A DNA stretch of 64,000 bases from Verrucomicrobiaceae bacterium (GCA_027487315.1 JAIYDW010000094.1:1-64000); one strand, 5' to 3'; positions 1 through 64,000 are shown, counted from the stretch's first letter. Notes: generated by a model from the letters alone, not told the origin. Translations and numbers: made by a program.

Positions 1-414
1 CCCCGCAGGCAGACTCTGCCCCCCGCCAATCGAGGTGCTCTTCAACCGCAAAACGTCAGCCCAAAAATTGAAGTAATGTTGCTGATACCCAGGCGATGCC
101 AGCAACTGATCAATCAATTTGGCCCGCTTATCCGCCGCTGTATCCGCCAAAAACGCCTGCGTCTCCTTCAAAGAAGGAATCCTGCCCACCGTATCCAAAT
201 ACACCCGCCGCAAAAACACCTCGTCCGTCGCCCGCGCATTCGGCTGCAACTTCTGCTGCTCCAGCTTGGTCAGCACCAGCGCATCAATCTCCTTGGCACG
301 GCCCAAAGCATCCAAAGACTCAGCCTGGGCACATGCCCAAGCCAACAGTCCCAGGACTCCAACAGTCCAAACTTGGCGATTTCTAAGGAGGGGAGTGAAG
401 CAAGGATTCTTCAT
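1..414 (-). CDS. DUF1549 domain protein, 5' part only (runs off the left edge)
   Basis: This gene is absent from the ORF track because it has no stop inside the window. Reading the minus strand from the ATG at 414 gives 138 codons. A signal peptide of about 32 residues (MKNPC..., ending ACAQA) is followed by a segment with the DUF1549 (PSCyt2) pattern: an Arg-rich helix with FLRRVYLDTVGRIPS, a KRAKLIDQLLASPGY stretch, then W-ADVLRLKS. Full-length family members usually pair DUF1549 with DUF1553 and are abundant secreted proteins of unknown function in Planctomycetes and Verrucomicrobia. The gene diverges from the DUF3450/ExbB operon and shares its 252-bp intergenic region. The family call rests on my reading of the motif. 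Confidence 0.8.
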   Translation of the reverse strand, partial: MKNPCFTPLLRNRQVWTVGVLGLLAWACAQAESLDALGRAKEIDALVLTKLEQQKLQPNARATDEVFLRRVYLDTVGRIPSLKETQAFLADTAADKRAKLIDQLLASPGYQQHYFNFWADVLRLKSTSIGGGQSLPAG

Positions 415-666
415 ATTTTTCACGGTGCAATTCCCTTGGACGCTGACCCAAAGGCTTTGATTCACCCCTGAAACGTCAGATCGACCCCCCTCTTTCAGCT
501 TCTTTTACTGCCCATTTTTACCGGGATATGCTCCCGGACTAACGCACTCCCCAAGGGAGTCGGTGGCACCCACGGGCCGCCCTCCCTGCGCCCAATGTGA
601 CGTATTTGTCACAGTCGGCCATTTGCCCGTCGTTGAGGCTTTGCCAAGCTCACATGGGCTTTACTC
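415..666. promoter_or_regulatory. Divergent intergenic region between the DUF1549 gene and the Ton operon
   Basis: This 252-bp stretch separates two divergent starts and must hold promoters for both. The only clear structure is the palindrome at 596-613. The ORFs listed here in the track have no family features and look like noise. Confidence 0.5.
596..613. promoter_or_regulatory. Perfect palindrome TGTGAC-N6-GTCACA (candidate operator)
   Basis: Six-base arms TGTGAC and GTCACA flank GTATTT, 54 bp before the DUF3450 start. The same motif recurs in three other divergent intergenic regions (see findings). The arms resemble CRP-family half sites, but the spacing between TGTGA and TCACA is 8 rather than the usual 6, so the regulator is unknown. 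Confidence 0.55.
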
Positions 667-1458
667 ATGGCTTTTTACACCTCCAATTTCCTCTTGCTGT
701 GGCTATCGTTCACAGCCACGTCGGCATTCTCCCAGCTCCCAGCTGGAGAGACCCAGGGCAATGCTGCCTCAATTCAATCCAGTCGCGACACTCTCGCTCA
801 GTGGATCGAAACGCAGCGCATCATTTCCAGTGAAGAATCTTCCTGGCAAACCACCAAACTCGCTCTCGAAGGCAGAGTCGCCCTCGTCCAGCAGGAATTG
901 GATGACCTCAACAATAAGGTCTCTCAATCCAACAAGACCATCGCCGAGGAAGAAACACGCAAATCCAACCTCCAACGCGAACTCGACGCCGCCAAATCAT
1001 CCACTCAGTCTCTAATCGAAGCTGCCGGCCTAATGGAGGCTGAAATCATGAAGCTCAAAACCATCCTGCCAGACCCCATCCTCAAGAAGGTCCAAGCTCT
1101 CTACGAACGTATCCCGGAAGATCCCAACAGCACCAAAGTCTCACTCGCCGAGCGCTACCAAAACATCCTCGGCATTCTCAACGAGGCTGACAAAGCCAAC
1201 AACGAACTCATGGTCCTCTCCGAAGTTCGGGAAATTGCCGGTGCTTCTCCCACCGAGGTCGAGACCATCTATGTCGGCCTCGCTCAGGCTTATTTTGTCA
1301 ACGCTGACCGAAACTTCGCAGGCACAGGTCGCCCCGTAAACGGCAAATGGCAGTGGGAACGACTCGACGAAATCAGCACCGATGTCGCCGAAATGCTCAG
1401 CGTTATCAGCGCGAAAGGAAAACCTAAGTTCGTGCACCTGCCCATTCAGATTGACTAA
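667..1458 (+). CDS. DUF3450-like periplasmic coiled-coil protein of a Ton system
   Basis: The product is 263 aa, starting at an ATG that puts a signal peptide first (MAFYTSNFLLLWLSF..., cleaved near AFSQ). Residues about 45-130 are charged and heptad-like, predicting a long coiled coil. The C-terminal half is globular and ends KFVHLPIQID. The length, the layout and the position directly before exbB/exbD/tonB match DUF3450, a periplasmic protein encoded with TtpC-type Ton systems such as those of Vibrio. It probably helps the ExbB-like motor engage the outer membrane. It lies 4 bp before the next gene, so the two are likely co-transcribed. The family call is by context and pattern; the molecular function is not established. 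Confidence 0.75.
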   Translation: MAFYTSNFLLLWLSFTATSAFSQLPAGETQGNAASIQSSRDTLAQWIETQRIISSEESSWQTTKLALEGRVALVQQELDDLNNKVSQSNKTIAEEETRKSNLQRELDAAKSSTQSLIEAAGLMEAEIMKLKTILPDPILKKVQALYERIPEDPNSTKVSLAERYQNILGILNEADKANNELMVLSEVREIAGASPTEVETIYVGLAQAYFVNADRNFAGTGRPVNGKWQWERLDEISTDVAEMLSVISAKGKPKFVHLPIQID

Positions 1459-1462
1459 TTCG

Positions 1463-3115
1463 ATGAACCGAAATCCTCTCCTTCAACTCAGCCTGTTCGC
1501 AGCCTCACTCGTCGCAGTGACGCTGTCAACGCACTCCCATGCGCAGGCACCCGCAGCAGTCACCCCGCCACCCGCTGCCCAGACCTCCAAACTCCAATCA
1601 GCCGTCCAGGCGTCCCAGGACCGCCTCGAAAAAGCCAAACAAGAGTTGGCTGCCCTGCGCTCCAAAATCGAAGCCGATACCCTCCCCCTCGCCAACAAGC
1701 TCCAAGAAGTGGAGCAGAAACTCGGCACCACCCGCAACGATGTCCAAGGCGTCGACCGCGTGCTCTCCGGCAAACAACTCGAAAACACCAACCTCCAGTC
1801 CTCTGTCAAACTCAAAACCGAAGAAAACGCCTACCTCGCCAGCATCATGGACGAATTCGTCCGGGGCTTCGAAACGCGTTTGTTCAGCGGCGAACTGCCC
1901 CGCTACAAACCCATTCTCGAAGAAGCCAAATTGGTCATGACCAACCAGGAAATGAGTTCCAACGACAAATTCGCCCGTCAAATCGCCGCAGTCAAAGCCG
2001 CACTCGCCCGCCTTCAAGACATCGTCGGTGGCTCACGCTTCCCCGGCAAGGCTGTCGACTCCAAAGGCAACCTCATCGACGGCACCTTCGTCCTAGTCGG
2101 ACCCGCCAGCTACTTCGCCGCGAAGTTTGGCGACGTTTTCGGCTTGGCCATCCCCCAGCTTTCCTCGCCAAATCCCATCGTCCGAGCCTTCCCTGACCCA
2201 GGCTCCATCGGCGAACCCCATGAAAAAGTCATGCACTGGTTCGAGTCCAAATTCGGTTCCCACCAAGAGGAATCCCGCGCCGGCCTCAAAGAGGTCGTCG
2301 CTGCCACCCCAGGTTGGCTTCCAATCGACCCTTCAAAAGGCGCTGCTCTCAGGGACATGGTCGAAAAATTCAACATCATCGAGACCTTTATCCATGGTGG
2401 CTGGATCATGTGGCCCATCCTCGCTTCCTCCATCGCTGCCTTCACCGTCGTCCTCGAACGCGTCTTCTTCATCTTCAACGAGTCGCGCAAACGCAGCAGC
2501 AAGAAACTCGAGAAATTCTTCGCTCTCTGTGAAGCCAACGACATGGACGGTGCCGTGGCCGTCAGCAAAACGACCAAAGATTTCGTCGTGCGCGCCCTTG
2601 GCTACGCCCTCGAACACCGCGATACCTCCCTCCACAGCGCTCTGATCTATTCCTCCCAAACCGCGACCAAACGCTTCAATCGCGGTCTCGTCGTCCTGGA
2701 TACCGTCATCACCCTGGCCCCCATGCTCGGCCTCCTCGGAACCGTCACCGGGATGATGGGTTCATTCCAATCCATCAGTGGTGACAATGGCAACCCCACC
2801 GCCGTCATGGGCGGGATTTCCGAAGCTTTGATCGCCACCGCCGCCGGTCTCGGCATCGCGCTGATCTGTCTCCTCCCCTACAACTACCTCAACGCCAAAA
2901 TCGAAGAGGCCCAGAAAGACCTCGAAACAGCCACTGCTCGTCTCGAATTGCTCGTCCAAGTGTCCGAACAGGTCCGAAGACTGAAGGAAGCCCCACCCCC
3001 ATCAGGCGGTTCCACACCCCCTTCCCCCAGCCACTCCCATTCCCCTTCGGCCTCCACTGTGCCCAACGCCTCTCCAGACAAAGATCCCCCTCTCGGCCAG
3101 CCTTTGCCAGCCTGA
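1463..3115 (+). CDS. exbB: ExbB/TolQ-family proton channel with long periplasmic N-terminus (TtpC-like)
   Basis: I start this at the ATG at 1463 (550 aa), not the track start at 1382, because 1463 opens a signal peptide (MNRNPLLQLSLFAASLVAV..., cleaved after SHAQA) and avoids overlap with the DUF3450 gene. Residues about 40-110 form a coiled coil, as in TtpC. The MotA/TolQ/ExbB domain holds three membrane spans: about 308-330 (GGWIMWPILASSIAAFTVVL), 408-435 (LAPMLGLLGTVTGMMGSF) and 449-475 (EALIATAAGLGIALICLLPY). The C-terminal 45 residues are Pro/Ser-rich and unusual. With ExbD and TonB it should convert proton motive force into work at outer-membrane receptors. Classic ExbB is about 240 aa, so this long form is the three-part DUF3450/TtpC type. 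Confidence 0.9.
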   Translation: MNRNPLLQLSLFAASLVAVTLSTHSHAQAPAAVTPPPAAQTSKLQSAVQASQDRLEKAKQELAALRSKIEADTLPLANKLQEVEQKLGTTRNDVQGVDRVLSGKQLENTNLQSSVKLKTEENAYLASIMDEFVRGFETRLFSGELPRYKPILEEAKLVMTNQEMSSNDKFARQIAAVKAALARLQDIVGGSRFPGKAVDSKGNLIDGTFVLVGPASYFAAKFGDVFGLAIPQLSSPNPIVRAFPDPGSIGEPHEKVMHWFESKFGSHQEESRAGLKEVVAATPGWLPIDPSKGAALRDMVEKFNIIETFIHGGWIMWPILASSIAAFTVVLERVFFIFNESRKRSSKKLEKFFALCEANDMDGAVAVSKTTKDFVVRALGYALEHRDTSLHSALIYSSQTATKRFNRGLVVLDTVITLAPMLGLLGTVTGMMGSFQSISGDNGNPTAVMGGISEALIATAAGLGIALICLLPYNYLNAKIEEAQKDLETATARLELLVQVSEQVRRLKEAPPPSGGSTPPSPSHSHSPSASTVPNASPDKDPPLGQPLPA

Positions 3116-3168
3116 GCCTCACGTCTCTAAACCCTTTCTTACCCAAACTCTAACTCACACTATCCACT

Positions 3169-3585
3169 ATGGCAGGCGGCGGCGGCGGCAGAACAGCAGG
3201 CGGCAGGAAAAAGGCCAACATCCAGATCGTTCCTCTGATCGATGTGGTCTTCTTCCTGTTGGCCACCTTCATCATGTACACTTTGTCCATGTCCAAAAAC
3301 ATGGGCGTCAACGTCCAACTCCCAGGTTCCAGCACCTCTTCCAAACAAGCCAGTACCGAGGATGCCCTGACCATTTCCGTCCTGAAAAAAGGCGAGCTCT
3401 TTTTCAACAAGGACAAAATCACTATCCAACAGCTCCCCTTCCGCCTCCAGTCCTTCAAGGCCCAACACAAAGAACCCAAAGTCATCGTCAATTCGGATGA
3501 AGACGCCGAAATGCGCAATGTCATCAATGTCATCGATGAAGTCAAAGCGGCTGGCATCATGAAAGTCGGGTTCGCTACCAAATAG
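3169..3585 (+). CDS. exbD: ExbD/TolR-family biopolymer transport protein
   Basis: The product is 138 aa: a Gly/Lys-rich cytoplasmic tail, one membrane span (about 18-41) and a periplasmic domain. The essential channel aspartate of the family is present in IVPLIDVVFFLL at residue 25, the same position as in E. coli ExbD. It lies 53 bp after exbB and 6 bp before tonB. It is expected to form the stator with the upstream ExbB-like channel. The opening MAGGGGGRTAGGRKK is low-complexity but precedes the span as expected for a cytoplasmic tail. Confidence 0.93.
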   Translation: MAGGGGGRTAGGRKKANIQIVPLIDVVFFLLATFIMYTLSMSKNMGVNVQLPGSSTSSKQASTEDALTISVLKKGELFFNKDKITIQQLPFRLQSFKAQHKEPKVIVNSDEDAEMRNVINVIDEVKAAGIMKVGFATK

Positions 3586-3591
3586 ACCCCT

Positions 3592-4275
3592 ATGTTAAAG
3601 GCTCTTTTCTGGTTCTTCATCGCTCTGCTCGTACACGCAGCCTTCCTGCTCTTCGGCAAGGCTCTGCTTCCCCATAGCGAAAAACACGAGGAATTGAAAG
3701 TCACCGAGGTCGACCTCAGCGAAAACGTCAAAGAAGAAGACAAAGTCGAAGAAAAAGAGAAAGTGGACGAGCAAGTCGAGGCGCCTCCCGAACAAATGGT
3801 CGATGCCAAAATGTTCGAAGAACCCGCCAGCGCACCCGAAGCGCCTGCCGCCCTCTCCGCCATGAGCCTTTCCGACCTCGCTGGTGCCATGAGTGGTGCC
3901 ATGAGTGATTTCGGCGGCGCAGGCGGCATTACCTCCGGCGGTGTCATCGGCGGCACCGGCACCGGCACCCTCGGCAGCGCCATGGGCGCAGGCGCCATGG
4001 ATAGCATGGATGTCGACGAACGCCCCCGCGCCATGGGAGCTCCCAATATCAAGCTGCCCAGGGAATTGAAGGGCGCCTCCGGCAAAGTCATCGTCCGTTT
4101 GGTCGTCGACGAAAAAGGCAAGATCCAAAAACCCCAAGTCGAAACCTCCACCAACTCTGCCCTCAACCAAGCCGTCTTGGATGGCATCCTCTCCATGCGC
4201 TTCGAACCCGCCACTCGTGGCGGCAAGAAGGTCTCCTGCAAAGTGCGCCTTCCTATCGTCATCGGTGCCGCCTAG
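3592..4275 (+). CDS. tonB: TonB-family energy transducer
   Basis: The product is 227 aa. Residues 5-25 form the membrane anchor (LFWFFIALLVHAAFLLFGK), including the His typical of the TonB anchor. An acidic and Lys-rich linker follows (about 35-85, KEEDKVEEKEKVDEQ), then a Gly/Met/Ala-rich segment (95-135). The C-terminal domain, about 145-227, has the TonB fold signature (SGKVIVRLVVDEKGKIQKP, then ILSMRFEPATRGGKKVSCKV). The Gly-rich spacer replaces the Pro-rich spacer of enteric TonB. The likely partners are the ExbB/ExbD pair just upstream and, by proximity, the receptor gene at 6064-9171. Confidence 0.9.
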   Translation: MLKALFWFFIALLVHAAFLLFGKALLPHSEKHEELKVTEVDLSENVKEEDKVEEKEKVDEQVEAPPEQMVDAKMFEEPASAPEAPAALSAMSLSDLAGAMSGAMSDFGGAGGITSGGVIGGTGTGTLGSAMGAGAMDSMDVDERPRAMGAPNIKLPRELKGASGKVIVRLVVDEKGKIQKPQVETSTNSALNQAVLDGILSMRFEPATRGGKKVSCKVRLPIVIGAA

Positions 4276-4296
4276 CGAGATAACCTCCCCTCGATC

Positions 4297-5712
4297 ATGC
4301 TACGCTCTACTCCCTTTCTGATCGCTCTCGTTGGCGCCTCCCTGACCTCCATGTCAGCCGCTGATCAGCGCGCTTTCTACCCCGCCAATTACTTCAAATC
4401 CAAAGAGTTTCGGGACGCTTTCCTCGGCACTCTCGGTGTCAAAACCGATGTCGAACCCAAAATCAGCGATGAGGAGCAAAACTACCTCTCCCAAATCGAA
4501 CCCTTCCTTTCGGAAGATGCCGACGCCTGCATCCGCGCCTACCAAAAGCTAGTCACACCGGAAAGCACCGCTCGCTTCGAATACGAACTCGGTGTGATCT
4601 ATCTCCAAAAAGGCCAAATCGAAGAAGCCCGCGACTGGATGCTCAAGGCTGTCACCAAATTCGACAACTTCCTCCGCGCCCACACCAACCTGGGCATGCT
4701 CTACACCCGCCTCAACAAAACCCAGGAGGCCATCCCCCACATCACCAAGGCACTCGCCCTCGGCCAAACCAACGAGCAACTCTTCGGCATGCTCGCCTAC
4801 TGCCACCTCCAAAATGGCGATGCCCTCAGCGCTGAGTCCGCTTACCGCAACGCCATCATGCTCGGGCCTAAAACGCTCGACTGGAAAACAGGCCTCGCCC
4901 AGGCTCTTTTCGCCCAGCAAAAGGCCACCGAGGCCATCGCCCTCCTCGATGAATTGCTCAAACAGCAACCCGAGAAAGAGCTCTTCTGGTCCATGCAGGC
5001 CCTCGCCTACCTCGCCAATCAGCAACCCATGAAGGCTGCCCAAAATCTCGAGACTCTCGCGATGATGGACGCCGCCACCGCCAAGGACTACTCCACCTTG
5101 GCAGACATCTACCTCTCCGAATCCATTTACCCTCTCGCAGGCCAGGCCTACATCAGTTCCCTGACCGCCAAAAACGCCCCAGCCACCGCCGAAGCACCTC
5201 TCCGCTCGGCCGAAATGCTCGCCCAGCGAGCCGCCTACCCCCAGGCCCAGCAACTCCTCGACGCCATCGAAAAACATTTCACCGAGATGCCCCAAGGGGA
5301 TCACCTCAAGGCCCTCAAAATCCGCAGCCGCATCGCCACCGCCCTGGAGGCGACTGACCAGGCCGTCACCATCCTCAAAGAGGTCATCAAAACCGATCCG
5401 CTCGATGGCGAAGCCCTCCTCCTCCTCGCCAACCACTACCAATCCGAAGGTTCCCCTGAGGACCTCGTCCAATCGGTCTTCTACCTCGAGCGCGCCATCA
5501 AAGTCCCCTCCGTCGAAGCCGAGGCCGGCGTCCGCCTCGCCCAAGCCCTCGTCGTCAAATCCTCCACCGACCTCGACAAAGCCAAGAAAATCGAATCCCT
5601 CCAACGCGCCGTCGACCTCCTCAAACGCTCCCAAGACCTCAAAAAGCGCGAAAGCGTCGGCAAATACCTAGCCGACCTCGAAAAAGCCCTCCAAAAAACC
5701 AAGGGACTCTAA
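4297..5712 (+). CDS. Periplasmic TPR protein of the Ton operon
   Basis: The product is 471 aa with a signal peptide (MLRSTPFLIALVGASLTSMSAAD). From about residue 85 to the end it is built of TPR-like helical pairs, for example YELGVIYLQKGQIEEARDWM, AHTNLGMLYTRLNKTQEAI and YLERAIKVPSVEAEAGVRLA. It is the last gene of the operon, 21 bp after tonB. TPR proteins often follow the DUF3450/TtpC/ExbD/TonB set and are thought to bridge to the outer membrane or the receptor; that role is inferred here. No enzymatic motif is visible. Confidence 0.85.
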   Translation: MLRSTPFLIALVGASLTSMSAADQRAFYPANYFKSKEFRDAFLGTLGVKTDVEPKISDEEQNYLSQIEPFLSEDADACIRAYQKLVTPESTARFEYELGVIYLQKGQIEEARDWMLKAVTKFDNFLRAHTNLGMLYTRLNKTQEAIPHITKALALGQTNEQLFGMLAYCHLQNGDALSAESAYRNAIMLGPKTLDWKTGLAQALFAQQKATEAIALLDELLKQQPEKELFWSMQALAYLANQQPMKAAQNLETLAMMDAATAKDYSTLADIYLSESIYPLAGQAYISSLTAKNAPATAEAPLRSAEMLAQRAAYPQAQQLLDAIEKHFTEMPQGDHLKALKIRSRIATALEATDQAVTILKEVIKTDPLDGEALLLLANHYQSEGSPEDLVQSVFYLERAIKVPSVEAEAGVRLAQALVVKSSTDLDKAKKIESLQRAVDLLKRSQDLKKRESVGKYLADLEKALQKTKGL

Positions 5713-6063
5713 CCACCTCGCCGCAACGTCCAGCAGTTCGTTTGTAAAGTTTCACTAGTCCCCAGATCTTCCCTCACCTGAAGCGCCCAATTCCATCGCG
5801 CCTCTTCTCTCATTCAGGCTTCCCAAGTTCAAGGCCCCACAGCCCTTACCTAAAGCCGCTGCACAAAACCGCTGGGATCACAGCCGCTGTAACCAACCGG
5901 AAGTTGACCCAGATCTCCCGGCGGCTTGTCCGGCCACTCCTGGCAGCAAATCAGGCCCCTCTAACTTCGAAGTGCTGGTCTAAAAACTCGCCGCCCGACG
6001 CCATGACGACCCACATCGGCCAGGCGGGCTCCACGTTGAACCAACAGCATCCCCACCGTTCCT
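5713..6063. other. Convergent intergenic spacer, no gene seen
   Basis: This is 351 bp between the ends of the Ton operon and the TonB-dependent receptor gene. I found no RNA gene, tandem repeat or strong hairpin followed by a T-run. A few short CCGCTG words recur around 5855-5895 but form no convincing structure. Confidence 0.4.
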
Positions 6064-9000
6064 CTACCACTTCCCGGTAATGCTCACACTGTAAATCGTT
6101 CCCGCCTGCGTCACCGCAAAGGGCACCCCACTGGCAAACTCCCGCCTCCTCGGCTCATCCAGCAAGTTGCTCACCCGCACTCCAATCTCCCAGTTCTCAA
6201 AGACTTTCTTGGAAAGATAAGCGTCCACCGAGGTAAACGGCAGTTGGAAAATATCAGGAATCGTCTGCGCATTGACCCGCCCGCCCCCCGCATACAGAAG
6301 ACTCCCCGTCACGTTTAGCAAAATCCCAGCACTGGTGCCCAAGTCCTTATTGTCATAGGTGACACTAGCATTGAAAGTGTATTCAGGCTGTCCTTGCAGC
6401 GGCCGGTCTGTCGACAATCCAGCTTCCCGCCTCAACTGCTCGTTGAACGGGATCAGATCAACCTTGGAGGCAACATAGCCATAGTTCATGCCAAACGTCC
6501 AGTCACTCAAGACCGGAACAATCTCTCCGAGGTTTTTGAACGTCTCCACTTCAAAGCCAAACAAAGACGCCCCCACCTCATTCCGTGCCGTGTTGAACAA
6601 ACCCAAGTTCACCTGCTCGATGGGGTTCGCTATCGTCTTCGCAAAGAGATTCGCCGCCACCAAATCCCCACCTCCCAGATTCCATTCCCATCTTACATCG
6701 TAGTTGACCACATCTGACATGTTCAGAAGCACGTTCCCGATGAAAATGTCGCCGCTAGAGGGCTCGCGGGAAAACACTGGCGCAATCTCCTTGAAGTTCG
6801 GCCGGGCGACCGTTCGGGTGATGGCAGTTCGCAGGTACATGTCGTCTGCTAGAGTCCATTTGACTCCCAGCGCCGGCAGCAAGTCCGTCCTCACAATGGA
6901 AGGATTGGCAAGTTGTTCAGGAGGGTAAGGCTCTCCAGTGATCGGATCATTCAAAAGCAAAAGCCCAGCCCCTTGGCTCGGATCTAGCAAGTTGATTCCC
7001 GGAACGGCAAATCGAATATCCGTGTGCTCCACTCGCCCCCCAGCAACCACTTCCAAATCATCAGACAAATTAAACACCGCCGCCGCATGCGCTGCAGGAA
7101 TCGTTTGTGAAGCCGTATACTCTTCCCTGACAGGCAGTACCCGGCCCCGCGTCAAAAAGATGTTGTCAATTCTCAAGAATCGATCCGGTAACGCCGGAAA
7201 CGGCGGCGAGGGTGGCACTCCCGGCTGAAACACAGAGGTCTGATCAGAAAGATCCCCGCTCCCGATCTGATCCGCGATCGTGAGATTCTCCCTGTCATTT
7301 GGACTCACCCCCACCGGAGCTTGCAAAGACCCGGTCGAATTCAGCAAATACTCAAAGTTTTCGCTCAAATACTCACGATCTGTCCTGTCAAACGCCGCCC
7401 CAAACTTGATCTTCGTCCTATCTTCATCATCAGGCCCGCCTCCAATCGGCAGTTCCACATCTAACGCAAGGTAGTAGCTCTTATCATCGGAGCGTCGCCA
7501 GACCCTCTCATTGTCCGGAGGTGCCGGATCACCTGCGGCAATAACATTCCCCAAGTCGAAGTCATAAGCATTGAAGGTCTTCCTCAAATCCGGCTGGTCC
7601 TGGTAAGAAGTGCTAAAAGCCGCAACCCAGTTCGTCTTGATGTCGCCCAATTCGGGAAACCGATGCTCTCCCGCCAGTTGCCAGGTTTGCAAATACCGCT
7701 GCGTGTAGCCAAGTGCTTCCCGAAAGATGATCCGCTGCTCCTGTTGCACCGGGATTCCATTGTTCAGAGTGTTCAGGTTGTCATTTTCGCCCAACGCAAA
7801 TACCGCCTCATCCTCCGCGGCAAGATTGGTGAAATAGGTCAAACCGATAGTGTCGTCATCCCATTCAATCGAGGCACTGATCAAACCACCCGCCAAAAGC
7901 CCCTCCTGTCCCCGGCTGTAATCCTCAAAATAAGTCGACCCAATCGACAAGTCCACCGGACTCACCTGCGCCCGGCCTCTCGTTCCTTCCTCCAGGGTAT
8001 ACCGCTTCGCATACGTGATGCCGCCCACAATCCCTAACTCACCTCCAAGAAAATCGGGCACCCGGGTCCCTCCCAGCGCAGTCACCGAAAAATTCTCCGG
8101 TGCCTTCCTCGTCGTAACCCCTGTACCCCGGCCAAACAACAACTCGGCGGCCCTCAGACGATTCCCAGACGAAACCCGGTTCACGTCATCCTGTGGGTTC
8201 ACCGATGGGTCGGTGTAGGAGAAGGTGCTGGGATCAAATGGAAGATCGGCTGCGTCAAATTGCTTCAGCTCATTTGGCAAACTCCTCTCCCTGGATGTTC
8301 CCAGCATCCCTGTTCCAGCTCCACGATACGAAAGAAATTTTTCGCTCCCCGTGGTTCGCGTATTGAAAGCATTGGAGACTGAAAAATTGAAAAATGGCTC
8401 ATCAGGTAGCCTTTTGGTGACCACATTTAACGAGCCCCCCGTCGCCTCCCCAGGCATCCACGGCACAAATGTCTTCGAACTCACCAGCGTCTCCACCAGT
8501 CCAGTCGGGAAAATGTCGATGTTCACCGCCCGACGGTCGGGGTCAGAACTCGGAATCCGCGCCCCGTTCAGTAGCACCACATTATACCGGTCACTCAACC
8601 CCCGCACCACCACATACCGACTGTCCACCACCGCCGTGCTCGTCAATCGTTTCGCCGCCGATCCAATATCTCCCCCCGATCCTGATGCCTTTAACAAACT
8701 CGGCGCCACCGCCTGGGCAAACGACTGCACCGGCGCCCCAATCTCAACCGGCCCCACCGTCAACTCTTCCTCCTCGATCGTCGACACCACAAACTCATCC
8801 AACTCCACCACCTCCGCCGTCAATTGAATCTCCGTCTCTTGCACGGCACCAGCAGACACGACCACACCCGATACCGCTCCCCGAATGTACCCCTCCTTAG
8901 AGGCAACAATCCGGTAAACTCCAGCCTCCAACTCATTCGCAAAGAACCGCCCCTCCGAATCGGTCACCAGCGCCTTCCCCCCGGGCTCCAACGCTACCGA

Positions 9001-9171
9001 CGCTCCAGACACCGGAACAAAGAAATCCGCGTCCTTCACCATTCCGCGAATCCCCCCCTGCTGCGCACAAACATCCGTCGCCATCCAGGCAAAGGCCAGC
9101 ACTGCCCATCGCAGGCACCAAATGGCTCCCCGTTTCAAACTTGTCTTTTCGCTGTCTCTCATTCCACTCAT
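6064..9171 (-). CDS. TonB-dependent receptor with N-terminal carboxypeptidase-regulatory-like domain (Oar-like)
   Basis: The product is 1035 aa with a signal peptide of about 37 residues (ending VCAQ). Residues about 38-112 form a CarboxypepD_reg-like beta domain (GIRGMVKDADFFVPVSGASV). A TonB-box-like stretch EVVELDEFVV follows at about 115, then the plug domain (about 140-265, with VVVRGLSDRYNVVLLNGARI and GEATGGSLNVVTKR), then a beta-barrel to an aromatic end (SITGKW). This layout matches Oar-type receptors. The start overlaps the preceding TPR gene by ATGA, implying translational coupling. The substrate is unknown: no riboswitch or metal-uptake gene is nearby, and the upstream genes encode surface proteins. 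Oar-like receptors can also serve protein export, so uptake should not be assumed. Confidence 0.92.
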   Translation of the reverse strand: MSGMRDSEKTSLKRGAIWCLRWAVLAFAWMATDVCAQQGGIRGMVKDADFFVPVSGASVALEPGGKALVTDSEGRFFANELEAGVYRIVASKEGYIRGAVSGVVVSAGAVQETEIQLTAEVVELDEFVVSTIEEEELTVGPVEIGAPVQSFAQAVAPSLLKASGSGGDIGSAAKRLTSTAVVDSRYVVVRGLSDRYNVVLLNGARIPSSDPDRRAVNIDIFPTGLVETLVSSKTFVPWMPGEATGGSLNVVTKRLPDEPFFNFSVSNAFNTRTTGSEKFLSYRGAGTGMLGTSRERSLPNELKQFDAADLPFDPSTFSYTDPSVNPQDDVNRVSSGNRLRAAELLFGRGTGVTTRKAPENFSVTALGGTRVPDFLGGELGIVGGITYAKRYTLEEGTRGRAQVSPVDLSIGSTYFEDYSRGQEGLLAGGLISASIEWDDDTIGLTYFTNLAAEDEAVFALGENDNLNTLNNGIPVQQEQRIIFREALGYTQRYLQTWQLAGEHRFPELGDIKTNWVAAFSTSYQDQPDLRKTFNAYDFDLGNVIAAGDPAPPDNERVWRRSDDKSYYLALDVELPIGGGPDDEDRTKIKFGAAFDRTDREYLSENFEYLLNSTGSLQAPVGVSPNDRENLTIADQIGSGDLSDQTSVFQPGVPPSPPFPALPDRFLRIDNIFLTRGRVLPVREEYTASQTIPAAHAAAVFNLSDDLEVVAGGRVEHTDIRFAVPGINLLDPSQGAGLLLLNDPITGEPYPPEQLANPSIVRTDLLPALGVKWTLADDMYLRTAITRTVARPNFKEIAPVFSREPSSGDIFIGNVLLNMSDVVNYDVRWEWNLGGGDLVAANLFAKTIANPIEQVNLGLFNTARNEVGASLFGFEVETFKNLGEIVPVLSDWTFGMNYGYVASKVDLIPFNEQLRREAGLSTDRPLQGQPEYTFNASVTYDNKDLGTSAGILLNVTGSLLYAGGGRVNAQTIPDIFQLPFTSVDAYLSKKVFENWEIGVRVSNLLDEPRRREFASGVPFAVTQAGTIYSVSITGKW

Positions 9172-10451
9172 TGCGCCACCCCGATAACCTCGCCCCGCAA
9201 TACCGCATTTAGCGCATCTTGCAATTCAGAACCCATCGGCCGCCCCAACCGCGCACGACACAGGCACACCTCCAAACACCCCCGATACTTCATCCGCGGA
9301 TTCGGATTCCCCGCCGCGATCCGCACCGCTTCCAAGAACAGTCTCTCCCCCTTGTCTTCCGCGCCCAGCATCATGAAGCAGGCACCCGTCCACGCCAACC
9401 CATCCGGCTGATCCATGGGCTGCTGTGACCTCGCAAGATCCTCCAGCTTTTCAAAATAACCCTCCAACGCCTTTTCTTTCCCTCGGATCTTCCAGATCTC
9501 AGCCATCTTGAAGTACCGCTCTCCCCCTCCTTCTAGATGAAAGCCCATCTGCCCAAACGCCTTTTCAAACGCTACCTTCGCTTCTGCCTCCCTCTTCTGC
9601 TCTGCGAAGTATTTGGCCAAGTCCAATAACACATCCGCATGGTACGCGTTCGACTTCTCCAACAAAACTCCTATTCCCTCGAAGATCGCCTTTTCCTCCT
9701 CTTCATTTCGTTTCCCCCCAACTCCACCTGTTACCACTTCGAGTAACTTTCCTGCAGCCTCCACCATTTCAGGCACTGGCACCTTCGGAGCTTCCGCAAA
9801 ACCATCAGACATGACCCGCTTCAATCCCTCCTTTGTAAACTCGGCACCCCGCCGAATGCGTTGCACATGCGCTAAAACCACCGCTGCCATACGATCTCCA
9901 ATCAATTCATAACCCGCCAACCAAGCCGCCATCTCACTGTCACTCATCCCAGCTAGCGCCCCCACACCCGCCAGCCGCACTCGTAATACGGTCCGCTGCC
10001 AATCCTTCCACTGTCCCAACTCTCTCCCAATTTTTTCCAATACCTCGCGCGCTTCCGGCGCATTCCCAAGGATCAGCTTCCTCTCCAGAACCATCAGCCT
10101 CCCAACCTCAGAACGATAATCCTTAATGGTGCCGGCCATTTCGTCGGCCGCACTGGTCTGCCCGTTCCCCAAAAGCACCTCCATATACCGCAACCTTAAC
10201 CGACTCTCCAAATCACGATCCCCACCAATCAATTCCAAAAAATATAACCCGCTTCCAACCGGGTCCTTGCCATCCACTACCCTTTCCTTCTCCCCTACCG
10301 CATTGCCTACTCGAATGCCATCCGCCACCTCTGCCGGCAATCCCTTCAAGTCCACTCCGCCCGCTATCTCCTGCCCCTCCACCTCCCAATCCACCGTTAG
10401 CATACAAAACAAGCCGACTGCGAGCCTCCTTGTGTTGAATCCAATACTCAT
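9168..10451 (-). CDS. Secreted TPR-like protein coupled to the TonB-dependent receptor
   Basis: The product is 427 aa with a signal peptide (MSIGFNTRRLAVGLFCML..., cleaved near VEGQ). The remainder is helical and degenerate TPR-like, for example LRLRYMEVLLGNGQTSAADEMAG, YHADVLLDLAKYFAEQKREAE and FEKAFGQMGFHLEGGGERYF. No catalytic motif is seen. Its stop codon overlaps the receptor start (ATGA), so the two proteins are probably made in a fixed ratio and may work together in the periplasm. An intrinsic terminator lies just upstream, so this gene and the receptor may depend on read-through or their own promoter. Confidence 0.75.
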   Translation of the reverse strand: MSIGFNTRRLAVGLFCMLTVDWEVEGQEIAGGVDLKGLPAEVADGIRVGNAVGEKERVVDGKDPVGSGLYFLELIGGDRDLESRLRLRYMEVLLGNGQTSAADEMAGTIKDYRSEVGRLMVLERKLILGNAPEAREVLEKIGRELGQWKDWQRTVLRVRLAGVGALAGMSDSEMAAWLAGYELIGDRMAAVVLAHVQRIRRGAEFTKEGLKRVMSDGFAEAPKVPVPEMVEAAGKLLEVVTGGVGGKRNEEEEKAIFEGIGVLLEKSNAYHADVLLDLAKYFAEQKREAEAKVAFEKAFGQMGFHLEGGGERYFKMAEIWKIRGKEKALEGYFEKLEDLARSQQPMDQPDGLAWTGACFMMLGAEDKGERLFLEAVRIAAGNPNPRMKYRGCLEVCLCRARLGRPMGSELQDALNAVLRGEVIGVAQ

Positions 10452-10476
10452 GATGTTTGATCTTGTTTGATGAATG

Positions 10477-10511
10477 AAAAAAGGGGGGGCAATGCCGAAA
10501 CATTACCCCCC
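10477..10511 (-). terminator. Intrinsic terminator between the beta-helix gene and the TPR/receptor pair
   Basis: On the minus strand GGGGGGTAATG pairs with CATTGCCCCCC (one G-U pair) across a 6-nt loop, followed by a run of six T. It lies inside the 100-bp gap after the beta-helix gene. It would make upstream surface-protein transcripts more abundant than receptor transcripts. Confidence 0.85.
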
Positions 10512-10550
10512 GTGAAAAGCCACTGCTTTAGCAGCCTGTCAACTGACGAC

Positions 10551-12509
10551 TTACAGCGCAAACACGCGGTAAGTCACCGCTGCTCCAACCGTCGTCGTTG
10601 TGTCAGTCACCGACACTGCACCCGTCCCAGTCACAGGCGCTTTTTGCACCAGTGTCCAGACCTTGCCGTCTGTCGACTTCTCAACAACATAACGCAACCC
10701 GGTCACGGCGGTGAAGCCGATCGTTGGGTTCGTTCCTGACAAACCAATCGTCAAGAACGGACGGGCGACATTCGCTGTCTGCAAAACATTGAGTGACTCG
10801 AGTGTGCTCCAGCCCTTCATGTGGTTGTTGTCGCGCATCGCTCCGGCAAACGGCGCGTTGACCAACCCAGCAGGAGTCGCCACACCGTCATCAGTCCGGG
10901 CATTCGCAGCCGAGGCCAAGGTCGGATTGAACGCCTGGAAACGATACAACGGACAAACGTTCGCTGTCTCGAACCAAGGCGTGGCAATCTGCGAGGCCGT
11001 CTCTTCTGCAAGAGTCGTCAACTGACTCAGCACCGTTACGGTGTTTGAAGTCACTGTGCCTACCTCAGTCGCACCCGACACCGCTGGCGAGAAGGAATGC
11101 ACATTGCTCCAGGTCAACAAACTGGTGATGCTGCCCAGAGTTGCTGATTGGGTCGCCCGGCTAACACCGTTCGAACCAATGTTCTCCACCAATCCGTTGT
11201 AGAAGTCGCACTGCGCTTCAAGCCGAATCTGCAAGCCACGCTTTTGCGTGTCACCGGCAAGGAGCGTGCTGTTGTAGACTGCGAAGTCCGTTGCTGGCAA
11301 GCGATCAGCATCATTGCCCTCGCCACCATCCCACTCAAACAGGTTGTCATAGCGATAGTCCGTTCCAGTCTGAACCTGCCCAACACGAGTGTTGTTACCA
11401 GCCCAACCAGACCTCAAAGACGTGCTGGTTCCAACCGACGCGGTGTTCATCGTTCCTTGGATCGCCGTCCAGAACTGGTTCACACCACGATAACCTTCGT
11501 CACCGTCAAACGAATCATCCTGGTTCGCCGTCGAGAACAAATAGCGTGAGTTGTTCTTACCGCCAAACCACTCGAAGCCGTCATCCTGGTTTTGATAGGA
11601 CTCAATGTGCTCAAGCACCGTGCCCTGACCAACACCGCAAAGCGTCAACGAGTTGATTTCGTTGCCAACTGCGGGGTCACCGAGAACGAAACCGCCGTAG
11701 CGAATGACTACAAACCGCAGCACACCACTGCTGTCGTTGTCATTCAGACCACCGTAGCGCGAGCCGGACCCGTTATAGATCGGAACCGCGAGGTCGGTGG
11801 ACATCCCTTCTGGATAATCCGCACCAATGTTTGAATTCTGCGTAGGAGATGTGTCAGAGAAGTTCGTGTTGTGAAGATCCCAAATCCCGTCCGCAGGAGT
11901 GGTATCGACGCTTCCCGTCCCTTGGGCTACATAGCCCCGTCCGCAAACGACCACTCCACCCCAAAGTCCGGCCTTGGAGAAACCATTGTTTCCCTCAGGA
12001 CCGTCTGCAAAGTAGTTGGAATTCGCCAATTGAGGCACGCCAGCCGACAAAATAGTCGTTGCCGTTCCCCCGACGCTTGTAAACGTCGTTGGAACCGTAG
12101 CGTACCCGCCAGAAACGTTCGGATCGTCGATCGAGGTGAAGACGATCGGAGCATCTGCCGTTCCGTTCGCGATGATTTTACCGCCACGGGAAACCAACAA
12201 AGCGCCCGGCTCCGCCGTGATTCCACTCAGAGTGGTAGTCACACCACGAATGATGGTTCCAGGTTCGATCGTCAGCGTTGCACCATTGGAGACTTGGATC
12301 AAACGACGCAGCAAATACACATTGTCGCGAGTCCACCGTTGATCGGTAGTGATAAGGTTCCCATCGGTGATCGCCGCATTCGTGGAGTTCGCCGTCTGGT
12401 TGGTGCCGTTGGTCGTGCCAACGTTGACGAAGGCCGCCTGCGCGGTCCCCGCCCCAGCACCGGCCAGAGCCAGCAGCATGAGTAGTTTTTGAGATAAAGT
12501 TGTTTTCAT
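10551..12509 (-). CDS. Secreted right-handed beta-helix surface protein
   Basis: The product is 652 aa with a clear signal peptide (MKTTLSQKLLMLLALAGAGAG..., cleaved after AQA). The body opens with the pattern NVYLLRRLIQVSNGATLTIEPGT and is rich in G, N, D and short beta strands, as in parallel beta-helices. Typical segments are LTLCGVGQGTVLEHIESYQN and DDGFEWFGGKNNSRY. The last 60 residues form a small beta module (YVVEKSTDGKVWTLVQ) that resembles C-terminal domains of secreted Verrucomicrobia and Planctomycetes proteins. I recall similar proteins lying near TonB-dependent receptors in several phyla. It may be a surface binding partner or an exported cargo of the receptor. It has no barrel of its own, so it is not a classical autotransporter. 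Confidence 0.75.
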   Translation of the reverse strand: MKTTLSQKLLMLLALAGAGAGTAQAAFVNVGTTNGTNQTANSTNAAITDGNLITTDQRWTRDNVYLLRRLIQVSNGATLTIEPGTIIRGVTTTLSGITAEPGALLVSRGGKIIANGTADAPIVFTSIDDPNVSGGYATVPTTFTSVGGTATTILSAGVPQLANSNYFADGPEGNNGFSKAGLWGGVVVCGRGYVAQGTGSVDTTPADGIWDLHNTNFSDTSPTQNSNIGADYPEGMSTDLAVPIYNGSGSRYGGLNDNDSSGVLRFVVIRYGGFVLGDPAVGNEINSLTLCGVGQGTVLEHIESYQNQDDGFEWFGGKNNSRYLFSTANQDDSFDGDEGYRGVNQFWTAIQGTMNTASVGTSTSLRSGWAGNNTRVGQVQTGTDYRYDNLFEWDGGEGNDADRLPATDFAVYNSTLLAGDTQKRGLQIRLEAQCDFYNGLVENIGSNGVSRATQSATLGSITSLLTWSNVHSFSPAVSGATEVGTVTSNTVTVLSQLTTLAEETASQIATPWFETANVCPLYRFQAFNPTLASAANARTDDGVATPAGLVNAPFAGAMRDNNHMKGWSTLESLNVLQTANVARPFLTIGLSGTNPTIGFTAVTGLRYVVEKSTDGKVWTLVQKAPVTGTGAVSVTDTTTTVGAAVTYRVFAL

Positions 12510-12555
12510 GAATGAAGAATTTGAAAGGTTGGTTTCAGTTTCGAATGAAGTTGAA

Positions 12556-13215
12556 TCACGCCTTAGCAGCGCGACGACGACGGAACATCACACCCGTCAG
12601 ACCAATCAGACCAAGCAATGCACGGCTAGGCTCAGGAATCGCCGCCAAACGGTGAGCGCTTGTGCTTGGATCAGCGGAAGCGGTGCCGATGTGCGCCACC
12701 ATGCCGGAACCCGAGTCCAGACCAAAGTTAAAGTCGGTGCTCGTGACCAAGTCTTCGTTGTCGTTCCACAACCAACCGAAGTCAAAGGCACTGAATACCC
12801 CGACTTCAGTCGAGAGATTGAACGATGCACCATTGTACACTAGAGCATAAATGGTTCCACCAGCGATGTCCCCAGCGACGTTGGCATTGTTGAATGCTCC
12901 GGTGCTAAGGTCGTACGGGAGGGTCGTCAAACCGTTCGTCGTGGTCCGATTGCCTGTTGTACCATAGGTCAGAGTGGTATCGAATGACGATGCCGAGATG
13001 TTCTGGCTGAGGATCTGGAAAAACGAACCGTACAGCGCGGGGCGCGACTGTGAGAAGTCCGTAGAAGGCGCAAAGTAACCTAGCTCGATGGTGCCGCTTG
13101 TCATAAGCGTCCCATTGCTCAGAGCAAGGTTGTCTGCCCAACCAAGATTCAGAGTTGCAGCGTTCGACGCGAAAGGCAAGGCAAGGAGGACTGAGAGAAG
13201 TAATGATTTTTTCAT
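12556..13215 (-). CDS. PEP-CTERM sorting-domain protein
   Basis: The product is 219 aa. It has a signal peptide (MKKSLLLSVLLALPFASNAAT), a beta-rich ectodomain of about 170 residues, and a complete C-terminal sorting signal: IPEP, a hydrophobic span ALLGLIGLTGVMF, then RRRRAAKA. PEP-CTERM signals are processed by an exosortase, and such genes usually coexist with EPS loci like the one at 28-64 kb. No exosortase lies in this window. The ectodomain is homologous to the first ~190 residues of the 1215-aa protein at 21382-25029 (shared TTLPYDLST, GDIAGG-IYA, FGFGLDS/FNFGLDS, GTASADP). The gene lies 46 bp upstream of the beta-helix gene and is probably co-transcribed with it. Confidence 0.92.
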   Translation of the reverse strand: MKKSLLLSVLLALPFASNAATLNLGWADNLALSNGTLMTSGTIELGYFAPSTDFSQSRPALYGSFFQILSQNISASSFDTTLTYGTTGNRTTTNGLTTLPYDLSTGAFNNANVAGDIAGGTIYALVYNGASFNLSTEVGVFSAFDFGWLWNDNEDLVTSTDFNFGLDSGSGMVAHIGTASADPSTSAHRLAAIPEPSRALLGLIGLTGVMFRRRRAAKA

Positions 13216-13318
13216 GGTATTTAGTATTGAGTTTGAGATGTCTTTTGATTTTTTAGATTTGAATATTTTCTAGATTTGAACTTTTGGCGGCACGAAGCAT
13301 GCAGCCGCTGACGATCCA

Positions 13319-14302
13319 TTATTCGGCGAAAGGTTGGGGGAAGGAGATACCATTTGGGTTCCGGTCGATAGCCAACAATGCCTTGCCCGGCCGGATGGTC
13401 ACGGCAGTTGTGATCGGCGTCCCTGTCCCACTTGTGTCCGTCACAGGGTACCAGTTACCGTTGTTCTTGCGCCAGTAACCCACGAGAAGCCCACTGTTTT
13501 CGAGATAGACTGAGTCCGAAAGGGACAAGCTGGCGTTCGAAGTAACCCCCAAACCAGCCTCAATCAAAGGCACTTCAACCAAGAACGGATTGTTCACAAC
13601 GTTGTTCGCTGGGCTCGCCGTTGTCCGGGAAAGGAATCTCCCTGTAAGCGCCTCACCCTGAACTGTCAGTGTCCGTGCCGCACCGCCGCGACGCACGATG
13701 AGAAGGCCCTTGCCAAATGGAACTTGGACATTCGGGGTAAGCGCGTTTCCAACAACAGCTTTCCAACCAACGTTCACATGGTGCCAGTAACCAGTAAAGG
13801 TCCCACCACTTTCAACATACACAGTGTCGGAAAGTGAAGAAGATGACGAAGTCAAAATCTGAACCGCCGATTGTGCACCTGTTCCAATCAACGTCTCCAA
13901 CGTGAACTGTTCAAAGATTTGAAACTCATCACCTGCCTCAGGTGTGACCGCCAATTCGACGTCCACCGAACTGGTGCCGTTGCCTGTGATCCGCAGCACG
14001 CGACCATAAGCACCCGTTGCATCACCAGGATCAACGTCGGTTGCAATATAGATCGAGTGATTGGTCAACGCGTTCGCCACGAGTGTCACACCGCTAAGGT
14101 TGATCGTAAGTCCAGAGACGGAAGCGACAGTACCCTCGAAAGGCACGCTCCTCGGAAAGGGGACCGCCACGAGATTCGTTGCACTTGCAGTCAAACTCGT
14201 CCGGATAATCCCACTGGTGGGACTAACAGGCAGTTGACCCCAACTGGCTCCGGCGGACAGAGCCGCGGCCAGTAAAGTGAGGATGGATGTTTTGATTTTC
14301 AT
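13319..14302 (-). CDS. TIGR02597-like secreted protein
   Basis: I start at the ATG at 14302 (327 aa) rather than the track start at 14443, because 14302 opens directly with a signal peptide (MKIKTSILTLLAAALSAGASWGQ). The rest is beta-rich: ATNLVAVPFPRSVPFEGTV, SIYIATDVDPGDATGAYGRV, DTVYVESGGTFTGYWHHV and, repeated later, DSVYLENSGLLVGYWRKN. This matches my memory of TIGR02597, a paralogous secreted family in Verrucomicrobia with no known function. It heads the minus-strand cluster that leads to the TonB-dependent receptor. The two related halves suggest an internal duplication. Confidence 0.7.
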   Translation of the reverse strand: MKIKTSILTLLAAALSAGASWGQLPVSPTSGIIRTSLTASATNLVAVPFPRSVPFEGTVASVSGLTINLSGVTLVANALTNHSIYIATDVDPGDATGAYGRVLRITGNGTSSVDVELAVTPEAGDEFQIFEQFTLETLIGTGAQSAVQILTSSSSSLSDTVYVESGGTFTGYWHHVNVGWKAVVGNALTPNVQVPFGKGLLIVRRGGAARTLTVQGEALTGRFLSRTTASPANNVVNNPFLVEVPLIEAGLGVTSNASLSLSDSVYLENSGLLVGYWRKNNGNWYPVTDTSGTGTPITTAVTIRPGKALLAIDRNPNGISFPQPFAE

Positions 14303-14426
14303 GTGTGTTGTTTGGATGGTATTGGTCTTGGTTGTTTGCTTTTCTGGCTGGGTTTGGTGCACATGTCGATAGGTCTTACCGACGCCCATTCCTGCCCCAC
14401 GAGGAGGAGGTTGCCAAACAGTCGAA

Positions 14427-14444
14427 GGGAACACTTTCGTCACT
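14427..14444. promoter_or_regulatory. Imperfect copy of the TGTGAC-N6-GTCACA motif
   Basis: The sequence reads GGGAAC-ACTTTC-GTCACT. The right arm and the T-rich centre are kept and the left arm is degenerate. It lies 125 bp upstream of the TIGR02597-like start. Confidence 0.35.
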
Positions 14445-14608
14445 TCATCGAATCACCAGCCTAAGAACTGGCATTCCGCGTTTTTTCGCAGGGTCCAATT
14501 CAAATGGATGATTGATGGAAACATGAATGAAAATGGTCGCATGTCTGCTGCTTGACACGATTGAGCGCTCGCATTATCACATGGCCTCGTCCTGCACAGC
14601 GGGCTTTG

Positions 14609-14626
14609 GGTGACAATTTCGTCAAG
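14609..14626. promoter_or_regulatory. Imperfect copy of the TGTGAC-N6-GTCACA motif
   Basis: The sequence reads GGTGAC-AATTTC-GTCAAG, about 60 bp before the lipoprotein start at 14686, the same distance as the perfect copy before the DUF3450 gene. Confidence 0.4.
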
Positions 14627-14685
14627 TACACGCCGTTGCTAAGCCCCAGGCTTCGTGAATCAATCGCCTCTCATTCTCTCTCCAC

Positions 14686-15207
14686 ATGCGCACCACATTG
14701 CTACCCACCCTGGCCCTATCCTTGACACTCCTCACCCAGTGCACAACACTCCCTCAATCAACGCTCTTTGAAGCTCATCCCAGCTTGGTTAAAGACAAAT
14801 CACAACCTTCAGACGCTCCCGTCACCTCGAAGACCTACAAGCTTCCATCAGACTGGAATGGAGACGGCTGGGTCATCAAACGCGGCGCGGAAATCCGCTT
14901 CAATGCCGATGGCACCGGCGAATTCTCCTGCGTCACCTACGCCCATTCCGAACTCGCCCTTCCCAACGCCGTCCAGTTCCAAGCCCTCCAATACGGCCCT
15001 GATGGCAACCTCCTCTTCGGGGTTCCTTCTAGTGATGTCGGTGAATCCCTTCACCTCCGCTCAGCCATGCGCGACTACCCCTACCGCATGCCCTTTGGCT
15101 TCAACAAAGCCTACTTCAAAGACCTGACCACCGTCCGCTTCATGGGCAGACTCCTCAAACCCATGGTCCCTCCCCTCCCCGCCCCCCCACCCATGTCGTC
15201 CAAATAG
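14686..15207 (+). CDS. Small lipoprotein of unknown function
   Basis: The product is 173 aa. The N-terminus is a lipoprotein signal (MRTTLLPTLALSLTLLTQC, lipobox Cys19). The mature part is compact and beta-rich: WVIKRGAEIRFNADGTGEFS, LQYGPDGNLLFGV and FNKAYFKDLTTVRFMGRLL. It ends with a Pro-rich tail (PPLPAPPPMSSK). I do not recognise the family. It diverges from the TIGR02597/receptor cluster and is followed by a strong terminator, so it is monocistronic. Confidence 0.75.
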   Translation: MRTTLLPTLALSLTLLTQCTTLPQSTLFEAHPSLVKDKSQPSDAPVTSKTYKLPSDWNGDGWVIKRGAEIRFNADGTGEFSCVTYAHSELALPNAVQFQALQYGPDGNLLFGVPSSDVGESLHLRSAMRDYPYRMPFGFNKAYFKDLTTVRFMGRLLKPMVPPLPAPPPMSSK

Positions 15208-15250
15208 TTTCAAGTGCCAGTTCCCTCACTTGACACTCCCAACCCCTTCA

Positions 15251-15280
15251 AAAGGCCGCCCATCCCAGGCGGCCTTTTTC
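15251..15280 (+). terminator. Intrinsic terminator after the lipoprotein gene
   Basis: AAAGGCCGCC and GGCGGCCTTT form a 10-bp stem across an 8-nt loop, followed by more T. It lies about 45 bp after the stop at 15207 and would also work partly on the opposite strand. Confidence 0.85.
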
Positions 15281-15293
15281 ATTTCCACAATCT

Positions 15294-15466
15294 GCAGCCG
15301 AGCGAAGTAAGACAACCGCAGCAAAGCGGAGATAGCCGAAGGCAAACAGCCACAAGCTGCCCGTAGGGCGAGGCCGGTGCGCCTCATCACTCCGCAGCCG
15401 AGCAGAGCGAGACCGACAGCCATAGGCTGCCCGCAGAGCGAGGCCGGCGGGCCTCGTCAATCCCAT
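15294..15466. repeat. REP-like tandem units with internal hairpins
   Basis: GCAGCCGAGC occurs at 15294 and 15394, with a related GCAGCAAAGC at 15318. Each main copy continues into CAGCC-(3 nt)-GCTG and then GAGGCCGGYGSGCCTC, two hairpins in series; the equivalent parts are 70 bp apart. This looks like a BIME/REP arrangement. Confidence 0.65.
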
Positions 15467-15713
15467 GTCAACCCTCACCCCGCTTTTCAGCCATTCTAAC
15501 ACCCCTCATTCAATTCGTAAAATTCGCGCCATTCGTGGTTCAAACACCAACCAAATCTATTCACCTCCATCACTTCCCTGGCCCTTCTCTCCCGAGCCTT
15601 TCAGATTTCCTTCTTCAAAGTTCAACACGACTCCAACTCTATTCGCCTCATCGCCCTCTCCGCGCCTCTGCGTGCCCGCAATCCCTCCTCCTTCACCCTT
15701 CACCCTTCACCCA

Positions 15714-15749
15714 TCAACGTTCGAAGTTCAACGTTCAACGTTCAAAGCT
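15714..15749. repeat. Short tandem GTTCAA/ACGTTC repeat overlapping the end of a gene
   Basis: ACGTTCGAAGTTCAACGTTCAACGTTC consists of slightly varied 7-8 bp steps. It overlaps the 3' end of the BamD-like gene and encodes its last residues (GALNVER), so the protein C-terminus may have been extended into repeat DNA. Confidence 0.5.
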
Positions 15750-16834
15750 CCCCCCTCCTCCTCCTCCCAATTCTCAAAATCAAACACATCAAGCCCCATC
15801 TCTTCAGGAAGCGGCATCAACCCCTCAGGCAAGCCCAGACCCGGTAAACCATCGCCCTGCTTCGGGGCATCCTTCAATTCAGGATACTTCTCCATCAGGG
15901 CCATCACCCGCTCCCTCAATCCACTCCCTTCCGTGGCCAACTCCGGAAAACGCGACGCCAGTTCCCGGTAGTACACCGCCGCCGCCCGCTCATTCCCCCG
16001 CGCCTGATAGTATTCCGCCAGTTGCACCAAATCAGCCTTCTCACCATGGCGCACCTCATCCAAACATCGCCTCGCCTGAGCCGCCTTATCACTCTCTGGA
16101 TAGCGAGCCAAGAACCACTGCATCGCCATGGCCGCACGCTCACGATGCGTCGGCGCGCCACCCTTCATCTTCAGCCAATTCTTATACAAGATATACGCCA
16201 CCTGATACGCCGAGTCATCCGCCAACGCGTGCTTCGGAAACCGATCCAAAAAATCCTCATGCTGCATCGCCGCCTGAGGTGCCTTCCCTTCCTTCTCCAA
16301 TGCGACCGCCAGGTAATAATTCGCTTCCGCAGCAAACTCCACATACGGTCCATTCTCAACCACGATCCGCAACATCGATGAGACCTGCTCACGCTTCGGC
16401 ATGTCCTTGGGCGCCCTCCCATCGGGCATCCTGCCCAAAGCATCATAACGCGTCAGCACCTTAAGAGCGATCTCAAACTGCTTCCGCAGCGCCTTCTCAA
16501 AGTGCCCCGCAAAATGATCAATCAGGATCTGCAACGCATCAAAGGCAGCAATGTAGTCGCCAAACGCTTCATTCAGTCGCACGACCTCCCAGTGCGCCCT
16601 CGCCGCAACGCTCGTCCTCGGATACGCTTTCACCAACGCCGCATAGCGATCCAATGCCTCAGAAGGTCTCCCTGAAACAGCATCCTTCTGCGCCTTCTCA
16701 AACAGATTGGCCGCCCGGCGCTCCAGATCCTGCTCCTTGGTGATGATCGCCCCATCCGCACGCAAATGCCCTAAGACCAGCCACATCAAACACCACGGAA
16801 CGATCGTCCCTCTCCGAATGGCTGCGGGAGTCAT
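15728..16834 (-). CDS. BamD/YfiO-like TPR outer-membrane assembly protein
   Basis: The product is 368 aa with a signal peptide (MTPAAIRRGTIVPWCLMWLVLGH...). It contains TPR repeats with the BamD rhythm: GRPSEALDRYAALVKAYPRTSVAARAHW, YYLAVALEKEGKAPQAAMQHEDFLDRFPKH (read as two helices), then FLARYPESDKAAQARRCLDEV and YYRELASRFPELA. The C-terminal 45 residues are Gly/Pro/Glu-rich. BamD-family lipoproteins support barrel assembly in the outer membrane. No lipobox Cys is visible here, so it may be soluble in the periplasm. It lies 9 bp after a lipoprotein gene and closes a four-gene operon that also encodes two barrels. Confidence 0.7.
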   Translation of the reverse strand: MTPAAIRRGTIVPWCLMWLVLGHLRADGAIITKEQDLERRAANLFEKAQKDAVSGRPSEALDRYAALVKAYPRTSVAARAHWEVVRLNEAFGDYIAAFDALQILIDHFAGHFEKALRKQFEIALKVLTRYDALGRMPDGRAPKDMPKREQVSSMLRIVVENGPYVEFAAEANYYLAVALEKEGKAPQAAMQHEDFLDRFPKHALADDSAYQVAYILYKNWLKMKGGAPTHRERAAMAMQWFLARYPESDKAAQARRCLDEVRHGEKADLVQLAEYYQARGNERAAAVYYRELASRFPELATEGSGLRERVMALMEKYPELKDAPKQGDGLPGLGLPEGLMPLPEEMGLDVFDFENWEEEEGGALNVER

Positions 16835-16843
16835 GGAACAAGG

Positions 16844-17347
16844 TCAGGTACCAGGCACTGCCGGATTAGGACTCGCCGGCATCGGTAGCAATCCTCCGTC
16901 CATCGGCATGCTCCCAAGCCCCTCCGTCCCACTGAATTGCCCCGGCGCATAAATCGTGCTCAACTCTTCCTTGGGCCGTTTGCCGTAGGTCACCTTTCCG
17001 AGCGTGACAAAAATGGTCATATTGTTGGCCGGATTCTCCACCTTCACTTCAGCCCCTGGATACAAGTTCTCAACCAAACCCGAATTCGGACCCTCAGCAT
17101 CAACGTGGGGAACCCCCTCCTCATCGGCAATCGTGTAATCGAAACTCAGTATCTCACGACCCACATTCCGGAACTTCGCCGAATACTCGATCGTCTCCTC
17201 GTCAACAACTTCGTTAACGACATACAAGGCAATCGGGTGATTCTTAAACACCACCTTCCGGGTCCGATAAGTCTGGCAGGAAACCAAACAACTCGCCCCA
17301 ACAACAAGGACTACCGACAACGACAACAAACGACTCGTAAGCTTCAT
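16844..17347 (-). CDS. Lipoprotein of unknown function, YcfL-like layout
   Basis: I start at the ATG at 17347 (167 aa), which begins a lipoprotein signal MKLTSRLLSLSVVLVVGASC with lipobox LVSC shortly after. The mature part has a beta-sandwich-like segment (IEYSAKFRNVGREILSFDYT, then GAEVKVENPANNMTIFVTLG). This is loosely like YcfL/DUF1425 lipoproteins, in which a residue string describing added disorder precedes an NxT-rich strand. That resemblance is weak. The tail is Met/Pro/Gly-rich (GSMPMDGGLLPMPASPNP). It sits between the barrel genes and the BamD-like gene, so envelope assembly or cell-wall synthesis is plausible. Confidence 0.65.
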   Translation of the reverse strand: MKLTSRLLSLSVVLVVGASCLVSCQTYRTRKVVFKNHPIALYVVNEVVDEETIEYSAKFRNVGREILSFDYTIADEEGVPHVDAEGPNSGLVENLYPGAEVKVENPANNMTIFVTLGKVTYGKRPKEELSTIYAPGQFSGTEGLGSMPMDGGLLPMPASPNPAVPGT

Positions 17348-17382
17348 AGGATGAACTAGAAAAAGATAGAGGCTGACGGCAA

Positions 17383-18084
17383 TCAATACTGGAAACGCGC
17401 GCCGAGCACCAAGGCCGAAAACTCAGCACCACCAATGCCTCCATTGCCAAAATCATACAGGTCAAGGTAACGATACTCGCCGTAGACCGAGAAGTTCTCC
17501 GCTAATTCCACCTCAACACCGGCCAGCAACTGATAGGCAAAACTCGCCTCTCCCCCATCATCCAGGGACCTCTCACGCCGTCCTCGCTCCTGATAGGCTA
17601 CGTTATTCTGATATCCGTACCCAAATCCAACACCTGCTCCAATGTAGGGTTTGATCGCCCCAATCCAACCCGCATCCGGACCCAGCATCGACTCAAGATC
17701 AAACTGAATAATGCCATTCGTCATGGCTCCGAAAGCCCCCAAATCAGACCGATACTTGGTTCCACGACGCGAGCCTGAAACTTCCTGATTGAGGTAATAG
17801 AACTCAAGTTCAGCCGCCAAGTTGATCCCAACGGGGGTCACCCACTTGTATCCAAACTCAACCCCAGCAATCCAACCCAACTTGCTTCCATCTACAGGGA
17901 CATCTTTGATTCGACCTGTCGTCACAGTATCCCCAACATTCACTCCACCCACGAAAGTGCCAACATAGGATCCATGCAGTCGGCTGGCCTTGGCGGTGCT
18001 GACCGTGTCAAAATAGATCTCCGCTGCATCGGAGGAAGTGTATCCAACTAGCAGGAAGGCGGCGGCGAGTAACTTCAATTTCAT
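17383..18084 (-). CDS. Outer-membrane beta-barrel protein (small porin-like fold)
   Basis: The product is 233 aa with a signal peptide (MKLKLLAAAFLLVGYTSSDAAE). Alternating hydrophobic strands follow: IAGVEFGYKWVTPVGINLAA, IKPYIGAGVGFGYGYQNN, FSVYGEYRYLDLYDFG. It ends in the aromatic outer-membrane signature LVLGARFQY. The size and the YIGAGVG / YGEYRY pattern match 8-stranded OmpA/OmpW-like barrels. It is paralogous to the next upstream gene (18119-18913), 34 bp away. Function is unknown; such small barrels are usually structural or adhesive. Confidence 0.8.
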   Translation of the reverse strand: MKLKLLAAAFLLVGYTSSDAAEIYFDTVSTAKASRLHGSYVGTFVGGVNVGDTVTTGRIKDVPVDGSKLGWIAGVEFGYKWVTPVGINLAAELEFYYLNQEVSGSRRGTKYRSDLGAFGAMTNGIIQFDLESMLGPDAGWIGAIKPYIGAGVGFGYGYQNNVAYQERGRRERSLDDGGEASFAYQLLAGVEVELAENFSVYGEYRYLDLYDFGNGGIGGAEFSALVLGARFQY

Positions 18085-18118
18085 AAAGGAGAGGGTCTAG
18101 TGTGAACGGACTGAAAGG

Positions 18119-18913
18119 TTAATAGCGGTAACGGAATCCAATGGCGTATCCCTTGGTCTGCATATCAACAACGTCTTCCAGCTCGCCAAAATTGAATTCT
18201 CGATACTCGGCAAAGACACCGTATTTGTCGTTCCAAGTGTATTCGATGCCGCCAAACCACTGCCAGGAGCTGATGAATTCATCCATCGCAAAAGGAGTTT
18301 CAAGCGACAGCGTTCCAGGATTTGCTCCCGTAAACTGATCTTTTGACTGATACAGCTGATTCCGAAACCATACCTGCCCCCCACCTACACCCGCACCAAG
18401 ATACGGCTTCAAACCCGCAACAAACTTTCCGAGCCTCGCCCGATACCGCCACAGGTCTAAGCTAATAGACCCATTCACCATGAAAAAGACCGCGTTCATA
18501 TCCGTCTCGTAAGTGGCAAGTCCATTCCCTGCCAATGCGGCCAAAGTCGCCTCATCAGCCTGCCCCTTGATATCAGTGGAAAGGAAACTCCCCTCGAACT
18601 CCAACGAGAACTGCAACGGCGCTTTCTTGGATCGCCAACTTTTCCCTACCTCAATCCCAAAAACGCCAGCACCGTCACGGCCCTGCATCGGATAACTGAG
18701 TCCACCAATCGACACATCACCTGTCTGAGTGCTATTAGCCCCCCCAAACGCGCCCACATAGGGCCCATACTTCCGCTTCGTAGCGGGGTCTTCCTGCACA
18801 GACTTGAGCGACTTCAACTCGATCTCCCCCGCGTTCCCTTTCGGACACACAAGGATTCCGGCCACAATGGAGGCAAGTAGAATTCGGGGAAACATAGGCG
18901 GGAGACAGTTCAT
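18119..18913 (-). CDS. Outer-membrane beta-barrel protein, paralogue of the neighbour
   Basis: I choose the ATG at 18913 (264 aa); the ATG at 18895 is equally possible and neither has a Shine-Dalgarno. The track start at 19003 would put coding sequence over the candidate operator and delay the signal peptide. The signal MFPRILLASIVAGILVCPKGNAG is followed by GVFGIEVGKSWRSKKAPLQF, LKPYLGAGVGGGQVW and KYGVFAEYREFNFG, ending GYAIGFRYRY. The LKPYLGAGVG and FAEYRE strands correspond to those of the 17383-18084 product, so the pair arose by duplication. It is the first gene of the operon. Confidence 0.8.
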   Translation of the reverse strand: MNCLPPMFPRILLASIVAGILVCPKGNAGEIELKSLKSVQEDPATKRKYGPYVGAFGGANSTQTGDVSIGGLSYPMQGRDGAGVFGIEVGKSWRSKKAPLQFSLEFEGSFLSTDIKGQADEATLAALAGNGLATYETDMNAVFFMVNGSISLDLWRYRARLGKFVAGLKPYLGAGVGGGQVWFRNQLYQSKDQFTGANPGTLSLETPFAMDEFISSWQWFGGIEYTWNDKYGVFAEYREFNFGELEDVVDMQTKGYAIGFRYRY

Positions 18914-18986
18914 TTTAGCCGCTGAACGGCTTGATTGAATAGGCGGTTCTGTTAACTTCGCAAGTCCCGGTTCGAAAAGAGTTCGC

Positions 18987-19004
18987 TGTGAACATTTTGT
19001 CACA
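18987..19004. promoter_or_regulatory. Near-perfect copy of the TGTGAC-N6-GTCACA motif
   Basis: The sequence reads TGTGAA-CATTTT-GTCACA. It lies almost midway between two divergent genes: 73 bp from the barrel gene start at 18913 and 79 bp from the pseudoprotease gene start at 19084. Confidence 0.5.
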
Positions 19005-19083
19005 AATCATCACGTGTTTGCCTCCCTGGACTCGCTGACGTCTCGGTTGCCACCCTTCCTCCATCCAATAGAATCTCCAACCG

Positions 19084-20832
19084 GTGCCACGTCCCAGCTC
19101 CATTCTTACCCCCCCATTTGCCCCGTCCTTCTTGGGGATTCTCCAATTCCTCGTCGTTTCGGCGACCCTCTGCCCAACCAACTTACCACTGCCAGCTTTC
19201 GCACAAACACCCGCTCCACCAGTCCAGCTACCCCTCCCTGACGCTCCAGGCCTTCCTCCAGGCCTCGATAACTCGCCCAACCCCCTTCTCGACTTCAAAA
19301 GCCGCGATGCCGCCAAGCGGGCCCAAAAAAGCGACTCCGATGACGCCAACCTCCAACCCCTTTCCCCCTTCATGCCAGGCGAACAACCGCCACCGCTTCC
19401 CCAAGAACCTCCCACCGCTCCACTCACCCCCACTCAGAAGGAACTCATGGCGCTCGCTCAAAAAGTCGCCGGCTCCGTCATCAGCCTCCGCGTTTGGGAT
19501 GAATTCGGTGGCCTTCTTACCTCCGGCGTCGGTTGTTTCGTCTCCAATGACGGCCTCATCCTAACCGACGCCAATCTGCTTCACCCCGAAATTGCGGATC
19601 GTATCGACTACATCACCACCACTGCTGCAAACGGAACCAACCACCGCGTCACCGGATTCTACCTCGCCGACCTCACTTCTGGAGTCGCCCTCCTTCAAAG
19701 CGATGGTCCCCCAGCCGCCGCGCTCGAACTCAAAACAGAGGTCGACTTCAGCAAGCCTCTTCCATGCCGGGTAGTCGCCTTGTCAGACAAACGTGGCCTC
19801 CTCATCGCCGACGCCGAAGTCTCACTCGATGACACTCTCGCGGGCCAGGGCTGGCTCACCCTTCGTGGAGACGACTCCCCCGGCGGTGTTGGCTCTCCAG
19901 TCCTTTCATCAAATGGCTCTGTCATCGGCATCGTCGCCATGAAGACGCCCCTCGATAGTTGGATGAATTTTGCTCTACCCGCCAGCCAAGCCGCTTTCGA
20001 AACCCAACGCAAACGCCCCAAACTCAAACTCTTATCCGAACTTCCTCAATCCCCTAAGGTCAATGATGTCGTCAACGACCCTGACTTCACCACCGCCTTC
20101 ACTTTGCTGGCTGAAAACAACCCCACTCGCGCCGCGCGCATCCTCCTCAAACTCACCAAACGCTACCCCCGCAGTGCCGAGTGCTGGGCACTTCTCGGCC
20201 TCGCCTCATCCTCCCTCGGAGCCAATCCAGACGCTCTCTCCTGCCAACGCCGCTCCGTCGCCCTCGACCCCGCTTCGGGCCTCTATTGGCACCAAATGGC
20301 CCAGGGCCAAAACCGCGCCAAAAGCGCCGACAAGGGCGCCATCACCCTCGATCAGGAGGAATATCAAGCCCTCGTTCAAGCCACTTACCTCGACCCCACC
20401 GACCGCGTCAGTTGGCTCCTCCTCGGCACCCAACACCTCAAAGCCGGTCGACTCCAGGAAGCCGATGAAGCCCTCGAACGCCTGACGTTCCTTGCCCCCT
20501 CCTACTCTCAAGGCTTTTACCTGTCAGCCGTCGCCAAGTCCCGACTCGCTGATTACCCCGCAGCCCTCTCCGCCCTGGATCGTTGCCTGCAAATCAACAG
20601 CCGCCTCGACAATGCCTGGTTCTTCCTCGGTCTCATCCACGACAAAACCGGCGACTATTCCAAGGCTGCCCTCGCCTTTCAAAAGGCGGTTCGCGTCAAC
20701 CCAGACCACCCCAATGCCTGGCTTAACCTCGCCCATGCCCTCCGCAAAGCCAAACGCCCAACCGAAGCCAGCCAAGCCTTCCGCGAACATCAAAAACGCA
20801 CCGACCAACGCCGCCGCAAACAACAACCGTAA
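19084..20832 (+). CDS. Trypsin-fold pseudoprotease fused to TPR repeats
   Basis: The product is 582 aa from a GTG start with a long signal region (cleaved near FAQ, about 41), then a Pro-rich linker. Residues about 120-305 align with the DegP/HtrA-type trypsin fold: GCFVSNDGLILTDANLL, LTSGVALLQ, SPGGVGSPVLSSNGSVIGI. Each catalytic position is altered: the His of the TNAHVV-type motif is Asn164, the Asp of the TDLAVL-type motif is Gly200, and the Ser of GNSGGP is Val269. Residues about 340-575 are TPRs (DNAWFFLGLIHDKTGDYSKA, NAWLNLAHALRKAKRPTEAS). It is probably a periplasmic binding or scaffold protein, not a protease. It diverges from the barrel/BamD operon. The fold call is firm by pattern; the role is inference. 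Confidence 0.8.
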   Translation: MPRPSSILTPPFAPSFLGILQFLVVSATLCPTNLPLPAFAQTPAPPVQLPLPDAPGLPPGLDNSPNPLLDFKSRDAAKRAQKSDSDDANLQPLSPFMPGEQPPPLPQEPPTAPLTPTQKELMALAQKVAGSVISLRVWDEFGGLLTSGVGCFVSNDGLILTDANLLHPEIADRIDYITTTAANGTNHRVTGFYLADLTSGVALLQSDGPPAAALELKTEVDFSKPLPCRVVALSDKRGLLIADAEVSLDDTLAGQGWLTLRGDDSPGGVGSPVLSSNGSVIGIVAMKTPLDSWMNFALPASQAAFETQRKRPKLKLLSELPQSPKVNDVVNDPDFTTAFTLLAENNPTRAARILLKLTKRYPRSAECWALLGLASSSLGANPDALSCQRRSVALDPASGLYWHQMAQGQNRAKSADKGAITLDQEEYQALVQATYLDPTDRVSWLLLGTQHLKAGRLQEADEALERLTFLAPSYSQGFYLSAVAKSRLADYPAALSALDRCLQINSRLDNAWFFLGLIHDKTGDYSKAALAFQKAVRVNPDHPNAWLNLAHALRKAKRPTEASQAFREHQKRTDQRRRKQQP

Positions 20833-20840
20833 CCCACCCC

Positions 20841-21016
20841 AAAGTACCCTTCACCGCTCCGTCGTGAAGCCCCCCAAAGTACCCTTCATCGCTCCGTCGT
20901 GAAGCCCCCCAAAGTACCCTTCATCGCTCCGTCGTGAAGCCCTCCAAAGTACCCTTCATCGCTCCGTCGTGATGCCTCCCAAAGTACCCTTTATCGCTCC
21001 GTCGTGATGCCTCCCA
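20841..21016. repeat. Tandem array, 35-bp unit, five copies
   Basis: The word AAAGTACCCTT begins units at 20841, 20876, 20911, 20946 and 20981, an exact 35-bp period. Units continue with CACCGCTCCGTCGTGAAGCC or close variants. Single-base changes accumulate toward the right end (GAAGCC becomes GATGCC). It starts 8 bp after the pseudoprotease stop codon. There are no unique spacers, so it is not a CRISPR. Confidence 0.9.
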
Positions 21017-21134
21017 AGCGAAGCCACTTCTCCCTTACCCACTCCTTCACGAGTCCATCAATAACCCGATTTCCAAAGTCCGAAGTGCCTCAGGCGTTGC
21101 TAGACTGGTCTAGCCTTCACCCTCGCGAGTCATG

Positions 21135-21336
21135 TCGGTTGTCTCCCCGTAGGCGCATTCGCCAGAATGCGTTCTTCATCCCCAAACCAAACAGAATCCA
21201 TAGCGGGCAAGTGGCCAATGCAACCAATGAGACCGCTCCAACCGCTGGCAATGGGACAAGCATTTCGAGAACCGGTCGGTCTCCTCGTAGGCGCATTCGC
21301 CACAATGCGTTTTCCTAACCCCAGACCAAACAAGAA
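21135..21336. repeat. Direct repeat pair (about 61 bp) with internal hairpin
   Basis: Copies at 21135-21195 and 21276-21336 share the core GTAGGCGCATTCGCCA-AATGCG and a CCAAACAA-type end. GCATTC-GCCA-GAATGC in the first copy is an inverted repeat. The pair brackets a segment that recurs near 46.5 kb. Confidence 0.75.
21204..21277. repeat. Dispersed repeat, copy A
   Basis: It shares CGGGCA..., CCAATGAG-CCGCTCC and GACAAGCATTTCGAGAA with 46471-46545, in the same order, orientation and approximate spacing. Both copies are intergenic. Confidence 0.75.
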
Positions 21337-21360
21337 GCCCCCTCACCGAAGTGAGAGGGC
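21337..21360 (-). terminator. Terminator of the 1215-aa Ig-like protein gene
   Basis: On the minus strand GCCCTCTCAC, a TTCG tetraloop and GTGAGGGGGC form a 10-bp stem with one mismatch, followed by TTCTTGTTT. It lies 21 bp after the stop codon of the minus-strand gene. Confidence 0.8.
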
Positions 21361-21381
21361 TCCACACTTTGCCCCACAACC

Positions 21382-24300
21382 TTAAGGCACCACTGGCACT
21401 GGCTGAACCACCACTTTCCCACCCTCCTGCGGGCTATTCGAAGTCGTCTGCCCCACCACAGTAGGCAGTTGGTTCAAGATGAAATATCCCTCGCCCTTGT
21501 TCTTCACGATCAAGCCTTGATAAGTCACCGCCCGTGTGACGGTCGCGGTCGGCACCAGGGGATTCGGTTCAACAAGGGTGAACTTCCCACTGAAGGCTCC
21601 CGTACTGCTGACAAACGATAGGGTCACCTTGCGGGTGTTCGGGATGCCGGGATTGAAGGTCACTTTGTTGCTGGTCGACACGTTCGCCTTCACCACCGGC
21701 ATCGCTGGCAGCGCCGTCACAACCCCAGCTTCCGTCAGCAGCACCTCGATTTCATTGGCCGCATCACTCAACCCCAAGACCCGGGGATTCGCTGTTGGAT
21801 TCGCCGTCGTGGGCTTGGCGGGAGCCACGTACCGCGCCCCGTTCACGCTCGCTGAAAGCACGGCTGGGAAACCACTCCGGTAGAGGCGATTGCTCGTCGC
21901 CGAGTTCGCCGGCCTCGACCATGTCAGACCCACTGCGGACACCGTGTTATCTGCTGGCGTGAGCCCAGTCGTGATATCCAACGTCCCCAAAATGGATCCC
22001 ATCACGGGTAGCTTCGTCCCATACAGGGTTCGGAACAAAAGCATTTGCCCGGTCGGTCCCGCAAAGCTCGACGTCGAAATCGACGACCCGTCTGATAGCC
22101 TACCCGCAATCGTCAACCGACCCGTGGTGGCACTCACATTGAACGAAAGGAATCCCGTGCCCTTCGGCGCTTCGGCACTCGTCAAGGCCGTGTTGTCAAG
22201 CGTCACGTGGTTGGTGTACAAGCCCGCAATCGCATCCGCGCGATTCGAGCTGGACCATGGATTTCTCCACGCATCGAAAGTCGCCGTTGCGACCCCATCC
22301 GAGACCGTTCCCGTTCCGTTCTCCACCGTCCCAGTCAGCCCTTCAATCGTGAAGGCCACTAGCAAGTCGGAGAATCCCTTCCTTTTGATCGGGTTCGCCA
22401 CCACCCGCAATTGGGTCAGTTCTGTCGGATCGACAACGCCAACCCCGGTGAAAGAATACACCTTGGTCCCTAAAGTCACCTTACCGCTGGTGACTCCCCC
22501 AGTCGAGGACACAGTGAAATCCACCCGTCCACCCAGCGCCCCGCTTCCAGGCGACGCATCAACCAGGATCCCGGGAGTACGCGCAATCGGTCCCGCAAAA
22601 ACTCCAGCCGTACCGGTCGGCAATCCTGTGATCAAAAGACGCGTCGTCAACACGGCCGACCCAAACGAATTCTTCGCGGTCACCTTCACCGCATACGGTG
22701 TCGACTTAAACACCGTCGGTGTCCCCTCAACAACCCCCGTGGTAGGGTTCACTCTAACTCCGGTTGGCAAGCCCGTTGCCGAAAAACTGGTCGCCGAACG
22801 GAAGATATTGTTCGCCGGCTCATCTGGCGCCAACGCCGGCTTGAACGAATACACCCTCCGCACCTGGCCCGCTGTCAAATCGCCGGTATGCGCCCAAACA
22901 GGCTTCTGATTCGGTGGCCCTGCTTGCACACTGGTCGTCACGGCCGTGGTCGAACTGTTGTTGCTGTCGGACAACTCCACAACGGTGTTGTCTGGATCCG
23001 CCACCGCCCCTCCGATCGGCAGGACATAACTCCCCGCCGTTGAAGTCTTCACCGTCACCGTGAGCGGAACCGAACTGCTGGCCGCAACACTCCCACCCGA
23101 AAAGGTCACCACCCCAGCCGCTTGACCAACAGTGAAGCCGCTTCCCGACGCTCCAACATAAGTCAGCCCACTGGGCAACGTCACTCGAACACCCACTCCG
23201 CTTGCCGGAAGCAGTCCCGTGTTCTGAACCGTCACGCTGTAATTGAACTCAGCCTCAAGAAACGCCGACGTTGGACCCGTCACGGACGTCACCAAATCCG
23301 GGTTCGATACTGTCACCACCGCCGTGGCACTGTCGGTAGGCCCCGCTAAGTTGGTCGCTCTCACCCAAAAGCTTGTGCTCGTTGCAAGGTTGGGCGTTGT
23401 GAACGTGGCATTCGTCTCGCCTGCCAACGGGGTGCTCGTATCGCCAGACGCACCCTGATACCATTGCAGCGTCGGAGTCGGCGTCCCAGTGACCGCCACA
23501 CTCAGTGAGGTGCTTGTCCCCACGGCAATCGTCGTCGAATCCGGCTGATCCGTGAAACTCGGAAGCACCGGTGGCACCACCGTAAAGTTAAACACGTAAT
23601 TGCTCGCCATGTTGGCGGGCACAATGTCAGTCACCCCGCTGGCGAGCACGGTCACCACATACTCAGCCCCATATTGCAAGGGAGCGGAAGGCGTTAGAAG
23701 AACGGTCGTCGAATTGGTGACCGGCAGACCCGTAAAAGCCACCGGATTCCCCCCCGTCGTGATCGTGATCGCATTGCTCGTAAGCGAGACTTCCTTGCTG
23801 AACGTGATGCCAATCAAAGCGTTGATCGCAACCCCAGTAGCATCGTCGGCCGGCGAAGACGCAGCCACAAAAGGAAGATTCGTCGCCGTCAAAGTGATCG
23901 TCTCAGTGTCATCGAACCCGCCCACATTCGATACCCGTGCCCAGTAACTCGCAGTCGTGTTCACGGCCCCCAAAACCAAATTCGTCCCAGTCTCTCCCGA
24001 CAAGGGATTCGCCGTGTCGCCCGTGTTACCCGTATACCATTGCACCGTAGGCGTCGGCGTCCCCGAAGCAGTCACCGTCAAAGTCACAGGGCTCCCCGTC
24101 GTCACGTTCTGCGAGGGCGATTCCGAGGTAATCACAGGTGGAATCGCCGCTTCTGTCGTGAACGAAAAGGTGAAATTCTCAGCCATGTTATTGCTGCTCC
24201 CATCCGTCACGCCCGTTGCCAATACAGTGACCGTATGCAGCGTCCCATAGGCCAACGGTGCGGTCGGCGTCAGCACAACCGAACTCACGTTCGTAGCCGG

Positions 24301-25029
24301 CAATCCCGAAACCGCCACAGGGTTCCCACCCGCACTCACCGTGATCGCACCACCGGTGAGATTCACTGGTCCACTGAAATTTACAGTAACATTTGATGAC
24401 ACCAAAACCGCAGACGCTGAATTGGACGGTGTGGTTGAGATCACTGTCGGTGTCGCAATAGTCGACGCCAAGCGGTGTGGCACTGTGACGGGGTCCGCTG
24501 ATGCTGTCCCAACCAACGCGTTCATTCCATTTGCGGAATCCAACCCAAACCCAAAAAAACTGTCTTGGATCAGGTCTTGATTATCGGCCCACGTGAATCC
24601 GAAGGTTGCGGCTTCAAAAACACCATGCTGAGTCGCCAGGCTTAAATTACTGTTGTCCAAAACCCATGCATAAATCGCCCCACCCGCGATATCGCCTGGG
24701 ACGTTTTCATTGTTCGTTGAAAGATCGTAAGGCAGCGTCGAAGTTCCGTTTCCTGCGGTCCTCGTCCCAGTAGTCGAATAGTTCAGTGTCGAAGCGAAGG
24801 AACTTCCGGAGAGTGTGAAAGTGCCGATCTCGAAAAACAGATCGTCAAGTTCATCCACGGACAGGGAAAAATTCGTCCCAGGTGGGAAGTAGCCGAAACG
24901 GACGATACCACTAGTCAGGGGAGAGCCATCTGACCTGGCCATGTTGTTATCGCTGTCAAAGTTGAGGACAGCCGCATTGGATACCGATGCTAGAGCAAAT
25001 ATGAAGACTGCGAAGAGGGATCTAAACAT
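21382..25029 (-). CDS. Large secreted multi-domain Ig-like protein with PEP-CTERM-related N-terminal module
   Basis: The product is 1215 aa with a signal peptide (MFRSLFAVFIFALASVSNAAV). Residues about 20-190 are homologous to the ectodomain of the PEP-CTERM protein at 12556. Then come Big_5/SbsA-type Ig domains (about 195-295 and 385-485; VVLTPTAPLAYGTLHTVTV, VLLTPSAPLQYGAEYVVTV), alternating with Ig-like domains carrying PTVQWYTG or PTLQWYQG. A CARDB/DUF11-like domain (about 580-690, NTGLLPASGVGVRVTLPSGL) and a putative-Ig domain (LPTGVRVNPTTGVVEGTP) follow. The last 350 residues hold two FSGKF-type beta modules, a C-terminal layout also seen in the 46865-49270 product. It has no C-terminal anchor. 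Probable role: surface or matrix adhesion. Confidence 0.85.
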   Translation of the reverse strand: MFRSLFAVFIFALASVSNAAVLNFDSDNNMARSDGSPLTSGIVRFGYFPPGTNFSLSVDELDDLFFEIGTFTLSGSSFASTLNYSTTGTRTAGNGTSTLPYDLSTNNENVPGDIAGGAIYAWVLDNSNLSLATQHGVFEAATFGFTWADNQDLIQDSFFGFGLDSANGMNALVGTASADPVTVPHRLASTIATPTVISTTPSNSASAVLVSSNVTVNFSGPVNLTGGAITVSAGGNPVAVSGLPATNVSSVVLTPTAPLAYGTLHTVTVLATGVTDGSSNNMAENFTFSFTTEAAIPPVITSESPSQNVTTGSPVTLTVTASGTPTPTVQWYTGNTGDTANPLSGETGTNLVLGAVNTTASYWARVSNVGGFDDTETITLTATNLPFVAASSPADDATGVAINALIGITFSKEVSLTSNAITITTGGNPVAFTGLPVTNSTTVLLTPSAPLQYGAEYVVTVLASGVTDIVPANMASNYVFNFTVVPPVLPSFTDQPDSTTIAVGTSTSLSVAVTGTPTPTLQWYQGASGDTSTPLAGETNATFTTPNLATSTSFWVRATNLAGPTDSATAVVTVSNPDLVTSVTGPTSAFLEAEFNYSVTVQNTGLLPASGVGVRVTLPSGLTYVGASGSGFTVGQAAGVVTFSGGSVAASSSVPLTVTVKTSTAGSYVLPIGGAVADPDNTVVELSDSNNSSTTAVTTSVQAGPPNQKPVWAHTGDLTAGQVRRVYSFKPALAPDEPANNIFRSATSFSATGLPTGVRVNPTTGVVEGTPTVFKSTPYAVKVTAKNSFGSAVLTTRLLITGLPTGTAGVFAGPIARTPGILVDASPGSGALGGRVDFTVSSTGGVTSGKVTLGTKVYSFTGVGVVDPTELTQLRVVANPIKRKGFSDLLVAFTIEGLTGTVENGTGTVSDGVATATFDAWRNPWSSSNRADAIAGLYTNHVTLDNTALTSAEAPKGTGFLSFNVSATTGRLTIAGRLSDGSSISTSSFAGPTGQMLLFRTLYGTKLPVMGSILGTLDITTGLTPADNTVSAVGLTWSRPANSATSNRLYRSGFPAVLSASVNGARYVAPAKPTTANPTANPRVLGLSDAANEIEVLLTEAGVVTALPAMPVVKANVSTSNKVTFNPGIPNTRKVTLSFVSSTGAFSGKFTLVEPNPLVPTATVTRAVTYQGLIVKNKGEGYFILNQLPTVVGQTTSNSPQEGGKVVVQPVPVVP

Positions 25030-25108
25030 GATTTTCTAGGTTGTTGAGTTCTGACGTGTTCTGAGATTCGCGGACCTGGGGATTGTTCGAACTTTTTCTG
25101 GCTGGCAA

Positions 25109-25126
25109 TGTTAGGATTTCGTCACA
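25109..25126. promoter_or_regulatory. Imperfect copy of the TGTGAC-N6-GTCACA motif
   Basis: The sequence reads TGTTAG-GATTTC-GTCACA, 79 bp upstream of the start of the 1215-aa protein gene. Confidence 0.4.
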
Positions 25127-25291
25127 TTTACTTTTCCGGTGCCTCCTCCATCCATGCCGATCAGCATGAATTGGGAAGGTTTCAGGCTGACTACGACACC
25201 GGAACGAATGAAAATGACGGTCATTTTCGCCGTCTTGGCGACACAGGGGGTCGTTAATCGCACCCGATCGCAGCCCGCACAAAATCATCAA

Positions 25292-25309
25292 TGTGACCTT
25301 TTTGTCACA
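25292..25309. promoter_or_regulatory. Perfect palindrome TGTGAC-N6-GTCACA (candidate operator)
   Basis: Both six-base arms are exact and flank CTTTTT. It is 131 bp before the small membrane-protein gene and 262 bp from the 1215-aa protein gene. Confidence 0.55.
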
Positions 25310-25440
25310 ATAGTCCTTCCCCCAATCCATACTCCACCTAAGTCTAATCTTGTATCCATGCAACGAGACTGCCACACTGCACCTCTTGAAAACTGCTATC
25401 GGCAAACGCAACAGATAAGGGTCGCTAAAACCTTTTGATC

Positions 25441-25839
25441 ATGTTCCTCGCTCTCTCAGAAACGCCCTATTCTAGTCTACTCAGCACCGTTGGAGTTTCA
25501 GCCATTCTTGCCACAGCGCTAGCCTGCTGGGCCTTCATCATGGCCCGCAATCCAACCCGCTGGCGCCGTTGGTGGATGACCCAGTTCGGCATGGCTGACC
25601 TCAACAGCAGCCGCGAAATGCGGCGAAAACAGGAACAATTCCTGGCCATCGGTTCTTCGATCATCTGTCTCCTAGCGTTTGCGCTCAGCCTGTCCTGCAC
25701 CGTCTGGACCAAGCTCACCATCGATGACATCCGGTCCAAAGCGACCGCCAGCACGCAGTCTTCCTCCAAATCCCGAAACGTGGCCATCGCAAGGCCCCAG
25801 CCAGCCATTAGGAAGCCCGGAGCCACTTTTATTCCGTAG
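25441..25839 (+). CDS. Small membrane protein of unknown function
   Basis: The product is 132 aa from the ATG at 25441; the track start at 25435 is a TTG two codons earlier. Two hydrophobic segments are visible: about 9-34 (LLSTVGVSAILATALACWAF) and 68-88 (GSSIICLLAFALSLSCTVWT). Between them lies a basic, amphipathic loop (NPTRWRRWWMTQFGMAD), and the tail is Ser/Pro/Arg-rich. I recognise no family. Codon use fits its neighbours, which supports its being real. It may be controlled by the palindromes upstream. Confidence 0.55.
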   Translation: MFLALSETPYSSLLSTVGVSAILATALACWAFIMARNPTRWRRWWMTQFGMADLNSSREMRRKQEQFLAIGSSIICLLAFALSLSCTVWTKLTIDDIRSKATASTQSSSKSRNVAIARPQPAIRKPGATFIP

Positions 25840-26660
25840 CTTGATCCATTCATTATAAACCGATGCGAGGTCTATTCTGCGCAAGCTGGACCATGCCAAG
25901 TTCAGCAGTGGCTGATTTTTTCGGTCCATTTTTGGGCAACAAATCGCACTGAATCGATTGAACCGCTTCTAGCCCGCGCGCCCAAACGGTAAAGGTCGTA
26001 CGACGAGACATTGCCTGCTCGCGCGCCCCATTGCTGATACTCCATGTCTCAGTGCGACAGCAATTGGCTCTCTCACCAAGGCAGCACCTACGAAGACTCG
26101 TCCGTGACAAGCGCCGTTTACACATCGAAAGAAACACGCAATCAGGTTGTGGTTCATCTGGGCATCGCTCTGTGCCTCGATATAGATAGGCGCCAAGCTA
26201 TGAGAGAACCGCGGGACACGCCCTCGCATATCCAGGACTTTCTCAATGAGCCGCTAAGCCCATTCACCGTTTGTGCCAGTTGCCGCAGTTAAATGCGCTC
26301 AGACGGCGCCTCATGCGAGACCATCAGGATGGCCAGGCAATCGCCCCGCGATGCCGACCTTGCCTGCGCTTGTTTCTGCACGAGATCATAGCTGAGAACT
26401 GCGCGAACAACCTGTAGGCGTTGGTGCAAGTATCCTCGAAGTCGCGCGGTTCTCTGCGCGCTGGAGATCGCCAGGGAAGTGTATCCGGATATCAAACGGG
26501 AGGAACTTCTCGGCGTATCCTTAGCGCTACCAACGATGCACGGTTTGATAGCCACCAGGATTTGCTGTTCGCCCACTAACACCATACTTGCAGTCAGCAA
26601 CAGCTGTGCTGTGAAGCCGATGAAGCGTCGTTCGAGTTCCTGATCCCCGCCAAGAGCAAA
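25840..26660. other. Gene-poor stretch of 821 bp, possibly decayed DNA
   Basis: Short ORFs occur on both strands but none shows a signal, domain or the C-rich third positions of genuine genes around it. One minus-strand frame stays open from the end of the discoidin-like gene to 26289, and another carries several stops, as decayed coding or mobile DNA might. I could not match it to a transposase and leave it unassigned. Confidence 0.4.
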
Positions 26661-27845
26661 TCAGAGAGGCGAAACCGGAGGGATCCCACCGCCACCGCCA
26701 CCGCCACCGCCACCGCCACCACCCCCAGCGCCACCCGCACTGGTAACAGGCAAGCCACCAGCCCCCGCTCCGCCCAACGAATTGGGAGCAAACGGACCGT
26801 TAAAACCTGCCCCTGGCATCTGTCCACCATCGATCTCCGAACTGGAGCCACCGCGGCCGCCACCGCCACCAAAGTTCCTTTGCTCAATTTCGATGGGTGG
26901 CCCCATCAAATCCGCTCCGCCTACCACAAAAGCAGGCGGATTGAAATCAGGCTCCCAGCGCAAAGCAACGTACTGGGCCGTCACCGCCTCACTGGGCCGA
27001 CATTTAACGTAGCCCTTGCCTTCCCTGTCTTCAATTGAAGCCACCGGCTTCAAATCGTTAAACGCAGCTGGGTCAAATGACCGCCGCCCCTTCCAGTCTT
27101 CTTTTTCCGGCAAATCGTTGAAAACAAAAACCTCAAGCCGAACTGGTCTCGGTGAATGCACGGACCCAAATTCATTCAAAACCTTGGGGCCCCCCAAATC
27201 ATAAATGACCGTCCGATACTTGTCATTCGACTCAGGGAATGAAAAACTCCCGAATTTAACGGCGTCGTCGGACTCATTGCCTGGTTTCGGATCAATGTAA
27301 ATAACCCGTGCCCCACTGACCGCAGTGGCTCGATTCGACACTTTGCCCGTCAAAGGATTCGTCTGCCCCGAAGCCAGACTACCATAAACCACAAAATGCT
27401 TCATCCCCGATTCCCGCACCATGTCATACTCCACCTTCACAAATTTCCCCTGTATGGACGCGAACGGAACCACAACTTGCACGTCAGCTGGGCTGAAAAC
27501 AATCTGACCAAGAGCCGTCCACTTTTCATTGTCCACGCTCGAAGAAACGGCCACCCGCCCCTCACCACCGGCATTGTAGAACGACACACGATCAATGATC
27601 GCCTGCCGACCCAAATTCACAACGGCAAAGCTCGCCCCCTTCGAGAGCGTTGCTTCTTCCGTCACCCGCTCAGAAAGGAGGGAGCTAACCCGTCCAATAC
27701 CCTCCGACGACTCAATCTTTGTCCCTTCAATCGACCCAATCGACAACTCCAATCCTCGTTGCGAACTCGGAGTGCGCTGCCACGCGCCAGAAGCCAGCGT
27801 GGAGAGCATCGCTACCAAAGCTGAAGAGAGAAGAATGCGTTTCAT
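26661..27845 (-). CDS. Secreted discoidin (F5/8 C-like) protein with poly-Gly tail
   Basis: I start at the ATG at 27845 (394 aa), where a signal peptide opens (MKRILLSSALVAMLSTLASG), not the track start at 27998. Residues about 45-150 have the F5/8 type C pattern (LGRQAIIDRVSFYNAGGEGR, VDNEKWTALGQIVFSP, GKFVKVEYDMVRE). A second domain of similar type runs about 165-320 (YDLGGPKVLNEFGSVHSPRP, YVALRWEPDFNPP). The last 70 residues are extremely Gly-rich, ending in a run of about 14 Gly coded by a hexamer repeat. Discoidin domains bind glycans or membranes, so cell-surface glycan binding is plausible next to the EPS locus. The function is inferred. Confidence 0.7.
   Translation of the reverse strand: MKRILLSSALVAMLSTLASGAWQRTPSSQRGLELSIGSIEGTKIESSEGIGRVSSLLSERVTEEATLSKGASFAVVNLGRQAIIDRVSFYNAGGEGRVAVSSSVDNEKWTALGQIVFSPADVQVVVPFASIQGKFVKVEYDMVRESGMKHFVVYGSLASGQTNPLTGKVSNRATAVSGARVIYIDPKPGNESDDAVKFGSFSFPESNDKYRTVIYDLGGPKVLNEFGSVHSPRPVRLEVFVFNDLPEKEDWKGRRSFDPAAFNDLKPVASIEDREGKGYVKCRPSEAVTAQYVALRWEPDFNPPAFVVGGADLMGPPIEIEQRNFGGGGGRGGSSSEIDGGQMPGAGFNGPFAPNSLGGAGAGGLPVTSAGGAGGGGGGGGGGGGGGIPPVSPL
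26686..26731. repeat. Hexamer microsatellite (CCACCG)n encoding poly-Gly
   Basis: About six uninterrupted CCACCG units plus flanking variants lie in the 3' end of the discoidin-like gene. Gain or loss of hexamers keeps the frame and changes the Gly run by two residues per unit. Confidence 0.85.
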
Positions 27846-28075
27846 AGTAATTGAGGATTGCTTTCGACCCAATCGGCGGGCCGAACTATGGACAGATACC
27901 TTTCCACCCGTTTCGAAGAAAGCATCTTTCGGACAGGGTGTAAATACCTTTTTCCTTGCAGAATCGTCACCATTCAGGGATTCCTGCCACACCTTCAACT
28001 CAACGAAAAGCCGAACTTGCCAACTCGTCCAGTCAACGCAACCTTCGCAGCCAACCCGGATCTCCCTGATCCTGC

Positions 28076-28150
28076 GTCCCCGTAGTTCAATGGATAGAAC
28101 GAGGGTTTCCTAAACTCTAAATACAGGTTCGATTCCTGTCGGGGATACCA
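28076..28150 (+). tRNA. tRNA-Arg, anticodon CCU
   Basis: A full cloverleaf is readable. The acceptor GTCCCCG pairs with CGGGGAT (one G-U). The D stem is GTTC/GAAC, the anticodon stem is AGGGT/ACTCT around loop TTCCTAA (anticodon CCT at 28109-28111), and the T stem is ACAGG/CCTGT around TTCGATT. The 3' end ACCA is encoded. It reads rare AGG codons. It lies 34 bp before the first gene of the polysaccharide locus, a typical integration boundary. Confidence 0.95.
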
Positions 28151-28184
28151 AAAGGATGCCACACGTTCACGAATCCCTTTTTTC

Positions 28185-29339
28185 ATGATTCCAGCTATCG
28201 TGGTCTGTATTGCTTTGATAGTTTACTCTCTATTCGGCTACCCACTATTGATTTCGATCCTTTCCCGCTTCAAACCAGCCGCTTCCCCCCCGCACCCGCC
28301 CTCCCTTTCCTCGGAACCCCCGCTCAGTATCGTTCTTTGCGTCCACAACGCATCGTGTCTTATCGATGCACGCCTAAAAAACCTTCTCTCTTGCGATTGG
28401 AACGGCCCCTTGGAGGTCATTGTCTATTGCGATGGTTGCACGGACGAAACAACAGATCGGCTACAATCATGGGCGTCCAAAGGCGTGAAAATCATAAAAT
28501 CACTCCACCTGCGCGGCAAAGCATCCGGCCTGAATGCAGCGATCCCTACCTGCACCTCTCCAATCGTCGTACTCTGTGATGTCCGACAAACATTCGCCCC
28601 AGACGCCCTGGAGAACCTCGTCGCCCCATTCGCAGATCCCCAAGTCGGTGCCGTCAGTGGATGCCTAGCCATCACTCCATCCGACTCGGGTAGTGGACAA
28701 GGCGTCGACCTTTACTGGCGCCTGGAATCCAAACTGCGCGAGTGGGAAGGTCGATTCGATTCGGTCATCGGTTGCACCGGCTCCATATGCGCCATACGAC
28801 GCGACCTCTTCCAACACCTCCCCGAAGACACACTCTTAGACGACGTGGTGATCCCCATGCAGATCGCCTACGCGGGTCACCGCATTCTTTACGAATCATC
28901 CGCCATGGCCTTTGACCCCCAGACTCTGGACCCGAAAGTCGAAAAAAAACGCAAACTCCGAACCCTCGTCGGCAACTTCCAAATGATTGAGCGCTACCCA
29001 CAGTGGATGATGCCCTTCAAATGCCGTCTCTGGTGGCAACTCATCTCCCACAAATACCTCCGCCTCCTCGTGCCATGGCTCCTCATGGCCGTTGCATCCT
29101 TGAGTATCATGGCTCCAAAAACTCAATTCATTCGCCTGCTCCTTGTTTCCCAATCCATCGCATACTGCTGCGCTGCCATCGGACTCCTGCTACCTCGCCT
29201 CCGCATCCGCATCGTCACAGTTCCCGCAGGCTTTGTACTCCTCCAGTACAGTTGTCTCAGCGCATTCTTCGCTTACCTAAAGCACCGCAAAAACTACCTT
29301 TCCCTCTGGCAAAAGCCCGCCCTCTCCAGTTCCACATGA
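28185..29339 (+). CDS. Membrane-bound family 2 glycosyltransferase
   Basis: The product is 384 aa. There is one N-terminal span (about 3-25), then a GT2 domain (about 48-270) with LSIVLCVHNASCLIDARLKN, VIVYCDGCTDETTD, the metal-binding region VVLCDVRQTF and an acidic acceptor motif DTLLDDVVIPMQ. Two or three C-terminal spans follow (about 295-370). It resembles processive or lipid-linked transferases of exopolysaccharide pathways, but the Q/RxxRW motif of cellulose-synthase-type enzymes is not evident. It overlaps the next gene by ATGA. Role: adding a sugar to a lipid-linked glycan on the inner membrane. Confidence 0.87.
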   Translation: MIPAIVVCIALIVYSLFGYPLLISILSRFKPAASPPHPPSLSSEPPLSIVLCVHNASCLIDARLKNLLSCDWNGPLEVIVYCDGCTDETTDRLQSWASKGVKIIKSLHLRGKASGLNAAIPTCTSPIVVLCDVRQTFAPDALENLVAPFADPQVGAVSGCLAITPSDSGSGQGVDLYWRLESKLREWEGRFDSVIGCTGSICAIRRDLFQHLPEDTLLDDVVIPMQIAYAGHRILYESSAMAFDPQTLDPKVEKKRKLRTLVGNFQMIERYPQWMMPFKCRLWWQLISHKYLRLLVPWLLMAVASLSIMAPKTQFIRLLLVSQSIAYCCAAIGLLLPRLRIRIVTVPAGFVLLQYSCLSAFFAYLKHRKNYLSLWQKPALSSST

Positions 29340-30451
29340 TCCGCGCCCTCGATCGTTGGCTTCCTTCCTACCTGCGACGTTCGCGCCATCGTCCTGAGGG
29401 CACTCTTGAACAGCCGGTGCACGTCTTCATCGCCGTATGCGACCACTTCGAACCCTTCCATCACACCAATAAAGCAGGCGCATTGAGGGCGCTGATCGAT
29501 TGGGAGCAAGGCTGGCCATCACTCGTTGCCGCACACCGCGACAGCTCAGGTCGCGGCCCACGGCACACCTTTTTTTACCCCATTGAACAATACGACGAGG
29601 ACGTCATAGCCCGTCTCGCAGCTCTTTGTCAACGAACCGGTAGCGAGGTTGAAATCCATCTCCACCATGCCGATGACACCGCAGAGAGCCTGACCACCCT
29701 CCTCCAAAAAGGCATCCAAAACCTCACCTCTCACGGCCTGCTCTCCCGCAACCGGGACGGTCAACCCCATTACGGATTCATCCATGGCAACTGGGCACTC
29801 GACAACTCGCACCCCCAGAGAAAACACTGCGGAGTCGATGACGAACTCGCTGTCCTCAAAGCCACCGGTTGCTACGCCGACTTCACCCTTCCCTCCGCAC
29901 CAGATCCCACTCAAATCCGCCTAATCAACTCCATCTACTATGCCCGCGAGGACGGTCTGCCCACTTCGCATGCAAGCGGCATCCCTGCCCGCACCGGCAC
30001 CACACAAACCCTCGCTGAAAGCCCGGAGCACCTCCTCCTGATCCAAGGACCGCTCGGCCTCAATTGGCATCGCCGAAAATTTGGCCTCATCCCCCGCATC
30101 GAAAACGCCGACCTCACCTGCGCTAACCCTCCCACCCTGGATCGCTTCCTCCTCTGGACCAAACTCTGCCCCTTCGTCCAAAACGGCCCACCCTGGATCT
30201 TTGTCAAATTGCATACCCACGGCGGCATCGCTCGCAATTACAATACCCTCCTCGGTGAACCCGCCCACCGCTTCCACCGAGACCTCGCCGCCCATGCCCT
30301 ATCAAACCCTTCCCTCCGCTACCACTACGTCACCGCCCGTGAAATGACCAACCTGGTTCACGCCGCCGAATCCTGCACTGCACCTGAACCCGCTCTATCC
30401 CTGAATTTCGTCTTGCCACCGCCCCCCCACGCTCAACCCTCTTCCCGGTAA
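29336..30451 (+). CDS. Putative polysaccharide deacetylase-like (CE4-type) protein
   Basis: I start at the ATG at 29336 (371 aa), which overlaps the previous stop (ATGA); the track ORF begins 111 codons earlier inside that gene. The N-terminal half has a NodB-like set: HVFIAVCDHFEPFHHT, HTFFYPIEQYDEDVI, and GSEVEIHLHHADDT, with an H-x-H-H cluster. Then come GFIHGNWALDNSHP and a Cys-rich CGVDDELAVLKATGCYADFT. This fits a divergent CE4 hydrolase acting on glycans, but the catalytic set is not canonical. An uncharacterised family common in EPS loci is an alternative. The 3' end overlaps the convergent epimerase gene by 19 bp. Confidence 0.55.
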   Translation: MIRALDRWLPSYLRRSRHRPEGTLEQPVHVFIAVCDHFEPFHHTNKAGALRALIDWEQGWPSLVAAHRDSSGRGPRHTFFYPIEQYDEDVIARLAALCQRTGSEVEIHLHHADDTAESLTTLLQKGIQNLTSHGLLSRNRDGQPHYGFIHGNWALDNSHPQRKHCGVDDELAVLKATGCYADFTLPSAPDPTQIRLINSIYYAREDGLPTSHASGIPARTGTTQTLAESPEHLLLIQGPLGLNWHRRKFGLIPRIENADLTCANPPTLDRFLLWTKLCPFVQNGPPWIFVKLHTHGGIARNYNTLLGEPAHRFHRDLAAHALSNPSLRYHYVTAREMTNLVHAAESCTAPEPALSLNFVLPPPPHAQPSSR

Positions 30452-31377
30452 AATGCCAATGTCCGCTTAATCCCTTCCTTCCACGTGACCCTTGGCTCAT
30501 AACCAAACGCCTCCCTGGCCGCCGTGATGTCCGCAAGAGAAGACCGCACATCCCCAACACGCCCATCGACAAAGACAGGCTCAATCGACTGCCCCGTCAA
30601 CTCGTTCAAATCTGCCAGCAACTGCAGCAACGTCACCGACTGCCCGCACGCTATGTTAAACGTGCGGCCCGCAACTCCCTCTTCATTAGCCTGAGCCGCC
30701 GCTAGATTGGCGGCCACGGAATTCTCGACAAAGGTAAAATCCCGGGATTGCAATCCATCGCCGTGAACCACAGGTCGCTCCCCTTGAATCAACGCCGTGC
30801 AAAACTTCGCTATCACCCCCGAGTAGGGAGAATCAAATGCCTGCCGCGGGCCAAACACATTGAAGTATCTCAACGCCACGAACGGAAACCCGTAAAGCTT
30901 GTGAAACAAAAGGCCATACTTCTCCCCCGCATACTTTTGCAACGCATAGGGCGATAAAGGATTCGGCGGCAGCGACTCGTGTTTGAAGGGAGCATCCACA
31001 TCCCCATAAATCGATGACGAAGAGGCGAACAAGAAGCGCTTCACTCCCGCATCTCTTGCAGCGATAAGCATCTTCAAAGTGCCGTCGATGTTAGGTACAT
31101 GACTCGCCCACGGATCCTGAACAGATCTTGGTACAGATGGCAACGCCCCCTGATGAAAAACCCAGTCGCATCCCTCCACAAGCTTCCGTACCAGCACCTC
31201 ATCTCCAATGTCCCCCTCGACAAAATCCAGCCGATCTCCCGGCGTTTTCCAACTCAGGTTCCTGGTCGACCCAAGCAAAAGATTATCCAAAACGATGACC
31301 TCAGCTCCTTGCGAGCACAGCGCCTGCGCAAGATGAGATCCAATGAATCCGGCGCCGCCGGTGACGAGTGCTTTCAT
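30433..31377 (-). CDS. NAD-dependent UDP-N-acetylglucosamine 4-epimerase-like (WbpP/TviC type)
   Basis: The product is 314 aa from the ATG at 31377; the track start at 31452 lies inside the neighbouring gene. It is a short-chain dehydrogenase with GGAGFIGSHL at residue 7, catalytic YALQK (Tyr-x3-Lys, about 150), and SVPRSVQDP at about 83, the hallmark of WbpP/TviC-type enzymes. It would interconvert UDP-GlcNAc and UDP-GalNAc, or their uronic acids with the neighbour, feeding the EPS pathway in the cytoplasm. It is 7 bp downstream of the dehydrogenase gene and runs against the rest of the locus. Substrate is inferred from the motif and the partner gene. Confidence 0.85.
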   Translation of the reverse strand: MKALVTGGAGFIGSHLAQALCSQGAEVIVLDNLLLGSTRNLSWKTPGDRLDFVEGDIGDEVLVRKLVEGCDWVFHQGALPSVPRSVQDPWASHVPNIDGTLKMLIAARDAGVKRFLFASSSSIYGDVDAPFKHESLPPNPLSPYALQKYAGEKYGLLFHKLYGFPFVALRYFNVFGPRQAFDSPYSGVIAKFCTALIQGERPVVHGDGLQSRDFTFVENSVAANLAAAQANEEGVAGRTFNIACGQSVTLLQLLADLNELTGQSIEPVFVDGRVGDVRSSLADITAAREAFGYEPRVTWKEGIKRTLAFYREEG

Positions 31378-31384
31378 GATTGAG

Positions 31385-32683
31385 TCAGGCCTTAAAATAA
31401 TGCGGCATTCCTTGCATTTGATGTGCCAGCGCATTGCGAGTGTCCACCACACGCAATGCCTGTTGAGCGATCAACGTCCAATCCACCGCCGCGTGATGCG
31501 TGGCGACCAGCACCAAGTCATGGCCCGCCAACACTTCGGCTGTCAATTCCAGACTGGCTTGCCCTGCCAATTGCGAATGCTCACGGGAAGGTCGAATCAC
31601 GGGCACATGGGGATCGTGATACGTCACCACCACTCCGCGTTCCTCCAAGAGATGCCAAAGCGCGTAGCCCGGACTCTCCCTGTCATCATCCACATTCGAT
31701 TTGTAAGCGATGCCGATCAGCAAAACACGCGCACCGCTCAAACTCACTCCGTCCGCCTCAAGAATAGCAATCACCTTGTCCACCACCTTTGCAGGCATGG
31801 CGCGATTCACCTCTCCAGCCAACTCAATGAACCGTGTCTCCTGCCCATGCTGCTTGGCCTTCCATGACAGATAAAAAGGATCGATCGGAATGCAATGTCC
31901 CCCCAAACCCGGTCCGGGGTAGAACGGCATGAAACCAAACGGCTTTGTCTTCGCTGCCGCAATCACATCCCAAACATCGATGCCCATCGCTTCATAAACA
32001 CCCTTCAGTTCGTTCACCATCGCAATGTTCACCGCACGGAAGATGTTCTCCGTCAACTTCACTGCCTCCGCCACCCGGCAATCCGCAACCGGCACCAGCG
32101 TTCGAATCGCCCTTCCATACAACGCCATGGCCTTTTCGAGACAAGCCGGAGTCAACCCTCCCACCACCTTTGGAATATCATGAACCTTGCTGTCCGGATT
32201 TCCCGGATCCTCGCGCTCGGGAGAAAAGGCCAAATGAAAATCCTGCCCGGCCTTCATTCCCGATCCTTGCTCCAAAACCTCTCGCAGTTCCGTGTCTGTC
32301 GTTCCAGGATAAGTCGTTGATTCCAAAACGACCAGCGTCCCAGTCTTGAGATGCGGTGCCAAACTCCGCCCTGTCGCCAGAACATAGCTCAAGTCTGGAG
32401 TGCGCCCCTCACCCAACGGCGTCGGTACACAAATAATCACCGCCGAACACTCACTCACACGGCTAAAGTCCGTCGTCGCCTCAAAGCGTCCGCTGGACCT
32501 CTGTTCCTGAATCAAATGACCATCAATGTGAAGAATATAGCTGCCTCCCGCATTGAGCCGCGTCACCTTTTCCAGATCGACATCGAACCCCAGCACCGTC
32601 GCCCCCACCCTGCAAAACTGCATCGCCAGCGGCAACCCCACATATCCCATCCCAACGATGCCGATTGCTTCAGAGTGTTCCAT
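31385..32683 (-). CDS. wbpA: UDP-N-acetyl-sugar 6-dehydrogenase (WbpA/WecC family)
   Basis: The product is 432 aa. The N-terminal Rossmann motif is GIVGMGYVGLPLA (about 7-20). STTYPGTT, the catalytic Cys in GGHCIPIDPFYL (about 260) and the C-terminal GIAYKSNVDDDRESP complete the UDP-sugar dehydrogenase signature. The sequence pattern is closest to WbpA (UDP-GlcNAc to UDP-GlcNAcA). With the WbpP-like epimerase just downstream it would supply an amino-uronic acid, giving an acidic polysaccharide. Its promoter region (32684-32765) is shared with the divergent GT39-type gene. Confidence 0.9.
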   Translation of the reverse strand: MEHSEAIGIVGMGYVGLPLAMQFCRVGATVLGFDVDLEKVTRLNAGGSYILHIDGHLIQEQRSSGRFEATTDFSRVSECSAVIICVPTPLGEGRTPDLSYVLATGRSLAPHLKTGTLVVLESTTYPGTTDTELREVLEQGSGMKAGQDFHLAFSPEREDPGNPDSKVHDIPKVVGGLTPACLEKAMALYGRAIRTLVPVADCRVAEAVKLTENIFRAVNIAMVNELKGVYEAMGIDVWDVIAAAKTKPFGFMPFYPGPGLGGHCIPIDPFYLSWKAKQHGQETRFIELAGEVNRAMPAKVVDKVIAILEADGVSLSGARVLLIGIAYKSNVDDDRESPGYALWHLLEERGVVVTYHDPHVPVIRPSREHSQLAGQASLELTAEVLAGHDLVLVATHHAAVDWTLIAQQALRVVDTRNALAHQMQGMPHYFKA

Positions 32684-32765
32684 TATGCGATGATTGGCAC
32701 GCTAGGGAAACAATTCGGCGCGTCAATGAAAACCCCATCCATCGCCGCAGTCCACTAACCTGGAT

Positions 32766-34430
32766 TTGACAGTCTCTTCGACACTGGGTAATGGCTCGAC
32801 CGTGCAATCGACCAAGCCGCCATCTCCGCCTCCCTACTTGGTCGCCCTCCTCTTTCTTGTCTTCATCGCCGCATTCCTGGGTCTCCAATTCCGTCAAAAT
32901 GCCTTCAGCAGCGACCTCGGTGGCGACCCCGACGAAGCCGCCCACGCCGTCACCGCGCTCATGGTGCACGACTACCTTTGGCATGCCCCAGGCACCTCCC
33001 CCATGGCCTTCGCCAATCAATACTACGCTGCCTTCCCCAAAGTCGCCCTCGGTCACTACCCACCCGGCTATTACCTCACCGCAGCCACCACCCTTTCTCT
33101 TTGGTGCGACCCGCGCGCCTTGATCGTTCTTCAGTCCCTGCTCATCGCTTCCCTCGCCACCGCCAGTTGGCTCTTCGCTCGCCGCTGGATCACCGCTGGT
33201 GACGGTTGGCTGGCCCTCTTCCCCAGCCTCATCCTCCTATTCCAAAACGAAGTCATCCGTGTCGGCTGTCACGTCATGGCCGATTTCCAACTCGCCTTGC
33301 TCGTCTTCGCTGCCCTCTGGGCCTGGCAAACCTATCTCAACCGCCCCTCCTATCGATCGAGCCTTGCCTTTGGCCTTTTCGCAGCCGCCGCCATCCTCAC
33401 CAAAGGCACCGCCATGGGCCTGGCCGGCGTCCCCCTCCTGACCCTGACCATGAATCGCCGCTGGCAGGACCTCACTCGCCTCAGTTGGTGGGCCGCCGCC
33501 CTGCCTGTCCTCATCTTCGCCGGCCCGTGGATGCTCTTTTCCGTCCGCTTCACTCAAGAAGGCTTCATGACTCACGATCCTGCCGCCTTCTTCAAGGACG
33601 CCCTCGAATACTACCTTCATACCCTCCCCCGATTCTTCGGCTGGCCCCTGCTCGCTCTCCTATTTTGCTCAATCATCCGTCTCCTGAAAGACATGCTTCA
33701 CCGAACCACCGATCCCGTTCGCGTCACCCTCTGGTCGGGTTGGCTCTCCATCCAGTGCCTCATCATGATCGTCCCCAGTGGCCTCTCCCCGCGTTACCTC
33801 CTCGCCGGCCTTTTACCCGCCACCCTGCTCGCCACGATCGAACTCCAAACCCTCCTGCGCCTCTTCTCAAAAAGCCATCTCAACAGCACCCGCCAAACCC
33901 AAACCTCCCGTGTCGCCTTCGCCGCTTTCACGCTCGTCACCCTCTTCTTAACCTGGCGCGTGGAACCCAAAACCGTCTCCGGCTTCTCCGCCGCCATCAA
34001 CCGCCTCCTCCTCGAAAATCCCTCTCAAAAGAAAGTCTGGCTCGTCGCCTCCGACCCCCGTGGCGAAGGCGCTCTCATCGCAGCCTCAGCCTTCAACACC
34101 ACCGACCGCACCTCCAATCATCTCACAATCCTCAGAGGCTCAAAAGCCCTCGCCAACTCCGACTGGATGGGCCGCAACTACACTCCCATCTACCAGGACG
34201 CCCGCTCCCTCCTCAAACTTCTCGACTCACTCCAAATCGACACCGCCATCATCGATCTCTCCGTCCCCGAGCCCGCCATTCGCCCCCACGAAACCGACCT
34301 CCGCCTCGCCCTCGACAAACCCCATTCCGGCTGGCACCTCGCCTGGACCCAACCCGCCACCCGTTCGCCCGGAACAACCTCGGCCACTCTTCGCATCTAC
34401 CAACGCACACCCCAGCCGCCTCAGCCATGA
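32766..34430 (+). CDS. GT39/ArnT-like integral membrane glycosyltransferase
   Basis: The product is 554 aa, probably from the TTG at 32766 (no ATG fits before the first span). The first span (about 24-42) is followed by a loop with DPDEAAHA (Asp54/Asp56/Glu57), the acidic motif of GT39/GT83-type enzymes that use a polyprenyl-phosphate sugar. Then come many spans (TGFLL-type, about 8-10 more to residue 420) and a soluble C-terminal domain of about 120 residues. It probably transfers sugars outside the inner membrane. It overlaps the following gene by ATGA, the first of two coupled junctions. Confidence 0.8.
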   Translation: MTVSSTLGNGSTVQSTKPPSPPPYLVALLFLVFIAAFLGLQFRQNAFSSDLGGDPDEAAHAVTALMVHDYLWHAPGTSPMAFANQYYAAFPKVALGHYPPGYYLTAATTLSLWCDPRALIVLQSLLIASLATASWLFARRWITAGDGWLALFPSLILLFQNEVIRVGCHVMADFQLALLVFAALWAWQTYLNRPSYRSSLAFGLFAAAAILTKGTAMGLAGVPLLTLTMNRRWQDLTRLSWWAAALPVLIFAGPWMLFSVRFTQEGFMTHDPAAFFKDALEYYLHTLPRFFGWPLLALLFCSIIRLLKDMLHRTTDPVRVTLWSGWLSIQCLIMIVPSGLSPRYLLAGLLPATLLATIELQTLLRLFSKSHLNSTRQTQTSRVAFAAFTLVTLFLTWRVEPKTVSGFSAAINRLLLENPSQKKVWLVASDPRGEGALIAASAFNTTDRTSNHLTILRGSKALANSDWMGRNYTPIYQDARSLLKLLDSLQIDTAIIDLSVPEPAIRPHETDLRLALDKPHSGWHLAWTQPATRSPGTTSATLRIYQRTPQPPQP

Positions 34431-35620
34431 AACCCCGGCTCCTGTTCGTCTCCAATCTCTTCCCGGACGCCGATTCCCCCTATCGGGGACTCGACAACGC
34501 CACCGTCCTCCATCATCTCGCCAGCACCTACGACATTCGCGTCCTCTCCCCTCGCCCCTGGCTCCCACTCATCTCCCCCAAGTTCCCCCGCGCCCCCCGT
34601 CCCATCGACACCCCCTTCAAACCCATCTACATCCGCACCCCCTACCTCCCCAAGATCGGCGGCCTCGCCAATCATCACCTCATGGCCAAAGCTCTGCGCG
34701 GCCCCATGGCCACCCTTCACCGCTCCTTCCCCTGGGACCACGCCCTCGGCAGCTGGCTCTTCCCCGACGCCTGCGCCCTTCATCAAACCCACACCACCAT
34801 CGCCCCCCGCACCCCTTTCACCCTCATCGCCCAGGGCAGCGACGTCCACGCCTACCTGCAATCCCCCCCTCGCCGCCGCGCCATCCTCCACACCCTGAAC
34901 GCCGCCCAGGCCACCATCACCCGCAGCCGCAGCCTCGCCGAAACCCTCGCCGCCGCCGGGGCCGATCCCCAAAAACTCCATCCCATCACTAACGGCATCG
35001 ACACCCGCCTCTTCCACTACGCCGGACGCGCCGCCGCCCGTGTCGAACTCAACATCAAAATCGACGACACCCTCCTCCTCTTCGTCGGCAACCTCCTTCC
35101 TGTCAAAGACCCCCTCCAACTCGTCAAAAACTTCACCCACCTCCTCCCCCGCCTCCCCCACCATCGCCTCCGCCTCATCATCATCGGCCAGGGCCCCCTG
35201 CAAAAAGCCCTCACGACCCTCATCCACGCCGCCTCCCTCCAGGATCGCATCCAGCTCACCGGCCCCCTCCCCGCCGAAGCCGTCGCCCGCTACATGCGCG
35301 CCGCCGACCTCCTCTGCCTCACCAGCCTCAACGAAGGCCTCCCCAACGTTGTCCTCGAAGCCCAAGCCTGTGGCCTCCCCATCCTCTCCACCCACGTCGG
35401 CGGCCTCCACGAAGTCATCGACCAACCCTGGAAAGGCACCCTCACCCCCCTCCACGACCCCGACGCCTGGGTCGACGCCGCCTGCCGCCTCATCGACTCC
35501 CCCCCCGAAGGCACCCCCATCGCCACCCTCGGCGCCACCCGCACCTGGGCCGCCACCGCCGCCGCCTACCACGCCGTCATGAGCCCGGCTCCACACCTGG
35601 CCACCCCGCCTCACCCATGA
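34427..35620 (+). CDS. Family 4 glycosyltransferase (cytoplasmic)
   Basis: I use the ATG at 34427 (397 aa), overlapping the previous stop; the track ORF begins 407 codons earlier. The N-terminal domain opens RLLFVSNLFPDADSPYRG. The C-terminal GT-B domain has LFVGNLLPVKDPLQLVK, LIIIGQGPLQKAL, the nucleotide-binding segment DLLCLTSLNEGLPNVVLEAQ (E-x7-E) and GLPILSTHVGGL. It is a retaining GT4 transferase of the EPS assembly line. The gene is markedly C-rich on the sense strand, which generates a full-length antisense ORF. It is coupled on both sides by ATGA. Confidence 0.9.
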   Translation: MKPRLLFVSNLFPDADSPYRGLDNATVLHHLASTYDIRVLSPRPWLPLISPKFPRAPRPIDTPFKPIYIRTPYLPKIGGLANHHLMAKALRGPMATLHRSFPWDHALGSWLFPDACALHQTHTTIAPRTPFTLIAQGSDVHAYLQSPPRRRAILHTLNAAQATITRSRSLAETLAAAGADPQKLHPITNGIDTRLFHYAGRAAARVELNIKIDDTLLLFVGNLLPVKDPLQLVKNFTHLLPRLPHHRLRLIIIGQGPLQKALTTLIHAASLQDRIQLTGPLPAEAVARYMRAADLLCLTSLNEGLPNVVLEAQACGLPILSTHVGGLHEVIDQPWKGTLTPLHDPDAWVDAACRLIDSPPEGTPIATLGATRTWAATAAAYHAVMSPAPHLATPPHP

Positions 35621-36819
35621 AAATCCTTTGGATCAAAACCGGCACCCTCTTCCCCCCGGACACCGGCGGCCGCAGGCGCACCCTCGCCATGCTCCGGGAA
35701 ATCCAGCGCGCCGGCCACTCCGTCCACTACCTCGGACTCAAATCCCCCTCACTCCCCATCACCCCGGAAGAACAAACCGACCCCTACGCCGACACCAAAG
35801 AATGGGTCCCCTCCCACGAACCCGCCCACAGTTCCCCCCGCTTCTTCCTCGCCCTCCTGAAGAACCTCCTCTTCTCCCGCCAACCCTACGTCCTCGACCG
35901 CTACCACTCCCCGGCCTGGCGCCAGCGCATCATCGACTCCGCCACCCACGCCGACCTCGTCATCTGCGACTTCCTCACCCCCGCCCCCCACTTCGAACAC
36001 CTCTCCCTCGGCAAACCCACCATCCTCTTCCAGCACAACATCGAAGCCCAAATCTGGAAACGCCTCGCCGACACCGCTAAAAACCCCCTCAAACGCGCCT
36101 ACCTCCGCAGCCAGCACCGCCGCATGGCCCGCGCTGAAAAGCACCTATCCACCCTGTTCGACGGCGTCATCACCGTCTCCCCGGACGACACCGCCTACTG
36201 CCGCGAACACTACCACCTCACCAACATCCTCGGCCACGTCCCCACCGGCGTCGACATCACCGCCTTCCACCCCGCCCCGCATCCCCCAGCCACCCCCACC
36301 ATCGGCTTCCTCGGCTCCATGGACTGGATGCCCAACATCGAAGGCATCCACTGGTTCCTCCGCGAAGTCCTCCCCCTCGTCCGCAAGTCTCTCCCCACCG
36401 TCCGCCTGAAAATCATCGGCAGGAATCCCCCCGCCTCCATCCGCGACCTCCCACTCACCGACCCCGCCATCGAAGTCACCGGCACCGTCCCCGACGTCCA
36501 ACCCCACGTCCACGCCTGCACCCTCATCGCCGTCCCCCTCCTCGCCGGCGGCGGCACCCGCATCAAAATCTTCGAAGCCATGGCCATGGGCGTCCCCGTC
36601 GTCTCCACCACCATCGGCGCCGAAGGCCTCCCCCTCACCCCCGGCACCGACCTCCAAATCGCCGACTCCCCCACCGCCTTCGCCACCCACCTCCTCACCC
36701 TCCTTAAAGACCCCACCCTCACCGCCACCCTAGCCGCCCACGCCCGCCACCGCATGGAAACCGACTTCACCTGGGCCGCCGCCACCCACCGCTTCCTCCA
36801 CCTCCTCCCCCGCCAGTAG
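35617..36819 (+). CDS. Family 4 glycosyltransferase
   Basis: The product is 400 aa and starts in ATGA overlap with the previous gene. It begins KILWIKTGTLFPPDTGGRRR, the substrate-loop form of sugar transferases such as those in hyaluronan-like and mycosaminyl pathways, and continues with FLGSMDWMPNIEGIHWF, LKIIGRNPP, VPDVQPHVHACTLIAVPLLA and GGGTRIKIFEAMAMGVPVVS. The GGGTRxKxFEAMAxG segment is typical of GT4. It is the last gene before the 22-bp tandem array. Acceptor and donor are unknown. Confidence 0.9.
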   Translation: MKILWIKTGTLFPPDTGGRRRTLAMLREIQRAGHSVHYLGLKSPSLPITPEEQTDPYADTKEWVPSHEPAHSSPRFFLALLKNLLFSRQPYVLDRYHSPAWRQRIIDSATHADLVICDFLTPAPHFEHLSLGKPTILFQHNIEAQIWKRLADTAKNPLKRAYLRSQHRRMARAEKHLSTLFDGVITVSPDDTAYCREHYHLTNILGHVPTGVDITAFHPAPHPPATPTIGFLGSMDWMPNIEGIHWFLREVLPLVRKSLPTVRLKIIGRNPPASIRDLPLTDPAIEVTGTVPDVQPHVHACTLIAVPLLAGGGTRIKIFEAMAMGVPVVSTTIGAEGLPLTPGTDLQIADSPTAFATHLLTLLKDPTLTATLAAHARHRMETDFTWAAATHRFLHLLPRQ

Positions 36820-37141
36820 CGACACCCGCCTCACCGATTCAATCGCAGCGAGCCGACAACCGAAGGCCCAAGGTCAGGGGCACCGATTCGACGAGTGACC
36901 CCCTGAAGCGCAAGGGGTCACCCCCCGAAACCCCACGGGTCACCCCTCCCAACCCAATGGGTCACCCCTCCAAACCTAAGGGGTCACCCACCGAAACTCC
37001 ATGGGTCACCCCTCGAAACCCCAGGAGTCACCCATCGAACCGCACGGAGTCACCCCTCCATTCCCCACGGGTCACCCCCCGAATCGCCACGGGTCAGGGG
37101 CAGAACCTCCCCCCCTGACCCATCGAAGCCGCCGGGGTCAC
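36820..37141. other. Convergent spacer built largely of a 22-bp tandem array
   Basis: This is 322 bp with no credible ORF or RNA gene. Apart from the first 50 bp, it is the repeat array listed next. Confidence 0.6.
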
Positions 37142-37143
37142 TC
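36871..37143. repeat. Tandem array with exact 22-bp period, 12 units plus a partial
   Basis: Units start at 36871 and every 22 bp to 37135 with no drift. The usual core is GGGTCACCC followed by a variable CTCSAAACC stretch. GGGTCACCC is nearly self-complementary. The period is two helical turns, so every core faces the same side of DNA. Outer units are inverted or diverged (AGGTCAGGGG, GAGTGACCCC, CCCTGACCC). The last units form a hairpin GGGTCAGGGG/CCCCTGACCC (37091-37121). The array ends at the stop codon of the minus-strand gene. There are no unique spacers. Confidence 0.9.
37091..37121. terminator. Hairpin at the end of the 22-bp array, possible bidirectional terminator
   Basis: GGGTCAGGGG and CCCCTGACCC make a perfect 10-bp stem across an 11-nt loop. 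It lies between two convergent stops, 21 bp beyond the minus-strand gene end. No T-run follows on either strand, so intrinsic termination is uncertain. Confidence 0.45.
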
Positions 37144-38059
37144 AAACAATCGGCGTGATCGCGTCCATGTAGGTGAAGGACCGAACGCTCCCGTTGATCT
37201 TGTTCGCCACCCGGACACTCAGAGGCCCGCTCAGGGTGGCAGGCACCAGCACAGACAGAGAGCTCGGCGTGATCGTCCCATAAACCGTCGCCCGCACCTC
37301 AGGATTGCTCCCGCTGCGGAAGAAAACCCCCTGCGTCACATCGCTCTTATCCAGGTCCAGCCGGTCGCCGGAGAGCTCGATCATCGTCCCCGGACTGTAC
37401 TTGCCCGGCGCCCCGTTCTCCTGACTCAGAACGCTATCGATGATCGGGCTCACCTTGCCCACCTCACCCAGGCTTTCCAGTGACAGCGTACTCCGCCACG
37501 CATCCCGCGTGTCAGCAGAGATGCTCAGCGCCACATCGCAGTTCATCTCATCGGGATTGTGAAAGTCCCCAGGCCCCGTCTTGCTGCCACCGCTCGTCGG
37601 GCGGAAGCGCAGTTTGCCGAGCAGACCCACGGAGAAAGCGCAGCCACTGCTGCACTCCAGAATGGTGTCCAGCACAGCCGTCAGGCCCGTCTTGATTTGA
37701 TCCGCCGTCAAGCCGCCGCTTTTGCTCGCAGCGATTGTAAAGAACGCATCGTCAGTCACGGGCTCGCCGAGCACAGGACGCGTCGTGAAACCTCCCTTGG
37801 GATTGGGAGCAATGTGGTATTTGAATGTAGGCATGGTCGTGGTTGGGTTGGGTATTTCATGTGTTTTTGAGGCCGCCTTCCGGCGGAAAGGCTTCTTCTT
37901 CTTAGGTCCAGGCTTCGGCACGGGTGAAGGATAAGGCACAAAGCCAGGGTCCCCGGGCTCCAGGTAATAACTAGGACTCCCCCACCGCAGATTCGGGTCA
38001 TCCCAAGTAAAGGGCAAACCCGTGAAGGGGTTGATCGCGTCCCAATGAAGTGTCTTCAT
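37142..38059 (-). CDS. HU-like DNA-binding protein with C-terminal DUF4469 (Ig-like) domain
   Basis: I give the ATG at 38059 (305 aa) as the start; the ATG at 37834 (230 aa) would give the length usual for the family, and the track start is 38203. The N-terminal 75 residues are odd (WDDPNLRWGSPSYYLEPGDPG, then Lys-rich PKKKKPFRRK). Residues about 76-205 match the HU/IHF-like module (TADQIKTGLTAVLDTILECSS, VGLLGKLRF). Residues about 215-300 match DUF4469 (KYSPGTMIELSGDRLDLD, QGVFFRSGSNPEVRATVYG). Family members are predicted nucleoid or DNA-binding proteins of unknown role. The 22-bp array abuts its 3' end. Confidence 0.7.
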   Translation of the reverse strand: MKTLHWDAINPFTGLPFTWDDPNLRWGSPSYYLEPGDPGFVPYPSPVPKPGPKKKKPFRRKAASKTHEIPNPTTTMPTFKYHIAPNPKGGFTTRPVLGEPVTDDAFFTIAASKSGGLTADQIKTGLTAVLDTILECSSGCAFSVGLLGKLRFRPTSGGSKTGPGDFHNPDEMNCDVALSISADTRDAWRSTLSLESLGEVGKVSPIIDSVLSQENGAPGKYSPGTMIELSGDRLDLDKSDVTQGVFFRSGSNPEVRATVYGTITPSSLSVLVPATLSGPLSVRVANKINGSVRSFTYMDAITPIV

Positions 38060-38604
38060 CTTCGGAGGCGGGTTGACGATCCAAATCCCACCAAAAACCA
38101 CCGCGAATGGCAAGACCAAAATGAGGTTTTTTGCCACACATTTGTCCCGGACCCCACGCCACAGCGATAGGTTTTTTCCCGTAGCCAGGTTGGCGCTGAT
38201 CACCCGTCAAACCACACCCTCCCTCCTCCAATTCGACCGTCCCACAATAGACTCAGGCCCAAACCCCCTGTCCACCGCACGACACCATGTAGCGAACCCT
38301 TCCTTGTCCTAATGAACCCTGTGCCTCACATAAGACATCGAAGACCCAGCTCAATTTTTATTTTTAAGATGCATGATAGAGCTTTTCCGTTATCATCCCG
38401 CGCGCCAAGGCAAGTCGAGTGCATTGTCTCTCCATTCTTGGCATCACTTGACGCACTCTCCGGTCCCCTGCATGAGGTCGATTCTCCATCTCCCACCTTA
38501 TGTGACTCAAACAGCCACCCCCTCCACGCCATAATCGATTACCAGAACTCGAATCATCCCGCCCGTCTCCATCCCACAATCCTCCCCTGCCGCATCCCAC
38601 TAAA
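38060..38604. other. Divergent intergenic region upstream of the 2583-aa gene
   Basis: This is 545 bp (less if the neighbour starts at 38203). It includes an AT-rich patch at about 38350-38372 (CAATTTTTATTTTTAAG) that could be a promoter for the 2583-aa gene. I saw no repeats, RNA gene or copy of the TGTGAC motif. Confidence 0.4.
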
Positions 38605-41600
38605 ATGAAGACCCTCCTCCTCTCCGCCCTCTTACTTACCACGGCACCCCTTCTCTCCGCACCTTTCGTCGCCTCGATTAACCGCCAACCGCAGACCACG
38701 CTCGCCGTCTCCGGCACCAGCACCATCTTCCGCGTGACTTTCACGGAGAGCGTCACCGGCGTCGATGTCACGGACTTCACCTTGCTCAAAGTCGGCACCG
38801 TCAATGGCACCATCGCCTCCATCTCCGGCAGCGGAGCCACCTATGATATCACCGTCAATGGCATCTCCGGCTTTGGCACGCTGCGGCTGGATCTCAAGCA
38901 CACTGGCACAGGCATCATAGGCAGTGGGTCGGTTGCCATCGCCGACGGCTTCGACAATGGCCAGTCCATCCGCGTCGGCACCACTGTCCCCATCGGTTGG
39001 GGCAATCACGTCGTCGGGCAGATCGGCGATGGCACTGCGGTAGGCGGAAACAAAACCTTCCCCACGGCGGTGAGTACATCCGGTGTGCTCAGCGGCAAAA
39101 ACATCGTGCAAATGGCCTCAGGGGCCAACTGGACGACCGTCCTCACGGCGGACAATCTTCTCTTTGCCTGGGGTGGCAACACGGTGGGACAGATCGGCAA
39201 CGGCACGAGCACTAGCCCTCAACAGATTCCGGTGGCTGTGGATATGAGTGGAGTGCTCAGCGGCAAGACCATTATCAGCCTCGCTTGTGGAGATAACTTC
39301 ACCTTGGCGCTGGATTCCGATGGCAAAGTTTACGGTTGGGGTTCCAACAGCCAGGGCCAGTTGGGCATTGGCAGCGTCGTCACCCCTCAAACCTCGCCAG
39401 TAGCCGTCATCTCCAGTGGAGCCTTGAATGGCAAAGTCGTCACGGGCATCTCAGCTGGCACAAATTTTGCCGTCGCCTGCACTTCGGACGGCGGGATCTA
39501 CACTTGGGGCAGAGCAACCACCGGGAGACTCGGCAATGGCGATACCGTCACCAATGTGATCTCTCCAGCCCAGTTGGGCGGCGTCTTCACCGGCAAACGT
39601 GTGGTGGCCGTGTCTGGTGGCGGTGCCTTTGGTGCGGCACTCACCTCAGACGGTCGTGTTTACACTTGGGGTAACAACAACATCGGCCAGCTCGGCGATG
39701 GTGGCACCATCAGCACGCCGACCGAGAATGCCACGCCTGCTGGCATCCTTGGCACCGGACTGCTCCCTGGCAGCCGGACCGTCGCCAACATCACCTGCAC
39801 TTTTTCCGGTATGTATGCCATCGCCCGAGATGGCTCATTCTACGCCTGGGGTGGTGGCGGGTCTGGTGGCCTGGGCAACGGCGGCACCACCTCCAGCACC
39901 TCACCTGTCCTAGTGGATACCACGGGCGTGCTTTCCGGCAAAACCATCGCCGCCATCACCGGTGGCAATAACTTTGCCAGCGTCCTGACCACAGAGGGCA
40001 AACTTTACAGCTGGGGCACCAACGCCAGTGGCCAGCTCGGTGACGGCACCACCGACCAACGAAACAACCCCATCGCAGTGGATGTGAGTGCCAGCAGCGC
40101 CCTCAACGGCAAGACCGTCAGCTTCCTCTCTTCCGCCGCCCAGCCAACGTTCATGATGGCCGGGGCCGGTGTTGCGGCGGCTCCACCACCAGCCCCCGTC
40201 GTCACCAACGTCACCTCCTCCACAGCCAACGGAGCCTACAACGCCTCCGACGCAATCTCCATCCAAGTCACCTTCGACGCCAGCGTCACCGTCACCGGAA
40301 CCCCACAGCTCACCCTCGAGACCGGCACCACCGACCGCGTCCTGAACTACAGCAGCGGCAGCCCCGGCACCACGCTCACCTTCAACTACACCGTCCAAGC
40401 CGGAGACACCACCGCCGACCTCGACTACATCAGCACCAGCGCCCTCTCCCTGAACGGAGGCACCATCAACGCCACTACAGGGGCCACGGCAGCCACGCTC
40501 ACCCTACCCAGCCCTGGAGCCTCAGGCTCCCTTGGAGCCAACAAAGCCCTCGTCATCGACACCACCGCCCCCACCATCAACATAGGCTCACCCTCCGTCA
40601 GCACCATCGCCGCAGGCGCAGGCTCCGTCACCTACACCGTGACCTACGCCGACACCAACTTCGACGCCAGCACCCTCGCCAACGGCAACATCACCCTCAA
40701 CTCCACCGGCAGCGCCAACGCCACCGTCGGCGTCTCCGGCAGCGGCACCACCCGCACCGTCACCCTCAGCAGCATCACCGGCTCAGGCAGCCTCGGCATC
40801 ACCATCGCCTCCGGCACCGCCAGCGATACGGCAGGAAACACCGCAGGCGCAGCCGGACCGAGCACGACCTTTGCGGTGACGGCACCTGCTTCCGGTCCAT
40901 CTCCGACGGGCACGCCGGCCCATCAATTCACGAACAGCAGCACCATGGCTTCGTTCACCGTGCCAGCTGGTCCCAGACGGCTGCTGGTAGTTTCCGCCGG
41001 TGATCCCGGCACTCCGACGAACCCCACCTCCGTCACCTTCAATGGCACGCCCATGTTGCTCGGTAATTCCACCTCAGACGGCACTTTCTCCTGTGACTCC
41101 ATCTGGTACCTGGCTCTCGGCAATGGCCCGGCAATTACGGGCAGCATCAACGTGGCTTTCGGCGGGTTGGAATTCCGTTATATCGGTGCAGCCTCCTTTT
41201 CTAACGTCGATCAGACCACACCAGTGGATACGAATGGACCAAAGATTTCAGGCTCAGTGCAGGGCACAAACCCTTCATCGTCTCTCGACGTGACGAGCCA
41301 GGCGGGAGATCTGGTCTTCGACCTTTTTGATGCCTATGGCACTACTGCCGTGCCGACCACGACTGCGGGCGCCAACCAAACCGTGGTGAATACGGTTGGC
41401 GCGCTTTGGTTCGACCCAGGTTATTACTCTCGTTACAGCACCAGCACGGAGCCCGGAGCTGCCACCGTCCCGATGAGCTGGACCACTGCGAATACCGGCG
41501 CCATCCTGCACCTCACGATGAACATCAACGGATCTGGCGCGGCCCCAACGCCGGCCCCTGTTGTCACCGGTGTCACCTCCTCCACAGCCAACGGAGCCTA

Positions 41601-44600
41601 CAACGCCTCCGACGCAATCTCCATCCAGGTCACCTTCGACGCCAGCGTCACCGTCACCGGCACCCCACAGCTCACCCTCGAGACCGGCACCACCGACCGC
41701 GTCCTAAACTACAGCAGCGGCAGCCCCGGCACCACGCTTACCTTCAACTACACCGTCCAAGCGGGAGACACCACCGCCGACCTCGACTACCTCAGCACCA
41801 GCGCCCTCTCACTGAACGGAGGCACCATCAACGCCACCACAGGGGCCACGGCAGCCACCCTCACCCTACCTAGCCCAGGAGCCTCAGGCTCCCTCGGAGC
41901 CAACAAAGCCCTCGTCATCGACACCACCGCCCCCACCATCAACATCGGCTCACCCTCCGTCAGCACCATCACCGCAGGCGCAGGCTCCGTCACCTACACC
42001 GTGACCTACGCCGACACCAACTTCAACGCCAGCACCCTCGCCAACGGCAACATCACCCTCAACTCCACCGGCTCCGCCAACGCCACCGTGAACGTCACCG
42101 GCAGCGGCACCACCCGCACTGTCACCCTCAGCAGCATCACCGGCTCAGGCAGCCTCGGCATCACCATCGCCTCCGGCACCGCCTCAGATACGGCGGGAAA
42201 TTTGACTCCAGCGGCCGGACCAAGCACCACCTTCACTGTCACAGCCCCTCCCACCGTCACTCTGACCACCAACTCGGTGAATGCGAATGCCTCGTCGATC
42301 ACCATCACCGGCACCAACTTCGATACCACGCCGGGGAACAACACTGTGGCCTTCACGCCTGCGGGCACAGGCACTGTCACCGCAGCCACCGCAACAAGCC
42401 TGACCGTCAGTGTCAGCAGCCTGCGTGCAGGCGCTCTGAATGCGGTCGTCACCAACGGCAATGGCAACAGCGGCGCACCCGTGCAGGTCGCCACCGTGGT
42501 CCCCGTCATCACGGCCAACACATCCAACCTGGCTAACACAGCCACAACCCTCACCATCAATGGCTTCGGCTTTGATCCCACACCCGCCAACAACACCGTC
42601 GCCTTCTCGCCTACAGGCACCGGCACCGTCACGGCCTCGACGGCGACGACTTTGACTGTGACCGGCATCGCGGGTCTGACCAATGGTGCCCTCAATGCCA
42701 TCGTCACCAGCAATAGCCAGGCCAGTGCCAGTGCGCAGGTGGCGACCGTTACCACAGGAGTAGCACCCGCCCCGGGCTTTCTCTACGTTCTGAGCGATGT
42801 GAATGGCGCTTCGAACCAAATCTACGGCTACTCGGTTGACGAGGCGACCGGGGCGCTCACTGCACTCGCCGGTTTCCCCGTTGCGACAGGGAGCAATGGC
42901 ATTGGTCAGACCAATACCGAGCAACTCGCGCTGGATGCAGCCAATAGGCGACTTTATGCCATTAATCGCGGAGGCGGCACCGTCAGTGCCTACGCGATCG
43001 GCACGACGGGCGCGCTCACAGCGCTGCCGTTTTCGCCTATCAATCTAGGTGCCGGTGCATGGTCTAATCTTGCGGTGCATCCTTCCGGCTCGCCGTTGGT
43101 GGTGGGGCGCGGGACCGGTTCGCAAATTTTCAGTTTCAATATTACCGCCACCACCGCGACGGCAGCGGCGGGCAGTCCCTACAGCACCGGTACTGCCGCA
43201 GGGTTCAGCAATGCCTTTAGCAGGGATGGTAATTACGTTTACACTGGCGGGAACACGGGCACCACCTTCGCTGGTTTCAGCGTTAATGCCACAACCGGGG
43301 TGTTGACGGCGCTTGCCGGATCGCCCTTCTCTAGTGTCTCGAACGCCGTAGGATACTGTACCGACAGTGACGGTCGGCTGTTTATGGGGCAAGTTGGTGG
43401 CGGCGCGTTACGCGTTTTCACCACTGCTGCAGGCATTCCGACTCCGGTGACCGGCAACCCCTTCGCTACAGGACTCACTAATCACATCCACGCAGTGCTG
43501 CACCCGAATGGCTTTTATGCGGCGGCGGACCGCGTGGGCAACCGTGTGGGTGTTTACAAGATCAACGGCAGCGGCGCGGCCACCACGCTCGCGGCAGTCT
43601 CGGGTTCGCCCTTCGCCGCCGGAGGCACGACAACCAATACACTGGCGCTCAACCAAAGCGGCGCCTTCCTGTTTGCGGCCAATGGCGGCACCCGAAACCT
43701 AACGACGTTCAGCGTCGATTTGTCCACTGGGGTGCTCACCTCGCCCGTAACGCAACCCGCCAATACACTTGGCACGACTGGCCTTGTCAACGGGTTGGGT
43801 TATATTGCCGCAGCAGCAGCGCCCACCGTCATTGCCTCAACCACCTCGGTGAACGCAGACGCAACATCCATCACCATCACTGGCACGGGCTTTGATGCCA
43901 GCACTCCTGGCAACAACACCGTCGCCTTCACCCCTACGGGCACAGGCACCGTCACTGCTGCTACCGCTACGAGCCTGACCGTCAGCGTAAGCGGTCTGCG
44001 TGCTGGTGCTTTGAATGCCGTCGTCACCAATGGTGCAGGCAACAGCGGCACTGCCGCCCAAGTCGCCACCGTGGTGCCCGTCATCACCAGCAGCACAGCC
44101 AATCTTCTCAGCACTGCCTCTACGCTCACCATCATTGGCTTCGGCTTTGATCCAACCCCAGGCAATAATACCATCACCTTCTCGCCATCGGGCACGGGGA
44201 CAGTCACAGCCTCCACGGCGACGAGTCTAACCGTGACAAGCATCACCGGCCTGACCGCAGGTGCATTAAATGCCATCGTCACCAGCAATGGCCAAACCAG
44301 CGCCAGTGCACAGGTGGCCACTATTGTGCCGCCAGCGCCAACAGTCACTCTAACAACCACCTCAATAAACGCCAATGCCCCCACCCTCACCATCACCGGT
44401 AATAACTTCGACACCACTCCAGGCAATAACACCGTCGCCCTCACCCCCTTCGGCACCGGAACCGTCACCGCCTCCACCGCCACCTCATTGACCGTCTCAG
44501 TCAGCGGCCTCCGCGCCGGTCCCCTCAGCGCCGTCGTCACCACCAACTCCGTTTCCAGCGGAGCCCCCGTCCAGGTCGCCACCGTCCGCCCCGTCATCAC

Positions 44601-46356
44601 CCCCAGCACCCTCCTCATCGCCCCAACCGCCCAAACCCTCACCATTGACGGCTTCGGCTTCGACCCCACCGCCTCCAACAACACCGTCGCCTTCTCCCCC
44701 GCTGGCACTGGCACCGTCTCCGCCGCTACCGCCACCACCCTCACCATCACCGACATCAGCGGTCTCAACCTCGGCACCCTCAACGCCGTCGTCACCTCTA
44801 ATAGCCAAGCCTCCACCAGCACCCAGGTCGCCAACGTCCTCCTCCTGCCTGCCGCATCCGTCTCCCTCAGCGGCTCGGCCGCCCCAGGCATTCCCAATGC
44901 CACCTTCAACTTCCTTGGCGACATTTCCCTCAACGAATCCGGCCACACCGTCCTCTACGGTCGCGTCTCCGGTCCCAGCATCACCACCGCCAATGACGCC
45001 GGCGTCTGGATCAACGACGGCTCTGGCTTCAGCCTCATGCTCCGCGAGGGCGGCTCCACCGGCACCTCCGGCCAAACCATCGCCGAACCCATCCGCTTTG
45101 GCCGCATCACCGACACCGGCATCACCCATGTCATGTCCGGCGTCGCAGGCGCCCCTTCCACCGCCAACGCCGCCGGCTGGGTTGCCAACGGCACCTCCTT
45201 CACCTCCTTCTACCGCAAAGGCACCACCTTCTTGAATGCCTTCAATGGCGTCTCCCAGCAAATCGCCGCAGATGACGGCTATTTCGCCGCCCAACTCAAA
45301 CTCGTCACCGGCTCCGTCACCGCCGCAAACGACACCGGCATCTGGAAAATCGCCTCCAACGGCACCACCACCGTCGCCGCCCGCGAAGGCCAGCTCATCG
45401 CAGGCTCCACCACCCGCAAAATCGGCAACCTCATGAGCCGCGTGGCTGTCTCCTCTTCAGGCTTCGGCACCTACCCCGCCTACCTCACCGCCGTCGCACC
45501 ATCCGTCCTGCCCTCCACCCAAAACCGCGCCATCCTGAAACAAAACTTCGCCTCGGTCGGTGAACCCGTGATCGTCGCTCAAAGCTACGTCACAACCGTC
45601 CCCGGGATCTCAGGAGCGCAGTTTAACACTTTCCAATCCGAAAGCATCAACGCCACCGGCAACATCGCCTTCGGTGCCCTCCTCGTAGCCAATGTCGCCG
45701 GTGTCACCACCGCCAACGACTTCGGCCTCTGGCACCAAGGCACCTCCGGCCTCGAACTCGCCCTCCGTGAGGGCCAAGCCGTCCCCAACCGCCCAGGTGT
45801 CACCTTCAAAACCGTCATGACTCACTGGCTCCTCGATGACGGCTCCCTCGTCTTCCATGGCACCACCAGCGCCAATGACCAGGGCCTCTGGCATGTCAAC
45901 ACCGCCGGTAGCCTCACCCAACTCCTCGGCCTCGGACAGCCCATCCCCCAAGCCAATAACGCCACCTTCTCGGCCTTCTACCTTCGCCCCGACGTCAGCC
46001 CCTCCGGCAAATTCGCAGCCGCAGGCACCCTCACCCTCGGCTCCGCAGGCACCACCACCGCCAATAACCGCCTCCTCCTCCTTGGCGATGTCGCCACCCC
46101 CGGCGTCTTCAGCCACGCCATCCGCAGTGGCAACACCTACTCCGTCAACAGCATCACCCGCACCATCCGCAACCTTTACCTCGGCTTCACCACCGGCAAC
46201 GAAGCCACCACCACCGGCGGCACCGGCGGCATGAGCCGCGTCATCAACAACGCCGGTCGCGCCGCCATCTGGCTCCAATTCGCCGATGGCACCTTCGGCC
46301 ACTTCGTCACCGACGACACCTCCGGCCCACAAGTTCTACCTCCCGGTAACAATTGA
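38605..46356 (+). CDS. Giant secreted protein: seven RCC1 blades, a second propeller and many Ig/IPT-like repeats
   Basis: The product is 2583 aa with a signal peptide ([20 protein letters not shown]). Residues about 128-515 contain seven RCC1-type blades (for example [42 protein letters not shown]), a complete propeller. Two nearly identical Ig-like blocks follow, about 531-762 and 986-1214 ([20 protein letters not shown]), around an inserted beta domain. IPT-like pairs run about 1215-1387 and 1738-2080, and between them lies a lactonase-type propeller, about 1389-1735 ([20 protein letters not shown]). The last 500 residues resemble DUF7453-type repeats ([18 protein letters not shown]). No C-terminal anchor is visible. 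Probably a surface or matrix component for contact or glycan binding. Domain names are pattern-based. Confidence 0.85.
40195..42241. repeat. Near-identical direct repeat inside the 2583-aa gene
   Basis: Segments of about 650-690 bp at about 40195-40880 and 41557-42241 match at nearly every base, 1362 bp apart (454 codons, in frame). Differences are mostly single substitutions. The high identity points to recent duplication or ongoing gene conversion, and recombination would remove exactly 454 residues. Confidence 0.9.
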
Positions 46357-46359
46357 TGA

Positions 46360-46402
46360 GACAATAACTTTTTCGATTAGACCGGTTCGCGAAAAGATTG
46401 TC
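46360..46402 (+). terminator. Inverted repeat after the 2583-aa gene, probable terminator
   Basis: GACAAT-(4)-TTTTCG pairs with CGAAAAG-ATTGTC across about 12 nt, followed by ATTTT, starting 4 bp after the stop codon. The stem has an internal bulge and only moderate GC content. Confidence 0.5.
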
Positions 46403-46470
46403 ATTTTGATCCGTCGAGCGCAGCGGCTTTAGTGGCAAGGAAGTCGCGCAGCCCGCTATCAAATCAATAA

Positions 46471-46545
46471 CGGGCACGAGGCTGACACAGCCAATGAGGC
46501 CGCTCCGCCGCTGGGCAAGGTGACAAGCATTTCGAGAATCAGTCC
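46471..46545. repeat. Dispersed repeat, copy B
   Basis: It contains CGGGCACGAG, CCAATGAGGCCGCTCC and GTGACAAGCATTTCGAGAAT in the order found at 21204-21277. Together they define an intergenic element of about 75 bp shared by two surface-protein neighbourhoods 25 kb apart. Confidence 0.75.
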
Positions 46546-46753
46546 AAATCCCTCGCCAAACTCAAGCAGAGACGCTCCGCCGTCCTCTTTCAACCAGCCA
46601 CCTCACGCCGGCACACCGCCGGATAAATACGCCGAACGGAATCCCCCGAATCCCTTCATTCGTTTGCCCTTGAGTCACTCTCTCTCTGTGCCTCTCCGTG
46701 CCCTCTGAGTCAAACAGCCAACTTTAAGTCTAATCTCTTCGCTTAAGATTATA

Positions 46754-46771
46754 TGGAAATTTGACAATTTC
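46754..46771. promoter_or_regulatory. Palindrome just before the 801-aa protein gene
   Basis: GGAAATT-TGAC-AATTTCC is a perfect 7-bp inverted repeat, just ahead of the ATG at 46775 and 94 bp before the ATG at 46865. It could be an operator or an mRNA leader hairpin; no T-run follows. Confidence 0.45.
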
Positions 46772-46864
46772 CCCATGACAAATATTCGATCAAGTGTAAC
46801 AAATCCCAAGTCTGGTCGAAAAACCAGACATTCGCGACTCTCAATCACAGCAACCCATAACGCC

Positions 46865-49270
46865 ATGATCCAAAATAGAATCCCCTCCCCAACTCGAAGC
46901 CGCCTCTTCCAACTCGGCCTCGCCCTCCTCACCTTCATCTCTCTCCTGTCAACTCCAACAGTCAACGCAAGCATTCAGCTTAACGTCACCGTCAGTCCAA
47001 CCAGTGGCCCTCAGGCGGGCGGCAACTCAGTCGACATCACCATCGATTCTTTCATCGGACCCGTCAGCATTGACAGCGTCCTGTTCGGGCAAAACACAGC
47101 CATGTACCAGAGAAATGGCAATACGATCACCGTTTCAAGCGTCCCTGCGAGCAGTATTGCCGGTCCCGTGCTGGTGTCTGTCAACTACTCAGTCGTTCAG
47201 ACATCACCCGAAGAGGACACTGCGGCCGCGCCTTCCATGTTTCAGGCCACCACCACCTACACCTACGTGGCCTCCCCCACCATCACCAACGTCTCCCCAC
47301 CTTCCATCCCTGCCATCGTCCCCACCGGCGGCACCGAGATCACCCTCACCGGCACCAACCTCGCCGGCATTACCCAAATCACCGGCTTTACTCCGGGAGC
47401 AATCATCCCCTCCTCCGCAACCGCGACGGAAGTCAGGTTCACCATCCCCGCCGGCACCTACCCAGTAGGCTCGGCTGGAGAATACAGCGCCGCTCCCTCC
47501 TCTGGTCCCGGCACCCCTTTCTCTTTCACCTTCACCCGCGTCGGCAACCCCGTCTTGACCATTAATCGCCTCGTCCCTTCAGCGACCACACCCAATAACG
47601 TCGGCCTCATCACCCTCCGCGCCCCCGCAGGCACCTTCACCGCCCTGTCCCCCACCACCGCCGCCACACAAACCTCCAGAATTCGCCCCGGCACACGCGT
47701 CACCCTCACCGCAGCCGCCAAAACCGGTTTCGTCTTCGACTCCTGGGGCGCCGACGACACCGAAATCGGCACCATCGCCGGTCGTTCCTTCTCCTTCATC
47801 ATGCCTGACGACGATGTCACCCTCGACGCCGAGTTCATCACCAACCCCTTCACTTCCCTGGCCGGCACCCCCATCTTCCGTGGCGTCCTCGCTCCGGAGT
47901 ATGACACTCTGCCCTCCAACGCGACCTTCGGTTCCGTCGTCGTCACTCTCTCGAAAACCACCGGCGACTTCTCCGGCAACCTCCTCATTGACGGCCGCAA
48001 CCTCCCCATCCGCGGCTACGTTCTCGGTGACAACTCCATCTGGTTCATCCAAGGGCCCACTACCGCCCCCGTCACCTCCGAAGATTTCACCTTCGACACC
48101 ACCAAAACCCTCAACATGTGCCTCTGCTCAGGCCTCGACTCCCCCTACCTCGAATGCATCATTGACCATGAGACCACCGCCATCAGCACCGACGTCGCTG
48201 CCAATTTGAGCACCACCACCTCTTATGGGAATGCCACTCTCCAGTTGACCACCATCCCCGAGCCCATCTTCAACCGCGCCTCGGTCGCCGGTGGTCCCAT
48301 CGATCAAGGCTATTTCACGGCCATCCTCAGTCCAGATGATATCGACGGTGAATGCCCCGCCTTCATCACCATCTCCAGCACAGGTCGTGTCTCCATCATC
48401 GGCAGCCTCGCCGACGGCACCTCCCTCACCATGGCCACCAACCTCTGCGAGCTTACCGATGACTACTATAAACCCCAGCCAAATGATTCACCCGTTGCCG
48501 CTGCACCGTTCGGACCGCTCTCCAACGTGCTAGCCCTCCTCCCTCTTCACTCCCAGCTCCGCACCCCGGGCGGCACCGCCACCCAACTCGGTGGCAGCTT
48601 CCTCGGCTACATGTATCTGGGCGCCCCCATGCTCTATCCAAACGACCCCCAAGACGCTCCTGTCGCGGCTGACCCCATTCCCCTCCCCTTCCCCATCTCC
48701 ATCACTGGCGACATGGTCTGGATTCGCCCTTCCGTCACCCAGGTCACCGGCACCACCGCCGCCGCCCGCGCCACCCAAATCTACACCGAAGGTTGGCCCG
48801 AAGGCGTTGGCATAGAGGTCATTGGTAGCCAATACAACGCAAGCATCACCGTCCAAGATGCCCTGCTAGGCACGCTCCCTCCTATCGGTCCAGCCGCACC
48901 CGTCGCACCTCCTGCTCCCGGCAATGCGGTCCTTTACTTCGAATCCGGCAAACTGCCTAGCATATTGAGCTTCAACAGCTTCAACATTCTCGGTAGCAGC
49001 GTCTCCAAAATTGCCCCCCTCGACCGCCGATATAGCCTCGTGCTCAATCAGCGTCTTGGCCAAATCAGCGGCAGCTTCACCCCCACCTGGACACCCCGCT
49101 CCTCGACTCCAACCTCCTTCACCGGTGCACTCATCCAAAGCTTCCCCTACCTCATTGGTGTTGGTCAGTCAGGTGGCATTGGCGCTGGCTTCTTCATTAG
49201 CAACCAACCTGGTGACCTCGACCCCGTCAGCGGCCAGATGATTCTGTCCTCCGCTCGTCTTCCTGATTAA
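46865..49270 (+). CDS. Secreted IPT/InlB-like repeat surface protein
   Basis: I prefer the ATG at 46865 (801 aa), which puts a normal signal peptide first (SRLFQLGLALLTFISLLSTP); the ATG at 46775 would add 30 polar residues. Residues about 40-225 hold IPT/TIG-like Ig folds (ITNVSPPSIPAIVPTGGTEI). Residues about 240-325 resemble the Listeria-Bacteroides (InlB B) repeat (VFDSWGADDTEIGTIAGRSF, then MPDDDVTLDAEF). The rest contains beta modules of the type found at the C-terminus of the 1215-aa protein (VVVTLSKTTGDFSGNLLIDG; RLGQISGSFTPTW; GAGFFISNQPGD). No anchor is visible. It is followed by a strong terminator. Likely a surface or matrix protein. Confidence 0.8.
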   Translation: MIQNRIPSPTRSRLFQLGLALLTFISLLSTPTVNASIQLNVTVSPTSGPQAGGNSVDITIDSFIGPVSIDSVLFGQNTAMYQRNGNTITVSSVPASSIAGPVLVSVNYSVVQTSPEEDTAAAPSMFQATTTYTYVASPTITNVSPPSIPAIVPTGGTEITLTGTNLAGITQITGFTPGAIIPSSATATEVRFTIPAGTYPVGSAGEYSAAPSSGPGTPFSFTFTRVGNPVLTINRLVPSATTPNNVGLITLRAPAGTFTALSPTTAATQTSRIRPGTRVTLTAAAKTGFVFDSWGADDTEIGTIAGRSFSFIMPDDDVTLDAEFITNPFTSLAGTPIFRGVLAPEYDTLPSNATFGSVVVTLSKTTGDFSGNLLIDGRNLPIRGYVLGDNSIWFIQGPTTAPVTSEDFTFDTTKTLNMCLCSGLDSPYLECIIDHETTAISTDVAANLSTTTSYGNATLQLTTIPEPIFNRASVAGGPIDQGYFTAILSPDDIDGECPAFITISSTGRVSIIGSLADGTSLTMATNLCELTDDYYKPQPNDSPVAAAPFGPLSNVLALLPLHSQLRTPGGTATQLGGSFLGYMYLGAPMLYPNDPQDAPVAADPIPLPFPISITGDMVWIRPSVTQVTGTTAAARATQIYTEGWPEGVGIEVIGSQYNASITVQDALLGTLPPIGPAAPVAPPAPGNAVLYFESGKLPSILSFNSFNILGSSVSKIAPLDRRYSLVLNQRLGQISGSFTPTWTPRSSTPTSFTGALIQSFPYLIGVGQSGGIGAGFFISNQPGDLDPVSGQMILSSARLPD

Positions 49271-49298
49271 ACCAGTCCAGGTCATCCTAGACTTCTCA

Positions 49299-49331
49299 GC
49301 CGCCACCCCCAAAAAGGGTGGCGGCTTTTTT
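49299..49331 (+). terminator. Strong intrinsic terminator
   Basis: GCCGCCACCC and GGGTGGCGGC form a perfect 10-bp stem around CCAAAAA, followed by six T. It lies 28 bp after the stop of the 801-aa protein gene and separates it from the glycosyltransferase operon. Confidence 0.95.
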
Positions 49332-49417
49332 CTAGACTCTCCACACCTCTCAAAACCGCTTTCTTTCTACACCTCCGTTCGCTACCTAATAGCCTCAGCC
49401 AGAATCCCGTCCGCCTT

Positions 49418-50590
49418 TTGAACCTCGTCCAAATCTGCTCCGAGATGCCCCCTCTCAATGGCGGCATCGGCACCGCCGTCGCGGATCTCGCACCCGCTCT
49501 CGTCGCAAACGGCATCCACCTCACCATCGTCGGCGTTTACCCCCCTTCCCTCCTCCGCGAAAACCCCCTCTCCCTCCCAGATCGCCACTCGAACTTCACC
49601 GTCCTACGACTTCCCTCCCCATGGACCCGCCTCCCCTTCCGCTGGCGCCTCCCCCTCGAACGCCGCACCCTCCGCCGCTTCCTCATCCGCCACTTACGCC
49701 ACTCCAAAACCGACGCCATCCTCGCCGATGACTACGACGGCTGGCTCCCCATCCCTCCCACCTCCACTCTCCCTCTCATCACCCGTCTCAACGGCAGCAA
49801 CCTCGTCTACGACCACCTCATCCAACGCACCGGACACCCCGCCCTTCATCAATCCGAGCAGCGCATGCTACAATCCTCTCGCGCCTGGATCGGCGTCTCC
49901 CGCTTCTTCCTCGACGCCACCACCTCCCTCGTCCCACCTCCCCCCAGCCTCATCACCACCGTCATTCCTAATGCCATCGACGCCCAAGCCTTCGCCCCCC
50001 TCCCCCCCACCGAAACCATCCCCGGCCGAATCGTCTTCCACAATTCCCTGACCCCCCGCAAAGGCCTCCAAAACCTCCTGCAAGCCTTCGCCCAAATCAT
50101 CCCCATCCGCCCCGACACCACCCTCTTCCTCTGTGGCTCAGCCCCCAATCCCGACTGGCTTGAAAAGCAACTCTCCGCCCTCCCTCCCCTCGCCCGCCAA
50201 GCCATCACCCTCACCGGTCGCATCGACCGCCAATCCACCCTGCAAAACATCCTCGGTCGCGCCGCCGTCGCCTGCTACCCCTCTCACCTCGAAACCTTCG
50301 GCCTCTCCCCCGTCGAAGCCATGGCCATGCAGCGCGTCACCCTCTACGCCGACTGCGGCCCCGCCCGCGAAGTCATCCGCGACGGCATCGACGGCTTCAT
50401 CACCCCGGTTGCCAACCCCTCCGCCCTCGCCGAAAAACTCCTCCAAGCCCTCGCCCTAAACCCCGATCAAAGACAAGCCATCGGCCAAGCCGCACGTTCC
50501 ACTGTCCTCCACCGTTTCGACCGCCCCATCGTCGCCCGACAAATGACCGACTTCCTTCGCTCCGTCATCGCCCCCACATCCTCCCGCTGA
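49418..50590 (+). CDS. Family 4 glycosyltransferase, first gene of the second EPS operon
   Basis: The product is 390 aa from a TTG start. The N-terminal motif MPPLNGGIGTAVADLAPAL is the acceptor-side Gly loop of GT4 enzymes. The C-terminal part has VFHNSLTPRKGLQNLLQAF, LFLCGSAPNP, and AVACYPSHLETFGLSPVEAM (E-x7-E). It opens a run of eleven same-strand genes to 60589, several joined by stop/start overlaps. It would add a sugar from a nucleotide donor to the lipid-linked repeat unit. Donor sugar is unknown. Confidence 0.88.
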   Translation: MNLVQICSEMPPLNGGIGTAVADLAPALVANGIHLTIVGVYPPSLLRENPLSLPDRHSNFTVLRLPSPWTRLPFRWRLPLERRTLRRFLIRHLRHSKTDAILADDYDGWLPIPPTSTLPLITRLNGSNLVYDHLIQRTGHPALHQSEQRMLQSSRAWIGVSRFFLDATTSLVPPPPSLITTVIPNAIDAQAFAPLPPTETIPGRIVFHNSLTPRKGLQNLLQAFAQIIPIRPDTTLFLCGSAPNPDWLEKQLSALPPLARQAITLTGRIDRQSTLQNILGRAAVACYPSHLETFGLSPVEAMAMQRVTLYADCGPAREVIRDGIDGFITPVANPSALAEKLLQALALNPDQRQAIGQAARSTVLHRFDRPIVARQMTDFLRSVIAPTSSR

Positions 50591-50603
50591 TCCCTTCCCT
50601 CCC

Positions 50604-51254
50604 ATGTCCCTTCTCAAAGCTCTCACCAAAGCCTACCAAACCCTCCTCCAACTCCGGGAAGAAGCCGTCATCCGCCGCCTCACTTCTCCGTCCCCCATCC
50701 TCCGCACGCGCGACGAATTCCCCCTCTGGCTCAATATCCTCAACCTTCGCTCCCAAGGCGTCGAAATCGGCGTCCAACGCGGCACCTTCTCCACCATCCT
50801 CCTTTCCTCCTGGGCCGGCCAAAAACTCACCTGCATCGACCCCTGGCGCTCCTTCGACCCCGCCAGCTACCACGACACCGCCAACGTCGAACAATCCCGC
50901 CAGGAAGCCAATTTCCAAACCACCCGCTCCCGCCTCGCCCCCTTCGGCACCCGCGCCGCCCAGCTCCGCAAAACCTCCGCCGAAGCCGCCCCGGATTTCC
51001 CTGACCACTCCCTCGACTTCGCCTACATCGACGCCCAGCACCACTACGCCGCCGTCGTCGAAGACATCACCCTCTGGTGGCCCAAAGTCCGCCCCGGCGG
51101 CATCCTCGCCGGCCATGATTACCTCGACGGCATCGTCTCCGACACCGACTTCGGCGTCAAACGCGCCGTCGACGAATTCGCTCGCTCCCAAAACCTCCCC
51201 GTCATCGCCTCCCTCGAACTCGATTACCCCTCATGGTTTATCGTCAAACCCTGA
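50604..51254 (+). CDS. Class I SAM-dependent methyltransferase (Methyltransf_24-like)
   Basis: The product is 216 aa. The SAM-binding motif is GVEIGVQRGTFSTILLSSW (about 51-69), with CIDPWRSF as the acidic motif II and DFAYIDAQHHYAAVVEDITL, then GGILAGHDYLDG. This matches sugar O-methyltransferases of the Methyltransf_24/CmcI-like group, common in EPS and LPS clusters. It starts 13 bp after the glycosyltransferase. Probably methylates a sugar of the repeat unit. Confidence 0.82.
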   Translation: MSLLKALTKAYQTLLQLREEAVIRRLTSPSPILRTRDEFPLWLNILNLRSQGVEIGVQRGTFSTILLSSWAGQKLTCIDPWRSFDPASYHDTANVEQSRQEANFQTTRSRLAPFGTRAAQLRKTSAEAAPDFPDHSLDFAYIDAQHHYAAVVEDITLWWPKVRPGGILAGHDYLDGIVSDTDFGVKRAVDEFARSQNLPVIASLELDYPSWFIVKP

Positions 51255-51287
51255 CCTCCTTTCCCCAGTGCTCGCTCCCCTCCCGGC

Positions 51288-52808
51288 ATGAGCCTCAAAC
51301 AACGCCTCCTCAACACCTCGGCCCTCAACCTGGTCGACTTCGCCATCAAGATCCTCGTGGTCTTCCTGGTCTCACCCTTCCTCATCCATCGACTGGGAAA
51401 ACCCGACTATGGCCTCTGGATGCTCCTCCTCTCGGTCCTCGGCTACCTTGACCTCCTCGACCTCGGCTTCAGTCAAACCAGCGTCCGTTGCCTCAGTCAG
51501 GCCATCGCCACCCAGGACCCCCTCCGCATCGCCGCCGTCTTCCAGCACTTCCGCCGGATCTATCGCCGCGCCGCCGTCGCCTCTCTGCTCCTCACCACCC
51601 TCACCGTCCTCCTGCTCCCCTATTGGGTCACCGACCCCGAAACCCTCAACCAATCCCGCCTCGTCCTCGGCATCGGCGGACTCCTCACCAGCATCAGCTA
51701 CTTCCTGCGCGTCCAAACCTCCCTCATCAAAAGCCACATCCTCTATCACAAACTCATCCTCGCAGGCATGGTCCGACTTCTCTTTAATACCACCCTCACC
51801 ATCGCCTTCCTCCTCTCCGGTTACGGCCTGGAATCCCTCGCCATCGCCTGGGCCATCGGCCTCATCCTCGAACAAAGCCTCATCTGGCTGCAAGCACGCT
51901 CCCTCGTTCCCCAAACGCTCCCGCAACCCTCCCTCCCTCTCCCCGAACAAAAAGAAATCCGAGGGTTCGCCGCCAAAATGACCCTCTGGTCCATGGCCTC
52001 TTTCATGCGTGAACGCGTGGACACCCAAGTCCTCGGCTCCCATCTCGGCAGCATCGCCGTCGCTCACTACGCTGTCGGCTCCCGCCTCGTCACCCTCTTC
52101 TCCGATCTCATCAACGCGGTCTTCGGCGCCCACTTCCTCGCCGCCTTCTCCCAACTCAACGAACAACACGGCCCCTCCGGCGCCGCCTCCCGCCTTCTCT
52201 CCAGCCTCCGGCTCTCAGCCCCCTTCGCCCTCAGTGGCGGCATCTGCCTCTTCCTCCTAGGTCCTGCCTTCATCGACCGCTGGCTCGGACCTGGCTTCGA
52301 ACAATCTCATCTCGTCATCCAAATCCTCGCCTTCCCCCTCTCCATCACTCTCATGCAATACCCCACCGGCACCTTCCTCGGCGCCCTCAATCGCCACGGC
52401 TCGATGGCCCTCGTCTCCGTCATCGGAGGCGCCCTGAATCTCGTTGGCAGCCTCCTCCTCGTTCGCTGGATCGGCTTCCAAGGCGTGGTCGTCGCCACCG
52501 CCATCGAACTCCTCCTCACCGGCCTTGTCGCCTGGCCCATCATCGTCTCCCACCACCAAGACGTCAGCCTGCGTCCCTACCTCCTCGTCCTCGCCAAACC
52601 CCTCGCCGTCCTCACCCCCGTCGCCCTCGCCGGCCTCTGGCTCCAATCCTCCTATGGCCCCCCGACCTCCTACCCATCCCTCGTCGCATCAGGCTTCGCT
52701 CTGACCTCTCTCCTGGCCCTTCTCACTTGGATAGCCCTCCTCACCCCAGCCGAACGCTCCTGGATCAAATCCAAACGACGCCATGCTCCCAATTCCGTTG
52801 CATCCTAA
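51288..52808 (+). CDS. Polysaccharide flippase (Wzx/MATE-like)
   Basis: The product is 506 aa with about 12-14 membrane spans. It starts RLLNTSALNLVDFAIKILVV, and later has the typical inner repeats FAAKMTLWSMASFMRERVDT and GTFLGALNRHGSMALVSVIG. It belongs to the polysaccharide-export superfamily that flips undecaprenyl-linked repeat units across the inner membrane. With the O-antigen-ligase-like gene at 63239 and the glycosyltransferases it defines a Wzx/Wzy-type pathway. Confidence 0.9.
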   Translation: MSLKQRLLNTSALNLVDFAIKILVVFLVSPFLIHRLGKPDYGLWMLLLSVLGYLDLLDLGFSQTSVRCLSQAIATQDPLRIAAVFQHFRRIYRRAAVASLLLTTLTVLLLPYWVTDPETLNQSRLVLGIGGLLTSISYFLRVQTSLIKSHILYHKLILAGMVRLLFNTTLTIAFLLSGYGLESLAIAWAIGLILEQSLIWLQARSLVPQTLPQPSLPLPEQKEIRGFAAKMTLWSMASFMRERVDTQVLGSHLGSIAVAHYAVGSRLVTLFSDLINAVFGAHFLAAFSQLNEQHGPSGAASRLLSSLRLSAPFALSGGICLFLLGPAFIDRWLGPGFEQSHLVIQILAFPLSITLMQYPTGTFLGALNRHGSMALVSVIGGALNLVGSLLLVRWIGFQGVVVATAIELLLTGLVAWPIIVSHHQDVSLRPYLLVLAKPLAVLTPVALAGLWLQSSYGPPTSYPSLVASGFALTSLLALLTWIALLTPAERSWIKSKRRHAPNSVAS

Positions 52809-52841
52809 ACCCCTCTGACCCTCTCTACTCCCCTCCACCCC

Positions 52842-53639
52842 ATGCTCAATCCCGCCCGCTTAGCCCTCTCCGCCTGCAAGCGGCTCATCGCCAAACTCCA
52901 CCGCTCCCCCGCCCCGATCCCTCCTCCCATCACCGCCGCCCTCGACACCCTCGCCCAAGCTCCCTCCTTCGTCGTCGTTCAACTTGGCGCCTACATCGGC
53001 AACTCCGACAACGACCCCCTCTTCAACTTCCTCACCCATCTCCCCTCCCGTCAACCTCCCTCCCACCGAGCCATCCTCGTCGAACCCGTCGCCTCCAGCT
53101 TCGCCCAACTCCAAAACAACTACCGCCACATCCCCGGCGTCCATCTCGAAAACGTCGCCATCTCAGACACCCCCGGCACCGCTCCCTTCTATCGCCTCGG
53201 TGTCGATCCCGTCGCCCATGGCTTCCCCGATTGGCTCTCCCAACTCAGCTCCCTCAAAGACGAGCGCATGCACTCCCTCTGGGAACAATACGAAGCCGAC
53301 CCCGCCATTCAGGCCTTCTACCTCAAACACCGAATCGTCGAACCCGTCCCCTGCATCACCTTCGACCAACTCGCCCTCAAACATGGCCTCAAAAACATCG
53401 ACCTCCTCCAAATGGATGTCGAAGGCTACGAATTCGAAATCTTCAAAACCATCGACTTCAATCGCTGGAACATCCGCTTCATCAACTACGAATCCGTCCT
53501 TCTCCAAAACAACAAACCCGCCTGTGAATCCCTCCTGCGCGACCACGGCTACCTGCTCGCCTCCTATCAAAAAGACACCTTCGCCTGCCGCCCTGAAGAC
53601 GCCCATCTCCTTCGCTCAATCGGCCATCCTCCCACCTAA
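52842..53639 (+). CDS. FkbM-family methyltransferase
   Basis: The product is 265 aa. FkbM signatures: VVVQLGAYIGNSDNDPLFNF, VEPVASSFAQLQNNYRHIPG, NVAISDTPG, and LLQMDVEGYEFEIFKTID (the DVEGxE motif). The N-terminal 45 residues are basic and Pro-rich. It shares the same layout as the next gene, and the two probably arose by duplication. Role: SAM-dependent O-methylation of a sugar hydroxyl in the surface glycan; the exact position is not inferable. Confidence 0.85.
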   Translation: MLNPARLALSACKRLIAKLHRSPAPIPPPITAALDTLAQAPSFVVVQLGAYIGNSDNDPLFNFLTHLPSRQPPSHRAILVEPVASSFAQLQNNYRHIPGVHLENVAISDTPGTAPFYRLGVDPVAHGFPDWLSQLSSLKDERMHSLWEQYEADPAIQAFYLKHRIVEPVPCITFDQLALKHGLKNIDLLQMDVEGYEFEIFKTIDFNRWNIRFINYESVLLQNNKPACESLLRDHGYLLASYQKDTFACRPEDAHLLRSIGHPPT

Positions 53640-53656
53640 CTCGCGCCCCCATCGCC

Positions 53657-54436
53657 ATGTCGCTCACCCCTCCTCGCCCCGCACACGCCAGCCTCCTCCG
53701 TCTCGCCGCCAGACGAATCAGTCACCTGCTCGACGCCTACCCGTCCGCTCACGGTCTCCTCAAGTCCGCCTTCCTCTCCCTCCCCCCGGCTCTGCGCGGC
53801 AGGCAAATGATCTGGGACACCCTCGCCGCCCTCGGCAAGTCACGCGGCCAAAACGTCTTCGTCCTCCAAGTCGGCGCCAATGACGGCGTCCACGACGACC
53901 CCGTCTCTCACTTCATCCGCAAACACCACTGGTCCGCCCTCCTCGTCGAACCCGTCCCCCGCATCTTCGCCACCCTCACCCAAAACTACGCCAACCAGCC
54001 AGGCATCCAGTTCGCCAACGTCGCCATCTCCGACCGCGATGAAACCAAACCCTTCTTCTTCATCGACGACCCCCACCACGAACTGCCCGCCTGGGCCAGT
54101 GAAGTCGGCTCCTTCATCCACGATCTCGTCACCACCGAAATCGCCGGCCGTGATGTCCGCTCCTTCATCCGCGAAATCCAAGTCCCCTGCCTCACCCCGG
54201 CCTCCCTCCTCCAACAACACCAAATCCAAAAAGTCGATGTGGTGGTCATCGACGCCCAAGGCTACGATGATCGCATCCTGCTCCAATTGCCCCTCTCAAG
54301 CATCCACCCCGTCATGATCATCTTCGAGCACTGCCTCCTCTCAGACACCCAACGTCAAACCTGCCAAACCTTCCTCAACCAGCACGGTTACCAACTCGAA
54401 AGCGACCGCTGGGACACCCTCGCCACCCTCCGCTAA
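53657..54436 (+). CDS. FkbM-family methyltransferase, second copy
   Basis: The product is 259 aa. Motifs: FVLQVGANDGVHDDPVSHFI, LLVEPVPRIFATLTQNYANQ, NVAISDRDE, then VDVVVIDAQGYDDRILLQL. DAQGYD replaces the usual DVEGxE, a change in the acceptor-side acidic motif that could alter substrate or activity. It lies 17 bp after its paralogue and 13 bp before another methyltransferase. Sugar O-methylation is likely. Confidence 0.82.
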   Translation: MSLTPPRPAHASLLRLAARRISHLLDAYPSAHGLLKSAFLSLPPALRGRQMIWDTLAALGKSRGQNVFVLQVGANDGVHDDPVSHFIRKHHWSALLVEPVPRIFATLTQNYANQPGIQFANVAISDRDETKPFFFIDDPHHELPAWASEVGSFIHDLVTTEIAGRDVRSFIREIQVPCLTPASLLQQHQIQKVDVVVIDAQGYDDRILLQLPLSSIHPVMIIFEHCLLSDTQRQTCQTFLNQHGYQLESDRWDTLATLR

Positions 54437-54449
54437 AATCCACCCCGGC

Positions 54450-55265
54450 ATGGCCTCCCTCCGACATCTCCTGGATCAAATCCTCATCCGCCTCCTTCAA
54501 CATCCCTTCGCGGATCGCGTCGCAGGCTACATCGCCTGGCAGCGACGCCGCAAAACCCGACGCCAAATCGAAGCTCAACTCATCGCTGACAACCGCTACC
54601 CCGACTCCGTCCTCACCGGCCCCTTCGCCGGCATGACCCTGCCCGACAAATCCCTCTTCCTCGACGCCCGCTTCGAGAAAACCTTCGGCGCCTACGAACA
54701 CGAACTCTTCCCCCTCATCCAGTCCCTCGCCCAAAACCCTAACGCCTTCGACCAACTCATCAACATCGGAGCCGCCGATGGCTTCTACACCGTCGGCTTG
54801 GCCCAACTCTTCCCTCAGGCCAAAGTGCTCGCCTACGAACCCAATCAAGTCAAAACTCCGGTCCTCCAGGAAACCGCCAGACTCAACCACGTCGCCGATC
54901 GCATCGAACTCTCCGGACTCTGCACTCCCGATGTCTTGAATCATCTCTCCCCCACCCCAAAAACCTTGCTCATTGTCGATGTCGACGGCTACGAAAAGCC
55001 CTTGCTCGACCCCGCCCAAGTCCCCTGGCTCACATCCGTCAGCCTCCTCATTGAAACCCACGACTGCTTCGTGCCAGGCATCACCGAACTGCTCAAACAA
55101 CGCTTCCAACCCACTCATCAAATCGAGGAAATCCCCATGGCCGGCCCACCTTACGCCTCGATTCCGCCTCTCAAATCCCTCACCATGCACCAGGTCGATT
55201 CCATGGTCGGCTCCGAACGCCCAAACCTCCAATCTTGGCTCTGGATGACACCCCTTCCCTCCTAA
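54450..55265 (+). CDS. FkbM-like methyltransferase, third copy
   Basis: The product is 271 aa. Motifs: LINIGAADGFYTVGLAQLFP (SAM-binding), VLAYEPNQVKTPVLQETARL and LLIVDVDGYEKPLLDP (DVDGYE). It differs from the two upstream copies in an extended C-terminus ending LQSWLWMTPLPS. It is 3 bp from the following glycosyltransferase. It belongs to the four-gene methyltransferase run 50604-55265 (interrupted only by the flippase), which would give a heavily O-methylated polysaccharide. Confidence 0.78.
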   Translation: MASLRHLLDQILIRLLQHPFADRVAGYIAWQRRRKTRRQIEAQLIADNRYPDSVLTGPFAGMTLPDKSLFLDARFEKTFGAYEHELFPLIQSLAQNPNAFDQLINIGAADGFYTVGLAQLFPQAKVLAYEPNQVKTPVLQETARLNHVADRIELSGLCTPDVLNHLSPTPKTLLIVDVDGYEKPLLDPAQVPWLTSVSLLIETHDCFVPGITELLKQRFQPTHQIEEIPMAGPPYASIPPLKSLTMHQVDSMVGSERPNLQSWLWMTPLPS

Positions 55266-55268
55266 CCC

Positions 55269-56096
55269 ATGCAGTCCTGCGGAGTCCTCTACATCGCCAC
55301 CGGCGCCTCCTACCTCGAAGAGGCTCGCCGCTCCGCGCAATCCGTCAAAAAACACAGCCCCACCCTGTCCATCGCCGTCGTCACCGACCAACCCGTCAAA
55401 CCCGACGCCGACTTCGACATCATCCTCGATGTCTCCGCCAACACCATTCTCGAAGAACACCAGGAACGCTACCTCACTCAGGACAAAGTCCCCTACTATC
55501 GAAAAATCCTCCCCCTCTTCCAGTCTCCCTTTCAAAAAACCATCTTCCTCGACTCGGACACCTTCGTCGCCGCCCCGCTCGACGAACTCTTCACCCTGCT
55601 CGACCACTTCGACCTCCTCGTCACCCCCGCGCACATCGTCCATGACTATCGCTTCGAGCGCGAAGAATCCCCCTTCTCTCAAATCCCCGCCGCCTTCGGC
55701 TACTTCAACACCGGCCTGATCGCCTTCCGCAAATCCCCTACCACTGACGCCTTCCTCCATCGTTGGCTCCACAACTTCATCCAGCACACCGCCCGCTTCA
55801 CCGTCAATGACCAGCCTGCCTTCCGGCTCACCCTCTTCGAAAACTTCGCCTCCTTCCACGTCCTCCCCGCCCGCTACAACATCATCAGTTGGACCCCATT
55901 CATCGTCCCCGCAGGCGGCGGCATCGTCATGCTGCACGGCCGCAACCCCTGGCTCCAAAAATGGATCGCCGCCTTCCACGGCGGACCCCACCCGACCATC
56001 GTCGGTCCCCTCCCCTGGCGCGCCTCCTTCATTTTTCAAACCGCTCGCATCCTGAACTTCCTCCGCCGCCACCTGACCAAACGCTCCAACCGATGA
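55269..56096 (+). CDS. GT8-like nucleotide-diphospho-sugar transferase
   Basis: The product is 275 aa. A GT-A fold is suggested by GVLYIATGASYLEEARRSAQ, IAVVTDQPV, then the DxD motif in KTIFLDSDTFVAAPLDELF (about 95-113), FGYFNTGLIAFRKSP and a late GGGIVMLHGRNP, whose His-Gly is typical of GT8. A single-domain transferase of the EPS pathway. The stop overlaps the next start by ATGA. Confidence 0.75.
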   Translation: MQSCGVLYIATGASYLEEARRSAQSVKKHSPTLSIAVVTDQPVKPDADFDIILDVSANTILEEHQERYLTQDKVPYYRKILPLFQSPFQKTIFLDSDTFVAAPLDELFTLLDHFDLLVTPAHIVHDYRFEREESPFSQIPAAFGYFNTGLIAFRKSPTTDAFLHRWLHNFIQHTARFTVNDQPAFRLTLFENFASFHVLPARYNIISWTPFIVPAGGGIVMLHGRNPWLQKWIAAFHGGPHPTIVGPLPWRASFIFQTARILNFLRRHLTKRSNR

Positions 56097-57055
56097 CTCG
56101 CCCGTCCATCGCGCCAACCTCCCGCGTCTCCATCGTTGTGCCCGCTTACAACTACGAACGCTACATCGCGCGTGCGATCGAATCCGCCCTCGCTCAGGAC
56201 TACCAACCCATCGAGATCCTCGTCGTCAACGACGGCTCCACCGATCAAACCGCCACCATCGCCGCCTCGTTCGAATCCCGAGGCGTCCGCCTCATCAATC
56301 AACCCAATCAAGGCCTCGCCGCCGCCCGCAACACCGGCATCGCCAACACCACCAGCGACCTGCTCCTGTTTTTGGACGCCGACGATTTCCTCGCTCCCAA
56401 CGCCATCTCAACTCTGCTGGCAGAAATGGATCGCCTGGACCCCTCCTGGGGCCTCGTCGCTTGCCAGGCCAAAGTCCTGCTTCAGGACGGCTCCCTCTTC
56501 TCCTCGGACTCAGGCCCCCAACAATCCGTCGAGGTCACCTGGACTGACCTCATGTTCGGCAGCCGCTTCCCCTGCTGCGTCCTCATCCGTCGCGCCGTCT
56601 TCGAACAATGCGGACCCTTCGACGCCGCCTATCACCACCTCGGCTGCGAAGACCGCGACATGTGGCTTCGCGCCGCCGAATCTTTCCGCCTCTGGTCCAT
56701 CCCCGACAAACTCGTCGTCGTCGCTTTTCATGGCGCCAACATGAGTAGCAATCCCAACCGCCAACTCGCAGGCATCCACCGCTGCCTCACCAAAGCCCTC
56801 GCCTCCCAACACAAACCTCGCCAAAACCTGCCCTTCCGCCTCAAAGTCTGGGCCGTCTTTCACACCAACGCCACCCTTCTCCACAGCCAGGCCCGCCACC
56901 ACGCCCGCGCCGCTTGGCACGCACTTCTCAGCCTCCTCCTCTGGCCCCTCCCTGGCTTGTCCCGACTTGCCGGTCGCCCCTCCGGCTTCAGAGCCCGCCG
57001 CCTCGCCATCGCCCTTCGCGACGGCTTCCATCCCCAGCCCCAATCCTCCTCCTAA
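56093..57055 (+). CDS. Family 2 glycosyltransferase
   Basis: I use the ATG at 56093 (320 aa), in ATGA overlap with the previous gene, rather than the track start at 55889. GT2 hallmarks: VSIVVPAYNYERYIARAIES, ILVVNDGSTDQT, NQGLAAARNTGI, and the DxD LLFLDADDFLAPNAI. A later CEDRDMWLRAAE supplies the catalytic base. The C-terminal 60 residues form an amphipathic basic helix that may bind the membrane. It ends TAATG with the next gene. Confidence 0.92.
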   Translation: MTRPSIAPTSRVSIVVPAYNYERYIARAIESALAQDYQPIEILVVNDGSTDQTATIAASFESRGVRLINQPNQGLAAARNTGIANTTSDLLLFLDADDFLAPNAISTLLAEMDRLDPSWGLVACQAKVLLQDGSLFSSDSGPQQSVEVTWTDLMFGSRFPCCVLIRRAVFEQCGPFDAAYHHLGCEDRDMWLRAAESFRLWSIPDKLVVVAFHGANMSSNPNRQLAGIHRCLTKALASQHKPRQNLPFRLKVWAVFHTNATLLHSQARHHARAAWHALLSLLLWPLPGLSRLAGRPSGFRARRLAIALRDGFHPQPQSSS

Positions 57056-58179
57056 TGGGCTCCTTTCGTCTGCTCTTGGCCTTGGCCGTCGTCATCTCTC
57101 ACTCCGCCCCCATCGCGGGCTTCCCCCTCATCAGCGGAGGCCTCGCCGTCAAGGTCTTCTTCATGGTCTCCGGCTTCTACATGGCCCTCATTCTCTCTGA
57201 AAAATACCAACCCCTTCCGCGCGGCCTCTGGCTGTTCTTCTCCAACCGCTTCCTCCGCATCTTCCCCCTCTTTTGGCTCGTCCTCTTCCTCGAAATCCTC
57301 CTCGGCTTGGTCGCCCCTCAATTCGCCACCAATCCCTCCGCCACTTCCCTCCACCAATCTCTCCTCCACACCTCTGGACCCGCTGTCCTCGCCACCTTGG
57401 GCCTTTCCGAACTCACCCTCCTCGGCTCCGAATGGTTCTCCCTCCTGGCTTGGATCCCCGAGCAAGGCCTGCAATGGCACACCTCCACCACCCCCGCAGA
57501 CGCCCTGCGCGGCTGGCAACTCACCGTCATGCCCCACACCTGGACTCTCGGTTGCGAGATCGCTTTCTATCTCGCCGCTCCCTGGCTGAACCGCTGCCGC
57601 TCCCTCTGGCTGATCCTCATCCTGGCAGTCAACATCGCCCTCATCCTCTGCCTGCCTTGCCTCATCGATCCCCGACTCGCAGAGGCCGCTATCGACTACT
57701 CGGCACCTCTGCAATTCGAATTCTTCATCGCCGGCATGCTCGCTTGGCGCTCCTGCCAATCCTGGCCCAACGCCTTCAAAAAAAACGCCGGCCTGCTCCT
57801 GATCGGACTCCTGTTCACCTTCTTGTTTGGATTTGATAGCCTCTCTCAATTCACCTCTTCAGGTGCCTTGCTCGGCCTTTTCACCACCGCCGCCGTCAGC
57901 ATCCCCGCCCTCTTCCTCGCCTCTCGCGACCTCCATTGGGACCGCTTTATCGGCGATCTCTCCTACCCCGTCTACCTCTGCCACCCGCTCGCCATTCGCT
58001 TCCTCCACGAATTCGGCCCCTCCTTTTTTCCTGACAGCGATTGGACCCAATCCTCTGCATTCGCTCTTTCAGCGATCCTCCTCTCCTGCGCACTCGCATG
58101 GCTCTTGTCCCAAGCCGTCGACCGCCCTCTCAATCAAATCCGCCAGCGCCGTGTCGGCCCCACCGACCACTCTCCATGA
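57055..58179 (+). CDS. Acyltransferase family 3 (OafA/NodX-like) membrane protein
   Basis: The product is 374 aa from the ATG overlapping the previous stop (TAATG). About ten spans. The family-3 signature is present: FRLLLALAVVISHSAPIAGF with His16 in span 1, GGLAVKVFFMVSGFYMA, RFLRIFPLFW, and LSYPVYLCHPLAIRF at about 297-311. Such enzymes acetylate or acylate sugar residues on lipid-linked or surface glycans. It complements the MBOAT/SGNH pair at 60555-62910. Confidence 0.88.
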   Translation: MGSFRLLLALAVVISHSAPIAGFPLISGGLAVKVFFMVSGFYMALILSEKYQPLPRGLWLFFSNRFLRIFPLFWLVLFLEILLGLVAPQFATNPSATSLHQSLLHTSGPAVLATLGLSELTLLGSEWFSLLAWIPEQGLQWHTSTTPADALRGWQLTVMPHTWTLGCEIAFYLAAPWLNRCRSLWLILILAVNIALILCLPCLIDPRLAEAAIDYSAPLQFEFFIAGMLAWRSCQSWPNAFKKNAGLLLIGLLFTFLFGFDSLSQFTSSGALLGLFTTAAVSIPALFLASRDLHWDRFIGDLSYPVYLCHPLAIRFLHEFGPSFFPDSDWTQSSAFALSAILLSCALAWLLSQAVDRPLNQIRQRRVGPTDHSP

Positions 58180-59285
58180 ACCCCGTCACCTGCCATCTCC
58201 TCGCTTGGTCTGACGATGCCCGCCTTCAACAGATCTACACCGGCCTGACTTCCCTCTCCAGACAGGGACTCATCCACCTCCGCCAATCCATCGTCTCAAA
58301 CCCAATCTCCATCGGCCTCCCTCAACTCCAGTCCGGATCCGCCCATACCCTCATCATCCTCAACGACTCCATCAAAGTCCTCTTCGATCTCACCGACCAT
58401 GGTTCGATCAACCCGGAATCGATCGCCAACATCGACCACTGCTTCAAACGAAGCTACGACCCCTCCGCACTCGTCAGCCTCGGACCCCTCAGTTCACGCA
58501 TCCACCCCCTTGGCCTCAACTACCCCGTCTTCCCCAATCGACCCGACATCCATGCCATCCGTCGCGCCTGCGCCTTCGGCTCTCTCCGACAGCGCCTTCA
58601 ACAACTCCTCCGCCTCTCAGATCCCGCCAACCTCTGGTCCTCCCTCCCCCGTGAGCGCCACCTCTCAGCCCCCCCCAACCTCAATCAAAAACCCAACGTC
58701 CTCTTCCTGGCTCGCGCTTGGGATCCCCAGGATTCCACCCACATCACTCCGCAACAAACCCGCCACTACAACACCATCAACGAAACCCGCGCCGCCTGCA
58801 TCCGCGCCCTCCGCACCGCCTTCGGTGACGCCTTCACCGGCGGCTTCAGTCACACCCCTTTCGCCCAGCGCCACTTCCCCGACGCCCTCGCCTCTCACCC
58901 CAATCAAACCTCCAAACGCGCCTACCTCCAACGGCTCAAAGAACACCCCATCTGCGTCACCAGCGAAGGACTGCACCACTCCATCGGTTGGAAAATGGGC
59001 GAATACGTCGCCCTCTCCAAAGCCATCGTCTCCGAAAAGCTTGCCTTCACGGTCCCCGGCCCTTTCGCCGATGGCACCCACTACCTCTCCTATCAAGATC
59101 CCGACGGCTGTGTCGCCGCTGTCAAAAAACTCATCCAGGATGTCCCACTCCGCCACTCCATGATGACTCAAAACCACGCCTACTTCCTGCAACACCTGCA
59201 ACCAGATCGCCTCGTCGCCCACTCCCTCAACACAGCCCTGGGTCAATCCGCCATCCAGTTCTCTCCCACTCCCTCACCCGCGTGA
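58176..59285 (+). CDS. Putative GT-B glycosyltransferase
   Basis: I start at the ATG at 58176 (369 aa), in ATGA overlap with the acyltransferase gene. Recognisable segments are NVLFLARAWDPQDST (about 175) and GLHHSIGWKMGEYVALSKAI followed by VSEKLAFTVPGPFADGTHYL, which resemble the C-terminal nucleotide-binding half of GT-B transferases. The N-terminal half is unlike well-known families. It could also be an unclassified EPS protein. It ends in a GTGA overlap with the next gene. Confidence 0.6.
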   Translation: MNPVTCHLLAWSDDARLQQIYTGLTSLSRQGLIHLRQSIVSNPISIGLPQLQSGSAHTLIILNDSIKVLFDLTDHGSINPESIANIDHCFKRSYDPSALVSLGPLSSRIHPLGLNYPVFPNRPDIHAIRRACAFGSLRQRLQQLLRLSDPANLWSSLPRERHLSAPPNLNQKPNVLFLARAWDPQDSTHITPQQTRHYNTINETRAACIRALRTAFGDAFTGGFSHTPFAQRHFPDALASHPNQTSKRAYLQRLKEHPICVTSEGLHHSIGWKMGEYVALSKAIVSEKLAFTVPGPFADGTHYLSYQDPDGCVAAVKKLIQDVPLRHSMMTQNHAYFLQHLQPDRLVAHSLNTALGQSAIQFSPTPSPA

Positions 59286-60589
59286 ACCTCATTCGTTGGA
59301 CCGATTCACTCCGCCACTCTCCCCTTATTCGGGAACTCGCAGGCTGGCTCGCCCTGCTGCGTGCTCGGTTCCAAAAAACACCCTCCTCCTCCGCAGCCTG
59401 GCATTGCCGCACGCTCGACCTCGCCAATTCAACGCTCCTCCAGGACCAAGCCCTCACCTCCCTCAACCCTCACCTCAACGACACCGATCTCTGGCACAAG
59501 GTCGTCTCTGGACTCCCCCGTTACCGCACCCTCATTCCCACTCAACCTGCCCTCACCAGAAGCATCATCCTCAAAAGCCCCGGTCCCAATGGAGAAAAAG
59601 GCGCCTTGCTCCTTTACTTCGAATACAACTGGGCCCGTTTCCTCCTCGGCCTCCCTCCCGAAGACCGCGCCTGGTTCCACGAACACTACGACCTCATCCT
59701 CACCACCAGTTGGTCCCCCACCGACTACGCCGCTCTCGCCCTCGCCTGCTCCATCTTCCCGGGCGTGATTTGGGTCCAACCCGCCAATCGTCTTGAGGCC
59801 CCAAAAATCGCCCTCTTCCATCCCCGCCTCCGCGTCCTCGACTCCCTCGCCTGCGATTGGGTCAACCCAGACTTCTACCAACCCAAACCCTTCGCCGAAC
59901 GAACCATCGACCTCATCATGATCGCCAATTGGGGCCACTTCAAACGCCACTGGGAGTTCTTCCACGCCCTCACCCACCTGCCCGCTGACCTCCGCGTCGT
60001 TCTCATCGGCCAGCAAGAAGGCGGCAGAACCCTCGACACCATCCGCGCCGAAGCCCGCTCCTTCCGCGTCCCTCAATCCATCGAATACCACGAATCCCTC
60101 TCCATCGAACAAGTCACCGCCATGCAGTGTGACGCCAAAGTCTCCATCCTCATGAGCCGCCGCGAAGGCGGCTGCGTCGCCGCCGTCGAATCCCTCTTCG
60201 CCGGCTGCGCCCTCGCCATGCGCTCCGACGCCCACGTCGGCTCCCGCGTCCACATCAACCCCCAAACCGGCGCCCTCCTCCGCCCCGGTCACATCGCCGA
60301 AGATCTCCTCCACCTGCTCCAAATCGCTCCCAACCTCACCCCCCGCGAATGGGCCATCCAAAACATCTCCTGCCAGCAAACCACCGCCAAACTCAATCAC
60401 CAATTGAAGTCCCACGCGCTCGCCGAAAACCGCCCCTGGACCCGCGACCTCGCCCTCGCAAACTGGCGCCCCCATCCCACCTTCGCAAACCCCTCCGAGC
60501 AGCAAGCCATGCTCCCCGCCTACACCGAACTCCACCACCGCTTCCCCACCCTGTTCAACGCGGACCTGTGTCACCAAAGCTGGCGTTGA
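59282..60589 (+). CDS. Glycosyltransferase (GT4-like)
   Basis: I start at the GTG at 59282 (435 aa), overlapping the previous stop; the track ORF starts inside that gene. The C-terminal half contains IDLIMIANWGHFKRHWEFFH, RVVLIGQQEGGRTLDTIRAE, and KVSILMSRREGGCVAAVESL, the GT-B E-x7-E region in variant form. A GALLRPGHIAEDLLHLL end resembles the sugar-binding loop. The last gene of the operon; its 3' end overlaps the convergent SGNH gene by 35 bp. Confidence 0.72.
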   Translation: MNLIRWTDSLRHSPLIRELAGWLALLRARFQKTPSSSAAWHCRTLDLANSTLLQDQALTSLNPHLNDTDLWHKVVSGLPRYRTLIPTQPALTRSIILKSPGPNGEKGALLLYFEYNWARFLLGLPPEDRAWFHEHYDLILTTSWSPTDYAALALACSIFPGVIWVQPANRLEAPKIALFHPRLRVLDSLACDWVNPDFYQPKPFAERTIDLIMIANWGHFKRHWEFFHALTHLPADLRVVLIGQQEGGRTLDTIRAEARSFRVPQSIEYHESLSIEQVTAMQCDAKVSILMSRREGGCVAAVESLFAGCALAMRSDAHVGSRVHINPQTGALLRPGHIAEDLLHLLQIAPNLTPREWAIQNISCQQTTAKLNHQLKSHALAENRPWTRDLALANWRPHPTFANPSEQQAMLPAYTELHHRFPTLFNADLCHQSWR

Positions 60590-61487
60590 GTCTTTCGATC
60601 AACAACGTCGTGAACCTCCGAGCACCTTCGGCATCCAAGTGATACCCATCCGGAAATCGCTCCACCTCCATCGCATGCTCCGAGCCTCCGTCAATCACTA
60701 ACACCCCGTTCGCTTTCAGCACCTCCACCACTTCCCGCGGCAGCTCATACTTCTCCGGCACAGGCATCGCCACCACCACCAGCTTCGCTCCGACCTTCGC
60801 CACATCGTCAATCAACCTTTGCAAATGGCGAGTCGTCACTGCACCCTGTTCTTTTCCTCCTGAACGCCCAACCATCGCCAAGCCACGCTCGTGATTGATC
60901 AAACGGCTCGTCTCCTCATACCCCGGCACCAACCGATAAAACACCAAAGGCTCAATCCGTTCGCGATTCGCAAACAAACGCGACCAACTCGCCAGCCAAA
61001 ACGGAATCGCCTCCTCCAATCCCCACTTCTGATCTTTCACAAAAGCCCACCGTTCATCCTTCGGAACCAACCAAGCCGCCAACCGCTCCGACTGCACTTC
61101 TGACGAATCAATCAAATGCACCCTCCCCGTGCCGACCACCACCACCTCAGGCCGGCTCCCCGTCTCCATCACATAGCGCCGAAACCCCTGCCCCCATTCC
61201 AAAATCCCGCTCGCATCCGGATACATGGTTTCCACCTGCGCCGCCTCACCTGAAGGCAATCGCCATCCCTCCCTCAGCAAACCTTGATCGATGCCGCATC
61301 GCGTTAGTGAATTCCCCAGCAGCAGCACGTTCGACCTCCCTCTCGGCTCCAGTCGCGTCGCCATCGTCTCCAGTCCGGCAAGATGCTCCACATCCTTTGA
61401 CAACGCAGGCTCCAGCCATCGCGTACCCCACTCCCCCGCCAGCAGGCAGACGATCAAAAACAACAGAACTTTGATCTCTGATCGCAT
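60555..61487 (-). CDS. SGNH-hydrolase-like protein paired with the MBOAT acyltransferase
   Basis: The product is 310 aa with an N-terminal anchor or signal (KVLLFLIVCLLAGEWGTRWL). The SGNH catalytic motifs are visible: LLLGNSLTRCG (Ser60) and PDGYHLDAEG (Asp280/His283). This is the layout of periplasmic O-acetylation partners, such as AlgJ/AlgX-like proteins that work with AlgI-like MBOAT proteins. It starts 1 nt after the MBOAT gene stop. Probable role: transferring the acyl group delivered by the MBOAT partner to the polysaccharide. Confidence 0.75.
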   Translation of the reverse strand: MRSEIKVLLFLIVCLLAGEWGTRWLEPALSKDVEHLAGLETMATRLEPRGRSNVLLLGNSLTRCGIDQGLLREGWRLPSGEAAQVETMYPDASGILEWGQGFRRYVMETGSRPEVVVVGTGRVHLIDSSEVQSERLAAWLVPKDERWAFVKDQKWGLEEAIPFWLASWSRLFANRERIEPLVFYRLVPGYEETSRLINHERGLAMVGRSGGKEQGAVTTRHLQRLIDDVAKVGAKLVVVAMPVPEKYELPREVVEVLKANGVLVIDGGSEHAMEVERFPDGYHLDAEGARRFTTLLIERLNASFGDTGPR

Positions 61488-61488
61488 A

Positions 61489-62910
61489 TCAGAACTGAAA
61501 GTAAATGAACTCAGACGGCATCGGCGGCGGAAACCACAACAGCATCAACAGCAGCCACCCATAAAAGCACGCCCTCACCAACCAGGGCTTTTCCAATAAC
61601 ACCAAATCCGAACCCGCCCGCTCCACCCACGCCTCATAGGCAACCCAGGGCAGCACAAAGAACATCAGCAAACTCGCGCACGTCATCGCATACGGCGTCC
61701 AAACCCAACCTCCCGCTCCTAGCAACCCCAACAACTGGCCCGCCTGCCCCATGCTTTCCGCCCTGAAAAACAACCACCCCAAACAAACCAAATGAAACGT
61801 GCCCACCATCCCCAGCATCCCTTTCCACTCACCCCCAAGTGCACCTCGTTCCTTCACCACGAAGCGATTCACCACCAGCCACAACCCATGAAAACCACCC
61901 CAGACCACATACGTCCACGACGCTCCGTGCCAAAGCCCCCCTAGCAACATCGTGACCATCAGATTCCTCCCCGTCTTCCACTTCCCCATCCGATTCCCCC
62001 CCAGCGGGATGTACAAGTAATCACGCAGCCACGTCGACAAACTGATATGCCATCGACTCCAAAAATCAGTCGGTGAAGTCGCAAAATACGGCCTCCTGAA
62101 ATTCTCCATCAAGTCGAAGCCCAACCACATCGCCACGCCCACCGCAATCGAACTGTAACCCGAAAAATCCCCGTAAATTTGAAACGCAAACGCATACACC
62201 CCCAGCAGCACTTCCAGCCCGTTCAACTCTCCCAAACCACCACTGACCTGAAACACATGGTTGCCCAGCCAGGCCATGTTATCCGCAATCACCACCTTCT
62301 TGAAAAAACCCGTCAGCACATGATACAAGCCGATCCGAAACCGCCTCGCATTCAATGCCGGCCTCGGATTCTCCACCTGCGGCAGCAAATGATTGGATCG
62401 CTCAATCGGCCCAGCCACCAACTGCGGAAAAAACGCGATGAACAAGGCAAAATCAGTGAAGCTCCCAGTCGCCTTCGTCTGCCCTCGATACACATCCACC
62501 GTGTAGCTCAAGGCCTGAAACGTGAAGAACGACAAACCCGCCGGCAACAAGATGTCCAACGTCCACGACGGCTCTCCCACCCATCCAAACACCCTCAGCA
62601 TTTGATGCAACTCCGTCACAAAAAATCCCAAATACTTGAACACCCCTAAAATCGACATCTCCACCACCACCGATGCCATCATCCATCGCCGCCGAACCTT
62701 CGCACTCTCACTCGCCCCAATCGCCCTTCCAGACACAAACTCAAACGTCGTCGTAAACACGATCAACCCCAAAAACCGCCAGTCCCAGCAGCCGTAGAAA
62801 AAGTAGCTGCACCCCAGCAGCCAAAGATTGCGCAAGCGATGCCCCAAAAACCAGTGCACCACGCAGACCACGGCAAAAAAGGCAATAAAGCTGAAACTGT
62901 TGAACCACAT
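61489..62910 (-). CDS. MBOAT-family O-acyltransferase (AlgI/DltB-like)
   Basis: The product is 473 aa with about 11 spans. The pattern is that of AlgI-type membrane-bound O-acyltransferases: FNSFSFIAFFAVVCVVHW, LLPAGLSFFTFQALSYTVDV, FFPQLVAGPIERSNHLLPQ, FQIYGDFSGYSSIAVG, WHISLSTWLRDYLYIPLGGN, and the catalytic His328 in LLGGLWHGASWTYVVW. It probably moves an acetyl group across the inner membrane for the SGNH partner. Convergent to the glycosyltransferase operon and divergent from the O-antigen-ligase-like gene. Confidence 0.95.
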   Translation of the reverse strand: MWFNSFSFIAFFAVVCVVHWFLGHRLRNLWLLGCSYFFYGCWDWRFLGLIVFTTTFEFVSGRAIGASESAKVRRRWMMASVVVEMSILGVFKYLGFFVTELHQMLRVFGWVGEPSWTLDILLPAGLSFFTFQALSYTVDVYRGQTKATGSFTDFALFIAFFPQLVAGPIERSNHLLPQVENPRPALNARRFRIGLYHVLTGFFKKVVIADNMAWLGNHVFQVSGGLGELNGLEVLLGVYAFAFQIYGDFSGYSSIAVGVAMWLGFDLMENFRRPYFATSPTDFWSRWHISLSTWLRDYLYIPLGGNRMGKWKTGRNLMVTMLLGGLWHGASWTYVVWGGFHGLWLVVNRFVVKERGALGGEWKGMLGMVGTFHLVCLGWLFFRAESMGQAGQLLGLLGAGGWVWTPYAMTCASLLMFFVLPWVAYEAWVERAGSDLVLLEKPWLVRACFYGWLLLMLLWFPPPMPSEFIYFQF

Positions 62911-63238
62911 GAAATCAATCGGGCCGCTAGCCTGGATAATTCATGAACATCGTAGCGAAAACGCTCAAAAGCCTGAAGCTGCTAGGCGGGCGCGGTTTTG
63001 AAAGGCGGAGTGCATTTGTAAATGCTCGATGCCTTTCAAAACAAGCCCAACGCAGCAGATTCGGACTTTTGGGCGGTTGCAGTAGATGGCTCATGAATGA
63101 TTCAGGCAAGTGTTTACTCGGGATCACTCCCAAGACAATCAGCACCTTCCCTCCGCCTCCACTTTCACCGCCTTTCATATCCGCTTGCGGCACGTCCATT
63201 CTAGGTTTGACTGACTCGCTGTCTCAGAGCCCTAAATA
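62911..63238. other. Divergent spacer dominated by a long imperfect palindrome
   Basis: This is 328 bp between the MBOAT gene and the O-antigen-ligase-like gene. The two overlapping ORFs in the track (90 aa minus, 98 aa plus) are mirror translations of the palindrome below and are not supported as genes. The last 130 bp show nothing distinct. Confidence 0.6.
62941..63105. repeat. Long imperfect inverted repeat (about 165 bp)
   Basis: The centre is GCATTT-GT-AAATGC. Moving out, TTTTGAAAGGC faces GCCTTTCAAAA exactly, then CTGCT faces AGCAG, CAAAAG faces CTTTTG, and CATGA faces TCATG at the ends. Both strands encode similar peptides (FERRSAFVNARCLSK versus FERHRAFTNALRLSK). It looks like a miniature mobile or REP-type element, or a long stem in RNA. 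Confidence 0.85.
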
Positions 63239-64000
63239 ATGGCCTCCTCTCCCTCTCTTCTGTCCCCCATTCCTGTCCCCTCCCCGGACGATTTGCAGGG
63301 CTGGAAGACCGCCGATGCCTCCCTCGATCGCTCATCTCATCGAGGCCTCTCCTACTACCTCGCTCTCCTCTTCCTGGCCGTCTATTACATCCGCCCCCAG
63401 GACTGGGTCCCGGGCATGGCGGGCGTCAATATCGTCCGCCCCATCATGGTGGTCTGGTTCGTCACCGTGTTTGTCCAGGGCTCTCGCTCACCCATTCAAG
63501 GATGGTTCCGCACCCCCCATGACTGGGTCATGCTGTCCTTCTTTATCTACGTCGCCTGGACCTCGCCTCCCATCGCCGGCGCCACCTCCGGCATGTTCTC
63601 TCTCGTCGTCTTTTTTTACCTCACCACGCAGGCCCTCTCCTCCTGGGACCACATCCTCGGTTATCTCAAGGCATGGAACCTCTTCCTCATCTGCATCGCT
63701 ATTCTGGGCTCCCTTCAAACCCTCGGCCTCGACATCACCGGCGGTCAGTCCAAAACCGATTTCTTTGTCGGCCGCCTCAGCCTCGGAACCTGGCTCACCA
63801 ACAATCCCAACGCCCTCGCTCACACCATCGTTCCAGCCATCCCCCTGAGCTACCTCCTCTATTTCTGGCGTGGCTCGGCCATCGGACGCTTCATCATCTT
63901 TCCTGCCTGCCTCGGACTCGTCGGCTATTGCACCTGGCTCACCGAATCCCGAGGCGCCTTCCTCGTCGGCGCAGGCGTCACCGCGATGCTCTTTATTGTC
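63239..64000 (+). CDS. O-antigen ligase/polymerase-like membrane protein (Wzy family), 5' part
   Basis: This gene is open from the ATG at 63239 to the right edge (254 codons) and is missing from the ORF track. The N-terminal 45 residues are polar (MASSPSLLSPIPVPSPDD), then come at least six spans, starting LALLFLAVYYIRPQDWVPG. The YxRPQDW segment and the late TESRGAFLVGAG match the Wzy/WaaL (O-antigen ligase) family. It would polymerise or ligate the repeat units built by the neighbouring enzymes. The gene lies divergent to the MBOAT pair. Confidence 0.85.
   Translation, partial: MASSPSLLSPIPVPSPDDLQGWKTADASLDRSSHRGLSYYLALLFLAVYYIRPQDWVPGMAGVNIVRPIMVVWFVTVFVQGSRSPIQGWFRTPHDWVMLSFFIYVAWTSPPIAGATSGMFSLVVFFYLTTQALSSWDHILGYLKAWNLFLICIAILGSLQTLGLDITGGQSKTDFFVGRLSLGTWLTNNPNALAHTIVPAIPLSYLLYFWRGSAIGRFIIFPACLGLVGYCTWLTESRGAFLVGAGVTAMLFIV

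Follow-up and report, generated by a model that had tools for sequence, protein, structure and literature searches.

A conserved operator, very probably a variant Pho box, marks a TonB and surface-protein gene island in a Verrucomicrobiaceae bacterium

Introduction

The closest described counterpart of the operator considered here is the PHO box of Escherichia coli PhoB, with its 11-nt repeats and CTGTCAT core (PMC4415409). Our motif resembles it in its two 11-bp units, in the AAA tract after the first GTSAC, and in its occurrence at pst, phoB, phoU, porin, and phoX genes; it differs in carrying GTGAC in place of GTCAC in the first unit and in its predicted control of a TonB/surface gene island. 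A literature search yielded almost no information on Pho boxes in Verrucomicrobia.

Several described systems resemble the genes behind the operator. In Caulobacter crescentus, ElpS (cc0170) is followed by a TonB receptor (cc0171) and gsp genes; ElpS is made on phosphate starvation and is linked to extracellular phosphatase activity (PMC2996285). Our locus likewise places a putative ElpS-type protein, so assigned from homologues and their gene order, beside a TonB receptor, and has a DUF3450-ExbB-ExbD-TonB-TPR operon with PEP-CTERM-like and TIGR02597-like partners in place of the Caulobacter type II secretion genes. Flavobacterium lipoproteins reported to be related to a low-Pi-inducible Caulobacter lipoprotein, which by our reading of the reference is ElpS, are encoded next to a TonB transporter and respond to the depletion of Pi with induction (PMC8115612). 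These PUSIII and PUSIV clusters, of which PUSIV contains phoBR, share with our locus the combination of an ElpS-related exoprotein with a TonB transporter; they belong to Bacteroidetes, whereas our locus has a putative Pho box and holds the Ton energiser inside the cluster. The energiser itself matches in gene content the TonB2 and TonB3 systems of Vibrio vulnificus with TtpB (TtpB2 being a DUF3450 protein) and TtpD (TPR), although TonB2 serves iron transport and our operon sits under the candidate Pho box (PMC6957404). Finally, plcP and btaAB lipid-remodelling loci with putative Pho boxes (PMC4796936) are paralleled elsewhere in the same genome by boxes at a phoBR/glycosyltransferase-plcP-phoU locus and at a btaA-like gene; a difference is that in one relative btaAB lies inside the Ton/surface island.

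The window, the whole 64,000-nt stretch analyzed here, comes from a Verrucomicrobiaceae bacterium (GCA_027487315.1, JAIYDW010000094.1:1-64000) whose genome is a draft of 256 contigs. All steps of the analysis were computational.

Results

An initial annotation of the window had described six sites of the form TGTGAC-N6-GTCACA as marking divergent promoters of a possible surface/Ton regulon and had compared their arms with CRP-family sites. Every one of the six strings was found where it had been placed; two of them, at 596 and 25292, match the palindrome throughout, and one further site in the window has one mismatch and another has two. The sites were scored with a 22-bp matrix trained by expectation maximization (EM) solely on pstS upstream regions (40 loci outside the genus). 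The EM start was the motif consensus, so the matrix tests the window sites and is not an unbiased motif discovery. The scored boxes, with their counterparts in two congeners (G001 and G003) and a more distant relative (G012), are as follows.

594-615, plus strand: Pho box scoring 25.5 bits, ahead of the DUF3450-ExbB-ExbD-TonB-TPR operon; unchanged in G001 and G003; G012 has one of 15.6 bits in the same place, before DUF3450
14425-14446, plus strand: candidate Pho box, doubtful at 10.9 bits; unchanged in G003 and with a single difference in G001
14607-14628, plus strand: Pho box scoring 16.7 bits, in the spacer that separates the TIGR02597-like gene (minus strand) from the 173-aa gene (plus strand); 25.0 bits in the same spacer of G012
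18985-19006, plus strand: Pho box scoring 14.2 bits, in the spacer that separates the barrel/BamD-like operon (minus strand) from the protease/TPR gene (plus strand); 19.4 bits in the same spacer of G012
25107-25128, plus strand: Pho box scoring 20.2 bits, ahead of the gene for the 1215-aa surface protein; unchanged in G001 and with a single difference in G003
25290-25311, plus strand: Pho box scoring 26.1 bits, the second ahead of the gene for the 1215-aa surface protein; unchanged in both G001 and G003

On its A-tract strand, the reverse complement, the matrix reads nnnGTGACnAAAnCGTCACAnn and consists of two conserved 11-bp-spaced units joined by an A/T-rich linker, NNGTGACRAAA and NYGTCACATN. 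The full E. coli Pho-box consensus, CTGTCATAAAACTGTCATATTC, scored 15.4 bits against the matrix in register, and the next register reached 2.8. An exact direct repeat, with GTCA in both units, was not the form of the EM training sites, in which the first unit is mostly GTGAC (about 84%, with GTCAC in about 10%). The PHO-box consensus varies between species (PMC4415409), and the GTGAC first unit therefore marks a variant without excluding membership. Because of the C-to-G change in the first 11-bp repeat relative to E. coli, the head-to-tail repeat looks inverted; judged by its sequence, the palindrome is a direct repeat altered at a single base. The remark in the initial annotation that the centre always contains TTT holds and reflects an asymmetric A/T tract.

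The genes associated with the element were examined in a perfect-match scan of 57 related genomes followed by inspection of the flanking genes. Perfect sites in the relatives lie upstream of pstS (followed by pstC), a phosphate-selective porin (Porin_O_P, PF07396), phoU (TIGR02135, above cutoff), and DUF47/PiT genes; not all are at phosphate genes, and some fall inside unrelated or coding sequence. The core phosphate genes (pst, phoU, porin, and phoX) are boxed in the relatives, and pstS of a congener (G002) is preceded by a box of 21.2 bits; in the window's own genome phoB is boxed and pst only weakly. There, on contig C164, phoB-phoR is divergent from an operon encoding a glycosyltransferase, a PlcP-like metallophosphoesterase, and PhoU, and the spacer that separates phoB from that operon holds two boxes (19.2 and 19.7 bits), an arrangement that has the appearance of a lipid-remodelling locus. 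A 20.8-bit box precedes a btaA-like DUF3419 gene on contig C47. The remaining matches in the genome (the C230 subtilase, C226, C227, C78, and C229) are without a clear phosphate role among the 150 of 2564 candidates that were scored in a genome-wide scan with a sequence-only Infernal model, the regulon list being incomplete to that extent; the C230 match (C230:21460) is a 22.8-bit box located where a subtilase (S8) gene begins. The 11-bp register, the asymmetric A/T tract, and the genes behind the boxes together argue for a site of the OmpR-family regulator PhoB. We conclude that the motif is very probably the Pho box of this verrucomicrobial lineage and that the island very likely belongs to its phosphate-starvation regulon.

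Another OmpR-family regulator with PhoB-like specificity might instead control the surface and Ton genes alone, apart from the phosphate response. OmpR-family regulators recognize similar direct repeats. The best NCBIfam family of the C164 regulator is PhoB (TIGR02154), at 233 bits and so below the curated equivalog cutoff of 296.2, and those of the C164 kinase are PnpS and PhoR, both likewise below cutoff. The own porin-pstSCAB operon has only weak box candidates (12.3 and 11.4 bits). Against this, the same matrix matches the own-genome phoB and btaA, and in G012 phoX, pst/porin, and the Ton island are all boxed, with a PhoB-like gene adjoining the island; we regard a separate regulator as very unlikely. 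The recognition-helix region of the C164 regulator is TRTLDTHVKRLR, which we take to resemble that of E. coli PhoB.

The comparison with CRP made in the initial annotation fared worse. On that reading, a CRP/FNR-family regulator would act on a TGTGA-N8-TCACA palindrome, with the phosphate genes as a by-product of carbon/energy control; the arms are indeed identical to the CRP half-site, the form is palindromic, and CRP-PhoB cross-talk is known at some promoters (PMC4415409). A symmetric CRP/FNR site is TGTGA-N6-TCACA, yet here the spacing is 8 instead of 6, the centre is asymmetric with TTT on one side, the E. coli Pho box fits in the predicted 11-bp repeat register, and the perfect sites cluster at pst, pho, porin, and PiT genes. 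We therefore rejected the CRP/FNR site, a reading even less probable than the preceding one.

The frequency of the Pho box candidates was compared with chance. A pattern search allowing up to three mismatches gave 24 matches in the 64-kb window versus 20.8 expected, which makes a mismatch count no guide to the weak sites. With at most one mismatch, only nine places were found in the 5.87-Mb genome (four for the reversed control pattern), and three of the nine lie within this 64 kb, which is 1.1% of the genome (binomial P about 1e-4). The five top-scoring places of the matrix in the window are five of the six reported sites, and in 300 permutations of the matrix columns the counts never came up to the real ones. 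A first-order Markov model predicts 0.01 chance matches in 64 kb at scores of 18 bits or above, 0.08 at 16, 0.32 at 14, and about 1.4 at 11. Five of the six sites are therefore real and above chance; the sixth, at 14427, is doubtful because its 10.9 bits is a chance-level score, about 1.4 such scores being expected per 64 kb. Two corrections concern the flanking genes: the ORF starts that overlap the sites at 14427 and 18987 are mechanical GTG starts whose true counterparts probably lie downstream, and the right-hand gene at 25292 is uncertain.

The boxes are better conserved than the surrounding spacers. In G001, 109 of 110 box positions are identical versus 670 of 816 in the spacer (P=5e-8), and in G003 the corresponding values are 131 of 132 and 918 of 992 (P=0.001). 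G012 has the same island, with most orthologs 24-59% identical and ExbB and ExbD higher, and boxes at three of the window's four spacers; neither the 1215-aa gene nor its pair of boxes had an identified counterpart there. Further boxes in G012 lie ahead of the receptor (18.6 and 16.9 bits) and of a PhoX phosphatase (PF05787; 21.3 bits), and the island contig also carries btaA (PF11899) next to a methyltransferase gene (btaAB), as well as a PhoB-like regulator, whose gene adjoins one for a choice_anch_I (PF22494) protein (L098:5029-7407). A search of the genus for a homologue of the G012 PhoX, run without a positive control, gave no match, and the window genes that were scanned include no phosphatase. 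Boxes also precede the gene orthologous to the window DUF3450 gene in further relatives. Among the DUF3450 upstream regions of 78 GTDB loci, which were not in the matrix training set, 12 reach 14 bits versus 0.48 expected from control stretches; nearly all of these are from Verrucomicrobia. Planctomycete DUF3450 operons are mostly without a box, and the link between box and DUF3450 is therefore lineage-specific. That the sites are chance matches in AT-richer spacers, as the window count at up to three mismatches and the score at 14427 would allow, is refuted for the five sites that exceed chance by matrix and are conserved, three of four spacers being boxed in a distant relative. The suggestion of the initial annotation that a shared operator may define a surface/Ton regulon is upheld; the operator is non-random and is conserved in relatives.

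The genes of the island begin with the Ton energiser operon and the receptor.

667-1458, plus strand: DUF3450 protein (TtpB-like; PF11932), first gene of the Ton operon
1463-3115, plus strand: ExbB/MotA-type proton channel (PF01618) with an N-terminal extension; start inferred from the reading frame
3169-3585, plus strand: ExbD-like protein, from the annotation of the syntenic Pseudoalteromonas gene; orthologs in G012, G010, G024, and G033
3592-4275, plus strand: TonB-like energy transducer, by synteny
4297-5712, plus strand: TPR protein (TtpD-like), by synteny; compare TtpD2 (PMC6957404)
6064-9171, minus strand: TonB-dependent receptor with a CarboxypepD_reg domain (PF00593, PF13620); TIGR01782 best but below cutoff
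9168-10451, minus strand: 427-aa protein with weak TPR similarity; G012 counterpart directly before the receptor
10551-12509, minus strand: ElpS-like secreted protein, 652 aa
12556-13215, minus strand: PEP-CTERM-like protein, 219 aa
13319-14305, minus strand: TIGR02597-like protein (24.3 bits, cutoff 50); G012 ortholog 30% identical
14686-15207, plus strand: 173-aa putative lipoprotein; G012 ortholog 39% identical
15728-18900, minus strand: operon of two outer-membrane barrel proteins, a 180-aa putative lipoprotein, and a BamD/YfiO-like protein (PF13505, PF13525); order kept in G012
19084-20832, plus strand: trypsin-like/TPR protein (PF13365, TPR families), called a pseudoprotease in the initial annotation; G012 ortholog 49% identical
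21382-25029, minus strand: 1215-aa surface protein with matches to Ig-like (Big_5) and DUF11 domains

DUF3450, ExbB, ExbD, TonB, and TPR genes occur in one operon, the composition of a Ttp-type TonB system, with ExbD, TonB, and TPR assigned by gene order and homology. The 219-aa protein gave only weak matches to PEP-CTERM models, both below cutoff (PF07589, 14.5 bits versus 20.7; NF038129, 28.4 versus 65); it is related to the N-terminus of the 1215-aa protein, and relatives match both. At the border to the EPS half, positions 26661-27998 encode a glycine-rich protein of 445 aa that is weakly similar to F5/8 type C.

The 652-aa protein matched a Sphingomonas homologue with an hhalign probability of 99.8 and a Pseudoalteromonas homologue by BLASTP at 5e-21. 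A PDB sequence search with its alignment gave no match, and structure prediction gave no usable model (pLDDT 29). The Sphingomonas and Indioceanicola homologues lie ahead of a TonB receptor and then type II secretion (gsp) genes. The Pseudoalteromonas order, DUF3450-ExbB-ExbB-ExbD-TonB-(hypothetical)-homologue-receptor, is the module of the window. In Pseudoalteromonas, Pho-box-like repeats were seen ahead of both the ElpS-like and the DUF3450 genes (L213:8182 and L213:2856); boxes of the E. coli type close to the homologues in Pseudoalteromonas and Sphingomonas are suggestive only.

Discussion

The finding is best explained by a variant of the Pho box and a predicted phosphate-starvation regulon whose surface and Ton members are unusual. 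Under low phosphate, the PhoR-type kinase would phosphorylate the PhoB-type regulator, both encoded on contig C164, and the regulator, by inferred binding to the two 11-bp units, would activate the adjacent promoters. The predicted response in the window would switch on the TtpB/ExbB/ExbD/TonB/TtpD-type energiser, the TonB-dependent receptor, and the ElpS-like protein, along with the PEP-CTERM-like and TIGR02597-like proteins, the barrel/BamD-like operon, and the 1215-aa Ig-domain surface protein. The products of the island probably act together to capture and import phosphorus-containing molecules, some of which may be processed at the surface. A more specific proposal is that Verrucomicrobia possess a PUL-like surface system under PhoB control, equipped with a Ton energiser of its own and with ElpS-type, PEP-CTERM-like, TIGR02597-like, and Ig-domain proteins, and dedicated to the capture of polymeric or organic phosphorus; we consider the chances for and against it to be evenly balanced.

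If correct, this proposal would provide a function for DUF3450-TonB operons and TIGR02597-like proteins in Verrucomicrobia. A usable Pho-box matrix is now available for this phylum, surface and Ton genes of unassigned role become a testable phosphate-scavenging system, and ElpS-like proteins are linked to a dedicated Ton energiser across phyla.
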